In this document: piece after piece, positions 1 through 40,311 of the stretch
Numbering within the stretch: position 1 is the first letter of the stretch
How the letters are laid out: the number at the start of each line of letters is the position of its first letter
Program-made: the position numbers and the translations under genes
The notes under the pieces: model-generated
Databases searched by the model: none
Seen by the model: the letters and a program-made list of their open reading frames with translations, nothing else
Told to the model about the DNA's origin: nothing
Assembly: GCA_001838165.1 (NCBI GenBank)
Contig: KV835905.1
Location: forward strand, 37,369-77,679
Length of the DNA: 40,311 nucleotides
Direction: 5' to 3'
Source of the DNA: Actinomyces sp. HMSC035G02
Lineage (GTDB): Bacteria; Actinomycetota; Actinomycetes; Actinomycetales; Actinomycetaceae

Positions 1-1216
1 CGCCACGACCGGAGGCTCCCAGGCCGCCCGCGCCGCCGCGACCCAACGCGCCCAGCGAACCGGCACCCAGGCCCGACGCGCCGCGCGCGCCCAGGGCAGC
101 GGCGCCGAGGGCGCCCGCGCCGAGGACGCCGGCGCCGAGGGCTCCTGCGCCCGCGAGGCTCGTACGGCCGGAGGCGTCGAAGCGAGTGGAGGGACCCCCA
201 TTAATGTTCCACAGGGGATGGTGGCGATCGTTTGGAGGCGCGGGGGTGTAGCCGCCGCGAGTGAGGCCGTTAGCGTAGCGCTCGCCACCGATGCGTGAAT
301 GCAGCAGGTCGATGTCCTTCAGGTCCTCGGGGTCGGTGATGGGGTTGCTGCGGCTCCCCAGCTCGCCGTCCTTGTTGAACTTGTCGGGGATGCGCTGGGA
401 CTGGAGCCTGCGTAGCTTCTCGGCGTCCGTTTCCTGTGCGGTCGGGTCGTCGAAGCCATTCGGGTAGAGTCCGGAATTGGGGCCGCGCAGGTCCGAGCGA
501 CCGTAGTCGGTGTCCCTGTTGCCTGGATACACGCCGGGATCATGCGGGGATACTCCCTTGTAGCCGTCCTCAAGCTGCTGCGCGACGGATGTGTCGGAGG
601 GGTGCGGAAGATCATTCGGGTCCCAGTAGATTCCACGATAATCCTTCAACTCCTCCTGCATCTCCTTGATGCGGGCCGCGTGGTTTGCGAGCCCCTGCAT
701 CGAGTCGTTGAGTCGTTGGAGGATGTCCGTCGAGCTGGCTTCTCGCTGGTTGTTGGCCTGTGCCGCGACCGCGTCGTAGACGGCTGCGCCGGTCGATGCG
801 ACCGCGTTATAGGCCATGCCGACAAGGCCGTACTGCTCCATGACCGGGATCGTCACCTCGGCCACGTCGCGCAGCTTATCCAGCCTGGCGTCGACGAGGA
901 CGGGAGAGAGCATCTCCGCCTCCTCGCGCGCGTGCTGCATGACGCGGCGCATCTCGACCTCGACCTGCGACGTGGCGAGGTACGAAGCCCTCCAGAGCCT
1001 GACACGTCGTTCCGCGTCCTCGAGCCACTTGTCGATGGCGTCGCCGGTTTGGCCCTGGAATCCCTGATACTCCCTGAAATGCTGGATGCGCTCCTCCGCC
1101 TCGCGAATGGCCTCCAGGGTGGAGCTGTGCTTGCTGTCATAGTCAGACAGAGACTCGTTCGCCTTCGCGTCCTCCACGAAACGCATGAGCCGCTTGTACA
1201 TGGGGCTGTGCACCAC
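1..1216 (-). CDS. Large helical protein with Gly/Ala-rich C-terminus, probable type VII secretion-associated protein (partial)
   Basis: The frame is open from a GTG at 1216 to the window edge, giving 405 visible residues with the C-terminus missing. AAAGGAT lies just upstream of the GTG; an in-frame ATG at 1201 is the alternative start. Residues 1-200 are strongly helical and charged, with no signal peptide or membrane segment. The middle is polar and rich in Asp, Pro, Asn and Tyr. From about residue 345 it becomes a Gly/Ala/Leu repeat region (AGALGAGVLGAG) that runs off the window. The stop of the small helical gene upstream is only 20 bp away, so the two are co-transcribed. A helical small protein followed by a larger protein with helical N-terminus and Gly-rich tail is how WXG100/PPE-like type VII substrates are often arranged. 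I do not recognise a named family, and the role is inference. Confidence 0.6.
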   Translation of the reverse strand, partial: MVHSPMYKRLMRFVEDAKANESLSDYDSKHSSTLEAIREAEERIQHFREYQGFQGQTGDAIDKWLEDAERRVRLWRASYLATSQVEVEMRRVMQHAREEAEMLSPVLVDARLDKLRDVAEVTIPVMEQYGLVGMAYNAVASTGAAVYDAVAAQANNQREASSTDILQRLNDSMQGLANHAARIKEMQEELKDYRGIYWDPNDLPHPSDTSVAQQLEDGYKGVSPHDPGVYPGNRDTDYGRSDLRGPNSGLYPNGFDDPTAQETDAEKLRRLQSQRIPDKFNKDGELGSRSNPITDPEDLKDIDLLHSRIGGERYANGLTRGGYTPAPPNDRHHPLWNINGGPSTRFDASGRTSLAGAGALGAGVLGAGALGAAALGARGASGLGAGSLGALGRGGAGGLGASGRG

Positions 1217-1236
1217 TGGAATATCCTTTCGTGGGT

Positions 1237-1701
1237 TCAGAACTCGGAGCTACCGGCTGCGTTCGGGTCGGTGTTATCCTGCGACTCCGACGGCGATGTC
1301 TGGGATGTCGAAGCGGATGAACCTGCCCCGGCGCCCGCTCCCGATCCGGCGGCAGCGGCGGCGACGGCAGGGTCCTGGGCCATGGCCGCGTTCGTCTGCG
1401 AGAAATAACCTGCGTTCTGCTCTTCCATCTGTCGGAAGGCTTCCTCGGACTGGTCAACCTTCGTGCCGAACTCGAGGAAGTGTTCTTGCTCGCCCTTGAA
1501 GCCATCGCGGAGTGTGGAGTATGAGTCCTGCAGTGCGCGGCGCGCAGCGTCGACGCCGGCCTCCTCGCCCCACACGGATTCAACCTGTGCGTCGGCGACG
1601 GCACCGATGTCATCGGCGGCGGTCATGAGAGACTCCCCGCCTTTCTCTGCGTCCTGACGCGTCTGATCGTGCTTATCTGAGTCGAAGCTTACGTCGCTCA
1701 C
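1237..1701 (-). CDS. Small helical WXG100-like protein, putative type VII secretion substrate or partner
   Basis: 154 aa. I chose the GTG at 1701 because TGGAGG sits 5 nt upstream; the frame could be extended upstream to 1722. Residues 1-100 are predicted to be two long amphipathic helices around a Trp-Gly turn (VWGEEAG), like an ESAT-6/WXG100 hairpin. The exact W-x-G signature is not present. Residues 105-154 are a low-complexity Ala/Gly/Ser tail (AAAAAGSGAGAGAG, then Ser/Thr/Gln). There is no signal peptide, which fits export by a type VII system. It precedes the larger partial gene by 20 bp on the same strand. It could instead be a cytosolic helical chaperone. Confidence 0.6.
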   Translation of the reverse strand: MSDVSFDSDKHDQTRQDAEKGGESLMTAADDIGAVADAQVESVWGEEAGVDAARRALQDSYSTLRDGFKGEQEHFLEFGTKVDQSEEAFRQMEEQNAGYFSQTNAAMAQDPAVAAAAAGSGAGAGAGSSASTSQTSPSESQDNTDPNAAGSSEF

Positions 1702-1741
1702 GAAAACCTCCAGGCGAAACAAGCGCAGGCGCGGCCTGCAG

Positions 1742-1775
1742 ACATTAATGAGATGATGCTCATCATATGACCAAC
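1742..1775. promoter_or_regulatory. AT-rich imperfect palindrome upstream of the WXG-like pair
   Basis: The 232-bp gap 1702-1933 contains an AT-rich patch with the imperfect dyad ATGATG-c-TCATCAT, about 60 bp upstream of the GTG at 1701. In such GC-rich surroundings it is a plausible promoter or operator for the minus-strand pair. No clear -35/-10 pair was identified. Confidence 0.25.
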
Positions 1776-1876
1776 CGGCAAGGCTCGCAAAAATGCTCGG
1801 TAACTGCGAGCTGCGTTCCGGAAGAAATTAACCGTCCCAGCCGGAGACGCGTGAAGGCACCTGTGGGAATGGCGGG

Positions 1877-1905
1877 GGGGCCGCGGCGCAGCGCGCCGCG
1901 GCCCC
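1877..1905 (-). terminator. GC-rich hairpin, probable terminator of the gene at 1934-2536
   Basis: A perfect 13-bp inverted repeat, GGGGCCGCGGCGC with its complement, encloses a 3-nt loop. It lies about 30 bp past the stop of the minus-strand gene. There is no long T-tract, as is common for actinobacterial terminators. Confidence 0.6.
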
Positions 1906-1933
1906 GAAGCAAAAACCTCTCAGAAGGTTAAAT

Positions 1934-2536
1934 TCACTCGCCCGCCTCGAAGGTGGCCTTCTCAGCCTCGGTGTCCGGCACGAAAGAATCCGTGTCCAGA
2001 TCCGCCCAGTACTCCTCGGCCCAGGGATCCTCGATCGGCTGAGAACGCTTCCACAGGATGTAGCCCGCGCCAGCGACGGCACCCACCAGGGCCGTCAGGC
2101 CGAAGGCGCGCAGCACGCGGCACTTGCGGCGCTTGCGCGTGGGGGTCGCGAGGGCGACAGCCGAAGCCTCGGAAGCGCGACGAGCGCGCTCCGACAGCGA
2201 ACCGCGAGCCGACAGCGCGGCACCCGCCTGGTTGACGGCGAGGGAAGCGCGCGGCAGGTAGTCGTCCACGAGGTGCTCGCGAGCGTTCTCGATCGCCGGG
2301 CCGGCCTGCGCGGCGGCAGCCTGCGCACGAGCGGCGGCGCTCTCGATCGCGGGGGTCGCGTGCTCGATCGCGGAATTCAGCGCAGCCTGGGCGCGAGGCG
2401 CGGCCCAGTCGACGCCCTGGCTAGCCAGATCGGCAGCCCGCACGGCAACCTTGCCGGCGTAAATGGCAGCGGCGTCGCGAAGCTGCTGAGACGATGCGCG
2501 CAGCTTATCTGCATCGAAAGTCGGCGAAGTAACCAT
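1934..2536 (-). CDS. Membrane-anchored Ala-rich helical protein of unknown function
   Basis: 200 aa. The ATG at 2536 has GGAGA 6 nt upstream, so the longer open frame to 2689 is not needed. Residues 1-120 form a long Ala/Gln/Glu/Arg helix resembling apolipoprotein or stalk repeats. A basic patch (TRKRRKCR) at about 132-139 is followed by one membrane span ([19 protein letters not shown]) and an acidic tail ([15 protein letters not shown]). A positive patch before the span predicts the long helix in the cytoplasm and the acidic tail outside. It is transcribed divergently from the cyclophilin gene with about 150 bp between the starts. I do not recognise the family. Confidence 0.7.
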
Positions 2537-2687
2537 GATGTCTCCGATTCTGTCCACAATAAACAGGGGCGCGGACGCGCCACTCACTCCTATTGTGCAA
2601 CAACGGGCTGTGATCTGCAGCCCACCGGCTCGCGTGAGGTGCGTGACGGACAGGAAACACCCAGGAAAAGATGCGACCATTACAGAC

Positions 2688-3209
2688 ATGAAAGCTATTC
2701 TTCACACCTCCGCCGGCGACATCACCGTCGACCTGTTCCCCAACCACGCCCCCAACACGGTCAACAACTTCGTGACCCTGGCCAAGGGCGAGCGCGAATG
2801 GGTCGACCCGAAGACCGGCCAGAAGACCTCCCGTCCCCTCTACGACGGCACCATCTTCCACCGCGTCATCCCCGGCTTCATGATCCAGGGCGGCGACCCC
2901 CTCGGCACCGGCACCGGCGGCCCCGGCTACCAGTTCAACGATGAGATTCACCCCGAGCTCAACTTCAACGACCCCTACCTGCTCGCCATGGCCAACGCCG
3001 GCAAGCGCATGGGCAAGGGCACCAACGGCTCCCAGTTCTTCATCACCGTGGCCCCCACCCCGTGGCTGCTCGGCAACCACACCATCTTCGGTAAGGTCAC
3101 CGACGAGGAGTCCAAGCGCGTCGTCGACGCCATCGCCACCACCCCCACGGGCGCGAACGATCGCCCCGTGACGGAGCAGGTCATCAACTCCATCGAGATC
3201 GTCGACTGA
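2688..3209 (+). CDS. ppiA: Peptidyl-prolyl cis-trans isomerase, cyclophilin type
   Basis: 173 aa, the usual length for a single-domain cytosolic cyclophilin. It isomerises X-Pro bonds and helps folding. The signature [15 protein letters not shown] is at about residues 60-74 and contains the catalytic Arg and the Phe/Met/Gln pocket. Later NGSQFFIT and the Trp in PTPWL complete the active site. There is no signal peptide. The ATG at 2688 begins the conserved [12 protein letters not shown]. No Shine-Dalgarno is near it; GACCAT lies 7 nt upstream, so the transcript may be leaderless. An upstream in-frame extension to 2535 is not conserved-looking. It is followed by a hairpin and the rhomboid gene, the usual actinobacterial order near the replication origin. 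Confidence 0.93.
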
Positions 3210-3227
3210 CCCTCTCCCCTCATCATC

Positions 3228-3292
3228 GACGAGGCCGGGGCCGCCCCCGGCTGCTGCGTGCAGTGACCGGGATGGTGCACCCCGGCCTCGTC
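3228..3292. terminator. Inverted pair of the GACGAGGCCGGGG motif; hairpin between ppiA and the rhomboid gene
   Basis: GACGAGGCCGGGG at 3228-3240 and its exact complement at 3280-3292 give a 13-bp stem with a 39-nt loop, 18 bp after the ppiA stop. It can act as a terminator and is made of two copies of the dispersed motif described in the findings. Confidence 0.6.
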
Positions 3293-3317
3293 CCTTACCC
3301 CCGCCGAAAGGGAAGCT

Positions 3318-4196
3318 ATGAGCATGCCGAGCTACGGCCAGCGCTCTGACCCGCGCGCCGCCCCCGACTGTCCACGCCACCCGGGCGTGCGCAGCGTCGA
3401 CTACTGCAAGCGCTGCAACCGACCCATGTGCGTGGACTGCGCGATCCCCACCGAGGTTCGCTCGATCTGCGTGGACTGCACGTCCTCGAAGAAGCGGTGG
3501 ATGGGCTCCGCCTCACGCGCGGCCGCAGCCGGCACGCCGGTCGTCACCTACGCGATGATCGCGATCTGCGTCCTTATGTACGCGGTGACCTCCTTCGCGC
3601 CCTCGACGAAGGTCGACCTGGCGCTCCTACCCGCGACCCTCATGTCGCGCCCGTGGACGGTCCTCACCGGTGCGTTCCTGCACGGCGGCATCATGCACAT
3701 CCTGTTCAACATGCTCGCCCTGTACTGGGTGGGGCGCGCGATCGAACCGGTCCTGGGCCGCTGGCGCTTCCTCACGCTCTACCTGGTGAGCGCGCTGGGA
3801 GGCTCCGCCTTCATTATCGCGTGGTGCCTCATCCAGCCCTCCGAGATCTTCGTGAGCACGGTCGGCGCGTCGGGCGCCGTCTTCGGCCTGTTCGGCGCCG
3901 TGTTCGTCCTCCAGCGCCTCGGCGGGTCAGACACGACCGCGATCGTGACGCTGCTCGGCATCAACCTCGTCTACGGCTTCGTGGTCAGCGGCATCTCCTG
4001 GCAGGGGCACATCGGTGGGGCGATCGCCGGCGTGGGCGCCACGTGGGTCCTCGTGCGCATGGCCCGCCCGCGCGCAGGCGTCACGCAGGTGCAGCAGAAC
4101 CGGCGTGAAGCGGTCGTCGCGCTCGGCATGATCGCAGGCATGCTCGTGCTCAACGCCCTCGTGTTCCGCGTCCTGCTCGAGGTCTACGGCGCGTGA
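3318..4196 (+). CDS. Rhomboid family intramembrane serine protease with N-terminal zinc-binding domain
   Basis: 292 aa. The start ATG has a good ribosome-binding site (GAAAGGGA). Residues 18-54 hold paired Cys/His (CPRHP, CKRCNRPMCVDC, CVDC), a B-box-like zinc site typical of actinobacterial rhomboids. About six membrane segments follow from residue 77. The catalytic pair is visible: GxSG with Ser185 (TVGASGAVFG) and His231 (GHIGG). The HGG loop (122-124) and Asn131 match the oxyanion side. It cleaves membrane proteins within the bilayer; its substrates are unknown. It lies between ppiA and crgA, as in related genomes. Assignment is firm; the specific role is inference. Confidence 0.93.
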   Translation: MSMPSYGQRSDPRAAPDCPRHPGVRSVDYCKRCNRPMCVDCAIPTEVRSICVDCTSSKKRWMGSASRAAAAGTPVVTYAMIAICVLMYAVTSFAPSTKVDLALLPATLMSRPWTVLTGAFLHGGIMHILFNMLALYWVGRAIEPVLGRWRFLTLYLVSALGGSAFIIAWCLIQPSEIFVSTVGASGAVFGLFGAVFVLQRLGGSDTTAIVTLLGINLVYGFVVSGISWQGHIGGAIAGVGATWVLVRMARPRAGVTQVQQNRREAVVALGMIAGMLVLNALVFRVLLEVYGA

Positions 4197-4244
4197 CGGG
4201 TCAGCAGCCGACAGGCGCATGACATCTAAGGATGACCTAATATA

Positions 4245-4277
4245 GGAAGGGTCCGGCAAATAGTGCCGGGCCCTTCC
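4245..4277. terminator. Strong hairpin between the rhomboid gene and the DUF364 gene
   Basis: GGAAGGGTCCGGCA and its near-perfect complement pair in a 14-bp stem with one mismatch and a 5-nt loop (AATAG). It starts 49 bp after the rhomboid stop and ends 23 bp before the next start codon. It may terminate the first gene or form part of the leader of the second. No T-tract follows. Confidence 0.5.
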
Positions 4278-4299
4278 TCATGCGCCCACAGGAGAGACC

Positions 4300-5061
4300 A
4301 TGACCAGCCCCTGGGACCTGTACGACCAGCTCATCGACGAGATCCCCGCCGACATCACCGTCACCCAGATCCACACCGACGGCAAATGGCGCCGCGTCGC
4401 CTCCAGCGAAGACGGCGTCGGCATGGCCTTCGGCATGAACGTCCAGTCCCGCCCGCGCGCCACCGAGGACCCCGCCGACCTCGTCGGCCGCCCCCTGCGC
4501 GACGTCGCCGCCCTCGCCAAGTCCTGGAACTTCGAGGACGCCGGCATCGGCATGGCAGCCGTCAACGCATACCACTCCCACCCCGTCCGCGCCCTCGCCC
4601 ACGGATTCCGACCCTGCAAGGAAAACAACTGGGCGCGCACCTTCCATCCCTACGCGCCCCTCGTTGCCGGCAAGCGAGTCGCCATCATCGGCCACTTCCC
4701 CTTCGCGCCCGCCGCCATGCCCGACACTGCGGAACTCAACATCCTCGAACGCAACGTCTTCGAGGGCGACTACCCCGACTCCGCCTGCGAATACCTGCTC
4801 CCTGAGATGGACTACGTCTTCATCTCCGGATCCGCATTCGTCAACAAGACCATGCCGCGCCTCCTCGCGCTCGCTTCCGACGCCCACACCGTCGTCCTCG
4901 GCCCCTCCGCCCCGGCGTCGCCCGCGATCCTGCAAGCCGGTGCCACGACCGTCATGTCCTTCGCCAGCGCGCACCCCGCGCGCCTCGAAGACGGCCTTGC
5001 CGGACGCTCCCTCCTCGGCATGTACGACGCCGGCATGAGGGTCCAGCTCAGCAGGCCGTGA
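4300..5061 (+). CDS. DUF364/DUF4213 family protein, putative heavy-metal chelation domain
   Basis: 253 aa. The ATG follows AGGAGAG. The N-terminal half (about 1-105) resembles the DUF4213 domain. The C-terminal half starts at GKRVAIIGHFPF and has a Rossmann-like layout with LGPSAPASPAIL near the end, as in DUF364. Proteins of this family have been linked structurally to metal-chelate or small-molecule binding, and the biochemical reaction is not established. There is no signal peptide or membrane span. It is not a usual member of the surrounding division cluster and looks like an insertion between the rhomboid gene and crgA. Hairpins on both sides suggest it is its own transcription unit. Confidence 0.75.
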   Translation: MTSPWDLYDQLIDEIPADITVTQIHTDGKWRRVASSEDGVGMAFGMNVQSRPRATEDPADLVGRPLRDVAALAKSWNFEDAGIGMAAVNAYHSHPVRALAHGFRPCKENNWARTFHPYAPLVAGKRVAIIGHFPFAPAAMPDTAELNILERNVFEGDYPDSACEYLLPEMDYVFISGSAFVNKTMPRLLALASDAHTVVLGPSAPASPAILQAGATTVMSFASAHPARLEDGLAGRSLLGMYDAGMRVQLSRP

Positions 5062-5067
5062 CCCGAG

Positions 5068-5124
5068 GACGAGGCCGTTGCCCGCTCGCTCGGCTGAGAC
5101 CCGGTAGCCAGCCACGGCCTCGTC
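5068..5124 (+). terminator. Motif-pair hairpin after the DUF364 gene
   Basis: GACGAGGCCGTTG at 5068 and the complement of GACGAGGCCGTGG at 5112-5124 form a stem 6 bp after the stop. This is the same motif pair as at 3228-3292. Confidence 0.5.
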
Positions 5125-5134
5125 GATCGAAATA

Positions 5135-5168
5135 GTGGGGCGTCCCGGCCGCAGCCGGAACGCCCCAC
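5135..5168 (-). terminator. Hairpin downstream of crgA
   Basis: GTGGGGCG and CGCCCCAC close a stem extended by CCGGC/GCCGG with one mismatch. It lies about 46 bp past the crgA stop on the minus strand. Confidence 0.5.
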
Positions 5169-5214
5169 ACTCACACTCACTGGAGACGGCAGGCGCACGC
5201 CCACCGCGCCCCCG

Positions 5215-5478
5215 TCAACGCCAACGCAGCGTCATCAGGAAGCCGACCATCATCGTGCCCAGACCCACCGCAATGTTCCACGCGCCCAGCTTCGGAACCG
5301 GGTACGTGCCCGACGAAATGTAGTAGACAACAACCCACAGCAGACCCAGAATCATCAGGGCCACAAACGTGGGTGCCCACCAGGCGGGGCTAAGCGGAAT
5401 ACCGTCAGTCCAGTTCTGGATCTCGGTATCGTCCTCAACCTCGTGCCCATTCTTCTTACGCTTCTTGGATTCGGCCAC
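5215..5478 (-). CDS. crgA: Cell division protein CrgA
   Basis: 87 aa with a GTG start preceded by AGAGGAC. CrgA is a small actinobacterial divisome membrane protein that interacts with FtsZ and septal peptidoglycan enzymes. A basic cytoplasmic N-terminus (ESKKRKKNG) is followed by an acidic stretch and the conserved SPAWWAPTFVALMILGLLW first span. A short extracellular loop (SSGTYPVPKLGAWN) and a second span ending TLRWR complete it. Length and two-span topology match the family. It is divergent from the DUF881 gene and near pknA/pknB/pbpA/rodA, the normal context. Confidence 0.93.
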   Translation of the reverse strand: MAESKKRKKNGHEVEDDTEIQNWTDGIPLSPAWWAPTFVALMILGLLWVVVYYISSGTYPVPKLGAWNIAVGLGTMMVGFLMTLRWR

Positions 5479-5601
5479 GTCGGGTCCTCTCTGCTGGCCC
5501 GCGCGGGAAGAAAACCGCCCGGCGGTGATGAATTAGTCGCAACACTAGCGTAGTCTCGGACGTGGAAAGTGCCAAAGCGCAGCGCCACGAGAGGGGGAAA
5601 G

Positions 5602-6300
5602 ATGCACGCACGCAGCGTCCGCCACGTCGCCGGCGTGCTCGCCGTGACCGTCGCCTCCGGCCTCCTCTTCTCCGTCTCCGCGCTCAACGAACGCAAAAAC
5701 CCCGCGGCAACCTCCGACCTGTCCACCCTCGTGCGCAACCGCCAGGAACAGGTCAAAGCCCTCGAAAACGAGGTCGCCGCGCTCGACGCTCAGATCCAGA
5801 GCTTCACCACCACAGTCCCCCAATCCGGCGACGAAGACGTCTTCACCGCTCGCTCCACCCAAACCGTCACCGGCCCCGGCGTCCAAATCACCCTCAGCGA
5901 CGCGCCCCCCGGACAGATTCCCGAAGGCGCAACCCCCAACGACCTCGTCATCCACCAGCAGGACATCGAAGACACGATGAACGCGCTGTGGAGCGGGGGT
6001 GCCGAAGCTATGACCGTCCAGGGCGTACGCATCACCTCGCGCACCGTCATCCGCTGCATCGGCAACGTCATTCTCGTGGACGGAACCAGCTTCTCCCCGC
6101 CCTATGTGATCCAAGCAATCGGTGATCCTGCCACCCTGCGCGCGACGGTTACTGCAAACCCACGTATGGTGAATTATCAGGCCTACGTGACAAAGTACGG
6201 CCTCGGGTGGGACATGCAGACCAAAGACTCCCTGAGCTTCGCACCCGCCACCACCCCGCTGACCGTCAACTACGCAACCGTGGAGGAACCGAATGGGTGA
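5602..6300 (+). CDS. DUF881 family membrane protein
   Basis: 232 aa. I chose the ATG at 5602 because GAGGGGGAAAG precedes it; a GTG at 5569 has no such site. One N-terminal signal-anchor (about residues 10-28) is followed by a short coiled coil (LVRNRQEQVKALENEVAALDAQIQ split over about 42-65). The globular domain has the DUF881 pattern: GPGVQITLSDAP, NDLVIHQQDIEDTMNALWSGGAEA and the GNVILVDG region. The family is found with division genes in actinobacteria and Firmicutes, and its biochemical role is unknown. Its last 8 bp overlap the start of the sortase gene, so the two are translationally coupled. Confidence 0.88.
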   Translation: MHARSVRHVAGVLAVTVASGLLFSVSALNERKNPAATSDLSTLVRNRQEQVKALENEVAALDAQIQSFTTTVPQSGDEDVFTARSTQTVTGPGVQITLSDAPPGQIPEGATPNDLVIHQQDIEDTMNALWSGGAEAMTVQGVRITSRTVIRCIGNVILVDGTSFSPPYVIQAIGDPATLRATVTANPRMVNYQAYVTKYGLGWDMQTKDSLSFAPATTPLTVNYATVEEPNG

Positions 6301-7054
6301 ACACGTCGCCCCGACCACGCCGGCTAAGAAAAAGCGCTCCAACATCTTCTGGAACATCGTCGGTGTCGTCGGCGAACTGCTCATCACCTTCGCTGTCATC
6401 GTCGGCCTCTTCTCCGTCTGGCAGCTCTACTGGACGACCTACCAAGTCTCCGGACAGGTCTCCCAGACCATCGCCTCGTACGAAGAAGAGCACCAGCCCT
6501 CCAAGCGCACCCTCGGCGAAGTACGCACCGACGACCCGCCGGCCTTCGACCGCGAAGTCGGCGACGGCGAGGTCTACGGCATCGTCCACGTGCCCACCTG
6601 GGACTGGATGAAAATCCCCCTCGCCGAAGGCACCACCTCCTACGTCCTCGACCAGGGATGGGCCGGCCACTACGACATGACCACCCAGCCCGGCGGTGTC
6701 GGCAACTTCTCCGTCGCCGGCCACCGCCGCACCTACGGCAACAACTTTCGCTGGATCGACCGCCTCACCCAGGGCGACAAGGTCGTCGTGGAAGTCGACG
6801 ACCGCTACCTCGTGTACTCCATGGTCTCCTCCGAGATCATCGACGCCACCGACCCCACCCAGATGCGTGTCGTCGCCCCCGTCATCGACGATGTCTCCTG
6901 GTCCGAAACCCCCACCGAGCGTTGGATGACCATGACCACCTGCCACCCCGAATACGGCAACTGGCAGCGCTACATCGTCCACCTCAAGTTCGAATCCTGG
7001 ACCCCCAAGGACACGGGCGTCCCCGCCGAACTCGTCGACGAACCCACGAACTGA
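6293..7054 (+). CDS. Class E-type sortase (LPXTG/LAXTG transpeptidase)
   Basis: 253 aa. It covalently anchors secreted proteins to the cell envelope. One N-terminal membrane span is at about residues 22-46. The sortase fold holds His144 (VAGHRRTYGN), Cys217 (TMTTCHPEYG) and Arg226 (QRYIVH), the complete catalytic triad. The single N-terminal span, no C-terminal span and location beside crgA/DUF881/pabA match actinobacterial class E housekeeping sortases. It overlaps the DUF881 gene by 8 bp and is followed after 10 bp by a small membrane protein. The LPKAG protein at 19233 is the only candidate substrate visible here; pairing them is inference. Confidence 0.92.
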   Translation: MGEHVAPTTPAKKKRSNIFWNIVGVVGELLITFAVIVGLFSVWQLYWTTYQVSGQVSQTIASYEEEHQPSKRTLGEVRTDDPPAFDREVGDGEVYGIVHVPTWDWMKIPLAEGTTSYVLDQGWAGHYDMTTQPGGVGNFSVAGHRRTYGNNFRWIDRLTQGDKVVVEVDDRYLVYSMVSSEIIDATDPTQMRVVAPVIDDVSWSETPTERWMTMTTCHPEYGNWQRYIVHLKFESWTPKDTGVPAELVDEPTN

Positions 7055-7064
7055 AGGACCCCAC

Positions 7065-7226
7065 ATGTACGCATGGATCTTCCGCCACCTGCCCGGCCCC
7101 ACCTGGTTCAAAGTCATTGAATCCCTGGTCCTCATCGGCGCGGCCGTCGCCGCCCTGTTCACCTGGGTCTACCCCTGGGTCCAGTCATACCTGGAACTGG
7201 GACAGTCCTCCGTCGGCGGTGCCTGA
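7065..7226 (+). CDS. Small single-span membrane protein downstream of sortase
   Basis: 53 aa. AAGGAC lies 9 nt before the ATG. The protein begins MYAWIFRHLPGPTWFKV, followed by a hydrophobic span (LVLIGAAVAALFTWVYPWV) and a short polar tail. It starts 10 bp after the sortase stop, so it belongs to the same operon. Small proteins with the PGP-x-W-x-K-V-I-E start and a VxPWV end are common at this spot in actinobacteria and their function is unknown. A role as partner of the sortase or divisome is inference from position only. Confidence 0.82.
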   Translation: MYAWIFRHLPGPTWFKVIESLVLIGAAVAALFTWVYPWVQSYLELGQSSVGGA

Positions 7227-7245
7227 GCCGCTCGCTTGCAGATGG

Positions 7246-7273
7246 GACGAGGCCGGGGAGACCCGGCCTCGTG
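7246..7273 (+). terminator. Compact motif-pair hairpin after the sortase operon
   Basis: ACGAGGCCGGG and its complement form an 11-bp perfect stem with a GAGA loop, 20 bp after the stop of the small membrane protein. It is the tightest version of the dispersed motif pair in the window. Confidence 0.65.
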
Positions 7274-7316
7274 CCGTATCCGCGGACGTCGGTTGGGTTG
7301 CGCCGTAAGAGCCCGC

Positions 7317-7377
7317 GCGCTCGCGCGCCCGGAGAACGGACAGCGCTCGCGCGCCCACTAGGGGAGCGCCCTACGAT
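7317..7377 (+). promoter_or_regulatory. Probable trpG/pabA promoter with 14-bp direct repeats
   Basis: GCGCTCGCGCGCCC occurs exactly twice (7317-7330 and 7343-7356), 26 bp apart. GAGCGC at 7364-7369 is complementary to the first six bases. TACGAT at 7372-7377 is a reasonable -10, which would give a leader of about 40 nt. The repeats could be an operator. Confidence 0.4.
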
Positions 7378-7423
7378 GGATGCCGGAGAAGGGGCCACGG
7401 CCTCGTACATGAAAGGACCCGCG

Positions 7424-8062
7424 ATGGCACGAATCCTCTGCGTCGACAACTACGACTCGTTCGTCTTCACGATCGTGGGCTACCTGCGCCACCTGGGTGC
7501 GACCGTGGATGTCGTGCGCAATGATGTCGTGGATCCCGCCTGGTTCGAGGCCGGCTACGACGGCATCCTCATCTCCCCCGGACCCGGCGACCCCAAGAGC
7601 GCCGGTGCCTCCCTGCAGACCATCGCCGACTGCGCCGAGCACGGCATCCCGATGCTGGGAGTGTGCCTGGGACACCAGGCCCTCGGCGAGCTTTTCGGCG
7701 CGACCGTCGGGCACGCGCCCGAGCTCATGCACGGCAAGACCTCCGTCATCACGCACGACGGGCACGGCGTCTTCGAGGGCGTGCCCTCGCCGCTAACCGT
7801 CACCCGCTACCATTCGCTGACGATCGACCCCGCGACCATGCCCGACGAGCTCGAGGTTTCCGCGAGCACCGAGTCCGGCATCATCATGGGCGTGCGCCAC
7901 CGCTCCCTGCCCCTCGAGGGCGTCCAGTTCCACCCCGAGTCCGTCATGACCCAGTCCGGGCACCTCATGTTCGCCAACTGGCTGGCGGCCTGCGGCGATA
8001 CCGACGCGCGCGAGCGGGCCGTGTCCCTGAAGCCCGTCGTCGCGGAGCGTTTCAAGCTGTAG
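7424..8062 (+). CDS. pabA: Glutamine amidotransferase, anthranilate/aminodeoxychorismate synthase component II
   Basis: 212 aa. It hydrolyses glutamine and passes ammonia to a chorismate-using partner, giving anthranilate (tryptophan) or 4-amino-4-deoxychorismate (folate). The start ATG precedes the conserved ARILCVDNYDSFVFT and has AAAGGA upstream. The oxyanion strand SPGPGDPKSAG is at 51-61. The nucleophile is Cys81 (GVCLGHQALGELFG), and His170 and Glu172 (QFHPES) complete the triad. No component I gene is in the window, so trpG or pabA cannot be separated by context; this locus in actinobacteria is usually annotated pabA-like. It is followed by a repeat-filled gap. Confidence 0.9.
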   Translation: MARILCVDNYDSFVFTIVGYLRHLGATVDVVRNDVVDPAWFEAGYDGILISPGPGDPKSAGASLQTIADCAEHGIPMLGVCLGHQALGELFGATVGHAPELMHGKTSVITHDGHGVFEGVPSPLTVTRYHSLTIDPATMPDELEVSASTESGIIMGVRHRSLPLEGVQFHPESVMTQSGHLMFANWLAACGDTDARERAVSLKPVVAERFKL

Positions 8063-8254
8063 GCGTTGCGGAGGCTTCTTCCGTTCCGGGCTCCTGCGGC
8101 GCCTCGGCCGCAGAAGCGCTGGTGGGGTGACGTGGTGACGACGGTGCTGCGCACATGCCGACGGAGGTGGCGCCCACGTGGCTACCGAATCAAGTGTTGC
8201 GGCGACGCGGCTGTTGATCTGCTTGTCGGGAGGTGCTTCCGGACAGGGGGCAAA

Positions 8255-8361
8255 CATCCGGATAGGTTACGAGCATCCGGATAGGTTATGCGTATCCGGA
8301 TAGCTTATTAACCTATCCGGATGTCGATAACCTATCCAGATCGGTGTTTCCTATCCAGATC
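8255..8361. repeat. Array type 1, copy 1: 19-bp-period units, three direct then three inverted
   Basis: CATCCGGATAGGTTAC-like units begin at 8255, 8274 and 8293. Their complements (TTAACCTATCCGGATG and variants) begin at 8308, 8327 and 8346. The spacing is exactly 19 bp within each half and 15 bp across the centre. Confidence 0.9.
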
Positions 8362-8412
8362 GTTGGGCGACGAAGCCCGCTTTCTTCACATTCGTGCTCG
8401 TCAGCTGGGGAG

Positions 8413-8496
8413 CAGTGGGGGGTTTGCACTACTTGGGGCATTCGGAGAGTGTGTCGTCGGCGTGTTGGTGGCTCGTGTCGTGCAAACCCCCCACTG
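8413..8496. repeat. 17-bp perfect inverted repeat with 50-nt spacer
   Basis: CAGTGGGGGGTTTGCAC at 8413-8429 is exactly complementary to 8480-8496. It sits between the two array types in the pabA-pknB gap and could form a long stem-loop. Confidence 0.85.
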
Positions 8497-8528
8497 AACG
8501 ATGCCGTTGCCGCGAAAGTTCTTGTTCC

Positions 8529-8622
8529 TTTGTGGTGTTACACCATTTCGGGAGCATTACACCCCTTCCGAGCCGGTGCAATGCTCCCTAAGTGGTGTAA
8601 TGCTCCCTAACAGATGTAGCGC
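8529..8622. repeat. Array type 2, copy 1: GGTGTAATGCTCCCTAA units at 19-bp period, inverted
   Basis: The left units read TTACACC, ending at 8544 and 8563 (19 bp apart). The right units read GGTG(T/C)AATGCTCCCTAA, beginning at 8575 and 8594, with a decayed unit at 8613 (19 bp apart). The two halves are inverted relative to each other, as in array type 1. Confidence 0.85.
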
Positions 8623-8681
8623 GCTGTGAATCTTGGTAGGCGTGGCAGCTACCGTGCCGCAGATGTGCTTGTGGGCGGGTG

Positions 8682-8807
8682 CATCCGGATAGGTTACGAG
8701 CATCCGGATAGGTTATGCGTATCCGGATAGCTTATTAACCTATCCGGATGTCGATAACCTATCCACATCGTCATAACCTATCCACATCGTCATAACCTAT
8801 CCACGTC
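8682..8807. repeat. Array type 1, copy 2: three direct and four inverted 19-bp-period units
   Basis: Direct units start at 8682, 8701 and 8720. Inverted units start at 8735, 8754, 8773 and 8792. The first half is nearly identical to copy 1 at 8255. The last inverted units read ATAACCTATCCACATC. Confidence 0.9.
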
Positions 8808-8923
8808 AGGGACCGCCTTCCCGCCGCGCGTGTTGGCCGCGCCCGCATGCAGTGAGGTCCGTGTCGCCGCACAGCACCTATCTGCCAAGTGACTGGTCAG
8901 CTGATGCGCGGTGTGGCGGCCAT

Positions 8924-8983
8924 CCCGCGCACGCCCGCGCACACCCGCGCACGCCCGCGCACACCCGCGCACACCCGCGCACA
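8924..8983. repeat. Six tandem 10-bp units CCCGCGCACR
   Basis: Six uninterrupted units alternate between CCCGCGCACG and CCCGCGCACA, just before the pknB terminator. This is a simple repeat that could vary in number by slippage. Confidence 0.85.
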
Positions 8984-8986
8984 CAG

Positions 8987-9030
8987 TGAGGCCCGCGCCG
9001 CAGGAATTCTCCTCGCAGGCGCGGGCCTCA
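8987..9030 (-). terminator. Terminator hairpin of the kinase operon
   Basis: TGAGGCCCGCGCC at 8987-8999 pairs perfectly with 9018-9030 (13 bp, 18-nt loop). It lies about 56 bp beyond the pknB stop, at the end of the fhaA-to-pknB operon. Confidence 0.7.
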
Positions 9031-9086
9031 GTGATCAACGGGAACAACTACGAAGCTGTACTACCGCGACGCGGCCCGGGGCTCAC

Positions 9087-11117
9087 TCAGTGGTGGGCGT
9101 TCCCGTTATTGTTGCCGTTGTTGCCGCCGTTGTTTCCGTTCTGGCTGCCCTTCGATACCTTCAACTTCACGGTCGAATTCTTGTCCACCTTCGAACCCTC
9201 GCCGGGCTCGACGGAGAGGACCTGGCCGGCGGGCTGGTTGCCTGCGACCTCTTCGACGGTGACGGTCAGGCCCAGGGCCTTGAGCTGCGCCTCGGCGTCG
9301 TCACGGCCCATGCCCACGACGGTCGGAATCTCCACCTGTGCGGCCTTGCCATTCGAGACGGATACGCCCACGGTGGTGCCCTTCTTGACCTTCGTGCCGG
9401 TCGCGGGATCCTGCTCGACGATGCGGTCCTTCTCCTTCTCGGAGTCGACGCTCGTCACGTTGCCCAGCTCCAGGCCGACGGCCTTCAGGGTGCTGCGCGC
9501 CTGATCCTGGGTCATGCCCGACAGGTCAGGCACGTCCACCTGGTCCGAACCGGAGGACAGGTAGGCGCGGATCGTCTGACCGGCCTTCACCTTGGAACCG
9601 GGAGAGGGGTTGGTCTGCGCGACCTTGCCCTCGGGAACGGTGTCGGAGGCAACCTTGCTGGAGTCGAGCTCCCACTTCAGGCCCAGGGCCTCGATTGCCT
9701 TGCGGGCGTCGTCGGGGCTCATGCCAACGAGGTTGTCCGGCAGGGTCACCGAATCGGGGCCGGAGGAGATGGTGACGCGAACGGTCGCGCCCTTCTCGGC
9801 CTGCGTGCCCGCTGTGGGGTCGGTGGAGGCCACGGAGCCCTCAGCGACGGTGTCGGAGGCGACCTTGTCGGGGTTGAGTTCCCACGTGAAGCCCGCCTGT
9901 TCGATCTGGGTCTTCGCCTCGGCCTGGGTCAGGCCGACGACGTTGGGAACCGCAACCGACTCGGGCTGGGCGGCGCCGCGCGTCAGGGCCCACACCGAGC
10001 CGCCGATCAGCAGCAGGGCGATGAGCACGACGGTCACGATGATCGCCGTGCGACGCTTGCGGGCCTTGGCGGCCTCGTTCGCGGAGTCATCGGTAGCAAC
10101 CGCGGGCAGCGACGTGGAGGTCGCGGCCATCGCCGCGGCGGGCGCATGGCTGGGGACCGCCGCCATCGGCGTGGTCGCGGCGGTGCGCGCGGACGCCACG
10201 CCGGCGGCGGGCAGGACCTCGGTCGCCCACGAGTCGGCGGGCGGTGCACCCACGTCGAGGCCTCGGGCCACGCGCTGCAGGTCCGCGAGCATGGCCGCGG
10301 CGCTCGGGTAGCGGTCCTCGCGGTTCTTCGCCAGGGCCTTGAGCACGACGCGGTCGAGGGAGTCCGGGATGTCGGACAGGATCGACGAGGGCGTGGGCGG
10401 GATCTGCTCGACGTGCTGGTAGGCGACGGCGACGGCCGAGTCGCCCTTGAAGGGCGGGCGGCCCGTCAGCAGCTCGAAGAGAACGACGCCGGTCGAATAC
10501 AGGTCGGAGCGAGCGTCAACGGCCTCGCCGCGAGCCTGCTCGGGGGAGAGGTACTGGGCGGTGCCCACGACGGCGTTCGTCTGCGTCATCGTGGCCTGCG
10601 AGTCCGTCAGGGCGCGCGCGATGCCAAAGTCCATGACCTTGACCTTGCCGTCCGACGTCAGCATGATGTTGCCAGGCTTGATGTCGCGGTGCACCAGGTG
10701 GTTCGCGTGCGAGTACTGGAGGGCGGACAGGACGCCAGACACGATCTCGATGGCCTCGTTGATCGGAACGGCCGTACCGTCGGAGATCAGGTCCTTGACC
10801 GTGTGCCCCTCGACGTACTCCATGACGATGTAAGGCACCGCGATCGAACGGCCGGTCGCATCCTCGATGATCTCCTCGCCCGTGTCGTACACGGCGACGA
10901 TGTTCGGGTGATTCAGCGACGCTGCCGACTGCGCTTCGCGACGGAAGCGCGCCTGGAAGATCGAGTCCTGCGCCAGATCGCGGCGCAGCATCTTGATTGC
11001 TACGACGCGCGACAGGCGAGTGTCGAAGCCCAGGTGGACTTCGGCCATTCCGCCTCGCCCAATGAGCGAGCGGACCTCGTATCGGCCAGCTAGACGGTGG
11101 GCCATGGGCTCTGCCAT
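9087..11117 (-). CDS. pknB: Serine/threonine protein kinase PknB with four PASTA domains
   Basis: 676 aa membrane receptor kinase that senses muropeptides or lipid II and controls growth and division. The kinase domain is at about 13-275: glycine loop GRGGMAEVHLG, Lys42, HRDIKPGN with Asp145, and DFG with Asp163, followed by an activation loop with phosphorylatable Thr. An Ala/Thr linker leads to one span at about 357-378. Four PASTA repeats follow at about 388-452, 455-521, 526-589 and 594-656, each starting around a VPxxxG-like motif. The tail is Asn/Gly-rich (NGNNGGNNGNNNGNAHH), which is unusual. The ATG at 11117 has a strong AAGGAGG and overlaps pknA by 28 bp. It is the last gene of the operon. 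Confidence 0.97.
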   Translation of the reverse strand: MAEPMAHRLAGRYEVRSLIGRGGMAEVHLGFDTRLSRVVAIKMLRRDLAQDSIFQARFRREAQSAASLNHPNIVAVYDTGEEIIEDATGRSIAVPYIVMEYVEGHTVKDLISDGTAVPINEAIEIVSGVLSALQYSHANHLVHRDIKPGNIMLTSDGKVKVMDFGIARALTDSQATMTQTNAVVGTAQYLSPEQARGEAVDARSDLYSTGVVLFELLTGRPPFKGDSAVAVAYQHVEQIPPTPSSILSDIPDSLDRVVLKALAKNREDRYPSAAAMLADLQRVARGLDVGAPPADSWATEVLPAAGVASARTAATTPMAAVPSHAPAAAMAATSTSLPAVATDDSANEAAKARKRRTAIIVTVVLIALLLIGGSVWALTRGAAQPESVAVPNVVGLTQAEAKTQIEQAGFTWELNPDKVASDTVAEGSVASTDPTAGTQAEKGATVRVTISSGPDSVTLPDNLVGMSPDDARKAIEALGLKWELDSSKVASDTVPEGKVAQTNPSPGSKVKAGQTIRAYLSSGSDQVDVPDLSGMTQDQARSTLKAVGLELGNVTSVDSEKEKDRIVEQDPATGTKVKKGTTVGVSVSNGKAAQVEIPTVVGMGRDDAEAQLKALGLTVTVEEVAGNQPAGQVLSVEPGEGSKVDKNSTVKLKVSKGSQNGNNGGNNGNNNGNAHH

Positions 11118-13249
11118 GTCCTAACCTCCTTGATAATGTGTGCTCCCGCACTTGGTTGTATCAGGGAGCCAAGCATGTTCTTGATCGTAATAGCTGCGAG
11201 CACGATGAGCGCAATCACGATGATTGCGACGATGACCGCGCGAATAATCTGCCTGGATGCTGGGACGGGTGGTGCGACGACGCTGCGCGAGTACGCGGTC
11301 TTGGCCGCCGGACGGCTGCGTTGCGCGCTGCGAGCGTCGAGCTCGTGCCAGCGCGGGCCGCGCTTGCCCTTCTCGGGCCGCGGCTCGTAAACCGAGCGTC
11401 GCTGGCGCGTCGAGTCTGTGGCTGCGCGAGGCTGGGGAACGGTCCCGTACACGCGCGGCGACGAGGCCGTGGCTGCCTTGTCGCGGCGAGGCGACTCGGA
11501 GCGGACGGGCTGGGGAATGCTGGGGGCCGCTTGGCGGGCTGCCTGACGCTTCGCTTCTTCGGCTTCGCGGCGTTTGCGGGCCTCGCGTAGTTCACGGGCC
11601 TCGAGTATTTCGCGTTGGCGCCGTTCTTCCTCGCGGGCGACAGCTGCGCGGCGCTGCTCCTCGGCGGCGTCCTCGGCCTGGCGGGCCGCCTCACGCTGGC
11701 GCAGTCGCTCGGCGAGGGCGGCTCGTCGGTCCTGCGGCTCGGCTGCCTGAGGGGTTGCGGGCACTGCTGTTTGTGCTGGCTTTGTGTCGGCCGGGGGAGC
11801 CGGGATCGGCGCGGGGCGCTGCGCGGGTGCCGAGGCCTGGGGGCGCTGGGTCTTCTCGCTGCTGGGCTGTGGGACCTGCTCGGAGCGAGCGGGAGCCGCG
11901 TGCCTCGGGATAGAACCCGTGGTCGGGCGGGCGGTGGCGGCCTGCGCGGGCGTAGGAGCAGCGGGTGCGGGTGCTGGGACTGCCGCGTGGCGTCCGGTCG
12001 AGGTCAGCGATCGGACGGCACCCGACACCGCGGGCGCCTGCTCGCCGGTCGTCTCGGGGTGCAGGCGACGAATCCGAGTGGGAGCGGATACGGGGCGAGA
12101 GATCGGGGGGACCTCGGCCTCGTCGAGGATGCGCGGGACGGCGGCGTGGCGACCCGTGATCGGGATCGGGGCCGAGGAGGGGGCGATCGTCGTCGCTTCG
12201 TCGAGGACGGGCAGCTTGGCGTGACGGCCCGTCGTCGCGCGCACCTTCGGGGTCAGACCCGAGGGGGGCTGCAGCATCTCGTCGGGCAGCGTACGACGCG
12301 TCAGGTGGCGCACGGGCGCGACGATCGGCACGGACGGCTGGACGGGCGTACGGACCTCTTCGGGGCGCTGCGCGGCCTTCGGCAGGGGCAGCGGGCGAGG
12401 GGTCACGGAGACGCCCATCGCCTTGGCTGCGCTCGCGATTTCGCGCACGGCTGCGGATCCGGACTCGGGGCGCTTCGCGGGGTCCTTCTCCAGCAGGTGC
12501 AGGATGACGTCGGCCAGGGGTTCGGGCACGAAGTCCGGCAGTGGCGGGACGGGATCGTTGACGTGCGCGAAGGCGATGTCCACCTGGGTTTCGCCGGTGA
12601 ACGGGCGTCGACCGGCCGCGGCCTCGTAGGCGATGACGCCGAGGGCGTAGAGGTCGCCGATGGGGGTGGCGACCTCGCCCATGGCCTGCTCGGGCGGCAG
12701 GTACTGGGCGGTGCCCATGACCATGCCCGCAGCGGTCAGGTTGACCTGGCCCTTCGCGCGAGAGATGCCGAAGTCCGTCAGCTTCACCATGCCGTCAGGG
12801 CGAACAATAATGTTCGCGGGCTTGATGTCGCGGTGCACGACGCCCGCGCGCGCGGCAGCGCCCAGCGCCATCGCGACCTGCACGAGGATCGGCATGAGGT
12901 ACTCGGGCGAGATGCGGGAGCCGCCGCGCAGGTAATCCGTCAGCGGGTGGCCGTCGACGAGCTCCATGATGATCCAGCCGATGCCGTCTTCCTCGCCCGA
13001 ATCCTGGGTGTTGGCGATGTTCGGGTGCGAGATCGACATCGAGTTACGGGCCTCAAGGCGCAGGCGGGACAGCGAGAGCTCCTCGCCCGTCAGCTCGGGG
13101 CGCAGGACCTTCGCGGCGACGATATGGCCGCTGACGCGGTCGCGGGCCTTCCACACCTCGCCCATGCCGCCCTGGGCGATCGGGGTGAGCAGCGTGTAGC
13201 GCCCCCCGAGCACCCGCCCGGCACCGGAAGTCATGCGTGGCGTACTCAC
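11090..13249 (-). CDS. pknA: Serine/threonine protein kinase PknA-like, with extended linker and C-terminal anchor
   Basis: 719 aa, clearly longer than the roughly 430-aa PknA of mycobacteria. The kinase domain is at about 17-280: AQGGMGEVWKA, Lys47, HRDIKPAN with Asp141, and DFG with Asp159. A Pro/Ala/Thr-rich linker with repeated GRHA boxes (TGRHAKLP, TGRHAAVP) runs from about 285 to 500. A highly charged Glu/Arg/Ala helix (AERLRQREAARQAEDAAEEQ region), probably a coiled coil, follows at about 510-580. One span is near 668-690 and there is a short outer tail without PASTA domains. The GTG start overlaps the pbpA stop by 4 bp (GTGA). The long linker is the odd feature. Confidence 0.95.
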   Translation of the reverse strand: MSTPRMTSGAGRVLGGRYTLLTPIAQGGMGEVWKARDRVSGHIVAAKVLRPELTGEELSLSRLRLEARNSMSISHPNIANTQDSGEEDGIGWIIMELVDGHPLTDYLRGGSRISPEYLMPILVQVAMALGAAARAGVVHRDIKPANIIVRPDGMVKLTDFGISRAKGQVNLTAAGMVMGTAQYLPPEQAMGEVATPIGDLYALGVIAYEAAAGRRPFTGETQVDIAFAHVNDPVPPLPDFVPEPLADVILHLLEKDPAKRPESGSAAVREIASAAKAMGVSVTPRPLPLPKAAQRPEEVRTPVQPSVPIVAPVRHLTRRTLPDEMLQPPSGLTPKVRATTGRHAKLPVLDEATTIAPSSAPIPITGRHAAVPRILDEAEVPPISRPVSAPTRIRRLHPETTGEQAPAVSGAVRSLTSTGRHAAVPAPAPAAPTPAQAATARPTTGSIPRHAAPARSEQVPQPSSEKTQRPQASAPAQRPAPIPAPPADTKPAQTAVPATPQAAEPQDRRAALAERLRQREAARQAEDAAEEQRRAAVAREEERRQREILEARELREARKRREAEEAKRQAARQAAPSIPQPVRSESPRRDKAATASSPRVYGTVPQPRAATDSTRQRRSVYEPRPEKGKRGPRWHELDARSAQRSRPAAKTAYSRSVVAPPVPASRQIIRAVIVAIIVIALIVLAAITIKNMLGSLIQPSAGAHIIKEVRTWQSPWPTV

Positions 13250-14697
13250 TGCAGCCCCGCTTCCAGGAGAGCGCGGGCGATCGGGCCGGCCACGTCTCCG
13301 CCGTGCAGCGTGGGGTTGGTGTCATCGCCCTCGACGAGGACCGCGAAAGCGATGCGCGGGCTGTCCGCCGGTGCGAAACCGACGGCCCAGGCGTTCGCGC
13401 GGTCGCCGTTGCCGGTCTCAGCGGTGCCGGTCTTGGCGGCCACAGCCACGTTCGGCAGGGCCATCGTGGTGCCGGTGCCGTAGGGCTGGGAGACGACCGC
13501 TTCCATCATGGCGCGCAGCTTCGAGGCCGTCTCCGACGAGATCGGTCGGCCGGCGTCGGTCGGGCTGTTCGTGCGCACGACCTGGTTGTCGGCGTCCACG
13601 ATCGAGTCGATGAGGTAGGGGGTCATCATCTGGCCGTCGTTCGCGATGGCCTGGGCGACCTGTGCCATCTGCAGAGGCGTCGTCTGGACCGTGTACTGGC
13701 CGATCGAGCTCATCGCGAGCTGCGCGGCGTCCGCGTCGGCGGGGAACACGGAGGGTGTCACCGTCAGCGGGATCTGCGATTCGCGGCCGAAACCGAAGCG
13801 GTTCGTCACGTCGACGAGCTGCTGGTTCGTCAGCTGCTCGGAAGCCAGCACGAAGGTCGTGTTGCACGAGCGCGCGAAGGCCTCGGTCAGCGTCGGGTTG
13901 CCGTCGCCGCAGGTCGAGGACTCGATGTTGGAGACCTCGGTGGCCGTGCCCGGCAGGGTCGTCGACACGGGGGAAGGCATGTGCATATCCGGGTCGGCGA
14001 TGCCGTTTTCGATGAGGGCGATCGTCGTCAGGATCTTGAACGTCGAACCGGGGGCGTAGCGCTGCGAGATCGCGCGGTTGAGCAGCGGGTTGTTCGGGTC
14101 CGAGGACAGGGTGGAGAACGCGTCGGTCACCGCGCCGGCGTCGGAGGAGGCCAGCTGGTTCGGGTCGAAGGTCGGCGAGGAGTACATCGCCAGGACCGCG
14201 CCAGTTTTGGCGTCGAGGGCCACGACGGCGCCCTTGCGGTTACCGAGGGCCTCGGCCGCGGCCTTCTGCATCTGCGAGTTCAGGGTGAGGGAGACGCCGC
14301 CGCCCTGACGGTTCTGGCCCGTCAGGAGGTTGCGCAGGCGCTGCCCGAGCAGGGTCTGGGACTGGCCGTCCAGGACGTCCTCCTCGGTGGCCTCGATGCC
14401 CGTCGACGCGTTGCCCACCGACGAGAAGTAGCCCGTGACCGGCGCGTACAGCGGCCCCTCGGCGTAGGTGCGCACGTAGCGCTTCGAGTCTTCCTCGCGC
14501 TCCGAAGATGCGATCGCCGTCTTGTCAACGATGATCGGGCCGCGGTCGGTTTCGGCCGCGTGCAGAATCGTGCGCTGGTTGCGAGCGTCGGCGTTGAGCG
14601 AGGACGCGGAAATGAACTGCGTGTTCGTGATGCCCACACCCAGGAGGGCGAACATCAGGAGAACGATGATGAAGATCTTACGAATCTGGTTATTCAC
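13246..14697 (-). CDS. pbpA: Penicillin-binding protein 2 / PbpA, class B transpeptidase
   Basis: 483 aa. It cross-links peptidoglycan with its RodA/FtsW partner. One N-terminal anchor is at about 7-25, a dimerisation domain at about 50-130, and a transpeptidase domain after that. All three active-site motifs are present: SxxK with Ser218 (PGSTFK), SxN at 277-279 (SCN) and KTG at 422-424 (AKTGTAE). The GTG start lies 3 bp after the rodA stop, so translation is coupled. It is in the standard rodA-pbpA-pknA-pknB order and is a likely direct target of the adjacent kinases. Confidence 0.96.
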   Translation of the reverse strand: MNNQIRKIFIIVLLMFALLGVGITNTQFISASSLNADARNQRTILHAAETDRGPIIVDKTAIASSEREEDSKRYVRTYAEGPLYAPVTGYFSSVGNASTGIEATEEDVLDGQSQTLLGQRLRNLLTGQNRQGGGVSLTLNSQMQKAAAEALGNRKGAVVALDAKTGAVLAMYSSPTFDPNQLASSDAGAVTDAFSTLSSDPNNPLLNRAISQRYAPGSTFKILTTIALIENGIADPDMHMPSPVSTTLPGTATEVSNIESSTCGDGNPTLTEAFARSCNTTFVLASEQLTNQQLVDVTNRFGFGRESQIPLTVTPSVFPADADAAQLAMSSIGQYTVQTTPLQMAQVAQAIANDGQMMTPYLIDSIVDADNQVVRTNSPTDAGRPISSETASKLRAMMEAVVSQPYGTGTTMALPNVAVAAKTGTAETGNGDRANAWAVGFAPADSPRIAFAVLVEGDDTNPTLHGGDVAGPIARALLEAGLQ

Positions 14698-14700
14698 GGC

Positions 14701-16080
14701 TCACTCACCCACTCCAACGGCAGGCTGGATGCCGGAGTTCCACGGCGCGGGGGTCGAGGCCGGGCGGCGAGCAGCGTCCGACACGCGGATCAGCAGCGCG
14801 ACGGTGATCCACGAGGACACCATCGACGAGCCGCCCGCAGCCAGGAACGGGGCCGTCAGGCCGGTCAGCGGAATGATGCGCGTGATGCCGCCGAGCACCA
14901 CGAACAGCTGAATGGCCAGCGAGAAGCTCAGGCCGGTCGCCAGGAGCTTGCCGAAGCCGTCGCGCACCGTCAGTGCCGCGCGCAGGCCTCGCTGGATGAG
15001 GATCAGGTACAGGACGAGGATGGCGGCCATGCCGGTCAGCCCCAGCTCCTCCGCGAAGGAGGACAGGATGAAGTCCGAGTTCGCCAGCGGCACGAGCTGC
15101 GGGTAGCCGCGTCCCCAACCGGTGCCCATGAGGCCGCCGGAGGCCTGACCGAACAGGCCCTGGACGAGCTGGTAGGACCCGTGGTCGTATACGTCGGAAT
15201 CCAGGGCGTTGAGCCAGATGTTGAAGCGCGTCTGCACGTGGCTGAACGACTTCACGGCGATCGCGACTGCCGGCACGAAGAGCGTGAAACCGATGACCAG
15301 CCACGACACGCGGTTTGTCGCCACGTACAGCATCGCAACGAACAGGCCGAAGAAGAGCAGCGAGGTGCCCAGGTCGCGCTGCAGGACGAGGATCGCGATG
15401 CCGATCAGCCACACGACCATAATCGGGCCGAGGTCGCGGGCGCGCGGCAGGCGCATGCCCAGGAACTTACGCCCGCCGATCGCCAGGTTGTCGCGGTTCG
15501 TCACGAGGTATCCGGCGAAGAAAACAGCCAGCGTGATCTTCACGAGCTCACCGGGCTGGACGGAGATGGGACCCAGGTGGATCCACACGCGCGCGCCGAA
15601 GGTCTCCTGGCCCAGTCCGGGAATCATCGGCAGGAGCAGGAGGAACAGCGACAGCGCGCCGAAAGTGTAAGTGTAGCGGCGCAGCATGCGGTGGTCGCGC
15701 AGCATGATCAAGATGATGGCCGCGATAACGATCGCGATGCCCACGAAAAGCGCCTGGCGGAAGCCCACCACGGCCTCGTCCCTGCGCGCGTACGACAGGT
15801 CGAGGCGGTAGATCATCGCCAGTCCCAGGCCCGTCAGGGCGACGGCGACCGGCAGGATCACCGGGTCCGCGTAGGGGGCCAGGAAGTGCACGCCGACCTC
15901 GGCAATAATTGCGATCGCGACGAGCACGCCGACCTGCGTGAGCAGGTTCGCGGGGATCTCCCCCGTGTAGTTCAGCGAGGTCAGCACGTAGCCGGCGATG
16001 CCGACGGCCAGAGCCAGGCCCATGAGGGTCAGCTCCAGGAATCGGCGAGGCCGGGCGGGCGCGATCGATACGGTAGCCAT
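14701..16080 (-). CDS. rodA: RodA/FtsW family peptidoglycan glycosyltransferase (SEDS)
   Basis: 459 aa with about ten to twelve membrane segments. SEDS proteins polymerise lipid II into glycan strands with a class B PBP. The C-terminal part shows the conserved SDFILSSFAEELGLTG and the GLTAPFLAAGGSS signature. The ATG at 16080 overlaps the pstP stop (TAATG). The same frame stays open upstream to 16806 inside pstP, which is a shadow and not an N-terminal extension. Location next to pbpA and in the pstP-pknB operon supports RodA over the division-specific FtsW. Confidence 0.95.
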   Translation of the reverse strand: MATVSIAPARPRRFLELTLMGLALAVGIAGYVLTSLNYTGEIPANLLTQVGVLVAIAIIAEVGVHFLAPYADPVILPVAVALTGLGLAMIYRLDLSYARRDEAVVGFRQALFVGIAIVIAAIILIMLRDHRMLRRYTYTFGALSLFLLLLPMIPGLGQETFGARVWIHLGPISVQPGELVKITLAVFFAGYLVTNRDNLAIGGRKFLGMRLPRARDLGPIMVVWLIGIAILVLQRDLGTSLLFFGLFVAMLYVATNRVSWLVIGFTLFVPAVAIAVKSFSHVQTRFNIWLNALDSDVYDHGSYQLVQGLFGQASGGLMGTGWGRGYPQLVPLANSDFILSSFAEELGLTGMAAILVLYLILIQRGLRAALTVRDGFGKLLATGLSFSLAIQLFVVLGGITRIIPLTGLTAPFLAAGGSSMVSSWITVALLIRVSDAARRPASTPAPWNSGIQPAVGVGE

Positions 16081-17378
16081 TAGGAGGCGCCCCCGCTCTG
16101 CGCCCCGGACTGGGCCTCGCCGGACTGGGGCGCGCCCGACTGGGGCGTCGGCGACGAGGGCGTGGCGGGCTGGGTGATCGAGCGGCGCAGGCCGTCGATG
16201 TAGGAGTCGATGTCGGCGCGCGAGGAGCGCAGCACCGGCGTGTCGAGGCGCTGGCGGTCCACGGGCGCGAGGTCGGACAGCGCGACGTTGGAGACTTCCA
16301 CGGCGTGGGAGAGCTGCCACGGGCCGATCGACTGGGGGATGCCCTGGTAGATGACGACGTAGCCGTCCTGGCCGATCGCGTAGTACTGGGTCTGCGTCCA
16401 CTTCCACGACATCCACGACGCGGCGACCACGAGGACCGTCACGAGCGAGATGAACACGGGGGTCCACCACGAGGAGCGGGGCTTGAGTTCGACGGGGGCG
16501 TCGTCCTCGTCGCTGGGGGTGCCCGAGGCCGAGGAGCCCAGGGCAGCAGCGCGCGCGGCTGCTCCTTCTCCTCCGCGCGACTTGGCGTTGCGGTCGATGG
16601 CCGCGGCACCCACGATCTGCGGGGGAGCGGGCGGGAACGTGCCGGCGGGGACGATGTCCGCGATCACGCACGTGATGTTGTCGGGGCCGCCGCCCAGGAG
16701 GGCCAGGCGGATGAGCTCTTCGGCGCATTCGCCCGGATCCTTGAAGTCGGCCATGACCTGGCCGATCGTCTCGGGGGAGACGAGGCCCGACAGGCCGTCG
16801 GAGCACAGCATCCAGCGGTCGCCGACGACGGCCTCGCGGATCGTCTCGTCGGGGGCCACGTCAGCCTGCGCGTCGCCGAGGATCTTCAGGACGACGTTGC
16901 GGTTGGGGTGGTGCTCGGCTTCCTCGGGCGTGATCTGGCCGGTGTCGACCAGGTATTGCACGAAGGAGTGGTCAGTCGTGACCTGGGTCAGCGTGTCGCC
17001 GCGCAGCACGTAGGCGCGCGAGTCGCCGATGTGGACCATGGCGAGGCGGTTGCCGGAGCGCATGAGCGCGATGCAGGTGGTGCCCAGGCCCTCAAGGTCG
17101 CGGTCGCGGCTGGAGCGTTCGGTGAGCTCCTCGTGCGCGTCGAGGAGGGCCTCGCGCAGGAGGGGAAGCATCGAGTCGGCCGGGTGCGAGTCCGTGTCGA
17201 GGGGGACCAGGTGCGCGAGGGCCACCGAGGAGGCGATGTCGCCGCCCGCGGGGCCGCCCATGCCGTCGGCGAGGACCAGCAGGTTCGCGCCGGCGTAGCC
17301 GGAGTCCTGGTTGTTGGAACGCACGAGGCCCACGTCGGAGCGGGCAGCGTAGTGGAATTGAACCGCGTTTCCTGACAT
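16080..17378 (-). CDS. pstP: PP2C-family Ser/Thr protein phosphatase PstP
   Basis: 432 aa. It dephosphorylates PknA, PknB and their targets. The ATG at 17378 begins MSGNAVQFHYAARSDVG; the open frame before it is not conserved. Metal-binding motifs are present: DVGLVRSNNQDS, ADGMGG (about 37-42), GDSRAYVLR, LCSDGLSGLV and GGPDNITCV. A linker precedes one membrane span at about 306-325. The external part is about 100 aa and ends in a Pro/Ser/Gln/Gly-rich tail with repeated QSG boxes. The ATG is 1 nt after the fhaB stop. It is the operon's off-switch opposite PknA/PknB. Confidence 0.96.
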   Translation of the reverse strand: MSGNAVQFHYAARSDVGLVRSNNQDSGYAGANLLVLADGMGGPAGGDIASSVALAHLVPLDTDSHPADSMLPLLREALLDAHEELTERSSRDRDLEGLGTTCIALMRSGNRLAMVHIGDSRAYVLRGDTLTQVTTDHSFVQYLVDTGQITPEEAEHHPNRNVVLKILGDAQADVAPDETIREAVVGDRWMLCSDGLSGLVSPETIGQVMADFKDPGECAEELIRLALLGGGPDNITCVIADIVPAGTFPPAPPQIVGAAAIDRNAKSRGGEGAAARAAALGSSASGTPSDEDDAPVELKPRSSWWTPVFISLVTVLVVAASWMSWKWTQTQYYAIGQDGYVVIYQGIPQSIGPWQLSHAVEVSNVALSDLAPVDRQRLDTPVLRSSRADIDSYIDGLRRSITQPATPSSPTPQSGAPQSGEAQSGAQSGGAS

Positions 17379-17379
17379 A

Positions 17380-17883
17380 TCAACCCACCAATTCGAGAGT
17401 TGTCTGGCCGATGCGGATAACGTCACCGATCTTGAGCTGGCGCGGGGCGTTCAGGCGCTCGTCGTCGATGAAGGTGCCGTTACGGCTGGAGAGGTCTTCG
17501 ATCCACCAGCCGTCGGACTGGGGGGTGAGTGCCGCGTGGCGGCTGGACGCGTACTCGTCTTCGAGCACGAGGGTGCACGCGGGGGAGCGGCCGATAACGA
17601 TGGGGGCCTCGCCGAGGGGCAGCATGGTACCGACGAGGGGGCCGCCGGTCACCAGGAGATCCTTGGGGGCCAGCGGGTTCGTGGAGGTGCGCTTCTTGTT
17701 GTCCTTGCGCTTCTCACGGGAGGCTTTGCGGCGTGAGGTGGCCTTGTCGCGTCCCTTGCCGCGCGGGGTGACGACGGTGCCGAAGATGTCGCGTCGCAGC
17801 GTGTTGACGGCCGCGAGCACGAGGAGCCAGAGCAGCACCAGGAACCCGATGCGGAAAACGGTAAATGCGAGGTCAGTGGTCAC
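17380..17883 (-). CDS. fhaB: FHA-domain membrane protein FhaB
   Basis: 167 aa. The GTG at 17883 has GGAG upstream and is 4 nt past the fhaA stop. One N-terminal span (FTVFRIGFLVLLWLLVLAA) is at about 8-26. A very basic linker (KGRDKATSRRKASREKRK) is at about 43-65. A C-terminal FHA domain follows at about 76-165: IGRSP at 97-101, YASSRHAAL and SSRNGTFID, which bind phosphothreonine. In relatives FhaB (FipA) is phosphorylated by PknA/PknB and acts with FtsZ and peptidoglycan precursors at the septum; that role is family knowledge. Confidence 0.94.
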   Translation of the reverse strand: MTTDLAFTVFRIGFLVLLWLLVLAAVNTLRRDIFGTVVTPRGKGRDKATSRRKASREKRKDNKKRTSTNPLAPKDLLVTGGPLVGTMLPLGEAPIVIGRSPACTLVLEDEYASSRHAALTPQSDGWWIEDLSSRNGTFIDDERLNAPRQLKIGDVIRIGQTTLELVG

Positions 17884-17887
17884 TTCA

Positions 17888-18589
17888 TTAAACTCCGCTC
17901 TGGTCTGGGTGCGTCCAGAAGAGGATCTTGGTGCGTCCGATGACGATCTGGTTGCCGTCGAGCAGGGTCGCTGCGTCGATGCGGTGGCCCTCAACGAAGG
18001 AGCCGTTGGTGGAGCCGAGATCGGTCGCGATCACGCCGGTGGGGGTGATGCGCAGTTCGAGGTGGCGGCGCGAGACGCCCGAGTCGTTGACGACGATGTC
18101 GGCTTCGGAGCCGCGTCCGATGACGGTGACGGGCTCGGTGAGGAGCCACTTTTCGCCGTCGACGTCGATGATCGGATGCTCGGGGGACGCGGACGAGGCC
18201 GTGGCGGGGGCCGCGGGTCCCCGGCGGTTTTCGGCGTCGACCTTGAGGGTGCCGCTGGGTTCGGAGGCGTCGGCGATGAACTCGATCGTGACGGGGCCGA
18301 GGAGAGAGTAGCTGTTCGCCGCGGCGTGTTCGGTGGCCTGCTGGGCGAACTCGTCGGCGAGGACGTCGAGGGACGCCTCGAGGGAGGTGAGGTCGGTGCG
18401 CGAGGCGTAGACCGAGAAGTGGTTCGCGGCAATGATGCGCGAGGCGGAGACTTCTTGGACGGATTCGTCCATGGCGCGGCGGATCGCCGTGGTGATGTCC
18501 ACGGGCTTGATCCCCGACCGGAACACGCGCGAGAAGGCGCCGTTGACGCCTCTCTCGACGGCGCTCTCGAAGCGGTCGAAGATGCTCAT
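17888..18589 (-). CDS. fhaA: FHA-domain protein FhaA with N-terminal DUF3662 domain
   Basis: 233 aa. It binds phosphorylated partners of the PknB pathway; in mycobacteria FhaA binds phosphorylated MviN/MurJ. The N-terminal DUF3662 domain (MSIFDRFESAVERGVNGAFSR start) spans about 1-115. A short linker at about 120-140 carries PATASSASPE, where the dispersed 13-bp motif is embedded. The FHA domain at about 150-227 has IGRGSEADIVV, GVSRRHLEL and GSTNGSFV. The linker is much shorter than the mycobacterial one. The start has GAGGAGAG upstream, and it is the first gene of the seven-gene operon. Confidence 0.94.
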   Translation of the reverse strand: MSIFDRFESAVERGVNGAFSRVFRSGIKPVDITTAIRRAMDESVQEVSASRIIAANHFSVYASRTDLTSLEASLDVLADEFAQQATEHAAANSYSLLGPVTIEFIADASEPSGTLKVDAENRRGPAAPATASSASPEHPIIDVDGEKWLLTEPVTVIGRGSEADIVVNDSGVSRRHLELRITPTGVIATDLGSTNGSFVEGHRIDAATLLDGNQIVIGRTKILFWTHPDQSGV

Positions 18590-19191
18590 AGTCGTGCTCT
18601 CCTCATTCCCCCGCGCTGTGCGCGCGACGTACGGTGTGGGTGGAAGCGAGGCCGCTCCCAGTCACAGTTTAGCCGCCGTGCGAAGTGGTGTGGCCCCATC
18701 TGTCGGGATGTTCCCGATGAGCAAAGGCCCGTGCGCTCGCGCCGAAGGCCCGTCATGGCAGGGAATACCTTGCCATGATGCGCCTGTGACATTTGGTGCA
18801 CATGTTACACGTGTGACGATAAGTGTGTTGGAGCAAACAGAGTGTGGACAGGTCGTGTCGCATGTTTGGTCTCGCTTGGCCGCAATTTCGCTCCTGGGCT
18901 TCCGTTTTGGGGAGGTCGTGTCGAGGAATGTCCTGGCGTTGCGAATAGCATGCCTGTTATGCAGTGCACAATCGAAGGGTCTGACCATCCGGTTGGTGGT
19001 CCTGACTCTTTCGTGTTGGATGGTCGAGTTTGAGGCAGGCTCTTCAAAAGTGAGGACCGTCGCCATTTCATGATGGTGTGTTCGGTTCGATTGTCGCCGC
19101 CTGCGCGATCCACCGAATATGGGCACCCTGTTCCATGTGTGCGGGTGTGGATAAATACTGACCTAGGGGGTTGTGCGGGAACTAAGTCCCA
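18590..19191. other. Divergent, AT-richer intergenic region between fhaA and the surface protein gene
   Basis: About 600 bp without a convincing gene. It must hold the fhaA operon promoter on its left side and the surface-gene promoter on its right. CATGGCA and TGCCATG form a dyad at 18754-18777, and ACACGTGT is a small palindrome near 18809. The stretch 18790-19190 is visibly lower in GC than its neighbours. Minus-strand open frames here show no recognisable protein character. Confidence 0.5.
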
Positions 19192-19220
19192 TTGTTATGG
19201 TGAGCCGGTAACCATAACAA
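19192..19220. promoter_or_regulatory. 10-bp perfect inverted repeat in the leader of the surface protein gene
   Basis: TTGTTATGGT at 19192-19201 and ACCATAACAA at 19211-19220 are perfect complements with a 9-nt spacer, ending 12 bp before the ATG at 19233. It may be an operator or an mRNA hairpin controlling translation. GGGGGCGG next to the start is the likely ribosome-binding site. Confidence 0.6.
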
Positions 19221-19232
19221 CGTGGGGGCGGT

Positions 19233-21926
19233 ATGAGACTCACTGACATGCAGGGCGGCGTCCAGAATGGAGGCGGTGCCCACCGAGAAGACCATCCACC
19301 CGTGGGTGGCCACCTGGCCGACCGCTCGGTGCAGGCGTCGCGCCTGTGTCGCATTGCCGTGCGTGGAATCATTGCCGCCGCACTGACGGGGCTCACCCTC
19401 TCCGGCCTCGTTCTGGTTCCTGGCGCAGCGCGAGCGGAGGCTCCCCTCGAGACCCCCGGTGCCGACAGCATCACTTTTAACCGATCCGAAGGTCGAATCG
19501 GCCAGGCCGTCCTCAATGACTCCGGTACGGACCGCACCACCGTCGTCGCGGACAACTCGTACTTCGGCATCGTGCCCGGTATGACGGTCTACAATTCCGC
19601 CGACCCCAACCAGCGATCGGTTGCGTATCGAGCGGGATACTCCCAGGACTGGCTCGACGCGGATACGGCGAAGAGCGGTGATTACTGGTCCTACGTCACC
19701 CGAGGCGTCGCCTGGGACTACCACTTGGCCGCCTACTACCAGTACCCCTACTACGGCGAATACACGCCCGACGCGATCTCGACATCGACGACTAGCGCGC
19801 TCGGCTACAAGCCGAACAATCCCGGGACGGTCCCGCTCAACAGCACCTTCCTCATCGGGGCCGTGCGCCATAACAACTTCCCGATCTACTCCCAGATCCA
19901 CTGGGTGCACTCCTCCTTCGACATCCGCATCGGAGATCTCGAGGAATCCTTCCCCTTCGACCAGCAGGAAACCGACAACGACACGGACACGACGGCCGTG
20001 CGACGCAAGGGAGGCCCCTACGAGTGGGTCTCCCGTGCCTCTGCGCCGCGCACCTGCCCATCGAGCGCCCCCTACTACGCGCTTGCCCGATCCGATGGCA
20101 ACTGGCACTGCTTCAAGAAAGTCGGTGAAGGAAAAGGCAGATACGACATCTACACGGATCAGCCCCAGTACTACCCGGGCTCGGCAGGCAAGCCCGACCA
20201 GACGCCCGACTCGGATGACGTCCTGACGATCACGAAGACCACTTCGGACCAGACGATCACCGTCAACGGGATCCCGTACCGCCTCGTCCTCTACGGATTC
20301 GTACCCAATGCGGACGGCAACTGCCCCGCCACCCCGCCCGCGGGCTCGACCCCGGTCTCCACCTTCACAACGAAGGAAAGCCAGGCGTCCTTCGGCTGCC
20401 TCTACGGCTCCTTCAGCCAGGAGCGCTACGTGCGCATCGCGAAAGCCGTCACCGAGGACTCCGAGCAGGTCGGCGACGCGATTCCCCCGTTCACCTTCAC
20501 GACGATGGGTGTGGGTGACTGGGCCGCGCCCACGGGAACCCCGCTCACCACGAGCGTGACGGCAGACGGCTTCGTCGATTGGAAGTCCTTCGAGGATGCG
20601 AACCTGACCCCGACCGCCTACGGCGAGGCCGGGGCGGCCGCCTCCGGATACAAGGCCTTCATGCCGGGCTTCTCCCAGTTCATCATCGCCGAGACGGGGC
20701 CGCGCATCGCCGGCCGATTCCCGTTGGATTATGGTGCGGAGGGGCGTTTCGGCCCCTGGAAGACCAGCAATGACCTGAACTCCGCGCAGTGGAGCCTTGT
20801 CGACGTGACCTGCCTGAACGGCGTGGGCGAGCGAGTGAACGTCACCCGCGACGCTGAGACGGGCGGCGTGGACTTCTCCCAGGTCGCCCCGGCCTCGTCG
20901 CCCGCGGCCCTGCCGATCACCTGCACCTTCACCAACCGCGAGCAGACTCCTAAGCTGCGCATCCAGAAGGAGCTCGAATCCGTCGAGGGCGCGACGACGG
21001 ACGACATCACCGTCACCTACCGCATTACGGCCACGAACGATGGGACCCTCGCTGGCACGACCGGGCGCCTCACAGACACGCCGAACTTCGCGCCGGGCCT
21101 GACCGTGCGCTCCGCGACCGTCGCGACCAGCCTCGACGGGCTTGATGCCGCGACCGAGCAGGGGGCCGCCGCCTCGTACGTCCTCACCGAGGGGGCGACC
21201 GTCGAGCCGGGCGCGTCCTCCTCGTGGTACATCCGCATGAAGGTCGCGCGCGACAGTACGGCCGCCGGGTATTCCGAGTCACTGCTCGAGTGCGCCTCGT
21301 CGAACGACCGCCTGACCCCGGGCCGCGGCCTCTACAACGCGGTGACGGGCGCCTACGATCACGATGGCGAGGCCAACAACGAGGCCTGTGCACCCGCGCG
21401 CCCCCGACCGATCCGCATCGAAAAGGCGGGTACGCAGCCGGTCGGTACCCCCAACGACGACGGCACGTATCCGCTCGACGGCGCGGCCTTCGCGATCTAC
21501 GACAACGAGGCCCTGGCTGGCACCCCGGTTTCCACCCTCGATGGTGGGTCGCGATTCGTGACCGCGCCCCTGGAGACGGGGAAGACCTACTGGCTCGTGG
21601 AGACCCGCGCGCCCGTCGGGCACGCTCTGCTGCCCCGCCCCGCCGCCTTCCACATCGAAGCCGGAACGGATACTGACGCGACGACCGTCATTAAGACCGA
21701 CTTCGGCGCGGATGAGGGCTTCAGCTCCGTGCGCGTCCTGCCCGCTTCGGGCAGCCTGCCCGGGGATCGCACGCCCGGCATTCGCGTCGTCGACACGCAG
21801 GTCGGCGTGCTCCCCAAGGCCGGATCCATCGGCATCTACCCCCAGCTGGCGGGCGGGGCCGCCCTACTCGGCCTCGCCTGGGCCTGCGCCTGGCTGCGGC
21901 GACGAGAGCGGACGCAGGCTGCGTAA
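19233..21926 (+). CDS. Secreted cell-wall-anchored surface protein with SpaA/Cna-B-like domain and LPKAG sorting signal
   Basis: 897 aa. An unusually long N-region of about 40 residues precedes the signal peptide core (IIAAALTGLTLSGLVLVPG), with likely cleavage after ARA at 68. Residues 70-600 form a large Tyr/Asp/Thr-rich extracellular region that I cannot assign. About 610-715 looks like a DUF11-type beta domain (YRITATNDGTLAGT). About 735-820 is SpaA/Cna-B-like (DGAAFAIYDNEALAG, YWLVETRAPVGHALL). The C-terminus has LPKAG at 860-864, a hydrophobic span and a basic tail (RRRER), a sorting signal with Ala in place of Thr. It is monocistronic, with a leader inverted repeat and near-identical 17-bp sequences on both sides. 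It is probably a pilin or adhesin-like protein. Confidence 0.9.
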   Translation: MRLTDMQGGVQNGGGAHREDHPPVGGHLADRSVQASRLCRIAVRGIIAAALTGLTLSGLVLVPGAARAEAPLETPGADSITFNRSEGRIGQAVLNDSGTDRTTVVADNSYFGIVPGMTVYNSADPNQRSVAYRAGYSQDWLDADTAKSGDYWSYVTRGVAWDYHLAAYYQYPYYGEYTPDAISTSTTSALGYKPNNPGTVPLNSTFLIGAVRHNNFPIYSQIHWVHSSFDIRIGDLEESFPFDQQETDNDTDTTAVRRKGGPYEWVSRASAPRTCPSSAPYYALARSDGNWHCFKKVGEGKGRYDIYTDQPQYYPGSAGKPDQTPDSDDVLTITKTTSDQTITVNGIPYRLVLYGFVPNADGNCPATPPAGSTPVSTFTTKESQASFGCLYGSFSQERYVRIAKAVTEDSEQVGDAIPPFTFTTMGVGDWAAPTGTPLTTSVTADGFVDWKSFEDANLTPTAYGEAGAAASGYKAFMPGFSQFIIAETGPRIAGRFPLDYGAEGRFGPWKTSNDLNSAQWSLVDVTCLNGVGERVNVTRDAETGGVDFSQVAPASSPAALPITCTFTNREQTPKLRIQKELESVEGATTDDITVTYRITATNDGTLAGTTGRLTDTPNFAPGLTVRSATVATSLDGLDAATEQGAAASYVLTEGATVEPGASSSWYIRMKVARDSTAAGYSESLLECASSNDRLTPGRGLYNAVTGAYDHDGEANNEACAPARPRPIRIEKAGTQPVGTPNDDGTYPLDGAAFAIYDNEALAGTPVSTLDGGSRFVTAPLETGKTYWLVETRAPVGHALLPRPAAFHIEAGTDTDATTVIKTDFGADEGFSSVRVLPASGSLPGDRTPGIRVVDTQVGVLPKAGSIGIYPQLAGGAALLGLAWACAWLRRRERTQAA

Positions 21927-22038
21927 CGCACGCCGCGAGTAGGTCTAGACCTCGTAAGGCGTGCCGCGAGACGTAACAACGTGGGCGCGGCTGGGCCGCC
22001 GGATTTCCGCAGTTGCAGCCCCATGGTTCCTCACCAAT
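21927..22038. other. Short gap after the surface gene with a 12-bp palindrome and a 17-bp repeat of its leader
   Basis: AGGTCTAGACCT is a perfect palindrome near 21941-21953. TAACAACGTGGGCGCGG at 21974-21990 matches the leader sequence at 19215-19231 at 16 of 17 positions. No gene is seen. Confidence 0.6.
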
Positions 22039-22145
22039 GTCGCACGTAATTCGCCTGCGCTTATTTCAGACTTTGAAATTGCATCGTTGGAATTGCAACG
22101 TTTATGGGCTATGTCAAAAAATGACCGCGTTAAATTACGTGCGAC
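22039..22145. repeat. 107-bp structured intergenic element, copy A
   Basis: Terminal inverted repeats GTCGCACGTAATT and AATTACGTGCGAC bound the element. An internal near-palindrome CGTTGGAATTGCAACG begins exactly 46 bp from the left end (22085-22100). It lies between the convergent surface gene and nrdF. It is markedly AT-richer than its surroundings. Confidence 0.92.
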
Positions 22146-22187
22146 TTTTGGGTGGGTACCCCAGGAAAGCGGTCGGACACACAACGA

Positions 22188-22214
22188 GGCCGGGCGCACA
22201 ATGCGCGCCCGGCC
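22188..22214. terminator. Hairpin terminator downstream of nrdF
   Basis: GGCCGGGCGC and its perfect complement form a 10-bp stem with a 7-nt loop, 14 bp past the nrdF stop. It can also serve the convergent surface gene. Confidence 0.65.
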
Positions 22215-22227
22215 GCGAGTTGCAGGA

Positions 22228-23515
<1,288 letters not shown>

Positions 23516-24091
23516 GTGACCTATCAGCCCTTGCAATTCAATGCCGTACCCCGGCCCTACCGCCTGGGGAACGACCAGCTGCGCCGCTACAACCGAGTGC
23601 GCGCCGGTCAACGAACGCAGGGCCGCGTCAACATCGCGATCGACGTCGTGACCATCCTCCTGATCCTCTCCGTCAGTACCATCGTCGCCGTCGTCGAGCT
23701 CTCCTCCATGCCCGACACGATGCTCGAAACGCTCGCAGCCCTCGCGCTGGCCCTCATCCTCGGAGGAGGTCTCATCCTCCTCGCACTCCTCGCCGCACTC
23801 CTCATCGTGGCCCGCCGCTGGCACCGAGAATGGGACGGCAACGAAGACCTCGTCATCTTCTCCGAGTCCCACGCGGCCCTGCACGCCGCCCGGCAAGACG
23901 GTGCCGTCATGACCGCCTGCGCGCGCATGCAGCTGGCCTGGTTCATCGGCTTCCTCGCCGTCGGTGGCATCGCCGTCGCCACCGAATCCGCGCTCCTCGC
24001 CGCCCTCGTCTCCCTGCCCCTCGCCATGGGGCTCCTCAACTCCTGGCGCTCCTGCCAAGCCCTGCGCCGCATCACCGCGCGAACCCTCTGA
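23516..24091 (+). CDS. Four-span integral membrane protein of unknown function
   Basis: 191 aa. The start is a GTG with TATTGT 6 nt upstream and no Shine-Dalgarno, so it is probably leaderless; a TTG at 23468 in the same frame is the alternative. The cytoplasmic N-terminus is rich in Arg/Gln (YRLGNDQLRRYNRVRAGQ). Two spans (about 43-62 and 73-100) are followed by a cytoplasmic loop with Trp/His/Arg (RRWHREWDGNEDLV). Two more spans (about 140-180) and a basic tail complete it. I do not recognise the family. It converges on the minus-strand gene at 24174. Confidence 0.72.
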   Translation: MTYQPLQFNAVPRPYRLGNDQLRRYNRVRAGQRTQGRVNIAIDVVTILLILSVSTIVAVVELSSMPDTMLETLAALALALILGGGLILLALLAALLIVARRWHREWDGNEDLVIFSESHAALHAARQDGAVMTACARMQLAWFIGFLAVGGIAVATESALLAALVSLPLAMGLLNSWRSCQALRRITARTL

Positions 24092-24173
24092 CGCACGTCG
24101 GGCCCGCACGCTCACGCGCACGGACCCGATCGCTGCGCCCCGGCCTCGTCGAGGCGGGACGATAGACGAAAAG

Positions 24174-24692
24174 TCAGCCCTTCGAGAGCCTCTCGCGCAC
24201 AGCCCCCGCGCCGAACGTCAGCACAGTCAAGGCCGCCTCCAGACCGCCCAGGGCCAGCCCCTGCCTCGTATGGGCAAAACGAACGCCCTGCGCACGGCGA
24301 CCCTCGCCGCGGCGGAACAGCCAGCGCTCCACGCCCACTGTGATCATCGCCGAACCCAGCGCCGCGCCCGCGAGAACCGCCAGCTCCGCCGGATCCGCCT
24401 CCGTCACGCCCTCAAGCGGGTCCTCGCCCGCGACGGGGGACGACTCCGAGCAATCCGCGTCCTCATCGTCATAGGGCGGAAGCTCCGCGCCCTCCGGCAG
24501 CTGCGCCACCATCGACCAGCCGAGTACCCCCAGCAGGCCCGCCTTCACGAGACCGCGCAACGGACGCGAGCGCACGTAATCGGGCAGAGCGTACCAGGCG
24601 ACAGTCGCGCCCACGCCAGCCGCAAACCCCGCGACCCGAGTCGGGTCCACCGAGCCAGCACACGGACAAGAACAGGTAGATGAGGTAGCCAT
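24174..24692 (-). CDS. Membrane protein of unknown function upstream of nothing else but following the S33 peptidase
   Basis: 172 aa. The ATG at 24692 has AAGGAC upstream. The N-terminus holds closely spaced Cys (SSTCSCPCAG). Hydrophobic segments are at about 20-35, 48-65, 105-125 and 145-165. An acidic loop (PPYDDEDADCSESS) sits between the second and third. It starts 30 bp after the stop of the S33 peptidase gene on the same strand, so the two probably form an operon. No family was recognised, and the Cys cluster could bind metal or form disulfides, which is speculation. Confidence 0.72.
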   Translation of the reverse strand: MATSSTCSCPCAGSVDPTRVAGFAAGVGATVAWYALPDYVRSRPLRGLVKAGLLGVLGWSMVAQLPEGAELPPYDDEDADCSESSPVAGEDPLEGVTEADPAELAVLAGAALGSAMITVGVERWLFRRGEGRRAQGVRFAHTRQGLALGGLEAALTVLTFGAGAVRERLSKG

Positions 24693-24722
24693 GGCCAGTC
24701 CTTTCAATCGGGAGCGCGCGGA

Positions 24723-26033
24723 TCAATCCGCGAGCAGGTCAAGCAGGTGAGAGACGACCTTTCCGCCCGAATATGCGGATCCGTCGTGCTGGTACTCGTT
24801 TGTGATGTAGTGGCGAGCGCCGATCAGCTCACCCGTCTCCACGGACAGCTCGCGCGGTACGAACATGTCGTCGTAGTACACGGCCGCAGCCACAGGCACC
24901 GTGTTCTGCGCCAGCACGTCCGGCAGATACACGGGGGCCGCCTCCGTCGTCGATGCGAGAATCTCCGCGACGCCCTTCAGCGGCGCCAAGCCCGGATCCT
25001 CGTCGAACACGCGGCGCATGAAGTGCTCGCCCGTCAGGTAGAACGGCTCGCTCTCATCCAGCGGGTTCGCGTCCTTCGCGAAGCCCGGGATCTCCTCGGC
25101 CAGGCGATCCGCCGCCCAACCCGTCGCCGTGCCCACCAGGTCCGGCGTCGCGCACGCGTAGATGTACTCCTGGAACAAACCGTAAATCGGCGCAACGTCC
25201 ACCTGCGAGCCGATCGCCGCCAGGAACTGCGACGAAAGCCTGCGCTGGCCTCGAACCGACGTCCACGGCCCCTCCAGCAGGTAGTGCAGCTGATCCGTGT
25301 TGCCCTGTCCGCCCAGCATCATGCCGATCATGCGCAGGCGCGCGGGGGAGAGGCGCTCACCCGTCGGCAGCGTCTCCTCCGTGTCCGCCAGGTGCGCGCA
25401 CAGCTCGCGCACCGTGCGCTCGTCGCCCGGATGGCGCTGGAAGTACACGCGGTTGCGCGCCGCCGTGCGCTCATACGTCAGGCGGTAGATGTCGTCCACA
25501 TGGACGAGGCCGGGCAGGCCTCCCGTGATCAGGCTGGCCTTCAGGCCCTGGGGAGCCAGCGACAGGTACGAGGTCGTGATGAAGCCGCCGAACGACTGGC
25601 CGAGCGTCGTCCACGGGTCATCGCCGCACAGCTCGCGGCGCAGCGCCTCCGCGTCGTACACGATCTGATCCTGGCGGAAGTGGCGCAGGTACGCGGCCTT
25701 CTCCTCGTCCGTGTCCAAGTGGGAGAGCGCCTGGGCGTCCATGCGGGTCGACTGGCCCGTGCCTCGCTGATCGAGGAGCACCACGCGGTAATCCTGCAGG
25801 AGACGATTCATCCACCCGCCGGTAAACGTGCCGAAACGCGGGCTCGGGTAGCCCGGGCCGCCCTGCAAGAACACCGCGTAGGGCGCGTCCTCGCGGCCCT
25901 TGCGCACGACTTCGCGCGCAAAAACCTGGATAGTCGGGTTCTCCGCGCCGGCGGGGCGCAGGTGATCGAGGGGAACGTCCAGGCGGTGCTCGTAAACGGT
26001 GTGACTATGGTGCAGGTACGACTCTGTGTGCAT
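24723..26033 (-). CDS. pip: Alpha/beta-hydrolase, proline iminopeptidase (S33) family
   Basis: 436 aa, larger than the common 310-aa enzyme and closer to the long actinobacterial prolyl aminopeptidases. It releases N-terminal proline or related residues from peptides. The oxyanion motif GGPGYPSPR is at about 58-66 and VVLLDQRGTGQS at 84-95. The nucleophile is Ser147 (LGQSFGGF). His416 (YQHDG) is the likely catalytic His. The ATG at 26033 has no Shine-Dalgarno but TACCAT lies 7 nt upstream, so the transcript is probably leaderless; the open frame to 26342 runs through non-conserved intergenic sequence. It is a cytosolic enzyme with no signal peptide. Confidence 0.9.
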   Translation of the reverse strand: MHTESYLHHSHTVYEHRLDVPLDHLRPAGAENPTIQVFAREVVRKGREDAPYAVFLQGGPGYPSPRFGTFTGGWMNRLLQDYRVVLLDQRGTGQSTRMDAQALSHLDTDEEKAAYLRHFRQDQIVYDAEALRRELCGDDPWTTLGQSFGGFITTSYLSLAPQGLKASLITGGLPGLVHVDDIYRLTYERTAARNRVYFQRHPGDERTVRELCAHLADTEETLPTGERLSPARLRMIGMMLGGQGNTDQLHYLLEGPWTSVRGQRRLSSQFLAAIGSQVDVAPIYGLFQEYIYACATPDLVGTATGWAADRLAEEIPGFAKDANPLDESEPFYLTGEHFMRRVFDEDPGLAPLKGVAEILASTTEAAPVYLPDVLAQNTVPVAAAVYYDDMFVPRELSVETGELIGARHYITNEYQHDGSAYSGGKVVSHLLDLLAD

Positions 26034-26145
26034 GGACACAATGGTAGCGGTTTTGTGGCGGTGTCGTTGGGGCCGTTTGTGTTTGGGAGGCGTTGGGGGT
26101 GCTGTGTGGTCCCACGGGTGTTGCGGGCGGGCCGGGCTGCTTAGT

Positions 26146-26247
26146 GTGCCCGTGGGCGGCGGCCCGCCCGCGAGCCGTCCGCGCCGCGAGCTTCGCTCGG
26201 CGCGTCGTCTCGAAGCCCGGCCAGGCCCCGCCACCGCCCACGGGCAC
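26146..26247. repeat. Long hairpin with 14-bp perfect arms and an inner stem
   Basis: GTGCCCGTGGGCGG at 26146-26159 is exactly complementary to 26234-26247. An inner GC-rich stem (GCGCCG..AGC with GCTCGGCGC) lies near 26181-26202. The whole is about 102 nt and could be a structured RNA or a terminator. Confidence 0.6.
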
Positions 26248-26357
26248 CGCAGCCAGGCCGTGCCGACCAGGTGGCCCGGTTGTCTGAAACCGCCATCGCC
26301 TTTGCGGGTGAGCAGTGGTGTTGTTGGTTTCAACGTCGCCACGTTGTCGCACCTCGT

Positions 26358-26518
26358 GCGCGAAAAAGTTCGCCCTGCTTGGCCTGATGTGGGTGCGAGC
26401 GCGAAAAAGTTCGCCCTGCACGCTCAAAACACCCCAAAATCGGCGTTTTTACGTTTGCTGGGCGAGTTTTTTCGCGGAAGAGCCGCTGGAGGGGCCGTGC
26501 TGGGCGAGTTTTTTCGCG
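26358..26518. repeat. Array type 3: two direct then two inverted GCGAAAAAGTTCGCCCTGC units
   Basis: Direct units are at 26358-26378 and 26399-26419 (41 bp apart). Inverted units GCTGGGCGAGTTTTTTCGCG are at 26457-26476 and 26499-26518 (42 bp apart). The layout is the same as array types 1 and 2, with unrelated sequence and a different period. Confidence 0.85.
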
Positions 26519-26698
26519 CCAATTGGCCCTGCGTCGATCTTGGATGCGATGCGGTGCACTTCAGGCTGGCTGCGATGGGGGTTTTGCGCCATGCGAAGCC
26601 CTCTGGTGGCGTGTCGCCGGCGTGTTGGAGGCTTGGATGGCGTCATTCCCCCCGATTGGTGGCGGTGAGGCCGCGCTGTTTGATGTGCGCCCAGCAAT

Positions 26699-26805
26699 GT
26701 CGCACGTAATTCCCCTGGGAGTATTTCAGGCTTTGAAAGCATGTTGTTGGAATTGCAGCGCTTGTGGAGCATCTCGAAAAATGACCATGTTAAATTATGT
26801 GCGAC
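26699..26805. repeat. 107-bp structured intergenic element, copy B
   Basis: Left end GTCGCACGTAATT, right end AATTATGTGCGAC with one change, and the internal TGTTGGAATTGCAGCG starting 46 bp in (26745). The flanks CAAT and CTTTGGG are shared with copy A. It lies downstream of azlD. Confidence 0.92.
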
Positions 26806-26858
26806 TTTGGGGGCCGTAACCCGCGCGCCCGCGGCTCGGAGCCGTTCGGCGGAGCTCG

Positions 26859-27188
26859 TCAGAGCCAGTTCAGCAGTGCGACGTAGCAGACCGTTCCGAT
26901 GCCGACGCTCCACAGGAGCTTGCGGCCGCTCAGCAGGTGCACCGCGACCGTCACGCCCGTCGCTACCAGCGCCGCCCACCAGCGGCCACCCGACTCCTGC
27001 GCGCCCTGCGTCAGCGTCGAAAGCACCAGAATCAGCATGATGCCCGGCGGCATCCACACCGCCATGTCGGAGACAAAGCGCGAATCGCGTAGCGGTTCAA
27101 GGATCTTGAACGGCAGAGCACGCAACGTAAAGTCGATGACGAAGGTGATCGCCAGAAGCGCCAGCAGGTAGCCCAGCGTCGGAGTCAC
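26859..27188 (-). CDS. azlD: Branched-chain amino acid exporter small subunit, AzlD family
   Basis: 109 aa. The GTG start at 27188 overlaps the azlC stop by 4 bp (GTGA), so translation is coupled. Three to four hydrophobic segments (LGYLLALLAITFVIDFTLR, PPGIMLILVLSTL, WWAALVATGVTVAVHLL, VGIGTVCYVALLNWL) match the family in length and pattern. AzlC and AzlD together export branched-chain amino acids or analogues such as azaleucine; the true substrate here is not shown. The longer open frame upstream of 27188 lies inside azlC and is a shadow. Confidence 0.9.
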   Translation of the reverse strand: MTPTLGYLLALLAITFVIDFTLRALPFKILEPLRDSRFVSDMAVWMPPGIMLILVLSTLTQGAQESGGRWWAALVATGVTVAVHLLSGRKLLWSVGIGTVCYVALLNWL

Positions 27189-27943
27189 TGCGCACCCCCT
27201 TCGGCCACCACATCCGCGGAGTGCAGGATGCCTCGGCGATGAAGGACGTGGCGAACCACCAGGCACGCGACGAACAGCAGGAGCGCCACCAGCATGCGCT
27301 GACCCGGCGCCACCACCATGGCCACCGCGAAGGATGTGCCAGCCAGGAGGATCGAGGGCAGCTCGCGCCTCGTGCGCGACGCGTCCAGGGTCAGCGTGAT
27401 GAACAGGGCCGTCAGCGCGAAGTCGAGGCCCTCGATCTGCGTAGGAATCAAGGACCCCGCGGACACGCCCACGAGGCTCGACGTCAGCCACGTCAGGTTA
27501 AAGAGAGCCTGCATCGCCAACAGGCGAGGCTTCGTCCACCCGTTTGGGCGGGCGGCGGTCAGCGCGTAGGCCTCGTCCACGAGGGCGTACATCGAGAAGA
27601 GGCGCGCGAAACGGCCTTCGATGACGTGCAGCGGGAACGAGAACGCGAAAAACAGGAGGCGGAAGTTCACCAGCAGCATCGTCACCGCGATGACTGCCAG
27701 CGGCGTATTCTGCGCGGCCAGGGTCACGACGAGCAGCTCGGCCGACCCGGAGTAGGCGGCCAGGGACAGCGAAGGAGCCAACCACCACGGCAGGCCCAGC
27801 TGGATGACAAGAACGCCGTACGCCAGGCCCAGCGGGATGTAACCCGCGGCCACGGGCGCCGTCAGGCGCAGGCCTTCGAGGATCTCGCGGCGGGTAGGGC
27901 TAGCCGGCACGGGGAGGTTCACGGTGCGCGGTAGCTTGGGCAT
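27185..27943 (-). CDS. azlC: Branched-chain amino acid exporter large subunit, AzlC family
   Basis: 252 aa. Start at 27943 (MPKLPRT) is preferred over the ATG at 27952; CACAAT lies 7 nt upstream and there is no ribosome-binding site, so it may be leaderless. Family marks are PVAAGYIPLGLAYGVL, LAAYSGSAELLVVTL and the VNFRLLFFAFSF stretch. About seven membrane spans are predicted. The frame extends to 28144 over sequence that includes the gluB promoter region and is not likely to be coding. It forms a two-gene operon with azlD. It pumps out excess amino acids, which makes sense beside peptidases and an amino acid importer, though that link is inference. Confidence 0.9.
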   Translation of the reverse strand: MPKLPRTVNLPVPASPTRREILEGLRLTAPVAAGYIPLGLAYGVLVIQLGLPWWLAPSLSLAAYSGSAELLVVTLAAQNTPLAVIAVTMLLVNFRLLFFAFSFPLHVIEGRFARLFSMYALVDEAYALTAARPNGWTKPRLLAMQALFNLTWLTSSLVGVSAGSLIPTQIEGLDFALTALFITLTLDASRTRRELPSILLAGTSFAVAMVVAPGQRMLVALLLFVACLVVRHVLHRRGILHSADVVAEGGAQ

Positions 27944-28131
27944 GGGTGTCATTGTGGCGCGTGAGGCGGTGGGAGTGCGCGCTGGCGGGGCCGTGCGTGA
28001 CGACTTGCACGCTCTCGCGGCGATACCGTTCCACGAAGTGGGAAGGAGCCTCGTCACGGACTTGTCACATAGTTTCAAAACGGGAAATAGCCCTCGCGCA
28101 ATAGACCGTCCGGTGGAAATATCGTTCCTGT

Positions 28132-28153
28132 CGCCGAGGAGCATCCCTCGGCG
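28132..28153 (+). promoter_or_regulatory. Hairpin in the gluB leader
   Basis: CGCCGAGG and CCTCGGCG pair perfectly around a 6-nt loop, ending 31 bp before the gluB ATG. Candidate promoter elements lie upstream (TTGTCA at 28062, TATCGT at 28122). It may stabilise or regulate the mRNA. Confidence 0.4.
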
Positions 28154-28184
28154 CTTCCACTAAAAACGCAGATCAGGAGCCCTC

Positions 28185-29087
28185 ATGAGCGCCACTCACG
28201 CACGCAAGAAGCCATTCCTTCGACTCGCCACGGCCGCCGTCGCCATGGTCGCAGCCCTCGGCATGGCCGCATGCTCCGGTGGCGCGTCCACCTCCTCGTC
28301 CTCCTCGTCGAGCGCGCAGGTCGGCGACCGCAGCCCCGAGCAGATCAAGGAAGCCGGCGAGATCGTCATCGGCATCTTCTCTGACAAGGCCCCCTTCGGC
28401 TACATCGACGCCGACGGCAAGCCCGCCGGATACGACGTCGTCTACGGTGACCGCATCGCCGCCGACCTGGGCGTCACCGCCAAGTACGTCCCCGTCGACG
28501 CCGCCGCCCGCACCGAGGTCCTCGCCTCCAACAAGGTCGATATCACCCTCGCGAACTTCACCGTCACGCCCGAGCGCGCCGAAAAGGTCGACTTCGCGAA
28601 CCCCTACTTCAAGGTCTCCCTCGGTGTCGTCTCGCCCACCTCGGCTGAAATCACCGACGTGAGCCAGCTGGCCGGCAAGACCCTCATCGTCACCAAGGGC
28701 ACGACCGCCGAAGCCTACTTCGAGGCCAACCACCCCGAGGTCAAGCTCCAGAAGTACGACCAGTACTCCGACGCCTACCAGGCCCTCGAGGACGGCCGCG
28801 GCGACGCCTTCTCCACCGACAACACCGAGGTCATCGCATGGGCGATCCAGCACCCCGGCTTCAGCGTCGGCATCAAGAGCCTGGGCGAGACCAGCTACAT
28901 CGCGGCCGCCGTCAAGAAGGGCAACACCGCCCTCCTCGACTGGCTGAACAACGAACTCGTCGAACTCGGCAAGGAAAACTTCTTCCACAAGGACTACGAG
29001 CAGACCCTCGCCCCCGTCTACGGTGACGCCGCGACCCCCGACGACCTCGTCGTCGAAGGCGGCGTGGACACCACCTCCACCAACTGA
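28185..29087 (+). CDS. gluB: Glutamate/polar amino acid ABC transporter, lipoprotein substrate-binding protein
   Basis: 300 aa. AGGAG precedes the ATG. A lipoprotein signal peptide ends at the lipobox GMAAC with Cys30, followed by a Ser-rich spacer. The mature part is an SBP family 3 fold: GEIVIGIFSDKAPFGYID, PAGYDVVYGDRIAADLGV, then DITLANFTVTPERAEKVDFANPY and a TKGTTAEAYF hinge. These resemble GluB-type glutamate or cystine binding proteins. It is the first gene of a four-gene operon, separated from the permeases by a terminator-like hairpin that would leave it expressed in excess. Exact substrate is not certain. Confidence 0.92.
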   Translation: MSATHARKKPFLRLATAAVAMVAALGMAACSGGASTSSSSSSSAQVGDRSPEQIKEAGEIVIGIFSDKAPFGYIDADGKPAGYDVVYGDRIAADLGVTAKYVPVDAAARTEVLASNKVDITLANFTVTPERAEKVDFANPYFKVSLGVVSPTSAEITDVSQLAGKTLIVTKGTTAEAYFEANHPEVKLQKYDQYSDAYQALEDGRGDAFSTDNTEVIAWAIQHPGFSVGIKSLGETSYIAAAVKKGNTALLDWLNNELVELGKENFFHKDYEQTLAPVYGDAATPDDLVVEGGVDTTSTN

Positions 29088-29091
29088 CAGG

Positions 29092-29169
29092 TACGAGGCC
29101 GTGGCCCCTCCCGGGTCCGCGCGCCGCGGGTGATCGCCCGGACCGGCCACGGCCTCGTCCCGGATTTTT
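29092..29169 (+). terminator. Internal attenuator between gluB and gluC, built from the dispersed motif
   Basis: ACGAGGCCGTGGCC and its exact complement (14 bp) at 29093-29106 and 29146-29159 enclose a GC-rich loop. TTTTT follows at 29165-29169. It is a good intrinsic terminator inside the operon, and read-through would supply lower amounts of the permease and ATPase genes. Confidence 0.7.
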
Positions 29170-29172
29170 CCT

Positions 29173-29832
29173 ATGAATCTCGACATCCTGGCGCGATACG
29201 CGCCCCTGTACGTCGACGCCGCGATCCTCACCCTGAGGATCGCGGCTATCGGCATCGCTGGCTCGCTCGCGGTCGGCCTGCTCGTGGCCGCGATCCGGCA
29301 GTACCGGATCCCCGTCGCCACCCAGATCGCCGCCGCCTACGTCGAACTGTCGCGCAATACGCCCCTGCTCGTGCAGCTCTTCTTCATCTACTTCGGCCTG
29401 CCGCGCGTGGGCATCAAGTGGAGCGGCGAGACCTGCGCGATCGTCGGCCTCATCTTCCTGGGCGGCGCCTACATGGCCGAGGCCCTGCGCTCCGGCCTCG
29501 ACTCGATCGCCACGATCCAGTGGGAGTCCGCGTCCGCGCTCGGCCTCACGCGCACCCAGACGCTGCGCCACGTCGCCCTCCCGCAGGCCATCGCGACCTC
29601 CGTGCCGCCGCTGGCCGCCAACGTCATCTTCCTCATCAAGGAAACATCCGTCGTGTCCGTCGTGGCGCTGCCCGACCTCGTGTACGTCGCGAAAGACCTC
29701 ATCGGCATGTCCTACAACACCTCCGAAGCGCTGGTCCTCCTGGTCATCGCCTACCTGGTGATCCTCCTGCCCGTGTCCATCGCGGCCCGACTCGTCGAAA
29801 AGAAGGTGCGCCGTGGCGGATTTGGGAATTAA
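29173..29832 (+). CDS. gluC: Polar amino acid ABC transporter permease
   Basis: 219 aa, five predicted spans. The inner-membrane EAA loop is clear: EALRSGLDSIATIQWESASALGLTRTQ around 103-129. RNTPLLVQLFFIYFGLP at about 60-77 is typical of the HisM/GlnP group. The ATG at 29173 lies right after the T-tract and has no Shine-Dalgarno, which is odd for an internal operon gene. It overlaps the next permease by 20 bp. It forms the channel with GluD. Confidence 0.92.
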   Translation: MNLDILARYAPLYVDAAILTLRIAAIGIAGSLAVGLLVAAIRQYRIPVATQIAAAYVELSRNTPLLVQLFFIYFGLPRVGIKWSGETCAIVGLIFLGGAYMAEALRSGLDSIATIQWESASALGLTRTQTLRHVALPQAIATSVPPLAANVIFLIKETSVVSVVALPDLVYVAKDLIGMSYNTSEALVLLVIAYLVILLPVSIAARLVEKKVRRGGFGN

Positions 29833-30490
29833 CGTCATTTTCGAGGGCCGCAACCTCGTGCGCATCCTCGAGGGCCTGGGTGTCACCGTCGGCATCTCCG
29901 CGCTGTCCGTCGTGCTGTCGCTGGTGCTCGGTGTGTTCGTCGGCCTCGGCATGCGCTCGCGCTGGCGTCCCCTGCGCTGGCTCATGCAGCTCTACCTCGA
30001 GTTCGTGCGCATCATGCCCCAGCTTGTGCTGCTGTTTGTGGCCTACTTTGGGCTCACGCGCGTCGCGGGGATCAACCTGAACGGCATCACCGCGTCCATC
30101 CTCGTTTTCACCCTGTGGGGCGGCGCCGAAATGGGCGACCTCGTGCGAGGCGCGCTCATCGCGATCCCGCGCCACCAGTACGAGTCCGCATACGCTCTGG
30201 GACTCACCCCGAGGCAGACCATGCGCCGCGTCATCCTGCCGCAAACCCTGCGCAGGCTTGCGCCCCCGGCCGTCAACCTCATCACCCGCATGGTGAAGAC
30301 AACCTCCCTCGTCGTCCTCATCGGCGTCGTCGAAGTCCTCAAAGTCGGACAGCAGATCATCGACGCCAACCGCTTCAACTACCCGACCGCCTCGCTGTGG
30401 ATCTACGGCCTGATCTTCGTGCTGTATTTCCTCATCTGCTGGCCGATCTCGCTCCTCTCACGCCACATGGAGAAAACATGGCAGAACTGA
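29813..30490 (+). CDS. gluD: Polar amino acid ABC transporter permease
   Basis: 225 aa with a GTG start overlapping gluC by 20 bp. Five spans are predicted. RIMPQLVLLFVAYFGL and the EAA loop (GDLVRGALIAIPRHQYESAYALGLTP) identify it as the second permease of a HisM/GlnP-type importer. Its end overlaps the ATPase gene by 13 bp, so the last three genes of the operon are translationally coupled. Confidence 0.92.
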   Translation: MADLGINVIFEGRNLVRILEGLGVTVGISALSVVLSLVLGVFVGLGMRSRWRPLRWLMQLYLEFVRIMPQLVLLFVAYFGLTRVAGINLNGITASILVFTLWGGAEMGDLVRGALIAIPRHQYESAYALGLTPRQTMRRVILPQTLRRLAPPAVNLITRMVKTTSLVVLIGVVEVLKVGQQIIDANRFNYPTASLWIYGLIFVLYFLICWPISLLSRHMEKTWQN

Positions 30491-31245
30491 CCTCCGACCC
30501 GCAGCTGCGCCTCGTCGACCTCGACAAGACCTACCCGGGCGGGCACCACGCCCTGCGCGGCGTCTCCCTCGACGTTGCCGACGGCGAAGTCGTCGTCATC
30601 ATCGGACCCTCCGGCTGCGGCAAGTCCACGCTCCTGCGCACCATCAACGGCCTCGAACCCATCAACTCCGGGCAGATCATCTTCGACGGGAGCGACCTGG
30701 CCGCGCCCGGCGTCTCTTGGCCCGAGGTTCGCCGCCGCATCGGCATGGTCTTCCAGTCATACGAGCTCTTCCCCCACCTGACCGTCATGGGGAACCTGAC
30801 GCTCGCCCCTGGCCTCGTCGCGGGAGAATCGCGCGCCGACGCGAGCGCGAGGGCGCTGAAACTGCTCGAGCGCGTCGGCCTGGCGGACCGCGCCGACGAC
30901 TACCCGCGCCAGCTCTCCGGCGGCCAGCGTCAGCGCGTCGCCATCGTGCGCGCCCTCATGATGGACCCCGAGATCCTCCTCCTCGACGAGGTCACGGCCT
31001 CCCTTGATCCGGAGATGGTGCGCGAGGTCCTCGACGTCGTTCTCGAGCTGGCTCGCACCGGCATGACGATGCTTATCGTCACGCACGAGATGGGTTTCGC
31101 CCGCGCGATCGCGGACCGCATCGTCTTCATGGACGAGGGGCGCATCGTCGAGGTCGACCCGCCGCGCAAGTTCTTCGCGGACCCGGCCTCGGATCGCGCG
31201 CGTCGTTTCCTTGACATCTTCAGCTTCGAGGGCGCCAAGCTGTAA
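30478..31245 (+). CDS. gluA: Polar amino acid ABC transporter ATP-binding protein
   Basis: 255 aa. It powers the importer by ATP hydrolysis. Walker A is GPSGCGKST (43-51), Q-loop FQSYELFPHLTV (92-103), signature LSGGQRQR (146-153), Walker B ILLLDE (166-171) and the H-loop VTHEMGFA near 201-208. EVTASLD replaces the common EPTSALD. The ATG at 30478 overlaps gluD; the frame extends upstream to 30115 but that part is a shadow of gluD. It ends the operon and a strong hairpin follows. Confidence 0.95.
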   Translation: MAELTSDPQLRLVDLDKTYPGGHHALRGVSLDVADGEVVVIIGPSGCGKSTLLRTINGLEPINSGQIIFDGSDLAAPGVSWPEVRRRIGMVFQSYELFPHLTVMGNLTLAPGLVAGESRADASARALKLLERVGLADRADDYPRQLSGGQRQRVAIVRALMMDPEILLLDEVTASLDPEMVREVLDVVLELARTGMTMLIVTHEMGFARAIADRIVFMDEGRIVEVDPPRKFFADPASDRARRFLDIFSFEGAKL

Positions 31246-31278
31246 GGGGGTGGCGGGGCTCCTCGTGGAGGGGCTGAG

Positions 31279-31309
31279 CGGGGGCGCAGGCCGGTGGCTT
31301 GCGCCCCCG
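31279..31309 (+). terminator. Terminator of the glutamate importer operon
   Basis: CGGGGGCGCA and its perfect complement form a 10-bp stem with an 11-nt loop, 34 bp after the gluA stop. A T/G-rich run (TTGTTGTGCTTGTTG) follows. Confidence 0.75.
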
Positions 31310-31383
31310 TTGTTGTGCTTGTTGCTGTGCGCCCCTGCTGGTCGCTCTTTCCGGGTTGGTCCGCGTGTTGGCTTGTTCCTAAG

Positions 31384-31475
31384 TAGTGTTACACCACTTA
31401 GCGGGGTATTACACCACTTCCCAGGGGGTGTAATGCTCCCTAACTGGTGTAATCCTCCCTAAATGGTGTAATACC
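31384..31475. repeat. Array type 2, copy 2: GGTGTAATGCTCCCTAA units, inverted
   Basis: Left units end in TTACACC at 31395 and 31415. Right units GGTGTAATGCTCCCTAA begin at 31427, 31446 and 31465 with an exact 19-bp period. The layout matches copy 1 at 8529-8622. Confidence 0.85.
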
Positions 31476-31546
31476 TCGCGCGCTGGCTTGGTGTTGTGCC
31501 TGGTTCTCGGGCGCCTCCGGACTCTATAAGGCGACTACTCAGCAAT

Positions 31547-31653
31547 GTTGCACGTAATTCCCTCATTGGCCTTCCAAGGATCGACATATGGTTGTTGCAA
31601 TTCCAACGTTTCAGGGCGCAAGTGAAAACTGACCCAAGGAAATTACGTGCGAC
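31547..31653. repeat. 107-bp structured intergenic element, copy C
   Basis: Ends GTTGCACGTAATT and AATTACGTGCGAC. The outer flanks GCAAT and ATTGC extend the inverted repeat. The internal near-palindrome GTTGCAATTCCAACG at 31594-31608 is the reverse complement of the form in copy A but lies at the same offset. Confidence 0.9.
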
Positions 31654-31712
31654 ATTGCAAGAGAGGGGTGCGTGCGCCGAGCATTGCCGCGAATACAGTT
31701 GTTGGCCGGTTG

Positions 31713-31819
31713 CTTGCGGATAGGTTACGAGCATCCGGATAGGTTACGACGATGCGGATACCTTAATAACCTATCCACATGCGCATAACCTATCCACATG
31801 CGCACAACCTATCCGCGTG
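31713..31819. repeat. Array type 1, copy 3: three direct and three inverted 19-bp-period units
   Basis: Direct units begin at 31713, 31732 and 31751; inverted units ATAACCTATCCACATG begin at 31766, 31785 and 31804. The period of 19 and central offset of 15 match copies 1 and 2 exactly although several bases differ. Confidence 0.9.
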
Positions 31820-31967
31820 GGGCGTGCTAGACCCGCTGGAGCGGCGGGATTGGGGCACGTGCACCCGGCCGTCAAGGTACCTATTCGCGCCGCGGCCCGG
31901 TGTCGCTCGATCATCCGACGTGCCTGGAGCTCGCCCGCCGAGCTCGCCCACGACATAACGCCCCGGC

Positions 31968-33050
31968 TCAGGAGATCAGCGTCGACTGGTGGTGCACCAT
32001 GATCAGGCGCGACTCGCCAGAAGTCGCCGGCGCCCACACGCTGGATTCCAGCGAAGCGCCGCCCTCCCAGCGCACCCGGTAGCGGGTCAGGAACGCCCCG
32101 CCCAGGTCGTGCGCGTCGATGCGGCCGATCGCCGGAGAAGCGGGCGAGGGCCCCGCCAGGGTCGTGGTCGCGCCGCCGCCCGGCCAGATGCGCGTCGTGC
32201 GCTCGTCGGTCATGGCCGCCAGTGCCTCCTCGTCGCCGCCGGTCCACGCCAGGATGAACTCGCGCTCGCGGGCGACCGCATCCTCGGTGGTCGGAGCGCT
32301 CACGGACGAGGCCGGGGCCGCATGGGCGGGTTCGCTCGCCTCGGTGGGCGCGGAGAAAACACTGGGATGCGAACGAAAAGTCGAGGTTATGGCCTCGCCG
32401 GTGGCGCTGACACCCGTGCTCTGCGATTCAAGCGACACGGATGCGACGGGCACGCCGATAGTGTCGGCCGAGCCACCACGGGAAGTGGGCTCATCCACGG
32501 GCGCGTCAGGGGTGGGCGTCACATCGCGCGGATCTGGCGCCGTGGATGAGGTGGCGTGCTCGTCCGGCTGGGTTGTGCGCGTAGCCCCGCCCCCGAACCC
32601 GGGGCCGGGCTCGGGCGTGCGTCCCGCCTGGTAGGCCTCGGCGCACGCGCGCGCGAGGTCGTCGGCCCGCTCGTTCATATGGTGACCCGCGTGGCCCTTG
32701 ACCCACTCGAAGGTGACGCGTCGCCCCTCCATGGCGCGGTCGATCTCCTGGATGAGCTCCAGGTTCTTGATGGGCTTCTTGTCGGCCTTCGTCCAGCCGC
32801 GCTTCTTCCAGCCGAGCCGCCACTTCGATACGACGTTGATCGCGTACTGCGAGTCGGCGAGGATGTGCAGCTCTTCGCCGGTCTCGGCCGTGGCCTCGAG
32901 CAGACGCAGAATGGCGGTTAGCTCGCCCAGGTTGTTGGTGCCCTGCGGCCAGCCGCCCGCGTCCCACGTGTCCTCGTCCACGTACCACGCCCACCCCGCG
33001 GGCCCGGGATTGCCGAGGGAAGAACCGTCTGCCGCCGCCGTAATCGTCAT
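31968..33050 (-). CDS. rnhA: Ribonuclease HI fused to a C-terminal NTF2-like (DUF4440-type) domain
   Basis: 360 aa, more than twice the usual RNase HI length. It cuts the RNA strand of RNA-DNA hybrids. Residues 1-145 are a complete RNase HI: Asp8 (AAADGS), Glu43 (NLGELTA), Asp66 (LADSQYA) and Asp130 (NERADDLA), with VKGHAGHHMNE. A disordered Pro/Ser/Thr linker runs from about 145 to 265. The last 95 residues (EREFILAWTGGDEEALAAM, TTRIWPGGGATTTLAG, VWAPATSGESRLIMVHHQ) look like an NTF2/SnoaL fold. The dispersed motif is embedded in the linker as APASS. The ATG has TAGGAT 6 nt upstream, so it is probably leaderless. The fusion partner's role is unknown. Confidence 0.9.
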   Translation of the reverse strand: MTITAAADGSSLGNPGPAGWAWYVDEDTWDAGGWPQGTNNLGELTAILRLLEATAETGEELHILADSQYAINVVSKWRLGWKKRGWTKADKKPIKNLELIQEIDRAMEGRRVTFEWVKGHAGHHMNERADDLARACAEAYQAGRTPEPGPGFGGGATRTTQPDEHATSSTAPDPRDVTPTPDAPVDEPTSRGGSADTIGVPVASVSLESQSTGVSATGEAITSTFRSHPSVFSAPTEASEPAHAAPASSVSAPTTEDAVAREREFILAWTGGDEEALAAMTDERTTRIWPGGGATTTLAGPSPASPAIGRIDAHDLGGAFLTRYRVRWEGGASLESSVWAPATSGESRLIMVHHQSTLIS

Positions 33051-33056
33051 GCCCTC

Positions 33057-33062
33057 ATCCTA
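33057..33062 (-). promoter_or_regulatory. -10 box TAGGAT of a probable leaderless rnhA transcript
   Basis: TAGGAT on the minus strand ends 6 nt before the rnhA ATG at 33050. Confidence 0.5.
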
Positions 33063-33092
33063 TCGGCATCCCGCTTGCCTGATCGGAAGGGG

Positions 33093-33130
33093 GACGAGGC
33101 CGGGGCGGCCCGGGCCTCGTGGCCTAGACT
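33093..33130 (+). promoter_or_regulatory. Motif hairpin and -10 box upstream of the first paralog
   Basis: GACGAGGCCGGGGC begins at 33093 and ACGAGGCC/GGCCTCGT form a hairpin to 33120. TAGACT at 33125-33130 is a candidate -10. The same arrangement is found before the second paralog at 34590-34627. Confidence 0.5.
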
Positions 33131-33179
33131 CAAGGGGTGGGCACGACCGCGCCCCGCCGTGATGAAAGGAATACCAAGA

Positions 33180-34526
33180 GTGACGACGCAAACCGACGAC
33201 TGGATGGCGCCGGGGGATGATGAGCTGGGATTCGGTGGCCTAGCAAAGTTGAAGCCCGTGTGGAAGTGGGCCCTCGTTATCGCTGTTTTCTCGTTTGTTG
33301 CGCTTGCGGTAGGCACTAGTTTTCATCAGGACGTGGTCCGCAGACCGGTCAGTTCTTTGCGGTCGAATGACGCGGTGATCGCTCTGCGACTGGGGCCGCA
33401 ACATCGCCCTTCTCTCCAGGAGGCGACGAACACGGACAGCTGGATCGTGCTCCTCGACGCTCAGGGACAAGGCACGGTGGCATCCGTCGATTCGGTGGCT
33501 GGCGGGGACGTGTTGTGGAGTGACCGCGGTGTCTTCTACGGTTCGCGGAGCCGCAACTACGTGACGACGGATAGCGGAACGCAGGTGAGCAAGAGCGACA
33601 ATGGCACTCGAACGGAGATTCAACGATACGAGCTTTCCGATGGTCAGCTCGTCACTCTGGTGCCAAAGCATTGGGAATACAACGACGGCGACGTGCAGAG
33701 CGACTCCAGTATCACGACTGTTGAAACCGCGGGCATTACCGGTGATTTTGGGCAGTGTGGGTCACGGATCCTAGCGATTACGGACACGAAGGAATCTCCG
33801 AGTATCGCGGATGCGGCATTCGAGGCCTATGCCGCCCAGGCGAACAGCGAGGACGCAGTCCCGGAGGCCCTGACGGCTGTCGTGCAGCTCAATGCTCCTG
33901 AGGGTGACGCGCCTCGAATTCTCGCTGTCACGCCGGTTATCGACAACGTGGTGTCGGGACATAATATGTTCGCCTGCGATGGGGACGTCATCACGCTGCA
34001 GAGCGTTGAGGAAGTAAATCCTGGCACCCCAGACAACATGATGGCGCATGAACGATACCGATGGGTCCTCCGCCGGTGGGACCTGTCCACGGGGCAGCGC
34101 ACGAATATCCCGGTGACCGATCCCAACGGAGAGCTCTTTGAAACTGATGACAAGTGGTTCCTCTCTGGCTACCGGGGTGTTCAAGTGGGCAACGAATACA
34201 GGCTGGTGGACCGGGATGATCGGGCTCTCGGTGTCGACCTGACGAGCGGCCGGGTGCGGCGCCTGTTCTACACGGATCCGCGGATGCCTGTGTCTGGCAG
34301 CTATTGGATGACGTACCAGGTGAACGAGGATGGTGTCTACGCCCTCGGAGAAAGCCATAAAGACCATGTCATCACACTGTTCATTATGCCGTGGGACGGC
34401 AAAGAGTGGCGTGAAATCTTCACCACGGACAAGCTCGCGGGCTATCTCAAGGAGGGGTGGTTCTCGGGTGAATTGAAGGTTCAGTCCTTCGCGGTACGTC
34501 CGGGGTGGAACGGCGGTGCCCAGTAA
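33180..34526 (+). CDS. Membrane-anchored extracellular protein of unknown function, paralog 1
   Basis: 448 aa from the GTG at 33180, which has AAAGGA upstream; an ATG at 33162 is the alternative. One N-terminal anchor (WKWALVIAVFSFVALAVGTSF, about 29-48) is followed by a large outer region rich in beta strands with many Asp/Gly/Thr, suggesting a propeller-like fold. Blocks shared with the next gene include SNDAVIALRLG, WIVLLDAQGQG, FGQCGSRILAITDTKES, MFACDGDVIT, RRWDLSTGQR and SFAVRPGWNGGAQ at the end. GC content is lower than in neighbouring housekeeping genes. I know no family name. The two genes are a tandem duplication including their promoters. Confidence 0.75.
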   Translation: MTTQTDDWMAPGDDELGFGGLAKLKPVWKWALVIAVFSFVALAVGTSFHQDVVRRPVSSLRSNDAVIALRLGPQHRPSLQEATNTDSWIVLLDAQGQGTVASVDSVAGGDVLWSDRGVFYGSRSRNYVTTDSGTQVSKSDNGTRTEIQRYELSDGQLVTLVPKHWEYNDGDVQSDSSITTVETAGITGDFGQCGSRILAITDTKESPSIADAAFEAYAAQANSEDAVPEALTAVVQLNAPEGDAPRILAVTPVIDNVVSGHNMFACDGDVITLQSVEEVNPGTPDNMMAHERYRWVLRRWDLSTGQRTNIPVTDPNGELFETDDKWFLSGYRGVQVGNEYRLVDRDDRALGVDLTSGRVRRLFYTDPRMPVSGSYWMTYQVNEDGVYALGESHKDHVITLFIMPWDGKEWREIFTTDKLAGYLKEGWFSGELKVQSFAVRPGWNGGAQ

Positions 34527-34589
34527 GGTTGTTCGGTTGTCCGAGCCTCGTGCCCGGTTGGGATAAGGCTTCGGCTGCTACGACGATGG

Positions 34590-34627
34590 GACGAGGCCGG
34601 GGCCGCTCCGGCCTCGTGCCCTAGACT
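34590..34627 (+). promoter_or_regulatory. Motif hairpin and -10 box upstream of the second paralog
   Basis: ACGAGGCCGG and CCGGCCTCGT (34591-34600, 34608-34617) form a perfect 10-bp stem. TAGACT at 34622-34627 is the candidate -10 and is identical to the one before the first paralog. Confidence 0.5.
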
Positions 34628-34678
34628 CTGGGGGTGGGCGTGGAAGCGCCCGCTGCCGCGAGGAGAGGGAAGATACGC

Positions 34679-36019
34679 ATGGGGGAACGCCTCGACGAGC
34701 TTTGTGAGACGGGTGCCGACGAGCAGGAGCATGGCCACCCGAAGAAGCCGAAGCGTATCCGTCGATGGGCTCTCCTCGTCGTCGTACTCTCGGTTGCCGC
34801 GCTGGCGTGGAGCTGCGTATTCCATGGGGGATTGACCAGAAAACCGGCTAGTTTTCTCACGACGAGTGACGCGGTCGTTGCCGTGCGCCTGGGGTCCGGA
34901 TCGTCCACGGCGGGCGATGATTTTCGGTATGACGACTATGACGGTTGGATCGTGCTTCTCGACGCCGACGGGCGCGGCCAGGTTGCTGCCGTGAACAATG
35001 TGCTTGGCGGCGATGTGGTGTGGAATGAGCGGGGCGTCTTCTACGCGGCGTCTTCTCACGACTTCCTCACGACCCAGGCGGGAACGCAGGAAATTGGACG
35101 AGGAGACCGCAGCGACGAGCGTCAACGCTATGCACTCCCCGATGGCGCGCTCGCGGTTGTGAGTGGTGAAGAGTTTGGGTATGAGGTTGACACCGTCCAC
35201 GTTGATGGACGTGTGGCGAGCGTCGAGAATGACAAGACAGGAGGCTCTGTCGGGCAGTGTGGGGCGCGGATCTTGGCGATCACCGACACGAAGGAGTCTC
35301 GCGGCATCAGTGCCGCAGCGTTCGCGGCGTATGCTGCTCGATCGGGTGGCGAGGCGTCACCGACCACCCTCGCGGCTGTTGTTCAGCTCAATGACCATGA
35401 CGGCGAGGAGTCTCCAGTCCTCGCGGTAGCGCCGATGATCGACGGCTTGAACTCGCTACAGCACATGTTTGCCTGCGAAGGGGACGTCATCACGATGCCG
35501 AGCGAGCTGGCGGACGAGGCCGCTGCCTCACGCAATGGTTCGACGAGCGAGCGGCAGCGAACGCTGGTTCTTCAGCGGTGGGACCTGTCAACGGGTGAGC
35601 GCTCGATCATTCCCGTCCTCGACGAGGCCGGGAACCCCCTTGAGTTGAATGTTGAGCTGGGCATTTACGAGTACGAGGCGATTCACGTGGGCAGCGAATA
35701 CAGGTTCGTCTCCTCGGATGGGGACGCTTTCGCCGTCGACCTCACGAGCGGCCAGGGCCGACATCTGTTCTCCCTCAACGTGTCGAGGAGAGAGTACCTG
35801 TCGGTTTTCCAGGTGACCGAGACCGGTGTCTACGCACTCAAGGACCGCCGAGTGGACCGTGTCGTCACCCTCTCGTACAGGCCCTGGGAAGGTGGCGAGT
35901 GGCGTGACATCTTCACGACCCGTGACCTGGCCTATTTCCTCAAGAAAGGCGAGTTGACGCCGACGGCGGACATCCAGTCCTTCGCCCTGCGGCCCGGCTG
36001 GGACGGTGGCGCGCAGTAG
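34679..36019 (+). CDS. Membrane-anchored extracellular protein of unknown function, paralog 2
   Basis: 446 aa. The ATG at 34679 has AGGAGAGGGA upstream; a GTG at 34634 in the same frame coincides with the expected transcription start and is less likely. A charged N-terminus (HPKKPKRIRR) precedes one anchor (WALLVVVLSVAALAWSCVF). The outer region aligns along its whole length with the preceding gene: TSDAVVAVRLG, WIVLLDADGRG, VGQCGARILAITDTKES, MFACEGDVIT, QRWDLSTGER and SFALRPGWDGGAQ. Two Cys (VGQCG, FACEG) are conserved between the paralogs and may form a disulfide. Function unknown. Confidence 0.78.
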   Translation: MGERLDELCETGADEQEHGHPKKPKRIRRWALLVVVLSVAALAWSCVFHGGLTRKPASFLTTSDAVVAVRLGSGSSTAGDDFRYDDYDGWIVLLDADGRGQVAAVNNVLGGDVVWNERGVFYAASSHDFLTTQAGTQEIGRGDRSDERQRYALPDGALAVVSGEEFGYEVDTVHVDGRVASVENDKTGGSVGQCGARILAITDTKESRGISAAAFAAYAARSGGEASPTTLAAVVQLNDHDGEESPVLAVAPMIDGLNSLQHMFACEGDVITMPSELADEAAASRNGSTSERQRTLVLQRWDLSTGERSIIPVLDEAGNPLELNVELGIYEYEAIHVGSEYRFVSSDGDAFAVDLTSGQGRHLFSLNVSRREYLSVFQVTETGVYALKDRRVDRVVTLSYRPWEGGEWRDIFTTRDLAYFLKKGELTPTADIQSFALRPGWDGGAQ

Positions 36020-36055
36020 CACGGCGCAGCCACACGGCACAGTGGCGCAACGCGA

Positions 36056-36085
36056 GGGGGCAGCCTTCCAACGAAGGCCGCCCCC
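36056..36085. terminator. Hairpin between paralog 2 and the oligopeptidase gene
   Basis: GGGGGC/GCCCCC and GCCTT/AAGGC form a stem with one internal mismatch and a 6-nt loop. It lies 36 bp after the plus-strand stop and 5 bp from the minus-strand stop, so it can serve both convergent genes. Confidence 0.65.
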
Positions 36086-36090
36086 ACCTG

Positions 36091-38439
36091 TTACAGCGTG
36101 ACGCCCACCTGGCCCAGCGCGAAGGCGAACTCCTCGCAGCGCGCCGCCCACCGGCCCTCGCGCCCGGACGGGCCGGCGTGCCCGGCGACCATCTCGGTAC
36201 GCAGGATGATCGGACGCTCGAGCGGGTCGCGCGCGGGCGTAGACCCCCCGGCCTCGTCCGTGGAGGGAACCTGGCCGGTGGCCTCGCGCAGGCGCTGCAC
36301 CCACTTGGTGGGCTCCACGAACTCGACGCGCGTGTCGTTGACCGACGTCGTCGCCATGATCGCGGGCAGGAGCGCGCCGTCGGGCACGTTCTCGTACGGC
36401 GTGTAGCGGCTCATCGCGTCGAACACGGCGCGCGAGCTCAGCGGATTTCCCCACTCCTCCCACTCGCCGACGGTGAGCGGCAGGGACGGGTCCAGGATCG
36501 TCGACAGCGCGTCCACGAAGGGCACGCCCGCCAGGATCGCGCGGAAGCGATCGGGGGCGGCGTTGGTGACCGCGCCCATGAGCAGGCCTCCGGCGCTGCG
36601 GCCCTCCGCGACGAGGCGGCCGGGCGCCACCCACCCGGAGTCGACCAGCCAGTCGGCCACGTCGATGAAGTCCGTGAAGGTGTGCTCCTTGACCAGCTCC
36701 TTGCCGTCCTCGTACCAGGCGCGGCCCATCTCGCCGCCGCCGCGCACGTGCGCGATCGCGTAGACGACGCGGCGCAGGATCGGCAGGCGCAGGTTCTCGA
36801 ACTCGGGGTCGTAGCTGACCTCGTAGGAGCCGTACCCGATCTGCCAGCCCGCGTGCGTGCCGTCCGGGCGCGCGTCGCGGTGGTGGATGAGGGTGACGGG
36901 GATGCGGGTCGCGCCGTCGCGCGCGAGCACCCACACGCGCTCCTCGACGTACTGCGCGGGGTCCCAGCCGGGCGCCTTGCGGGTGCGCAGGGTGCGCACG
37001 GTCAGGGTCGCGCCTTCGGGGTCCTCGGGGGACGAGGCCGGGGCCGGGTTCGGCAGAGAAACTTCCGCGACTGTGGGCGGCACGGTCTGCGACTGGAACT
37101 CCACGCGCAGCGGATCGGTCCACGGGGTCGGCACGGTCGCGATCGTGCGCACCGGGGCGTCGACCTCCACGCGCCGCCACGTGGGTGAGGCTTCGCGGCG
37201 ATCCCACACGTCGACCTGCGTCAGAGAGCCCGAACGAAGCGAGAGCGCCACGTAGTCCGCGTGAGCCTCGACGTCGGTGATGCGCTCGCCGGGGCCGGGG
37301 CTGCGCAGCGGCTCCCAGGACTCAAACGGCGTGAGGGGCGCGGGCTCTTCCTCCGGCAGGGGAGTGCCCGGCGTGCGATCCGCCAGCGCTTGGCGACTGT
37401 AGGCGGGGGAAGAAGTAACACCCAACTGCGCCAGGGCCTCGGGCGAACCCCCTGCAGGCAGCATCGCCTGCGCGAGCGAGCCCTCCTGCGTCAACCCCGT
37501 ATGCACGATGAACAGGCGATCACCCGCTGAATCCGCTGACACCAGCGTGCGCGGGCGCACCGGCATGAGCGGCAGCGGGCGCACGGACGGGTGGGCGGGC
37601 AGCCACAGCCACGCGCGGCCCGCCGTCGACGACGAGGCGTGAATGACGACGTGCCCCGGGAAACCCGAGGGCGCGAACCCCATCTCGAAGCCCTCGTCCG
37701 GCTCGACCAGCAGCAGCTCGTCGGCCTCGCGCGGCGTGCCCACGCGGTGCAACCACACGTCGCACGCGCGCCACGCGTCATCCACGCCCATGTAGATAAA
37801 GGACTGCGAATCATCCGCCCACGCGAAGCCGTACCCAGCGTCCACCACGGCCTCGTCGATGACCCGGCCCGACGCCTCCTGCACGACCCACGTGTAGCGC
37901 TCATCCCCGCTCGTGTCCCGCGCCCACGCGATCAGGCGCCCATCCGGGGAGGGATACATGTCCGCCAGGCGGAAAAACTCCTGCCCGCGCGCCCATTCGT
38001 TCTCATCGACGAGGAGCTCCTCGCCCAGCGTGGGGACGCCCGGTTGGGGGACGAGCGGGACCGGCACCCCGGCCTCGTCGCGCTCCACCGGCGCGCGGTG
38101 ATGCGTCGCGTACGACTCGCCCTCCGCGAAACGCCGGAAATACCAGAACTCGCCCTCGCGGATCGGAACCGTCACGTCGGTGAGCGCAGTGGAAGCCTTG
38201 ACCTCCTCCACAAGGCGCGCGGCCGCCTCGCGCGTCGGCGCCGTCACCGTATCCGCCCACGCGTTCTCCGCCTCCAAATGAGCCCTGACCTCGGGATCCT
38301 CGCTGTCGCGCAGCCAATCCCACGGGTCATCAAAATGCTGCCCGAACTGGTCGCGCACCCGGTACCCGTAACGCTTCGGGGCAACCGGGGGAGTGTTCAT
38401 CGACGAGGCCTGGGTCTCACGCGTGGTTGTGTCAGTCAT
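36091..38439 (-). CDS. ptrB: Oligopeptidase B (prolyl oligopeptidase family, S9A)
   Basis: 782 aa. It is a cytosolic serine peptidase that cuts short peptides after basic residues. The N-terminal part (about 75-430) is a seven-bladed propeller that limits substrate size. The C-terminal hydrolase domain carries Ser615 (EGRSAGGLLMGA), Asp702 (SVNDTRV) and His754 (VAGHAGPSGR). GGGEMGRAWYEDGK and the EN-containing RYTPYENV stretch fit oligopeptidase B. I chose the ATG at 38439 because TAAGAT lies 7 nt upstream and no ribosome-binding site is seen; an ATG at 38448 is the alternative. Four copies of the dispersed motif are embedded in-frame (DEAGVPVP, IDEAVVD, PAPASSPE, TDEAGGST), more than in any other gene here. 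Confidence 0.94.
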   Translation of the reverse strand: MTDTTTRETQASSMNTPPVAPKRYGYRVRDQFGQHFDDPWDWLRDSEDPEVRAHLEAENAWADTVTAPTREAAARLVEEVKASTALTDVTVPIREGEFWYFRRFAEGESYATHHRAPVERDEAGVPVPLVPQPGVPTLGEELLVDENEWARGQEFFRLADMYPSPDGRLIAWARDTSGDERYTWVVQEASGRVIDEAVVDAGYGFAWADDSQSFIYMGVDDAWRACDVWLHRVGTPREADELLLVEPDEGFEMGFAPSGFPGHVVIHASSSTAGRAWLWLPAHPSVRPLPLMPVRPRTLVSADSAGDRLFIVHTGLTQEGSLAQAMLPAGGSPEALAQLGVTSSPAYSRQALADRTPGTPLPEEEPAPLTPFESWEPLRSPGPGERITDVEAHADYVALSLRSGSLTQVDVWDRREASPTWRRVEVDAPVRTIATVPTPWTDPLRVEFQSQTVPPTVAEVSLPNPAPASSPEDPEGATLTVRTLRTRKAPGWDPAQYVEERVWVLARDGATRIPVTLIHHRDARPDGTHAGWQIGYGSYEVSYDPEFENLRLPILRRVVYAIAHVRGGGEMGRAWYEDGKELVKEHTFTDFIDVADWLVDSGWVAPGRLVAEGRSAGGLLMGAVTNAAPDRFRAILAGVPFVDALSTILDPSLPLTVGEWEEWGNPLSSRAVFDAMSRYTPYENVPDGALLPAIMATTSVNDTRVEFVEPTKWVQRLREATGQVPSTDEAGGSTPARDPLERPIILRTEMVAGHAGPSGREGRWAARCEEFAFALGQVGVTL

Positions 38440-38487
38440 GGGGACCATCTTAGAGGCGGGCTGGGGTATGGGCGGCCTGCGGACTTG

Positions 38488-38522
38488 GGAAGCACATCAG
38501 AAGAGATGTCCGATGTGCTTCC
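38488..38522. promoter_or_regulatory. 11-bp perfect inverted repeat in the divergent ptrB-gtrA region
   Basis: GGAAGCACATC at 38488-38498 and GATGTGCTTCC at 38512-38522 are exact complements with a 13-nt spacer. They sit between the ptrB promoter and the 107-bp element copy D, and could be an operator. Confidence 0.5.
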
Positions 38523-38530
38523 TAAAAAAT

Positions 38531-38638
38531 CTCGCACGTAATTCCCCGGCATCTCTTTCAGAATTTGAAATCAGATCGTTGGAATTCTGCGGTTTATGCG
38601 GGCCTGTTGATAACGGGCTGAGGGGAATTACGTGCGAC
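38531..38638. repeat. 107-bp structured intergenic element, copy D (108 bp)
   Basis: TCGCACGTAATTCCCC and GGGGAATTACGTGCGA form a 16-bp perfect terminal inverted repeat, longer than in the other copies. CGTTGGAATTCTGCGG begins 46 bp in, at the same offset. It lies in the divergent region between ptrB and the gtrA-like gene, about 66 bp upstream of the latter's start. Confidence 0.92.
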
Positions 38639-38703
38639 TTTCAGGAGTGAGGCAACTATGGGGGATCCACGAAACAGCGGCGCGACCGTGCGAGACTATA
38701 CGA

Positions 38704-39279
38704 GTGAATGACGAAAAAGCTCCCTCGCGCGGATCCGCCGCGCTCGAACCCGCGGCGCTCGCGGACTCCTCCGCCCCTCTTTCCCAGCCCGGCACCCGGG
38801 GGCAGGTTGACGGGGGAGCGGCCCCGGCCTCGTCCCTGAGCCTCACCGAGCGCGTCCTCGCCTGGGTGCGTGAATTCATCCAATTCGGCATGGTCGGAGC
38901 CACCGCCTTCGTCGTCGACGCCGGCCTGTTCAACCTCCTCCAGCACGGGCCCCTCGGCTTCCTCGCCGGGCACCCCAACACCGCGCAATTCGTCGCTGCC
39001 GCGACCGCGACCCTCTACGCGTGGATCGCCAACCGCCTGTGGACCTACCGCGGCCGCACGCGGGACAACGCCACGCGCGAGGCCATCCTCTTTTTCTTCG
39101 CGAACGCCTGCGGCATCGGCATCTCCCAGTTCTGCCTTCTGTTCACCCACCACATCCTCGGGTTCACCTCGGCGCTGGCCGACAACATTGCCGTCTACGT
39201 CGTCGGCTTCGCCCTGGGCACGGCGTTCCGCTTCTTCTTTTACCACTACGTGGTCTTCACCGGGCATACGCGCGCGTAG
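38704..39279 (+). CDS. GtrA-like family membrane protein
   Basis: 191 aa. The GTG at 38704 has no Shine-Dalgarno and GAGACT lies 6 nt upstream, so it is probably leaderless; the open frame to 38632 overlaps element D. Residues 1-48 are a disordered Ala/Ser/Pro-rich extension carrying the motif-coded AAPASSLS. Four spans follow with GtrA marks: FIQFGMVGATAFVVDAGLFNLL, AATATLYAWIANRLWTY and FRFFFYHYVVF. GtrA proteins are thought to flip polyprenyl-linked sugars for cell-surface glycosylation. It is followed 28 bp later by the patatin-like gene. Confidence 0.9.
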   Translation: MNDEKAPSRGSAALEPAALADSSAPLSQPGTRGQVDGGAAPASSLSLTERVLAWVREFIQFGMVGATAFVVDAGLFNLLQHGPLGFLAGHPNTAQFVAAATATLYAWIANRLWTYRGRTRDNATREAILFFFANACGIGISQFCLLFTHHILGFTSALADNIAVYVVGFALGTAFRFFFYHYVVFTGHTRA

Positions 39280-39295
39280 GTTCGAGGCGTGGCGG

Positions 39296-39301
39296 TAGGG
39301 T
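39296..39301 (+). promoter_or_regulatory. -10 box TAGGGT of a probable leaderless patatin-gene transcript
   Basis: TAGGGT ends 6 nt before the GTG at 39308, inside the short gap after the GtrA-like gene. This would give the patatin gene its own promoter. Confidence 0.45.
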
Positions 39302-39307
39302 CGAAAC

Positions 39308-40240
39308 GTGAAGGAAACGCCAGAGCACTACCCGACCCCCGAAGAGTCCATCGCCACGATGGTCACCATCGACGACACCGCCCTCGTGTTCGAAGGCGGC
39401 GGCATGCGTAATGCCTACACGGCCGCGCTCGTGAGCCGACTCATCGCCGAAGGCATCAACTTCCCCCATATCTCCGGTGTTTCCGCGGGGTCCAGCCACC
39501 TGTGCAACTTCACCTCCCGCGACGCTCAGCGCTCTCACGACACCTTTGTCGACCTCGTTGAGGATCCCGAATTCGGCGGACTCAAGCACTTCCGCAAGGG
39601 GCACGGCTACTTCAACGCCGAGTACATCTACCAGCAGATCTGCTACCCCGACGGCGCCCTGCCCTTCAACATGGACGCGTTCCTGGCGAATCCGGCGACC
39701 ACGCGCGTCGCGACCTTCAACGCGTCGCGTGGTGAGGTCCGCTGGTTCTCCAAGGAGGAAATGAGCACCCTGGACACGCTCGGACCCATCATCCGTGCCT
39801 CCTCCACGCTGCCGATCCTCATGCCGCCCGTCGACATCGACGGCGACATCTACGTCGATGGTGCGCTCGGCCCCAACGGCGGCCTGCCCTTCGATCAGCC
39901 GCTGAGCGAGGGCTACCGCAAGCTCCTCGTCGTCCTCACTCGCCCCCGCGACTACGTCAAGGGCCCCATGCCCGCCAGCGTCGGTGCCCTCCTACGAACC
40001 GCCTACCGCCAGTTCCCGTCCGTGTTCGAGGGCGTGGCCCGTCGTCCCGACCGTTACAACGCGGGACGTCGCTTCCTCTTCGAGCTCGAGGAACGAGGCC
40101 AGGCCTACGTCTTCGCTCCCGACAACCTGTGGATCAACAACACTGAGTCGCGGCGCGAACGCCTCGAGGCGACCTACCGTGCCGGCCTGGTGCAGGCCGT
40201 GCGCGAAATGCCTGCGATCAAGGCGTTCCTGGGGCTGTAG
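39308..40240 (+). CDS. Patatin-like phospholipase family protein
   Basis: 310 aa. The GTG at 39308 has TAGGGT 6 nt upstream and no ribosome-binding site, so a leaderless transcript is likely even though it follows the GtrA-like gene by only 28 bp. The oxyanion loop EGGGMR is at 29-34, the nucleophile Ser59 in GVSAGSS, and the catalytic Asp184 in VDGALGPNGG, so the Ser-Asp dyad is complete. There is no signal peptide or span. It resembles the YjjU-type patatin proteins of bacteria, which are predicted lipid acyl hydrolases; substrate unknown. Confidence 0.9.
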   Translation: MKETPEHYPTPEESIATMVTIDDTALVFEGGGMRNAYTAALVSRLIAEGINFPHISGVSAGSSHLCNFTSRDAQRSHDTFVDLVEDPEFGGLKHFRKGHGYFNAEYIYQQICYPDGALPFNMDAFLANPATTRVATFNASRGEVRWFSKEEMSTLDTLGPIIRASSTLPILMPPVDIDGDIYVDGALGPNGGLPFDQPLSEGYRKLLVVLTRPRDYVKGPMPASVGALLRTAYRQFPSVFEGVARRPDRYNAGRRFLFELEERGQAYVFAPDNLWINNTESRRERLEATYRAGLVQAVREMPAIKAFLGL

Positions 40241-40311
40241 GGGTTTCCGTTTTGGCGGTGTTGCTTGCGGCACCGCAGGTGTTCCGGGCGCCGGAGGGCC
40301 CGGCCGCCCGC

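Follow-up and report, generated by a model that had tools for sequence, protein, structure and literature searches.

To our knowledge, DNA uptake signals have so far been described only from two Gram-negative families. In the Neisseriaceae, DNA is taken up through type IVa pili and the DNA uptake sequence (DUS) is read by the minor pilin ComP, and in the USS of the Pasteurellaceae, the core is flanked by weaker A/T positions. According to excerpts of published accounts, the DUS of Neisseria occurs once per 400–1100 bp (PMC7371117), and the DUS of the Neisseriaceae forms inverted pairs linked to terminators, has a short core common to all dialects, and can occur as two dialects in one genome (PMC3630211). 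Comparable excerpts name ComN as the predicted receptor for the USS (PMC12616744) and describe natural competence in the actinobacterium Micrococcus luteus, which involves comEA, comEC, and Flp pili, with no uptake sequence mentioned in the portion concerned (PMC6370729).

The word described here occurs in the 40.3-kb window, which is the whole stretch of DNA that was analyzed, and in related genomes of Schaalia. It is similar to the DUS in being short and genome-wide, in lying in both genes and gaps, in forming inverted pairs, and in having a shared core, with two words in one genome (G013). In contrast to the DUS, its core is CGAGG instead of CTG, the word is GC-rich and otherwise of a different sequence, and its exact-word density, which is one per 5–10 kb in nine rich genomes, is well below that of Neisseria. 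Over-representation and weaker flanking A/T positions are shared with the USS, but the two sequences are unrelated; uptake of the Gram-negative USS has been shown experimentally, and the putative uptake word of Schaalia occurs in members of the Actinomycetota that carry Tad/Flp-type pilus genes. M. luteus possesses the same type of machinery genes and belongs to the same phylum as Schaalia. No published description of such a word in Schaalia was found in the literature searched. We consider it distinctly probable that the word forms the core of an uptake sequence that exists in several dialects and would have evolved independently in Actinobacteria.

Copies of the word in the window

The window contains 30 matches to the 13-mer GACGAGGCCGKGG at no more than one mismatch (18 exact and 12 with one mismatch), compared with a mean of 0.60 and a maximum of 3 in 100 shuffles of the window, and the claim of a sequence-only reading that this motif lies on both strands far above chance is thereby borne out. 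All 20 copies given in that reading are present, 18 of them exact and those at 7395 and 29092 with T for the initial G, although four had been placed one or two bases off (20886 for 20887, 24137 for 24138, 29145 for 29147, and 38821 for 38822) and the others correctly. Every exact copy had been included, but ten one-mismatch copies had been left out (5068, 10384, 12112, 16153, 20622, 23220, 25503, 30807, 35621, and 38402). The window is denser in exact 13-mers than the sample of G001, the nearest genome examined (18 in 40.3 kb versus 72 in 380 kb). Judged by the protein that one window gene encodes, S. georgiae is the nearest record with a species name (93% identity), and the window may come from a species close to Schaalia odontolytica.

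Copies in the gene gaps include the intergenic inverted pairs 3228–3292 (exact at 3228–3240 on the plus strand and at 3280–3292 on the minus strand), 5068–5124 (convergent, with a one-mismatch copy at 5068–5080 on the plus strand and an exact copy at 5112–5124 on the minus strand), and 29092–29159 (one-mismatch at 29092–29104, plus; exact at 29147–29159, minus). Inverted pairs in gene gaps are predicted to be able to form hairpins. The exact plus-strand copy 7246–7258, which with its inverted partner spans the intergenic stretch 7246–7272 and lies 20 bp past a predicted gene end, has a predicted hairpin at 7247–7272 (−24.5 kcal/mol); further hairpins are predicted at 33094–33120 (−21.2 kcal/mol) and 34591–34617 (−22.5 kcal/mol), where exact plus-strand copies with inverted partners occupy a divergent gap (33093–33120) and a tandem gap (34590–34617), respectively. 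The exact minus-strand copy at 24138–24150 resides in the gap between convergent predicted genes.

Within genes, exact copies lie antisense at 11460–11472 (plus) in a protein kinase gene (11090–13234), at 15768–15780 (minus) in the gene 13237–16083, at 18192–18204 (plus) in the predicted gene 17888–18589, at 20887–20899 (minus) in a SpaA-domain gene (19233–21926), at 32305–32317 (plus) in an RNase H-domain gene (31968–33050), and at 38822–38834 (minus) in the predicted gene 38704–39279, and the one-mismatch copy at 7395–7407 (minus, T for the first G) is antisense in the predicted gene 7376–8062. The peptidase S9 gene (36091–38448) holds exact copies on its sense strand at 36246–36258, 37845–37857, and 38067–38079 (all minus) and an exact antisense copy at 37031–37043 (plus).

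Non-coding DNA makes up 14–21% of the sequence, yet it holds 42–48% of the copies. With both members of a pair counted, an inverted partner within 60 bp is found at 57 of 129 intergenic sites versus 9 of 172 other sites, and a direct partner within the same distance at only 2 of the intergenic and none of the other sites. Together with the placement of copies in genes and gaps, these counts make the earlier description of inverted pairs in gaps and singles in genes true as a tendency.

Abundance and putative dialects in related genomes

Genome-wide counts were taken from related Schaalia genomes and not from the window's own genome. G001 carries 363 copies of the word, 182 on the plus strand and 181 on the minus strand, and eight further relatives (G011, G012, G020, G023, G024, G120, G148, and G186) carry 259–475 copies each. 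The reversed word, used as a control, gives 0–1 copies in word-rich genomes, each of 165 genomes from other genera has at most 24 copies of the word, and an outgroup Actinomyces pool (141 kb) has none. The genome-wide count suggested in the sequence-only reading thus comes out far above background in the relatives; the kinship of these species means that their genomes do not provide independent sets of sites.

Related words occur in other members of the genus. The word ACGAGGGCGGGG has 1001 copies in the distant congener G015, 190 in G013, 157 in G016, and 135 in G014; G013 carries both words, C and G, and a 60-kb sample of G016 contains one G-word copy only. Among the 5-mers of the top enriched 10-mers, CGAGG ranks 1–3 in 13 of the 21 pools from the genus, and none of the four outgroup pools places it that high; it ranks only 6–21 in the pools of G001, G024, G012, and G120, in which the top list is filled by other repeats, such as a CRISPR-like one in G012. 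Words beyond C and G come from 40–100 kb samples and are provisional, and the CGAGG words of the G009, G004, G008, G002, G010, and S. vaccimaxillae/G003 pools are candidates. The CGAGG words of related species resemble DUS dialects in sharing a core, for the two words C and G and, provisionally, for the others.

A conjugative element of one family, covered over approximately 20 kb per genome in two genomes, lacks the 12-mer, and the 9-mer is at background level there, compared with 88 copies against 13 expected in the G024 chromosome sample. Among 51 stretches sampled from G001, G024, and G012, only two, the 20-kb stretches L104 and L157, are free of the 12-mer. Both were rejected as islands and represent conserved housekeeping gene blocks (3 and 7 proteins tested), a location that fits protein constraint and does not discriminate with regard to binding by a host protein. 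The portal family PF04860 has matches in 2 of 12 genomes, and 19 copies of the 12-mer surround the match in G120, in four 20-kb stretches (L222–L225) that may include a prophage or a remnant of one. No Schaalia phage appeared among 25 listed of the 1273 phage-collection records matching the G120 portal gene, and a viral-contig scan with a 14-mer returned at least 80 stretches, with one copy each among the matches listed.

Alternative explanations

The core of the word is fixed. Counts from the G001 sample show that all 15 single-base changes within CGAGG (positions 2–6 of ACGAGGCCGGGG) together give 6 copies versus approximately 3 expected, which is background, while variants elsewhere are enriched at position 1 (23 versus 2.5), position 8 (12 versus 0.8), position 9 (21 versus 2.4), position 10 (45 versus 4.3), and position 11 (13 versus 3.0). 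Across 303 sites, the flanks favor A at position −3, where 46% of sites have it, and T at position +18, where 45% do, versus a background of 17%; both recur in gap, sense, and antisense copies, with T lowest in sense copies (36%). A binding site of a host nucleoid-associated, repair, or regulatory protein, kept by selection on chromosome structure, would fit the fixed core, the palindromic pairs, the 21 bp or two helical turns between the flanking A and T, and also the absence from the recently acquired conjugative element. However, such a protein would have to use hundreds of sites, over half of the sampled ones inside genes and on either strand, and a dialect shift would presumably need hundreds of selected sites to be rewritten, which makes this explanation unlikely.

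Chi sequences are typically short, genome-wide, and species-variable words, and the species-variable short words found here would fit a Chi-like recombination hotspot or a segregation signal (KOPS, matS-like) recognized by an enzyme of the host, or by an FtsK-like motor, as it travels along its own chromosome, a role in which upkeep of the word would look similar. The halves of the G012 sample (20 regions) also show a slight orientation imbalance, with 36 forward and 25 reverse copies in the first ten regions and 20 and 24 in the last ten. Overall, however, the copies are balanced on both strands, including 56 forward and 49 reverse in that sample, and they divide 59 versus 48 by the sign of local GC skew in 21 stretches; of the 32 stretches considered, 11, including the window, were dropped for weak skew. 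Strand counts and local GC skew show no strong polarity, although a weak bias may exist, and a polar signal is ill suited to frequent inverted pairs; the segregation or recombination signal offered earlier as an option fares worse and is highly unlikely.

Alignments bear on the idea that a transposase has spread the word as a tiny mobile repeat of the REP/BIME or MITE kind. In the pair 3228/3280, each copy retains the 12-mer ACGAGGCCGGGG in every one of the four aligned relatives (G186, G024, G148, and G012), and the flanks are changed in some of them; copy 15768 differs by substitutions in four more distant congeners, one of which also has a one-base flank gap, and copy 18192 has substitutions in distant congeners. 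Motif identity at aligned sites is 0.94–0.99, versus 0.76–0.86 for the flanks. Among 170 site comparisons, which include reciprocal ones so that sites are counted twice, 121 are unchanged, 44 substituted, and 5 gapped. REP/BIME units form inverted pairs in gaps, which the inverted gap pairs resemble, but the conserved unit is only about 13–20 bp and has no body, 172 of 301 sites lie outside gaps, and conserved copies that alter by substitution are not those of a mobile repeat; this option of the earlier reading is contradicted and exceedingly unlikely.

Coding copies, in genes called by a purpose-written gene finder, were compared with synonymous-codon shuffles, and in each of three genomes, the sense and antisense copies alike show an 11- to 21-fold excess: 25 versus 2.0 (sense) and 29 versus 2.0 (antisense) in G001, 15 versus 0.7 and 13 versus 0.95 in G024, and 28 versus 2.5 and 30 versus 2.5 in G012. 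In G015, the genome's own word gives 15 versus 0.3 (sense) and 5 versus 0.07 (antisense), so that sense copies predominate. An explanation by base composition or by the use of codons (words for Asp-Glu-Ala/Gly in genes rich in GC), combined with GC-rich terminators, is hardly credible, since, although many genes read GACGAGGCC in frame as Asp-Glu-Ala (72 of 204 9-mers in G001), shuffles yield 0.7–2.5 copies where 13–30 are seen, antisense included, the outgroup pool and other genera are poor in the word, and the G015 sample has a GC content of 54.6% in a genome with 1001 copies of its own word. Codon usage, raised in the sequence-only reading as a possible complete explanation, thus fails to account for the word in the window and in the shuffles of relatives.

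A putative uptake system in Schaalia

The resemblance to the uptake signals known from Neisseria and the Pasteurellaceae, proposed from the window, is supported by the genome-wide excess on two strands, the codon-independent excess, and the inverted pairs in gaps, and also by the fixed core, upkeep by substitution, the related words, and absence from the conjugative element. Among 35 genus genomes, comEC is found in 33, comEA-like matches in 33 (12 of the 33 above the curated cut-off), and T2SSE in all 35, and Tad-type loci are found in G120. Among the small proteins of two Tad-type loci, four have no Pfam match above the cut-off and one more lies just below it. Of the comEA, comEC, and pilin genes suggested for checking, comEA and comEC are present, as are Tad-type genes; because species poor in the word, for example S. 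georgiae (G007), also have comEA, comEC, and T2SSE, the distribution of these genes does not follow that of the word.

In the proposed mechanism, extracellular DNA would be taken up through a Tad/Flp-type pilus together with ComEA and ComEC, and a putative surface DNA receptor, for which a TadE-like minor pilin or ComEA may be the first candidates, would prefer double-stranded DNA with CGAGG inside ACGAGGCCGKGG(C). Favored fragments would recombine at their own locus, and alleles gaining the word by mutation would be imported more often and spread. Import bias alone could fill genes and gaps on both strands and counter decay of the word, while inverted pairs would be tolerated in gene gaps, where hairpins are possible. 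Related species may then drift into dialects, which would partly isolate them.

It is fairly likely that this represents a third, independently evolved system for sequence-specific uptake and the first in Gram-positives, which operates via pili of the Tad/Flp type and whose dialects, all with the CGAGG core (ACGAGGCCGKGG and ACGAGGGCGGGG among them), define gene-exchange groups within Schaalia. If true, it would be a third unrelated case, indicating that the trait evolves repeatedly, and it would test the need for an outer membrane in sequence-specific uptake and point to a new receptor class. Word-tagged DNA would then provide a practical handle for Schaalia genetics, and the dialects would make sexual isolation inside one genus directly testable.

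A 13-bp word in the window and across the genus

The window is actinobacterial DNA; the closest named record to its ribonucleotide reductase protein is from Schaalia georgiae (93%), and of the 31-letter words sampled from the window, 25% recur in G001, the nearest genome compared. The sequence-only reading had described a 13-bp motif scattered over both strands far above chance, and a scan bears this out: GACGAGGCCGKGG occurs on the two strands in 18 exact and 12 one-mismatch copies, compared with 0.60 expected from dinucleotide shuffles, and all 20 sites of that reading are present, with coordinates slightly off in places. The genome-wide count that it had called for, made in relatives, places the word above background there as well. 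G001 carries 363 copies (182 forward and 181 reverse); the reversed word is absent from it. Among 200 genomes of the family, 35 of the same genus (Schaalia) and 165 of other genera, 259–475 copies are found in nine genus members (G001, G011, G012, G020, G023, G024, G120, G148, and G186), intermediate numbers in three (G013, 143; G183, 105; G015, 77), and 0–43 in each of the remaining 23; the other genera have at most 24 per genome. Against a fifth-order Markov background, ACGAGGCCGGGG is the top enriched 12-mer in the samples of G001 (380 kb; 65 vs. 1.4 expected) and G024 (220 kb; 47 vs. 0.7).

A copy is missing from only 2 of the 51 stretches sampled from G001, G024, and G012, both of them conserved housekeeping blocks. 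The 12-mer is also absent from related conjugative elements, over ~20 kb in each of G024 and G148. The G024 element (stretches L362–L363) adjoins rpoB and contains a TraG match, and that of G148 (L364), which is 82–89% identical by aligned piece, carries a relaxase, TraG, and a lytic transglycosylase. The lone 12-mer of the fetched stretches (L362, position 4179) adjoins rpoB, outside the part common to both genomes. Within the element, the 9-mer ACGAGGCCG occurs about as often as the element's own composition predicts (2 copies over 25 kb and 1 over 20 kb, with 0.7 and 0.8 expected), compared with 88 vs. 13 expected in the G024 chromosome sample.

Core, placement, and orientation of the copies

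Changing one base at positions 2–6 (CGAGG) gives variants at background level in the G001 sample (6 in total vs. ~3 expected), those at positions 1 and 8–11 are still enriched (12–45 vs. 0.8–4.3), and position 10 accepts G or T; G024 shows the same position-wise pattern. Across 303 sites from five genomes, A at −3, C at +13, and T at +18 recur, alike in gaps and in sense and antisense copies.

By in-house gene calls, 12-mers that lie in gaps or straddle a gene boundary make up 39 of 93 in G001, 26 of 54 in G024, and 47 of 105 in G012, where non-coding DNA accounts for 16%, 21%, and 14%, respectively. Codon usage, named earlier as an explanation that would undo the finding, does not account for the copies within genes, which number 13–30 per orientation vs. 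0.7–2.5 in synonymous-codon shuffles. The claim that copies in gaps form inverted pairs is borne out as a tendency: an inverted ACGAGGCC lies within 60 bp of 57 of 129 intergenic sites (a direct partner, 2 of 129) vs. 9 of 172 other sites (direct, 0 of 172). Several pairs are predicted to form strong hairpins, some near gene 3′ ends. No strong orientation bias was detected. In the G012 sample, 56 copies are forward and 49 reverse (36/25 over its first ten regions, 20/24 over the last ten); sorted by the sign of local GC skew, copies number 59 vs. 48 across 21 of the 32 G001 and G024 stretches, the other 11, including the window, having been dropped for weak skew.

Putative dialects and other repeats

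A related word, ACGAGGGCGGGG, occurs 36 times vs. 0.3 expected in the G015 sample (54.6% GC), with 17 of 37 copies outside genes and coding copies exceeding synonymous shuffles in sense (15 vs. 0.33) and antisense (5 vs. 0.07). The whole G015 genome holds 1001 copies, 500 and 501 by strand; G013 has 190, G016 157, G014 135, G018 108, and G008 93, the nine genomes rich in the window's version have 3–10, and other genera at most 19. Both words are present in G013. When 5-mers were ranked within the most enriched 10-mers of each pool (up to 60 per pool), CGAGG took one of the ranks 1–3 for 13 of the 21 genus pools but for no outgroup pool (of 4); in four pools with the window's version (G001, G024, G012, and G120), it ranked 6–21, other repeats occupying the list. 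Further forms are TGCCGAGGCCG (10 copies in 100 kb of G017; 8 in 80 kb of G159) and GGGACGAGGACG (8 in 60 kb of G006). The 5-mer ranking revealed no clear word in S. georgiae (G007; CGAGG rank 52) or P. hongkongensis (G215; rank 8), in which ACGAGGCCGKGGC shows a weak excess over controls (26 and 36 copies; controls 0 and 1).

Separate repeats also occur. GGATAGGTTA forms three intergenic clusters in the window (8260–8337, 8687–8802, and 31718–31795; 14 exact copies in both orientations) and is enriched in the G024 and G012 samples. AATTACGTGCGA is found at 22040, 22133, 26700, 31641, 38532, and 38626, with opposite-orientation pairs ~95 bp apart (22040/22133 and 38532/38626), and 14 times in the G001 sample; the word differs in G024 (AATTGCATGCGA, TTGCATGCGAAA) and in A. 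provencensis (AAGTCCGCTCTG). The 400-kb sample of G012 contains a CRISPR-like repeat with GTGAGCGGGGATGAGCC, whose 12-mers number 85 copies there; GGGGA words in the G120 sample resemble it.

History of the copies and the uptake-sequence reading

In alignments to relatives, the word is mostly retained while its flanks diverge. Six reciprocal comparisons gave 170 site comparisons, in which the word was unchanged 121 times, altered by substitution 44 times, and gapped 5 times, and identity is 0.94–0.99 in the motif vs. 0.76–0.86 in the flanks, the same for coding and intergenic sites. Sites 15768 and 18192 carry substitutions in distant congeners in which the gene is alignable, and the sole gap is one base in the flank. 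A tiny mobile repeat is opposed overall by this pattern of change by substitution; at site 11460, however, G024 and G148 have adjoining insertions, so that the simple substitution picture does not fit every site. Between Ser/Thr kinase and PP2C phosphatase genes in the same part of the window (11090–17378) lies a 948-residue ORF with no Pfam match.

The competence genes that the earlier reading proposed to look for are present. Of the 35 genus genomes, 33 encode ComEC and 33 a ComEA-like protein (12 of the latter over the curated cut-off), the two genes lying within ~2 kb of each other among the places listed, and all 35 have T2SSE ATPases; G120 has two Tad-type loci and a ComEA candidate whose domains are of the SLBB and helix-hairpin-helix types. 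As word-poor members also carry such genes, they are a necessary context and no evidence on the word's function.

According to excerpts of one study, the DNA uptake sequences (DUS) of Neisseriaceae have dialects with a common CTG core, two of which may coexist in one genome, and inverted pairs linked to terminators (PMC3630211); an excerpt of another reports that DUS density falls in genomic islands (PMC7371117). The likeness lies in dialects sharing a core (here CGAGG), in two dialects within one genome (here G013), in inverted pairs, here with predicted hairpins, and in sparseness within acquired DNA, here one family of conjugative elements in two genomes. Among the matches listed from the open-licence literature, none describes the word or uptake sequences in Actinobacteria. 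Every genomic trait of the uptake-sequence class that was tested was found, and membership in that class, judged from sequence, is proposed rather than established. Since these traits match those of DUS, we propose that the word is probably an independently evolved DNA uptake sequence in Schaalia, with a Tad-type pilus as the most likely place of its recognition.
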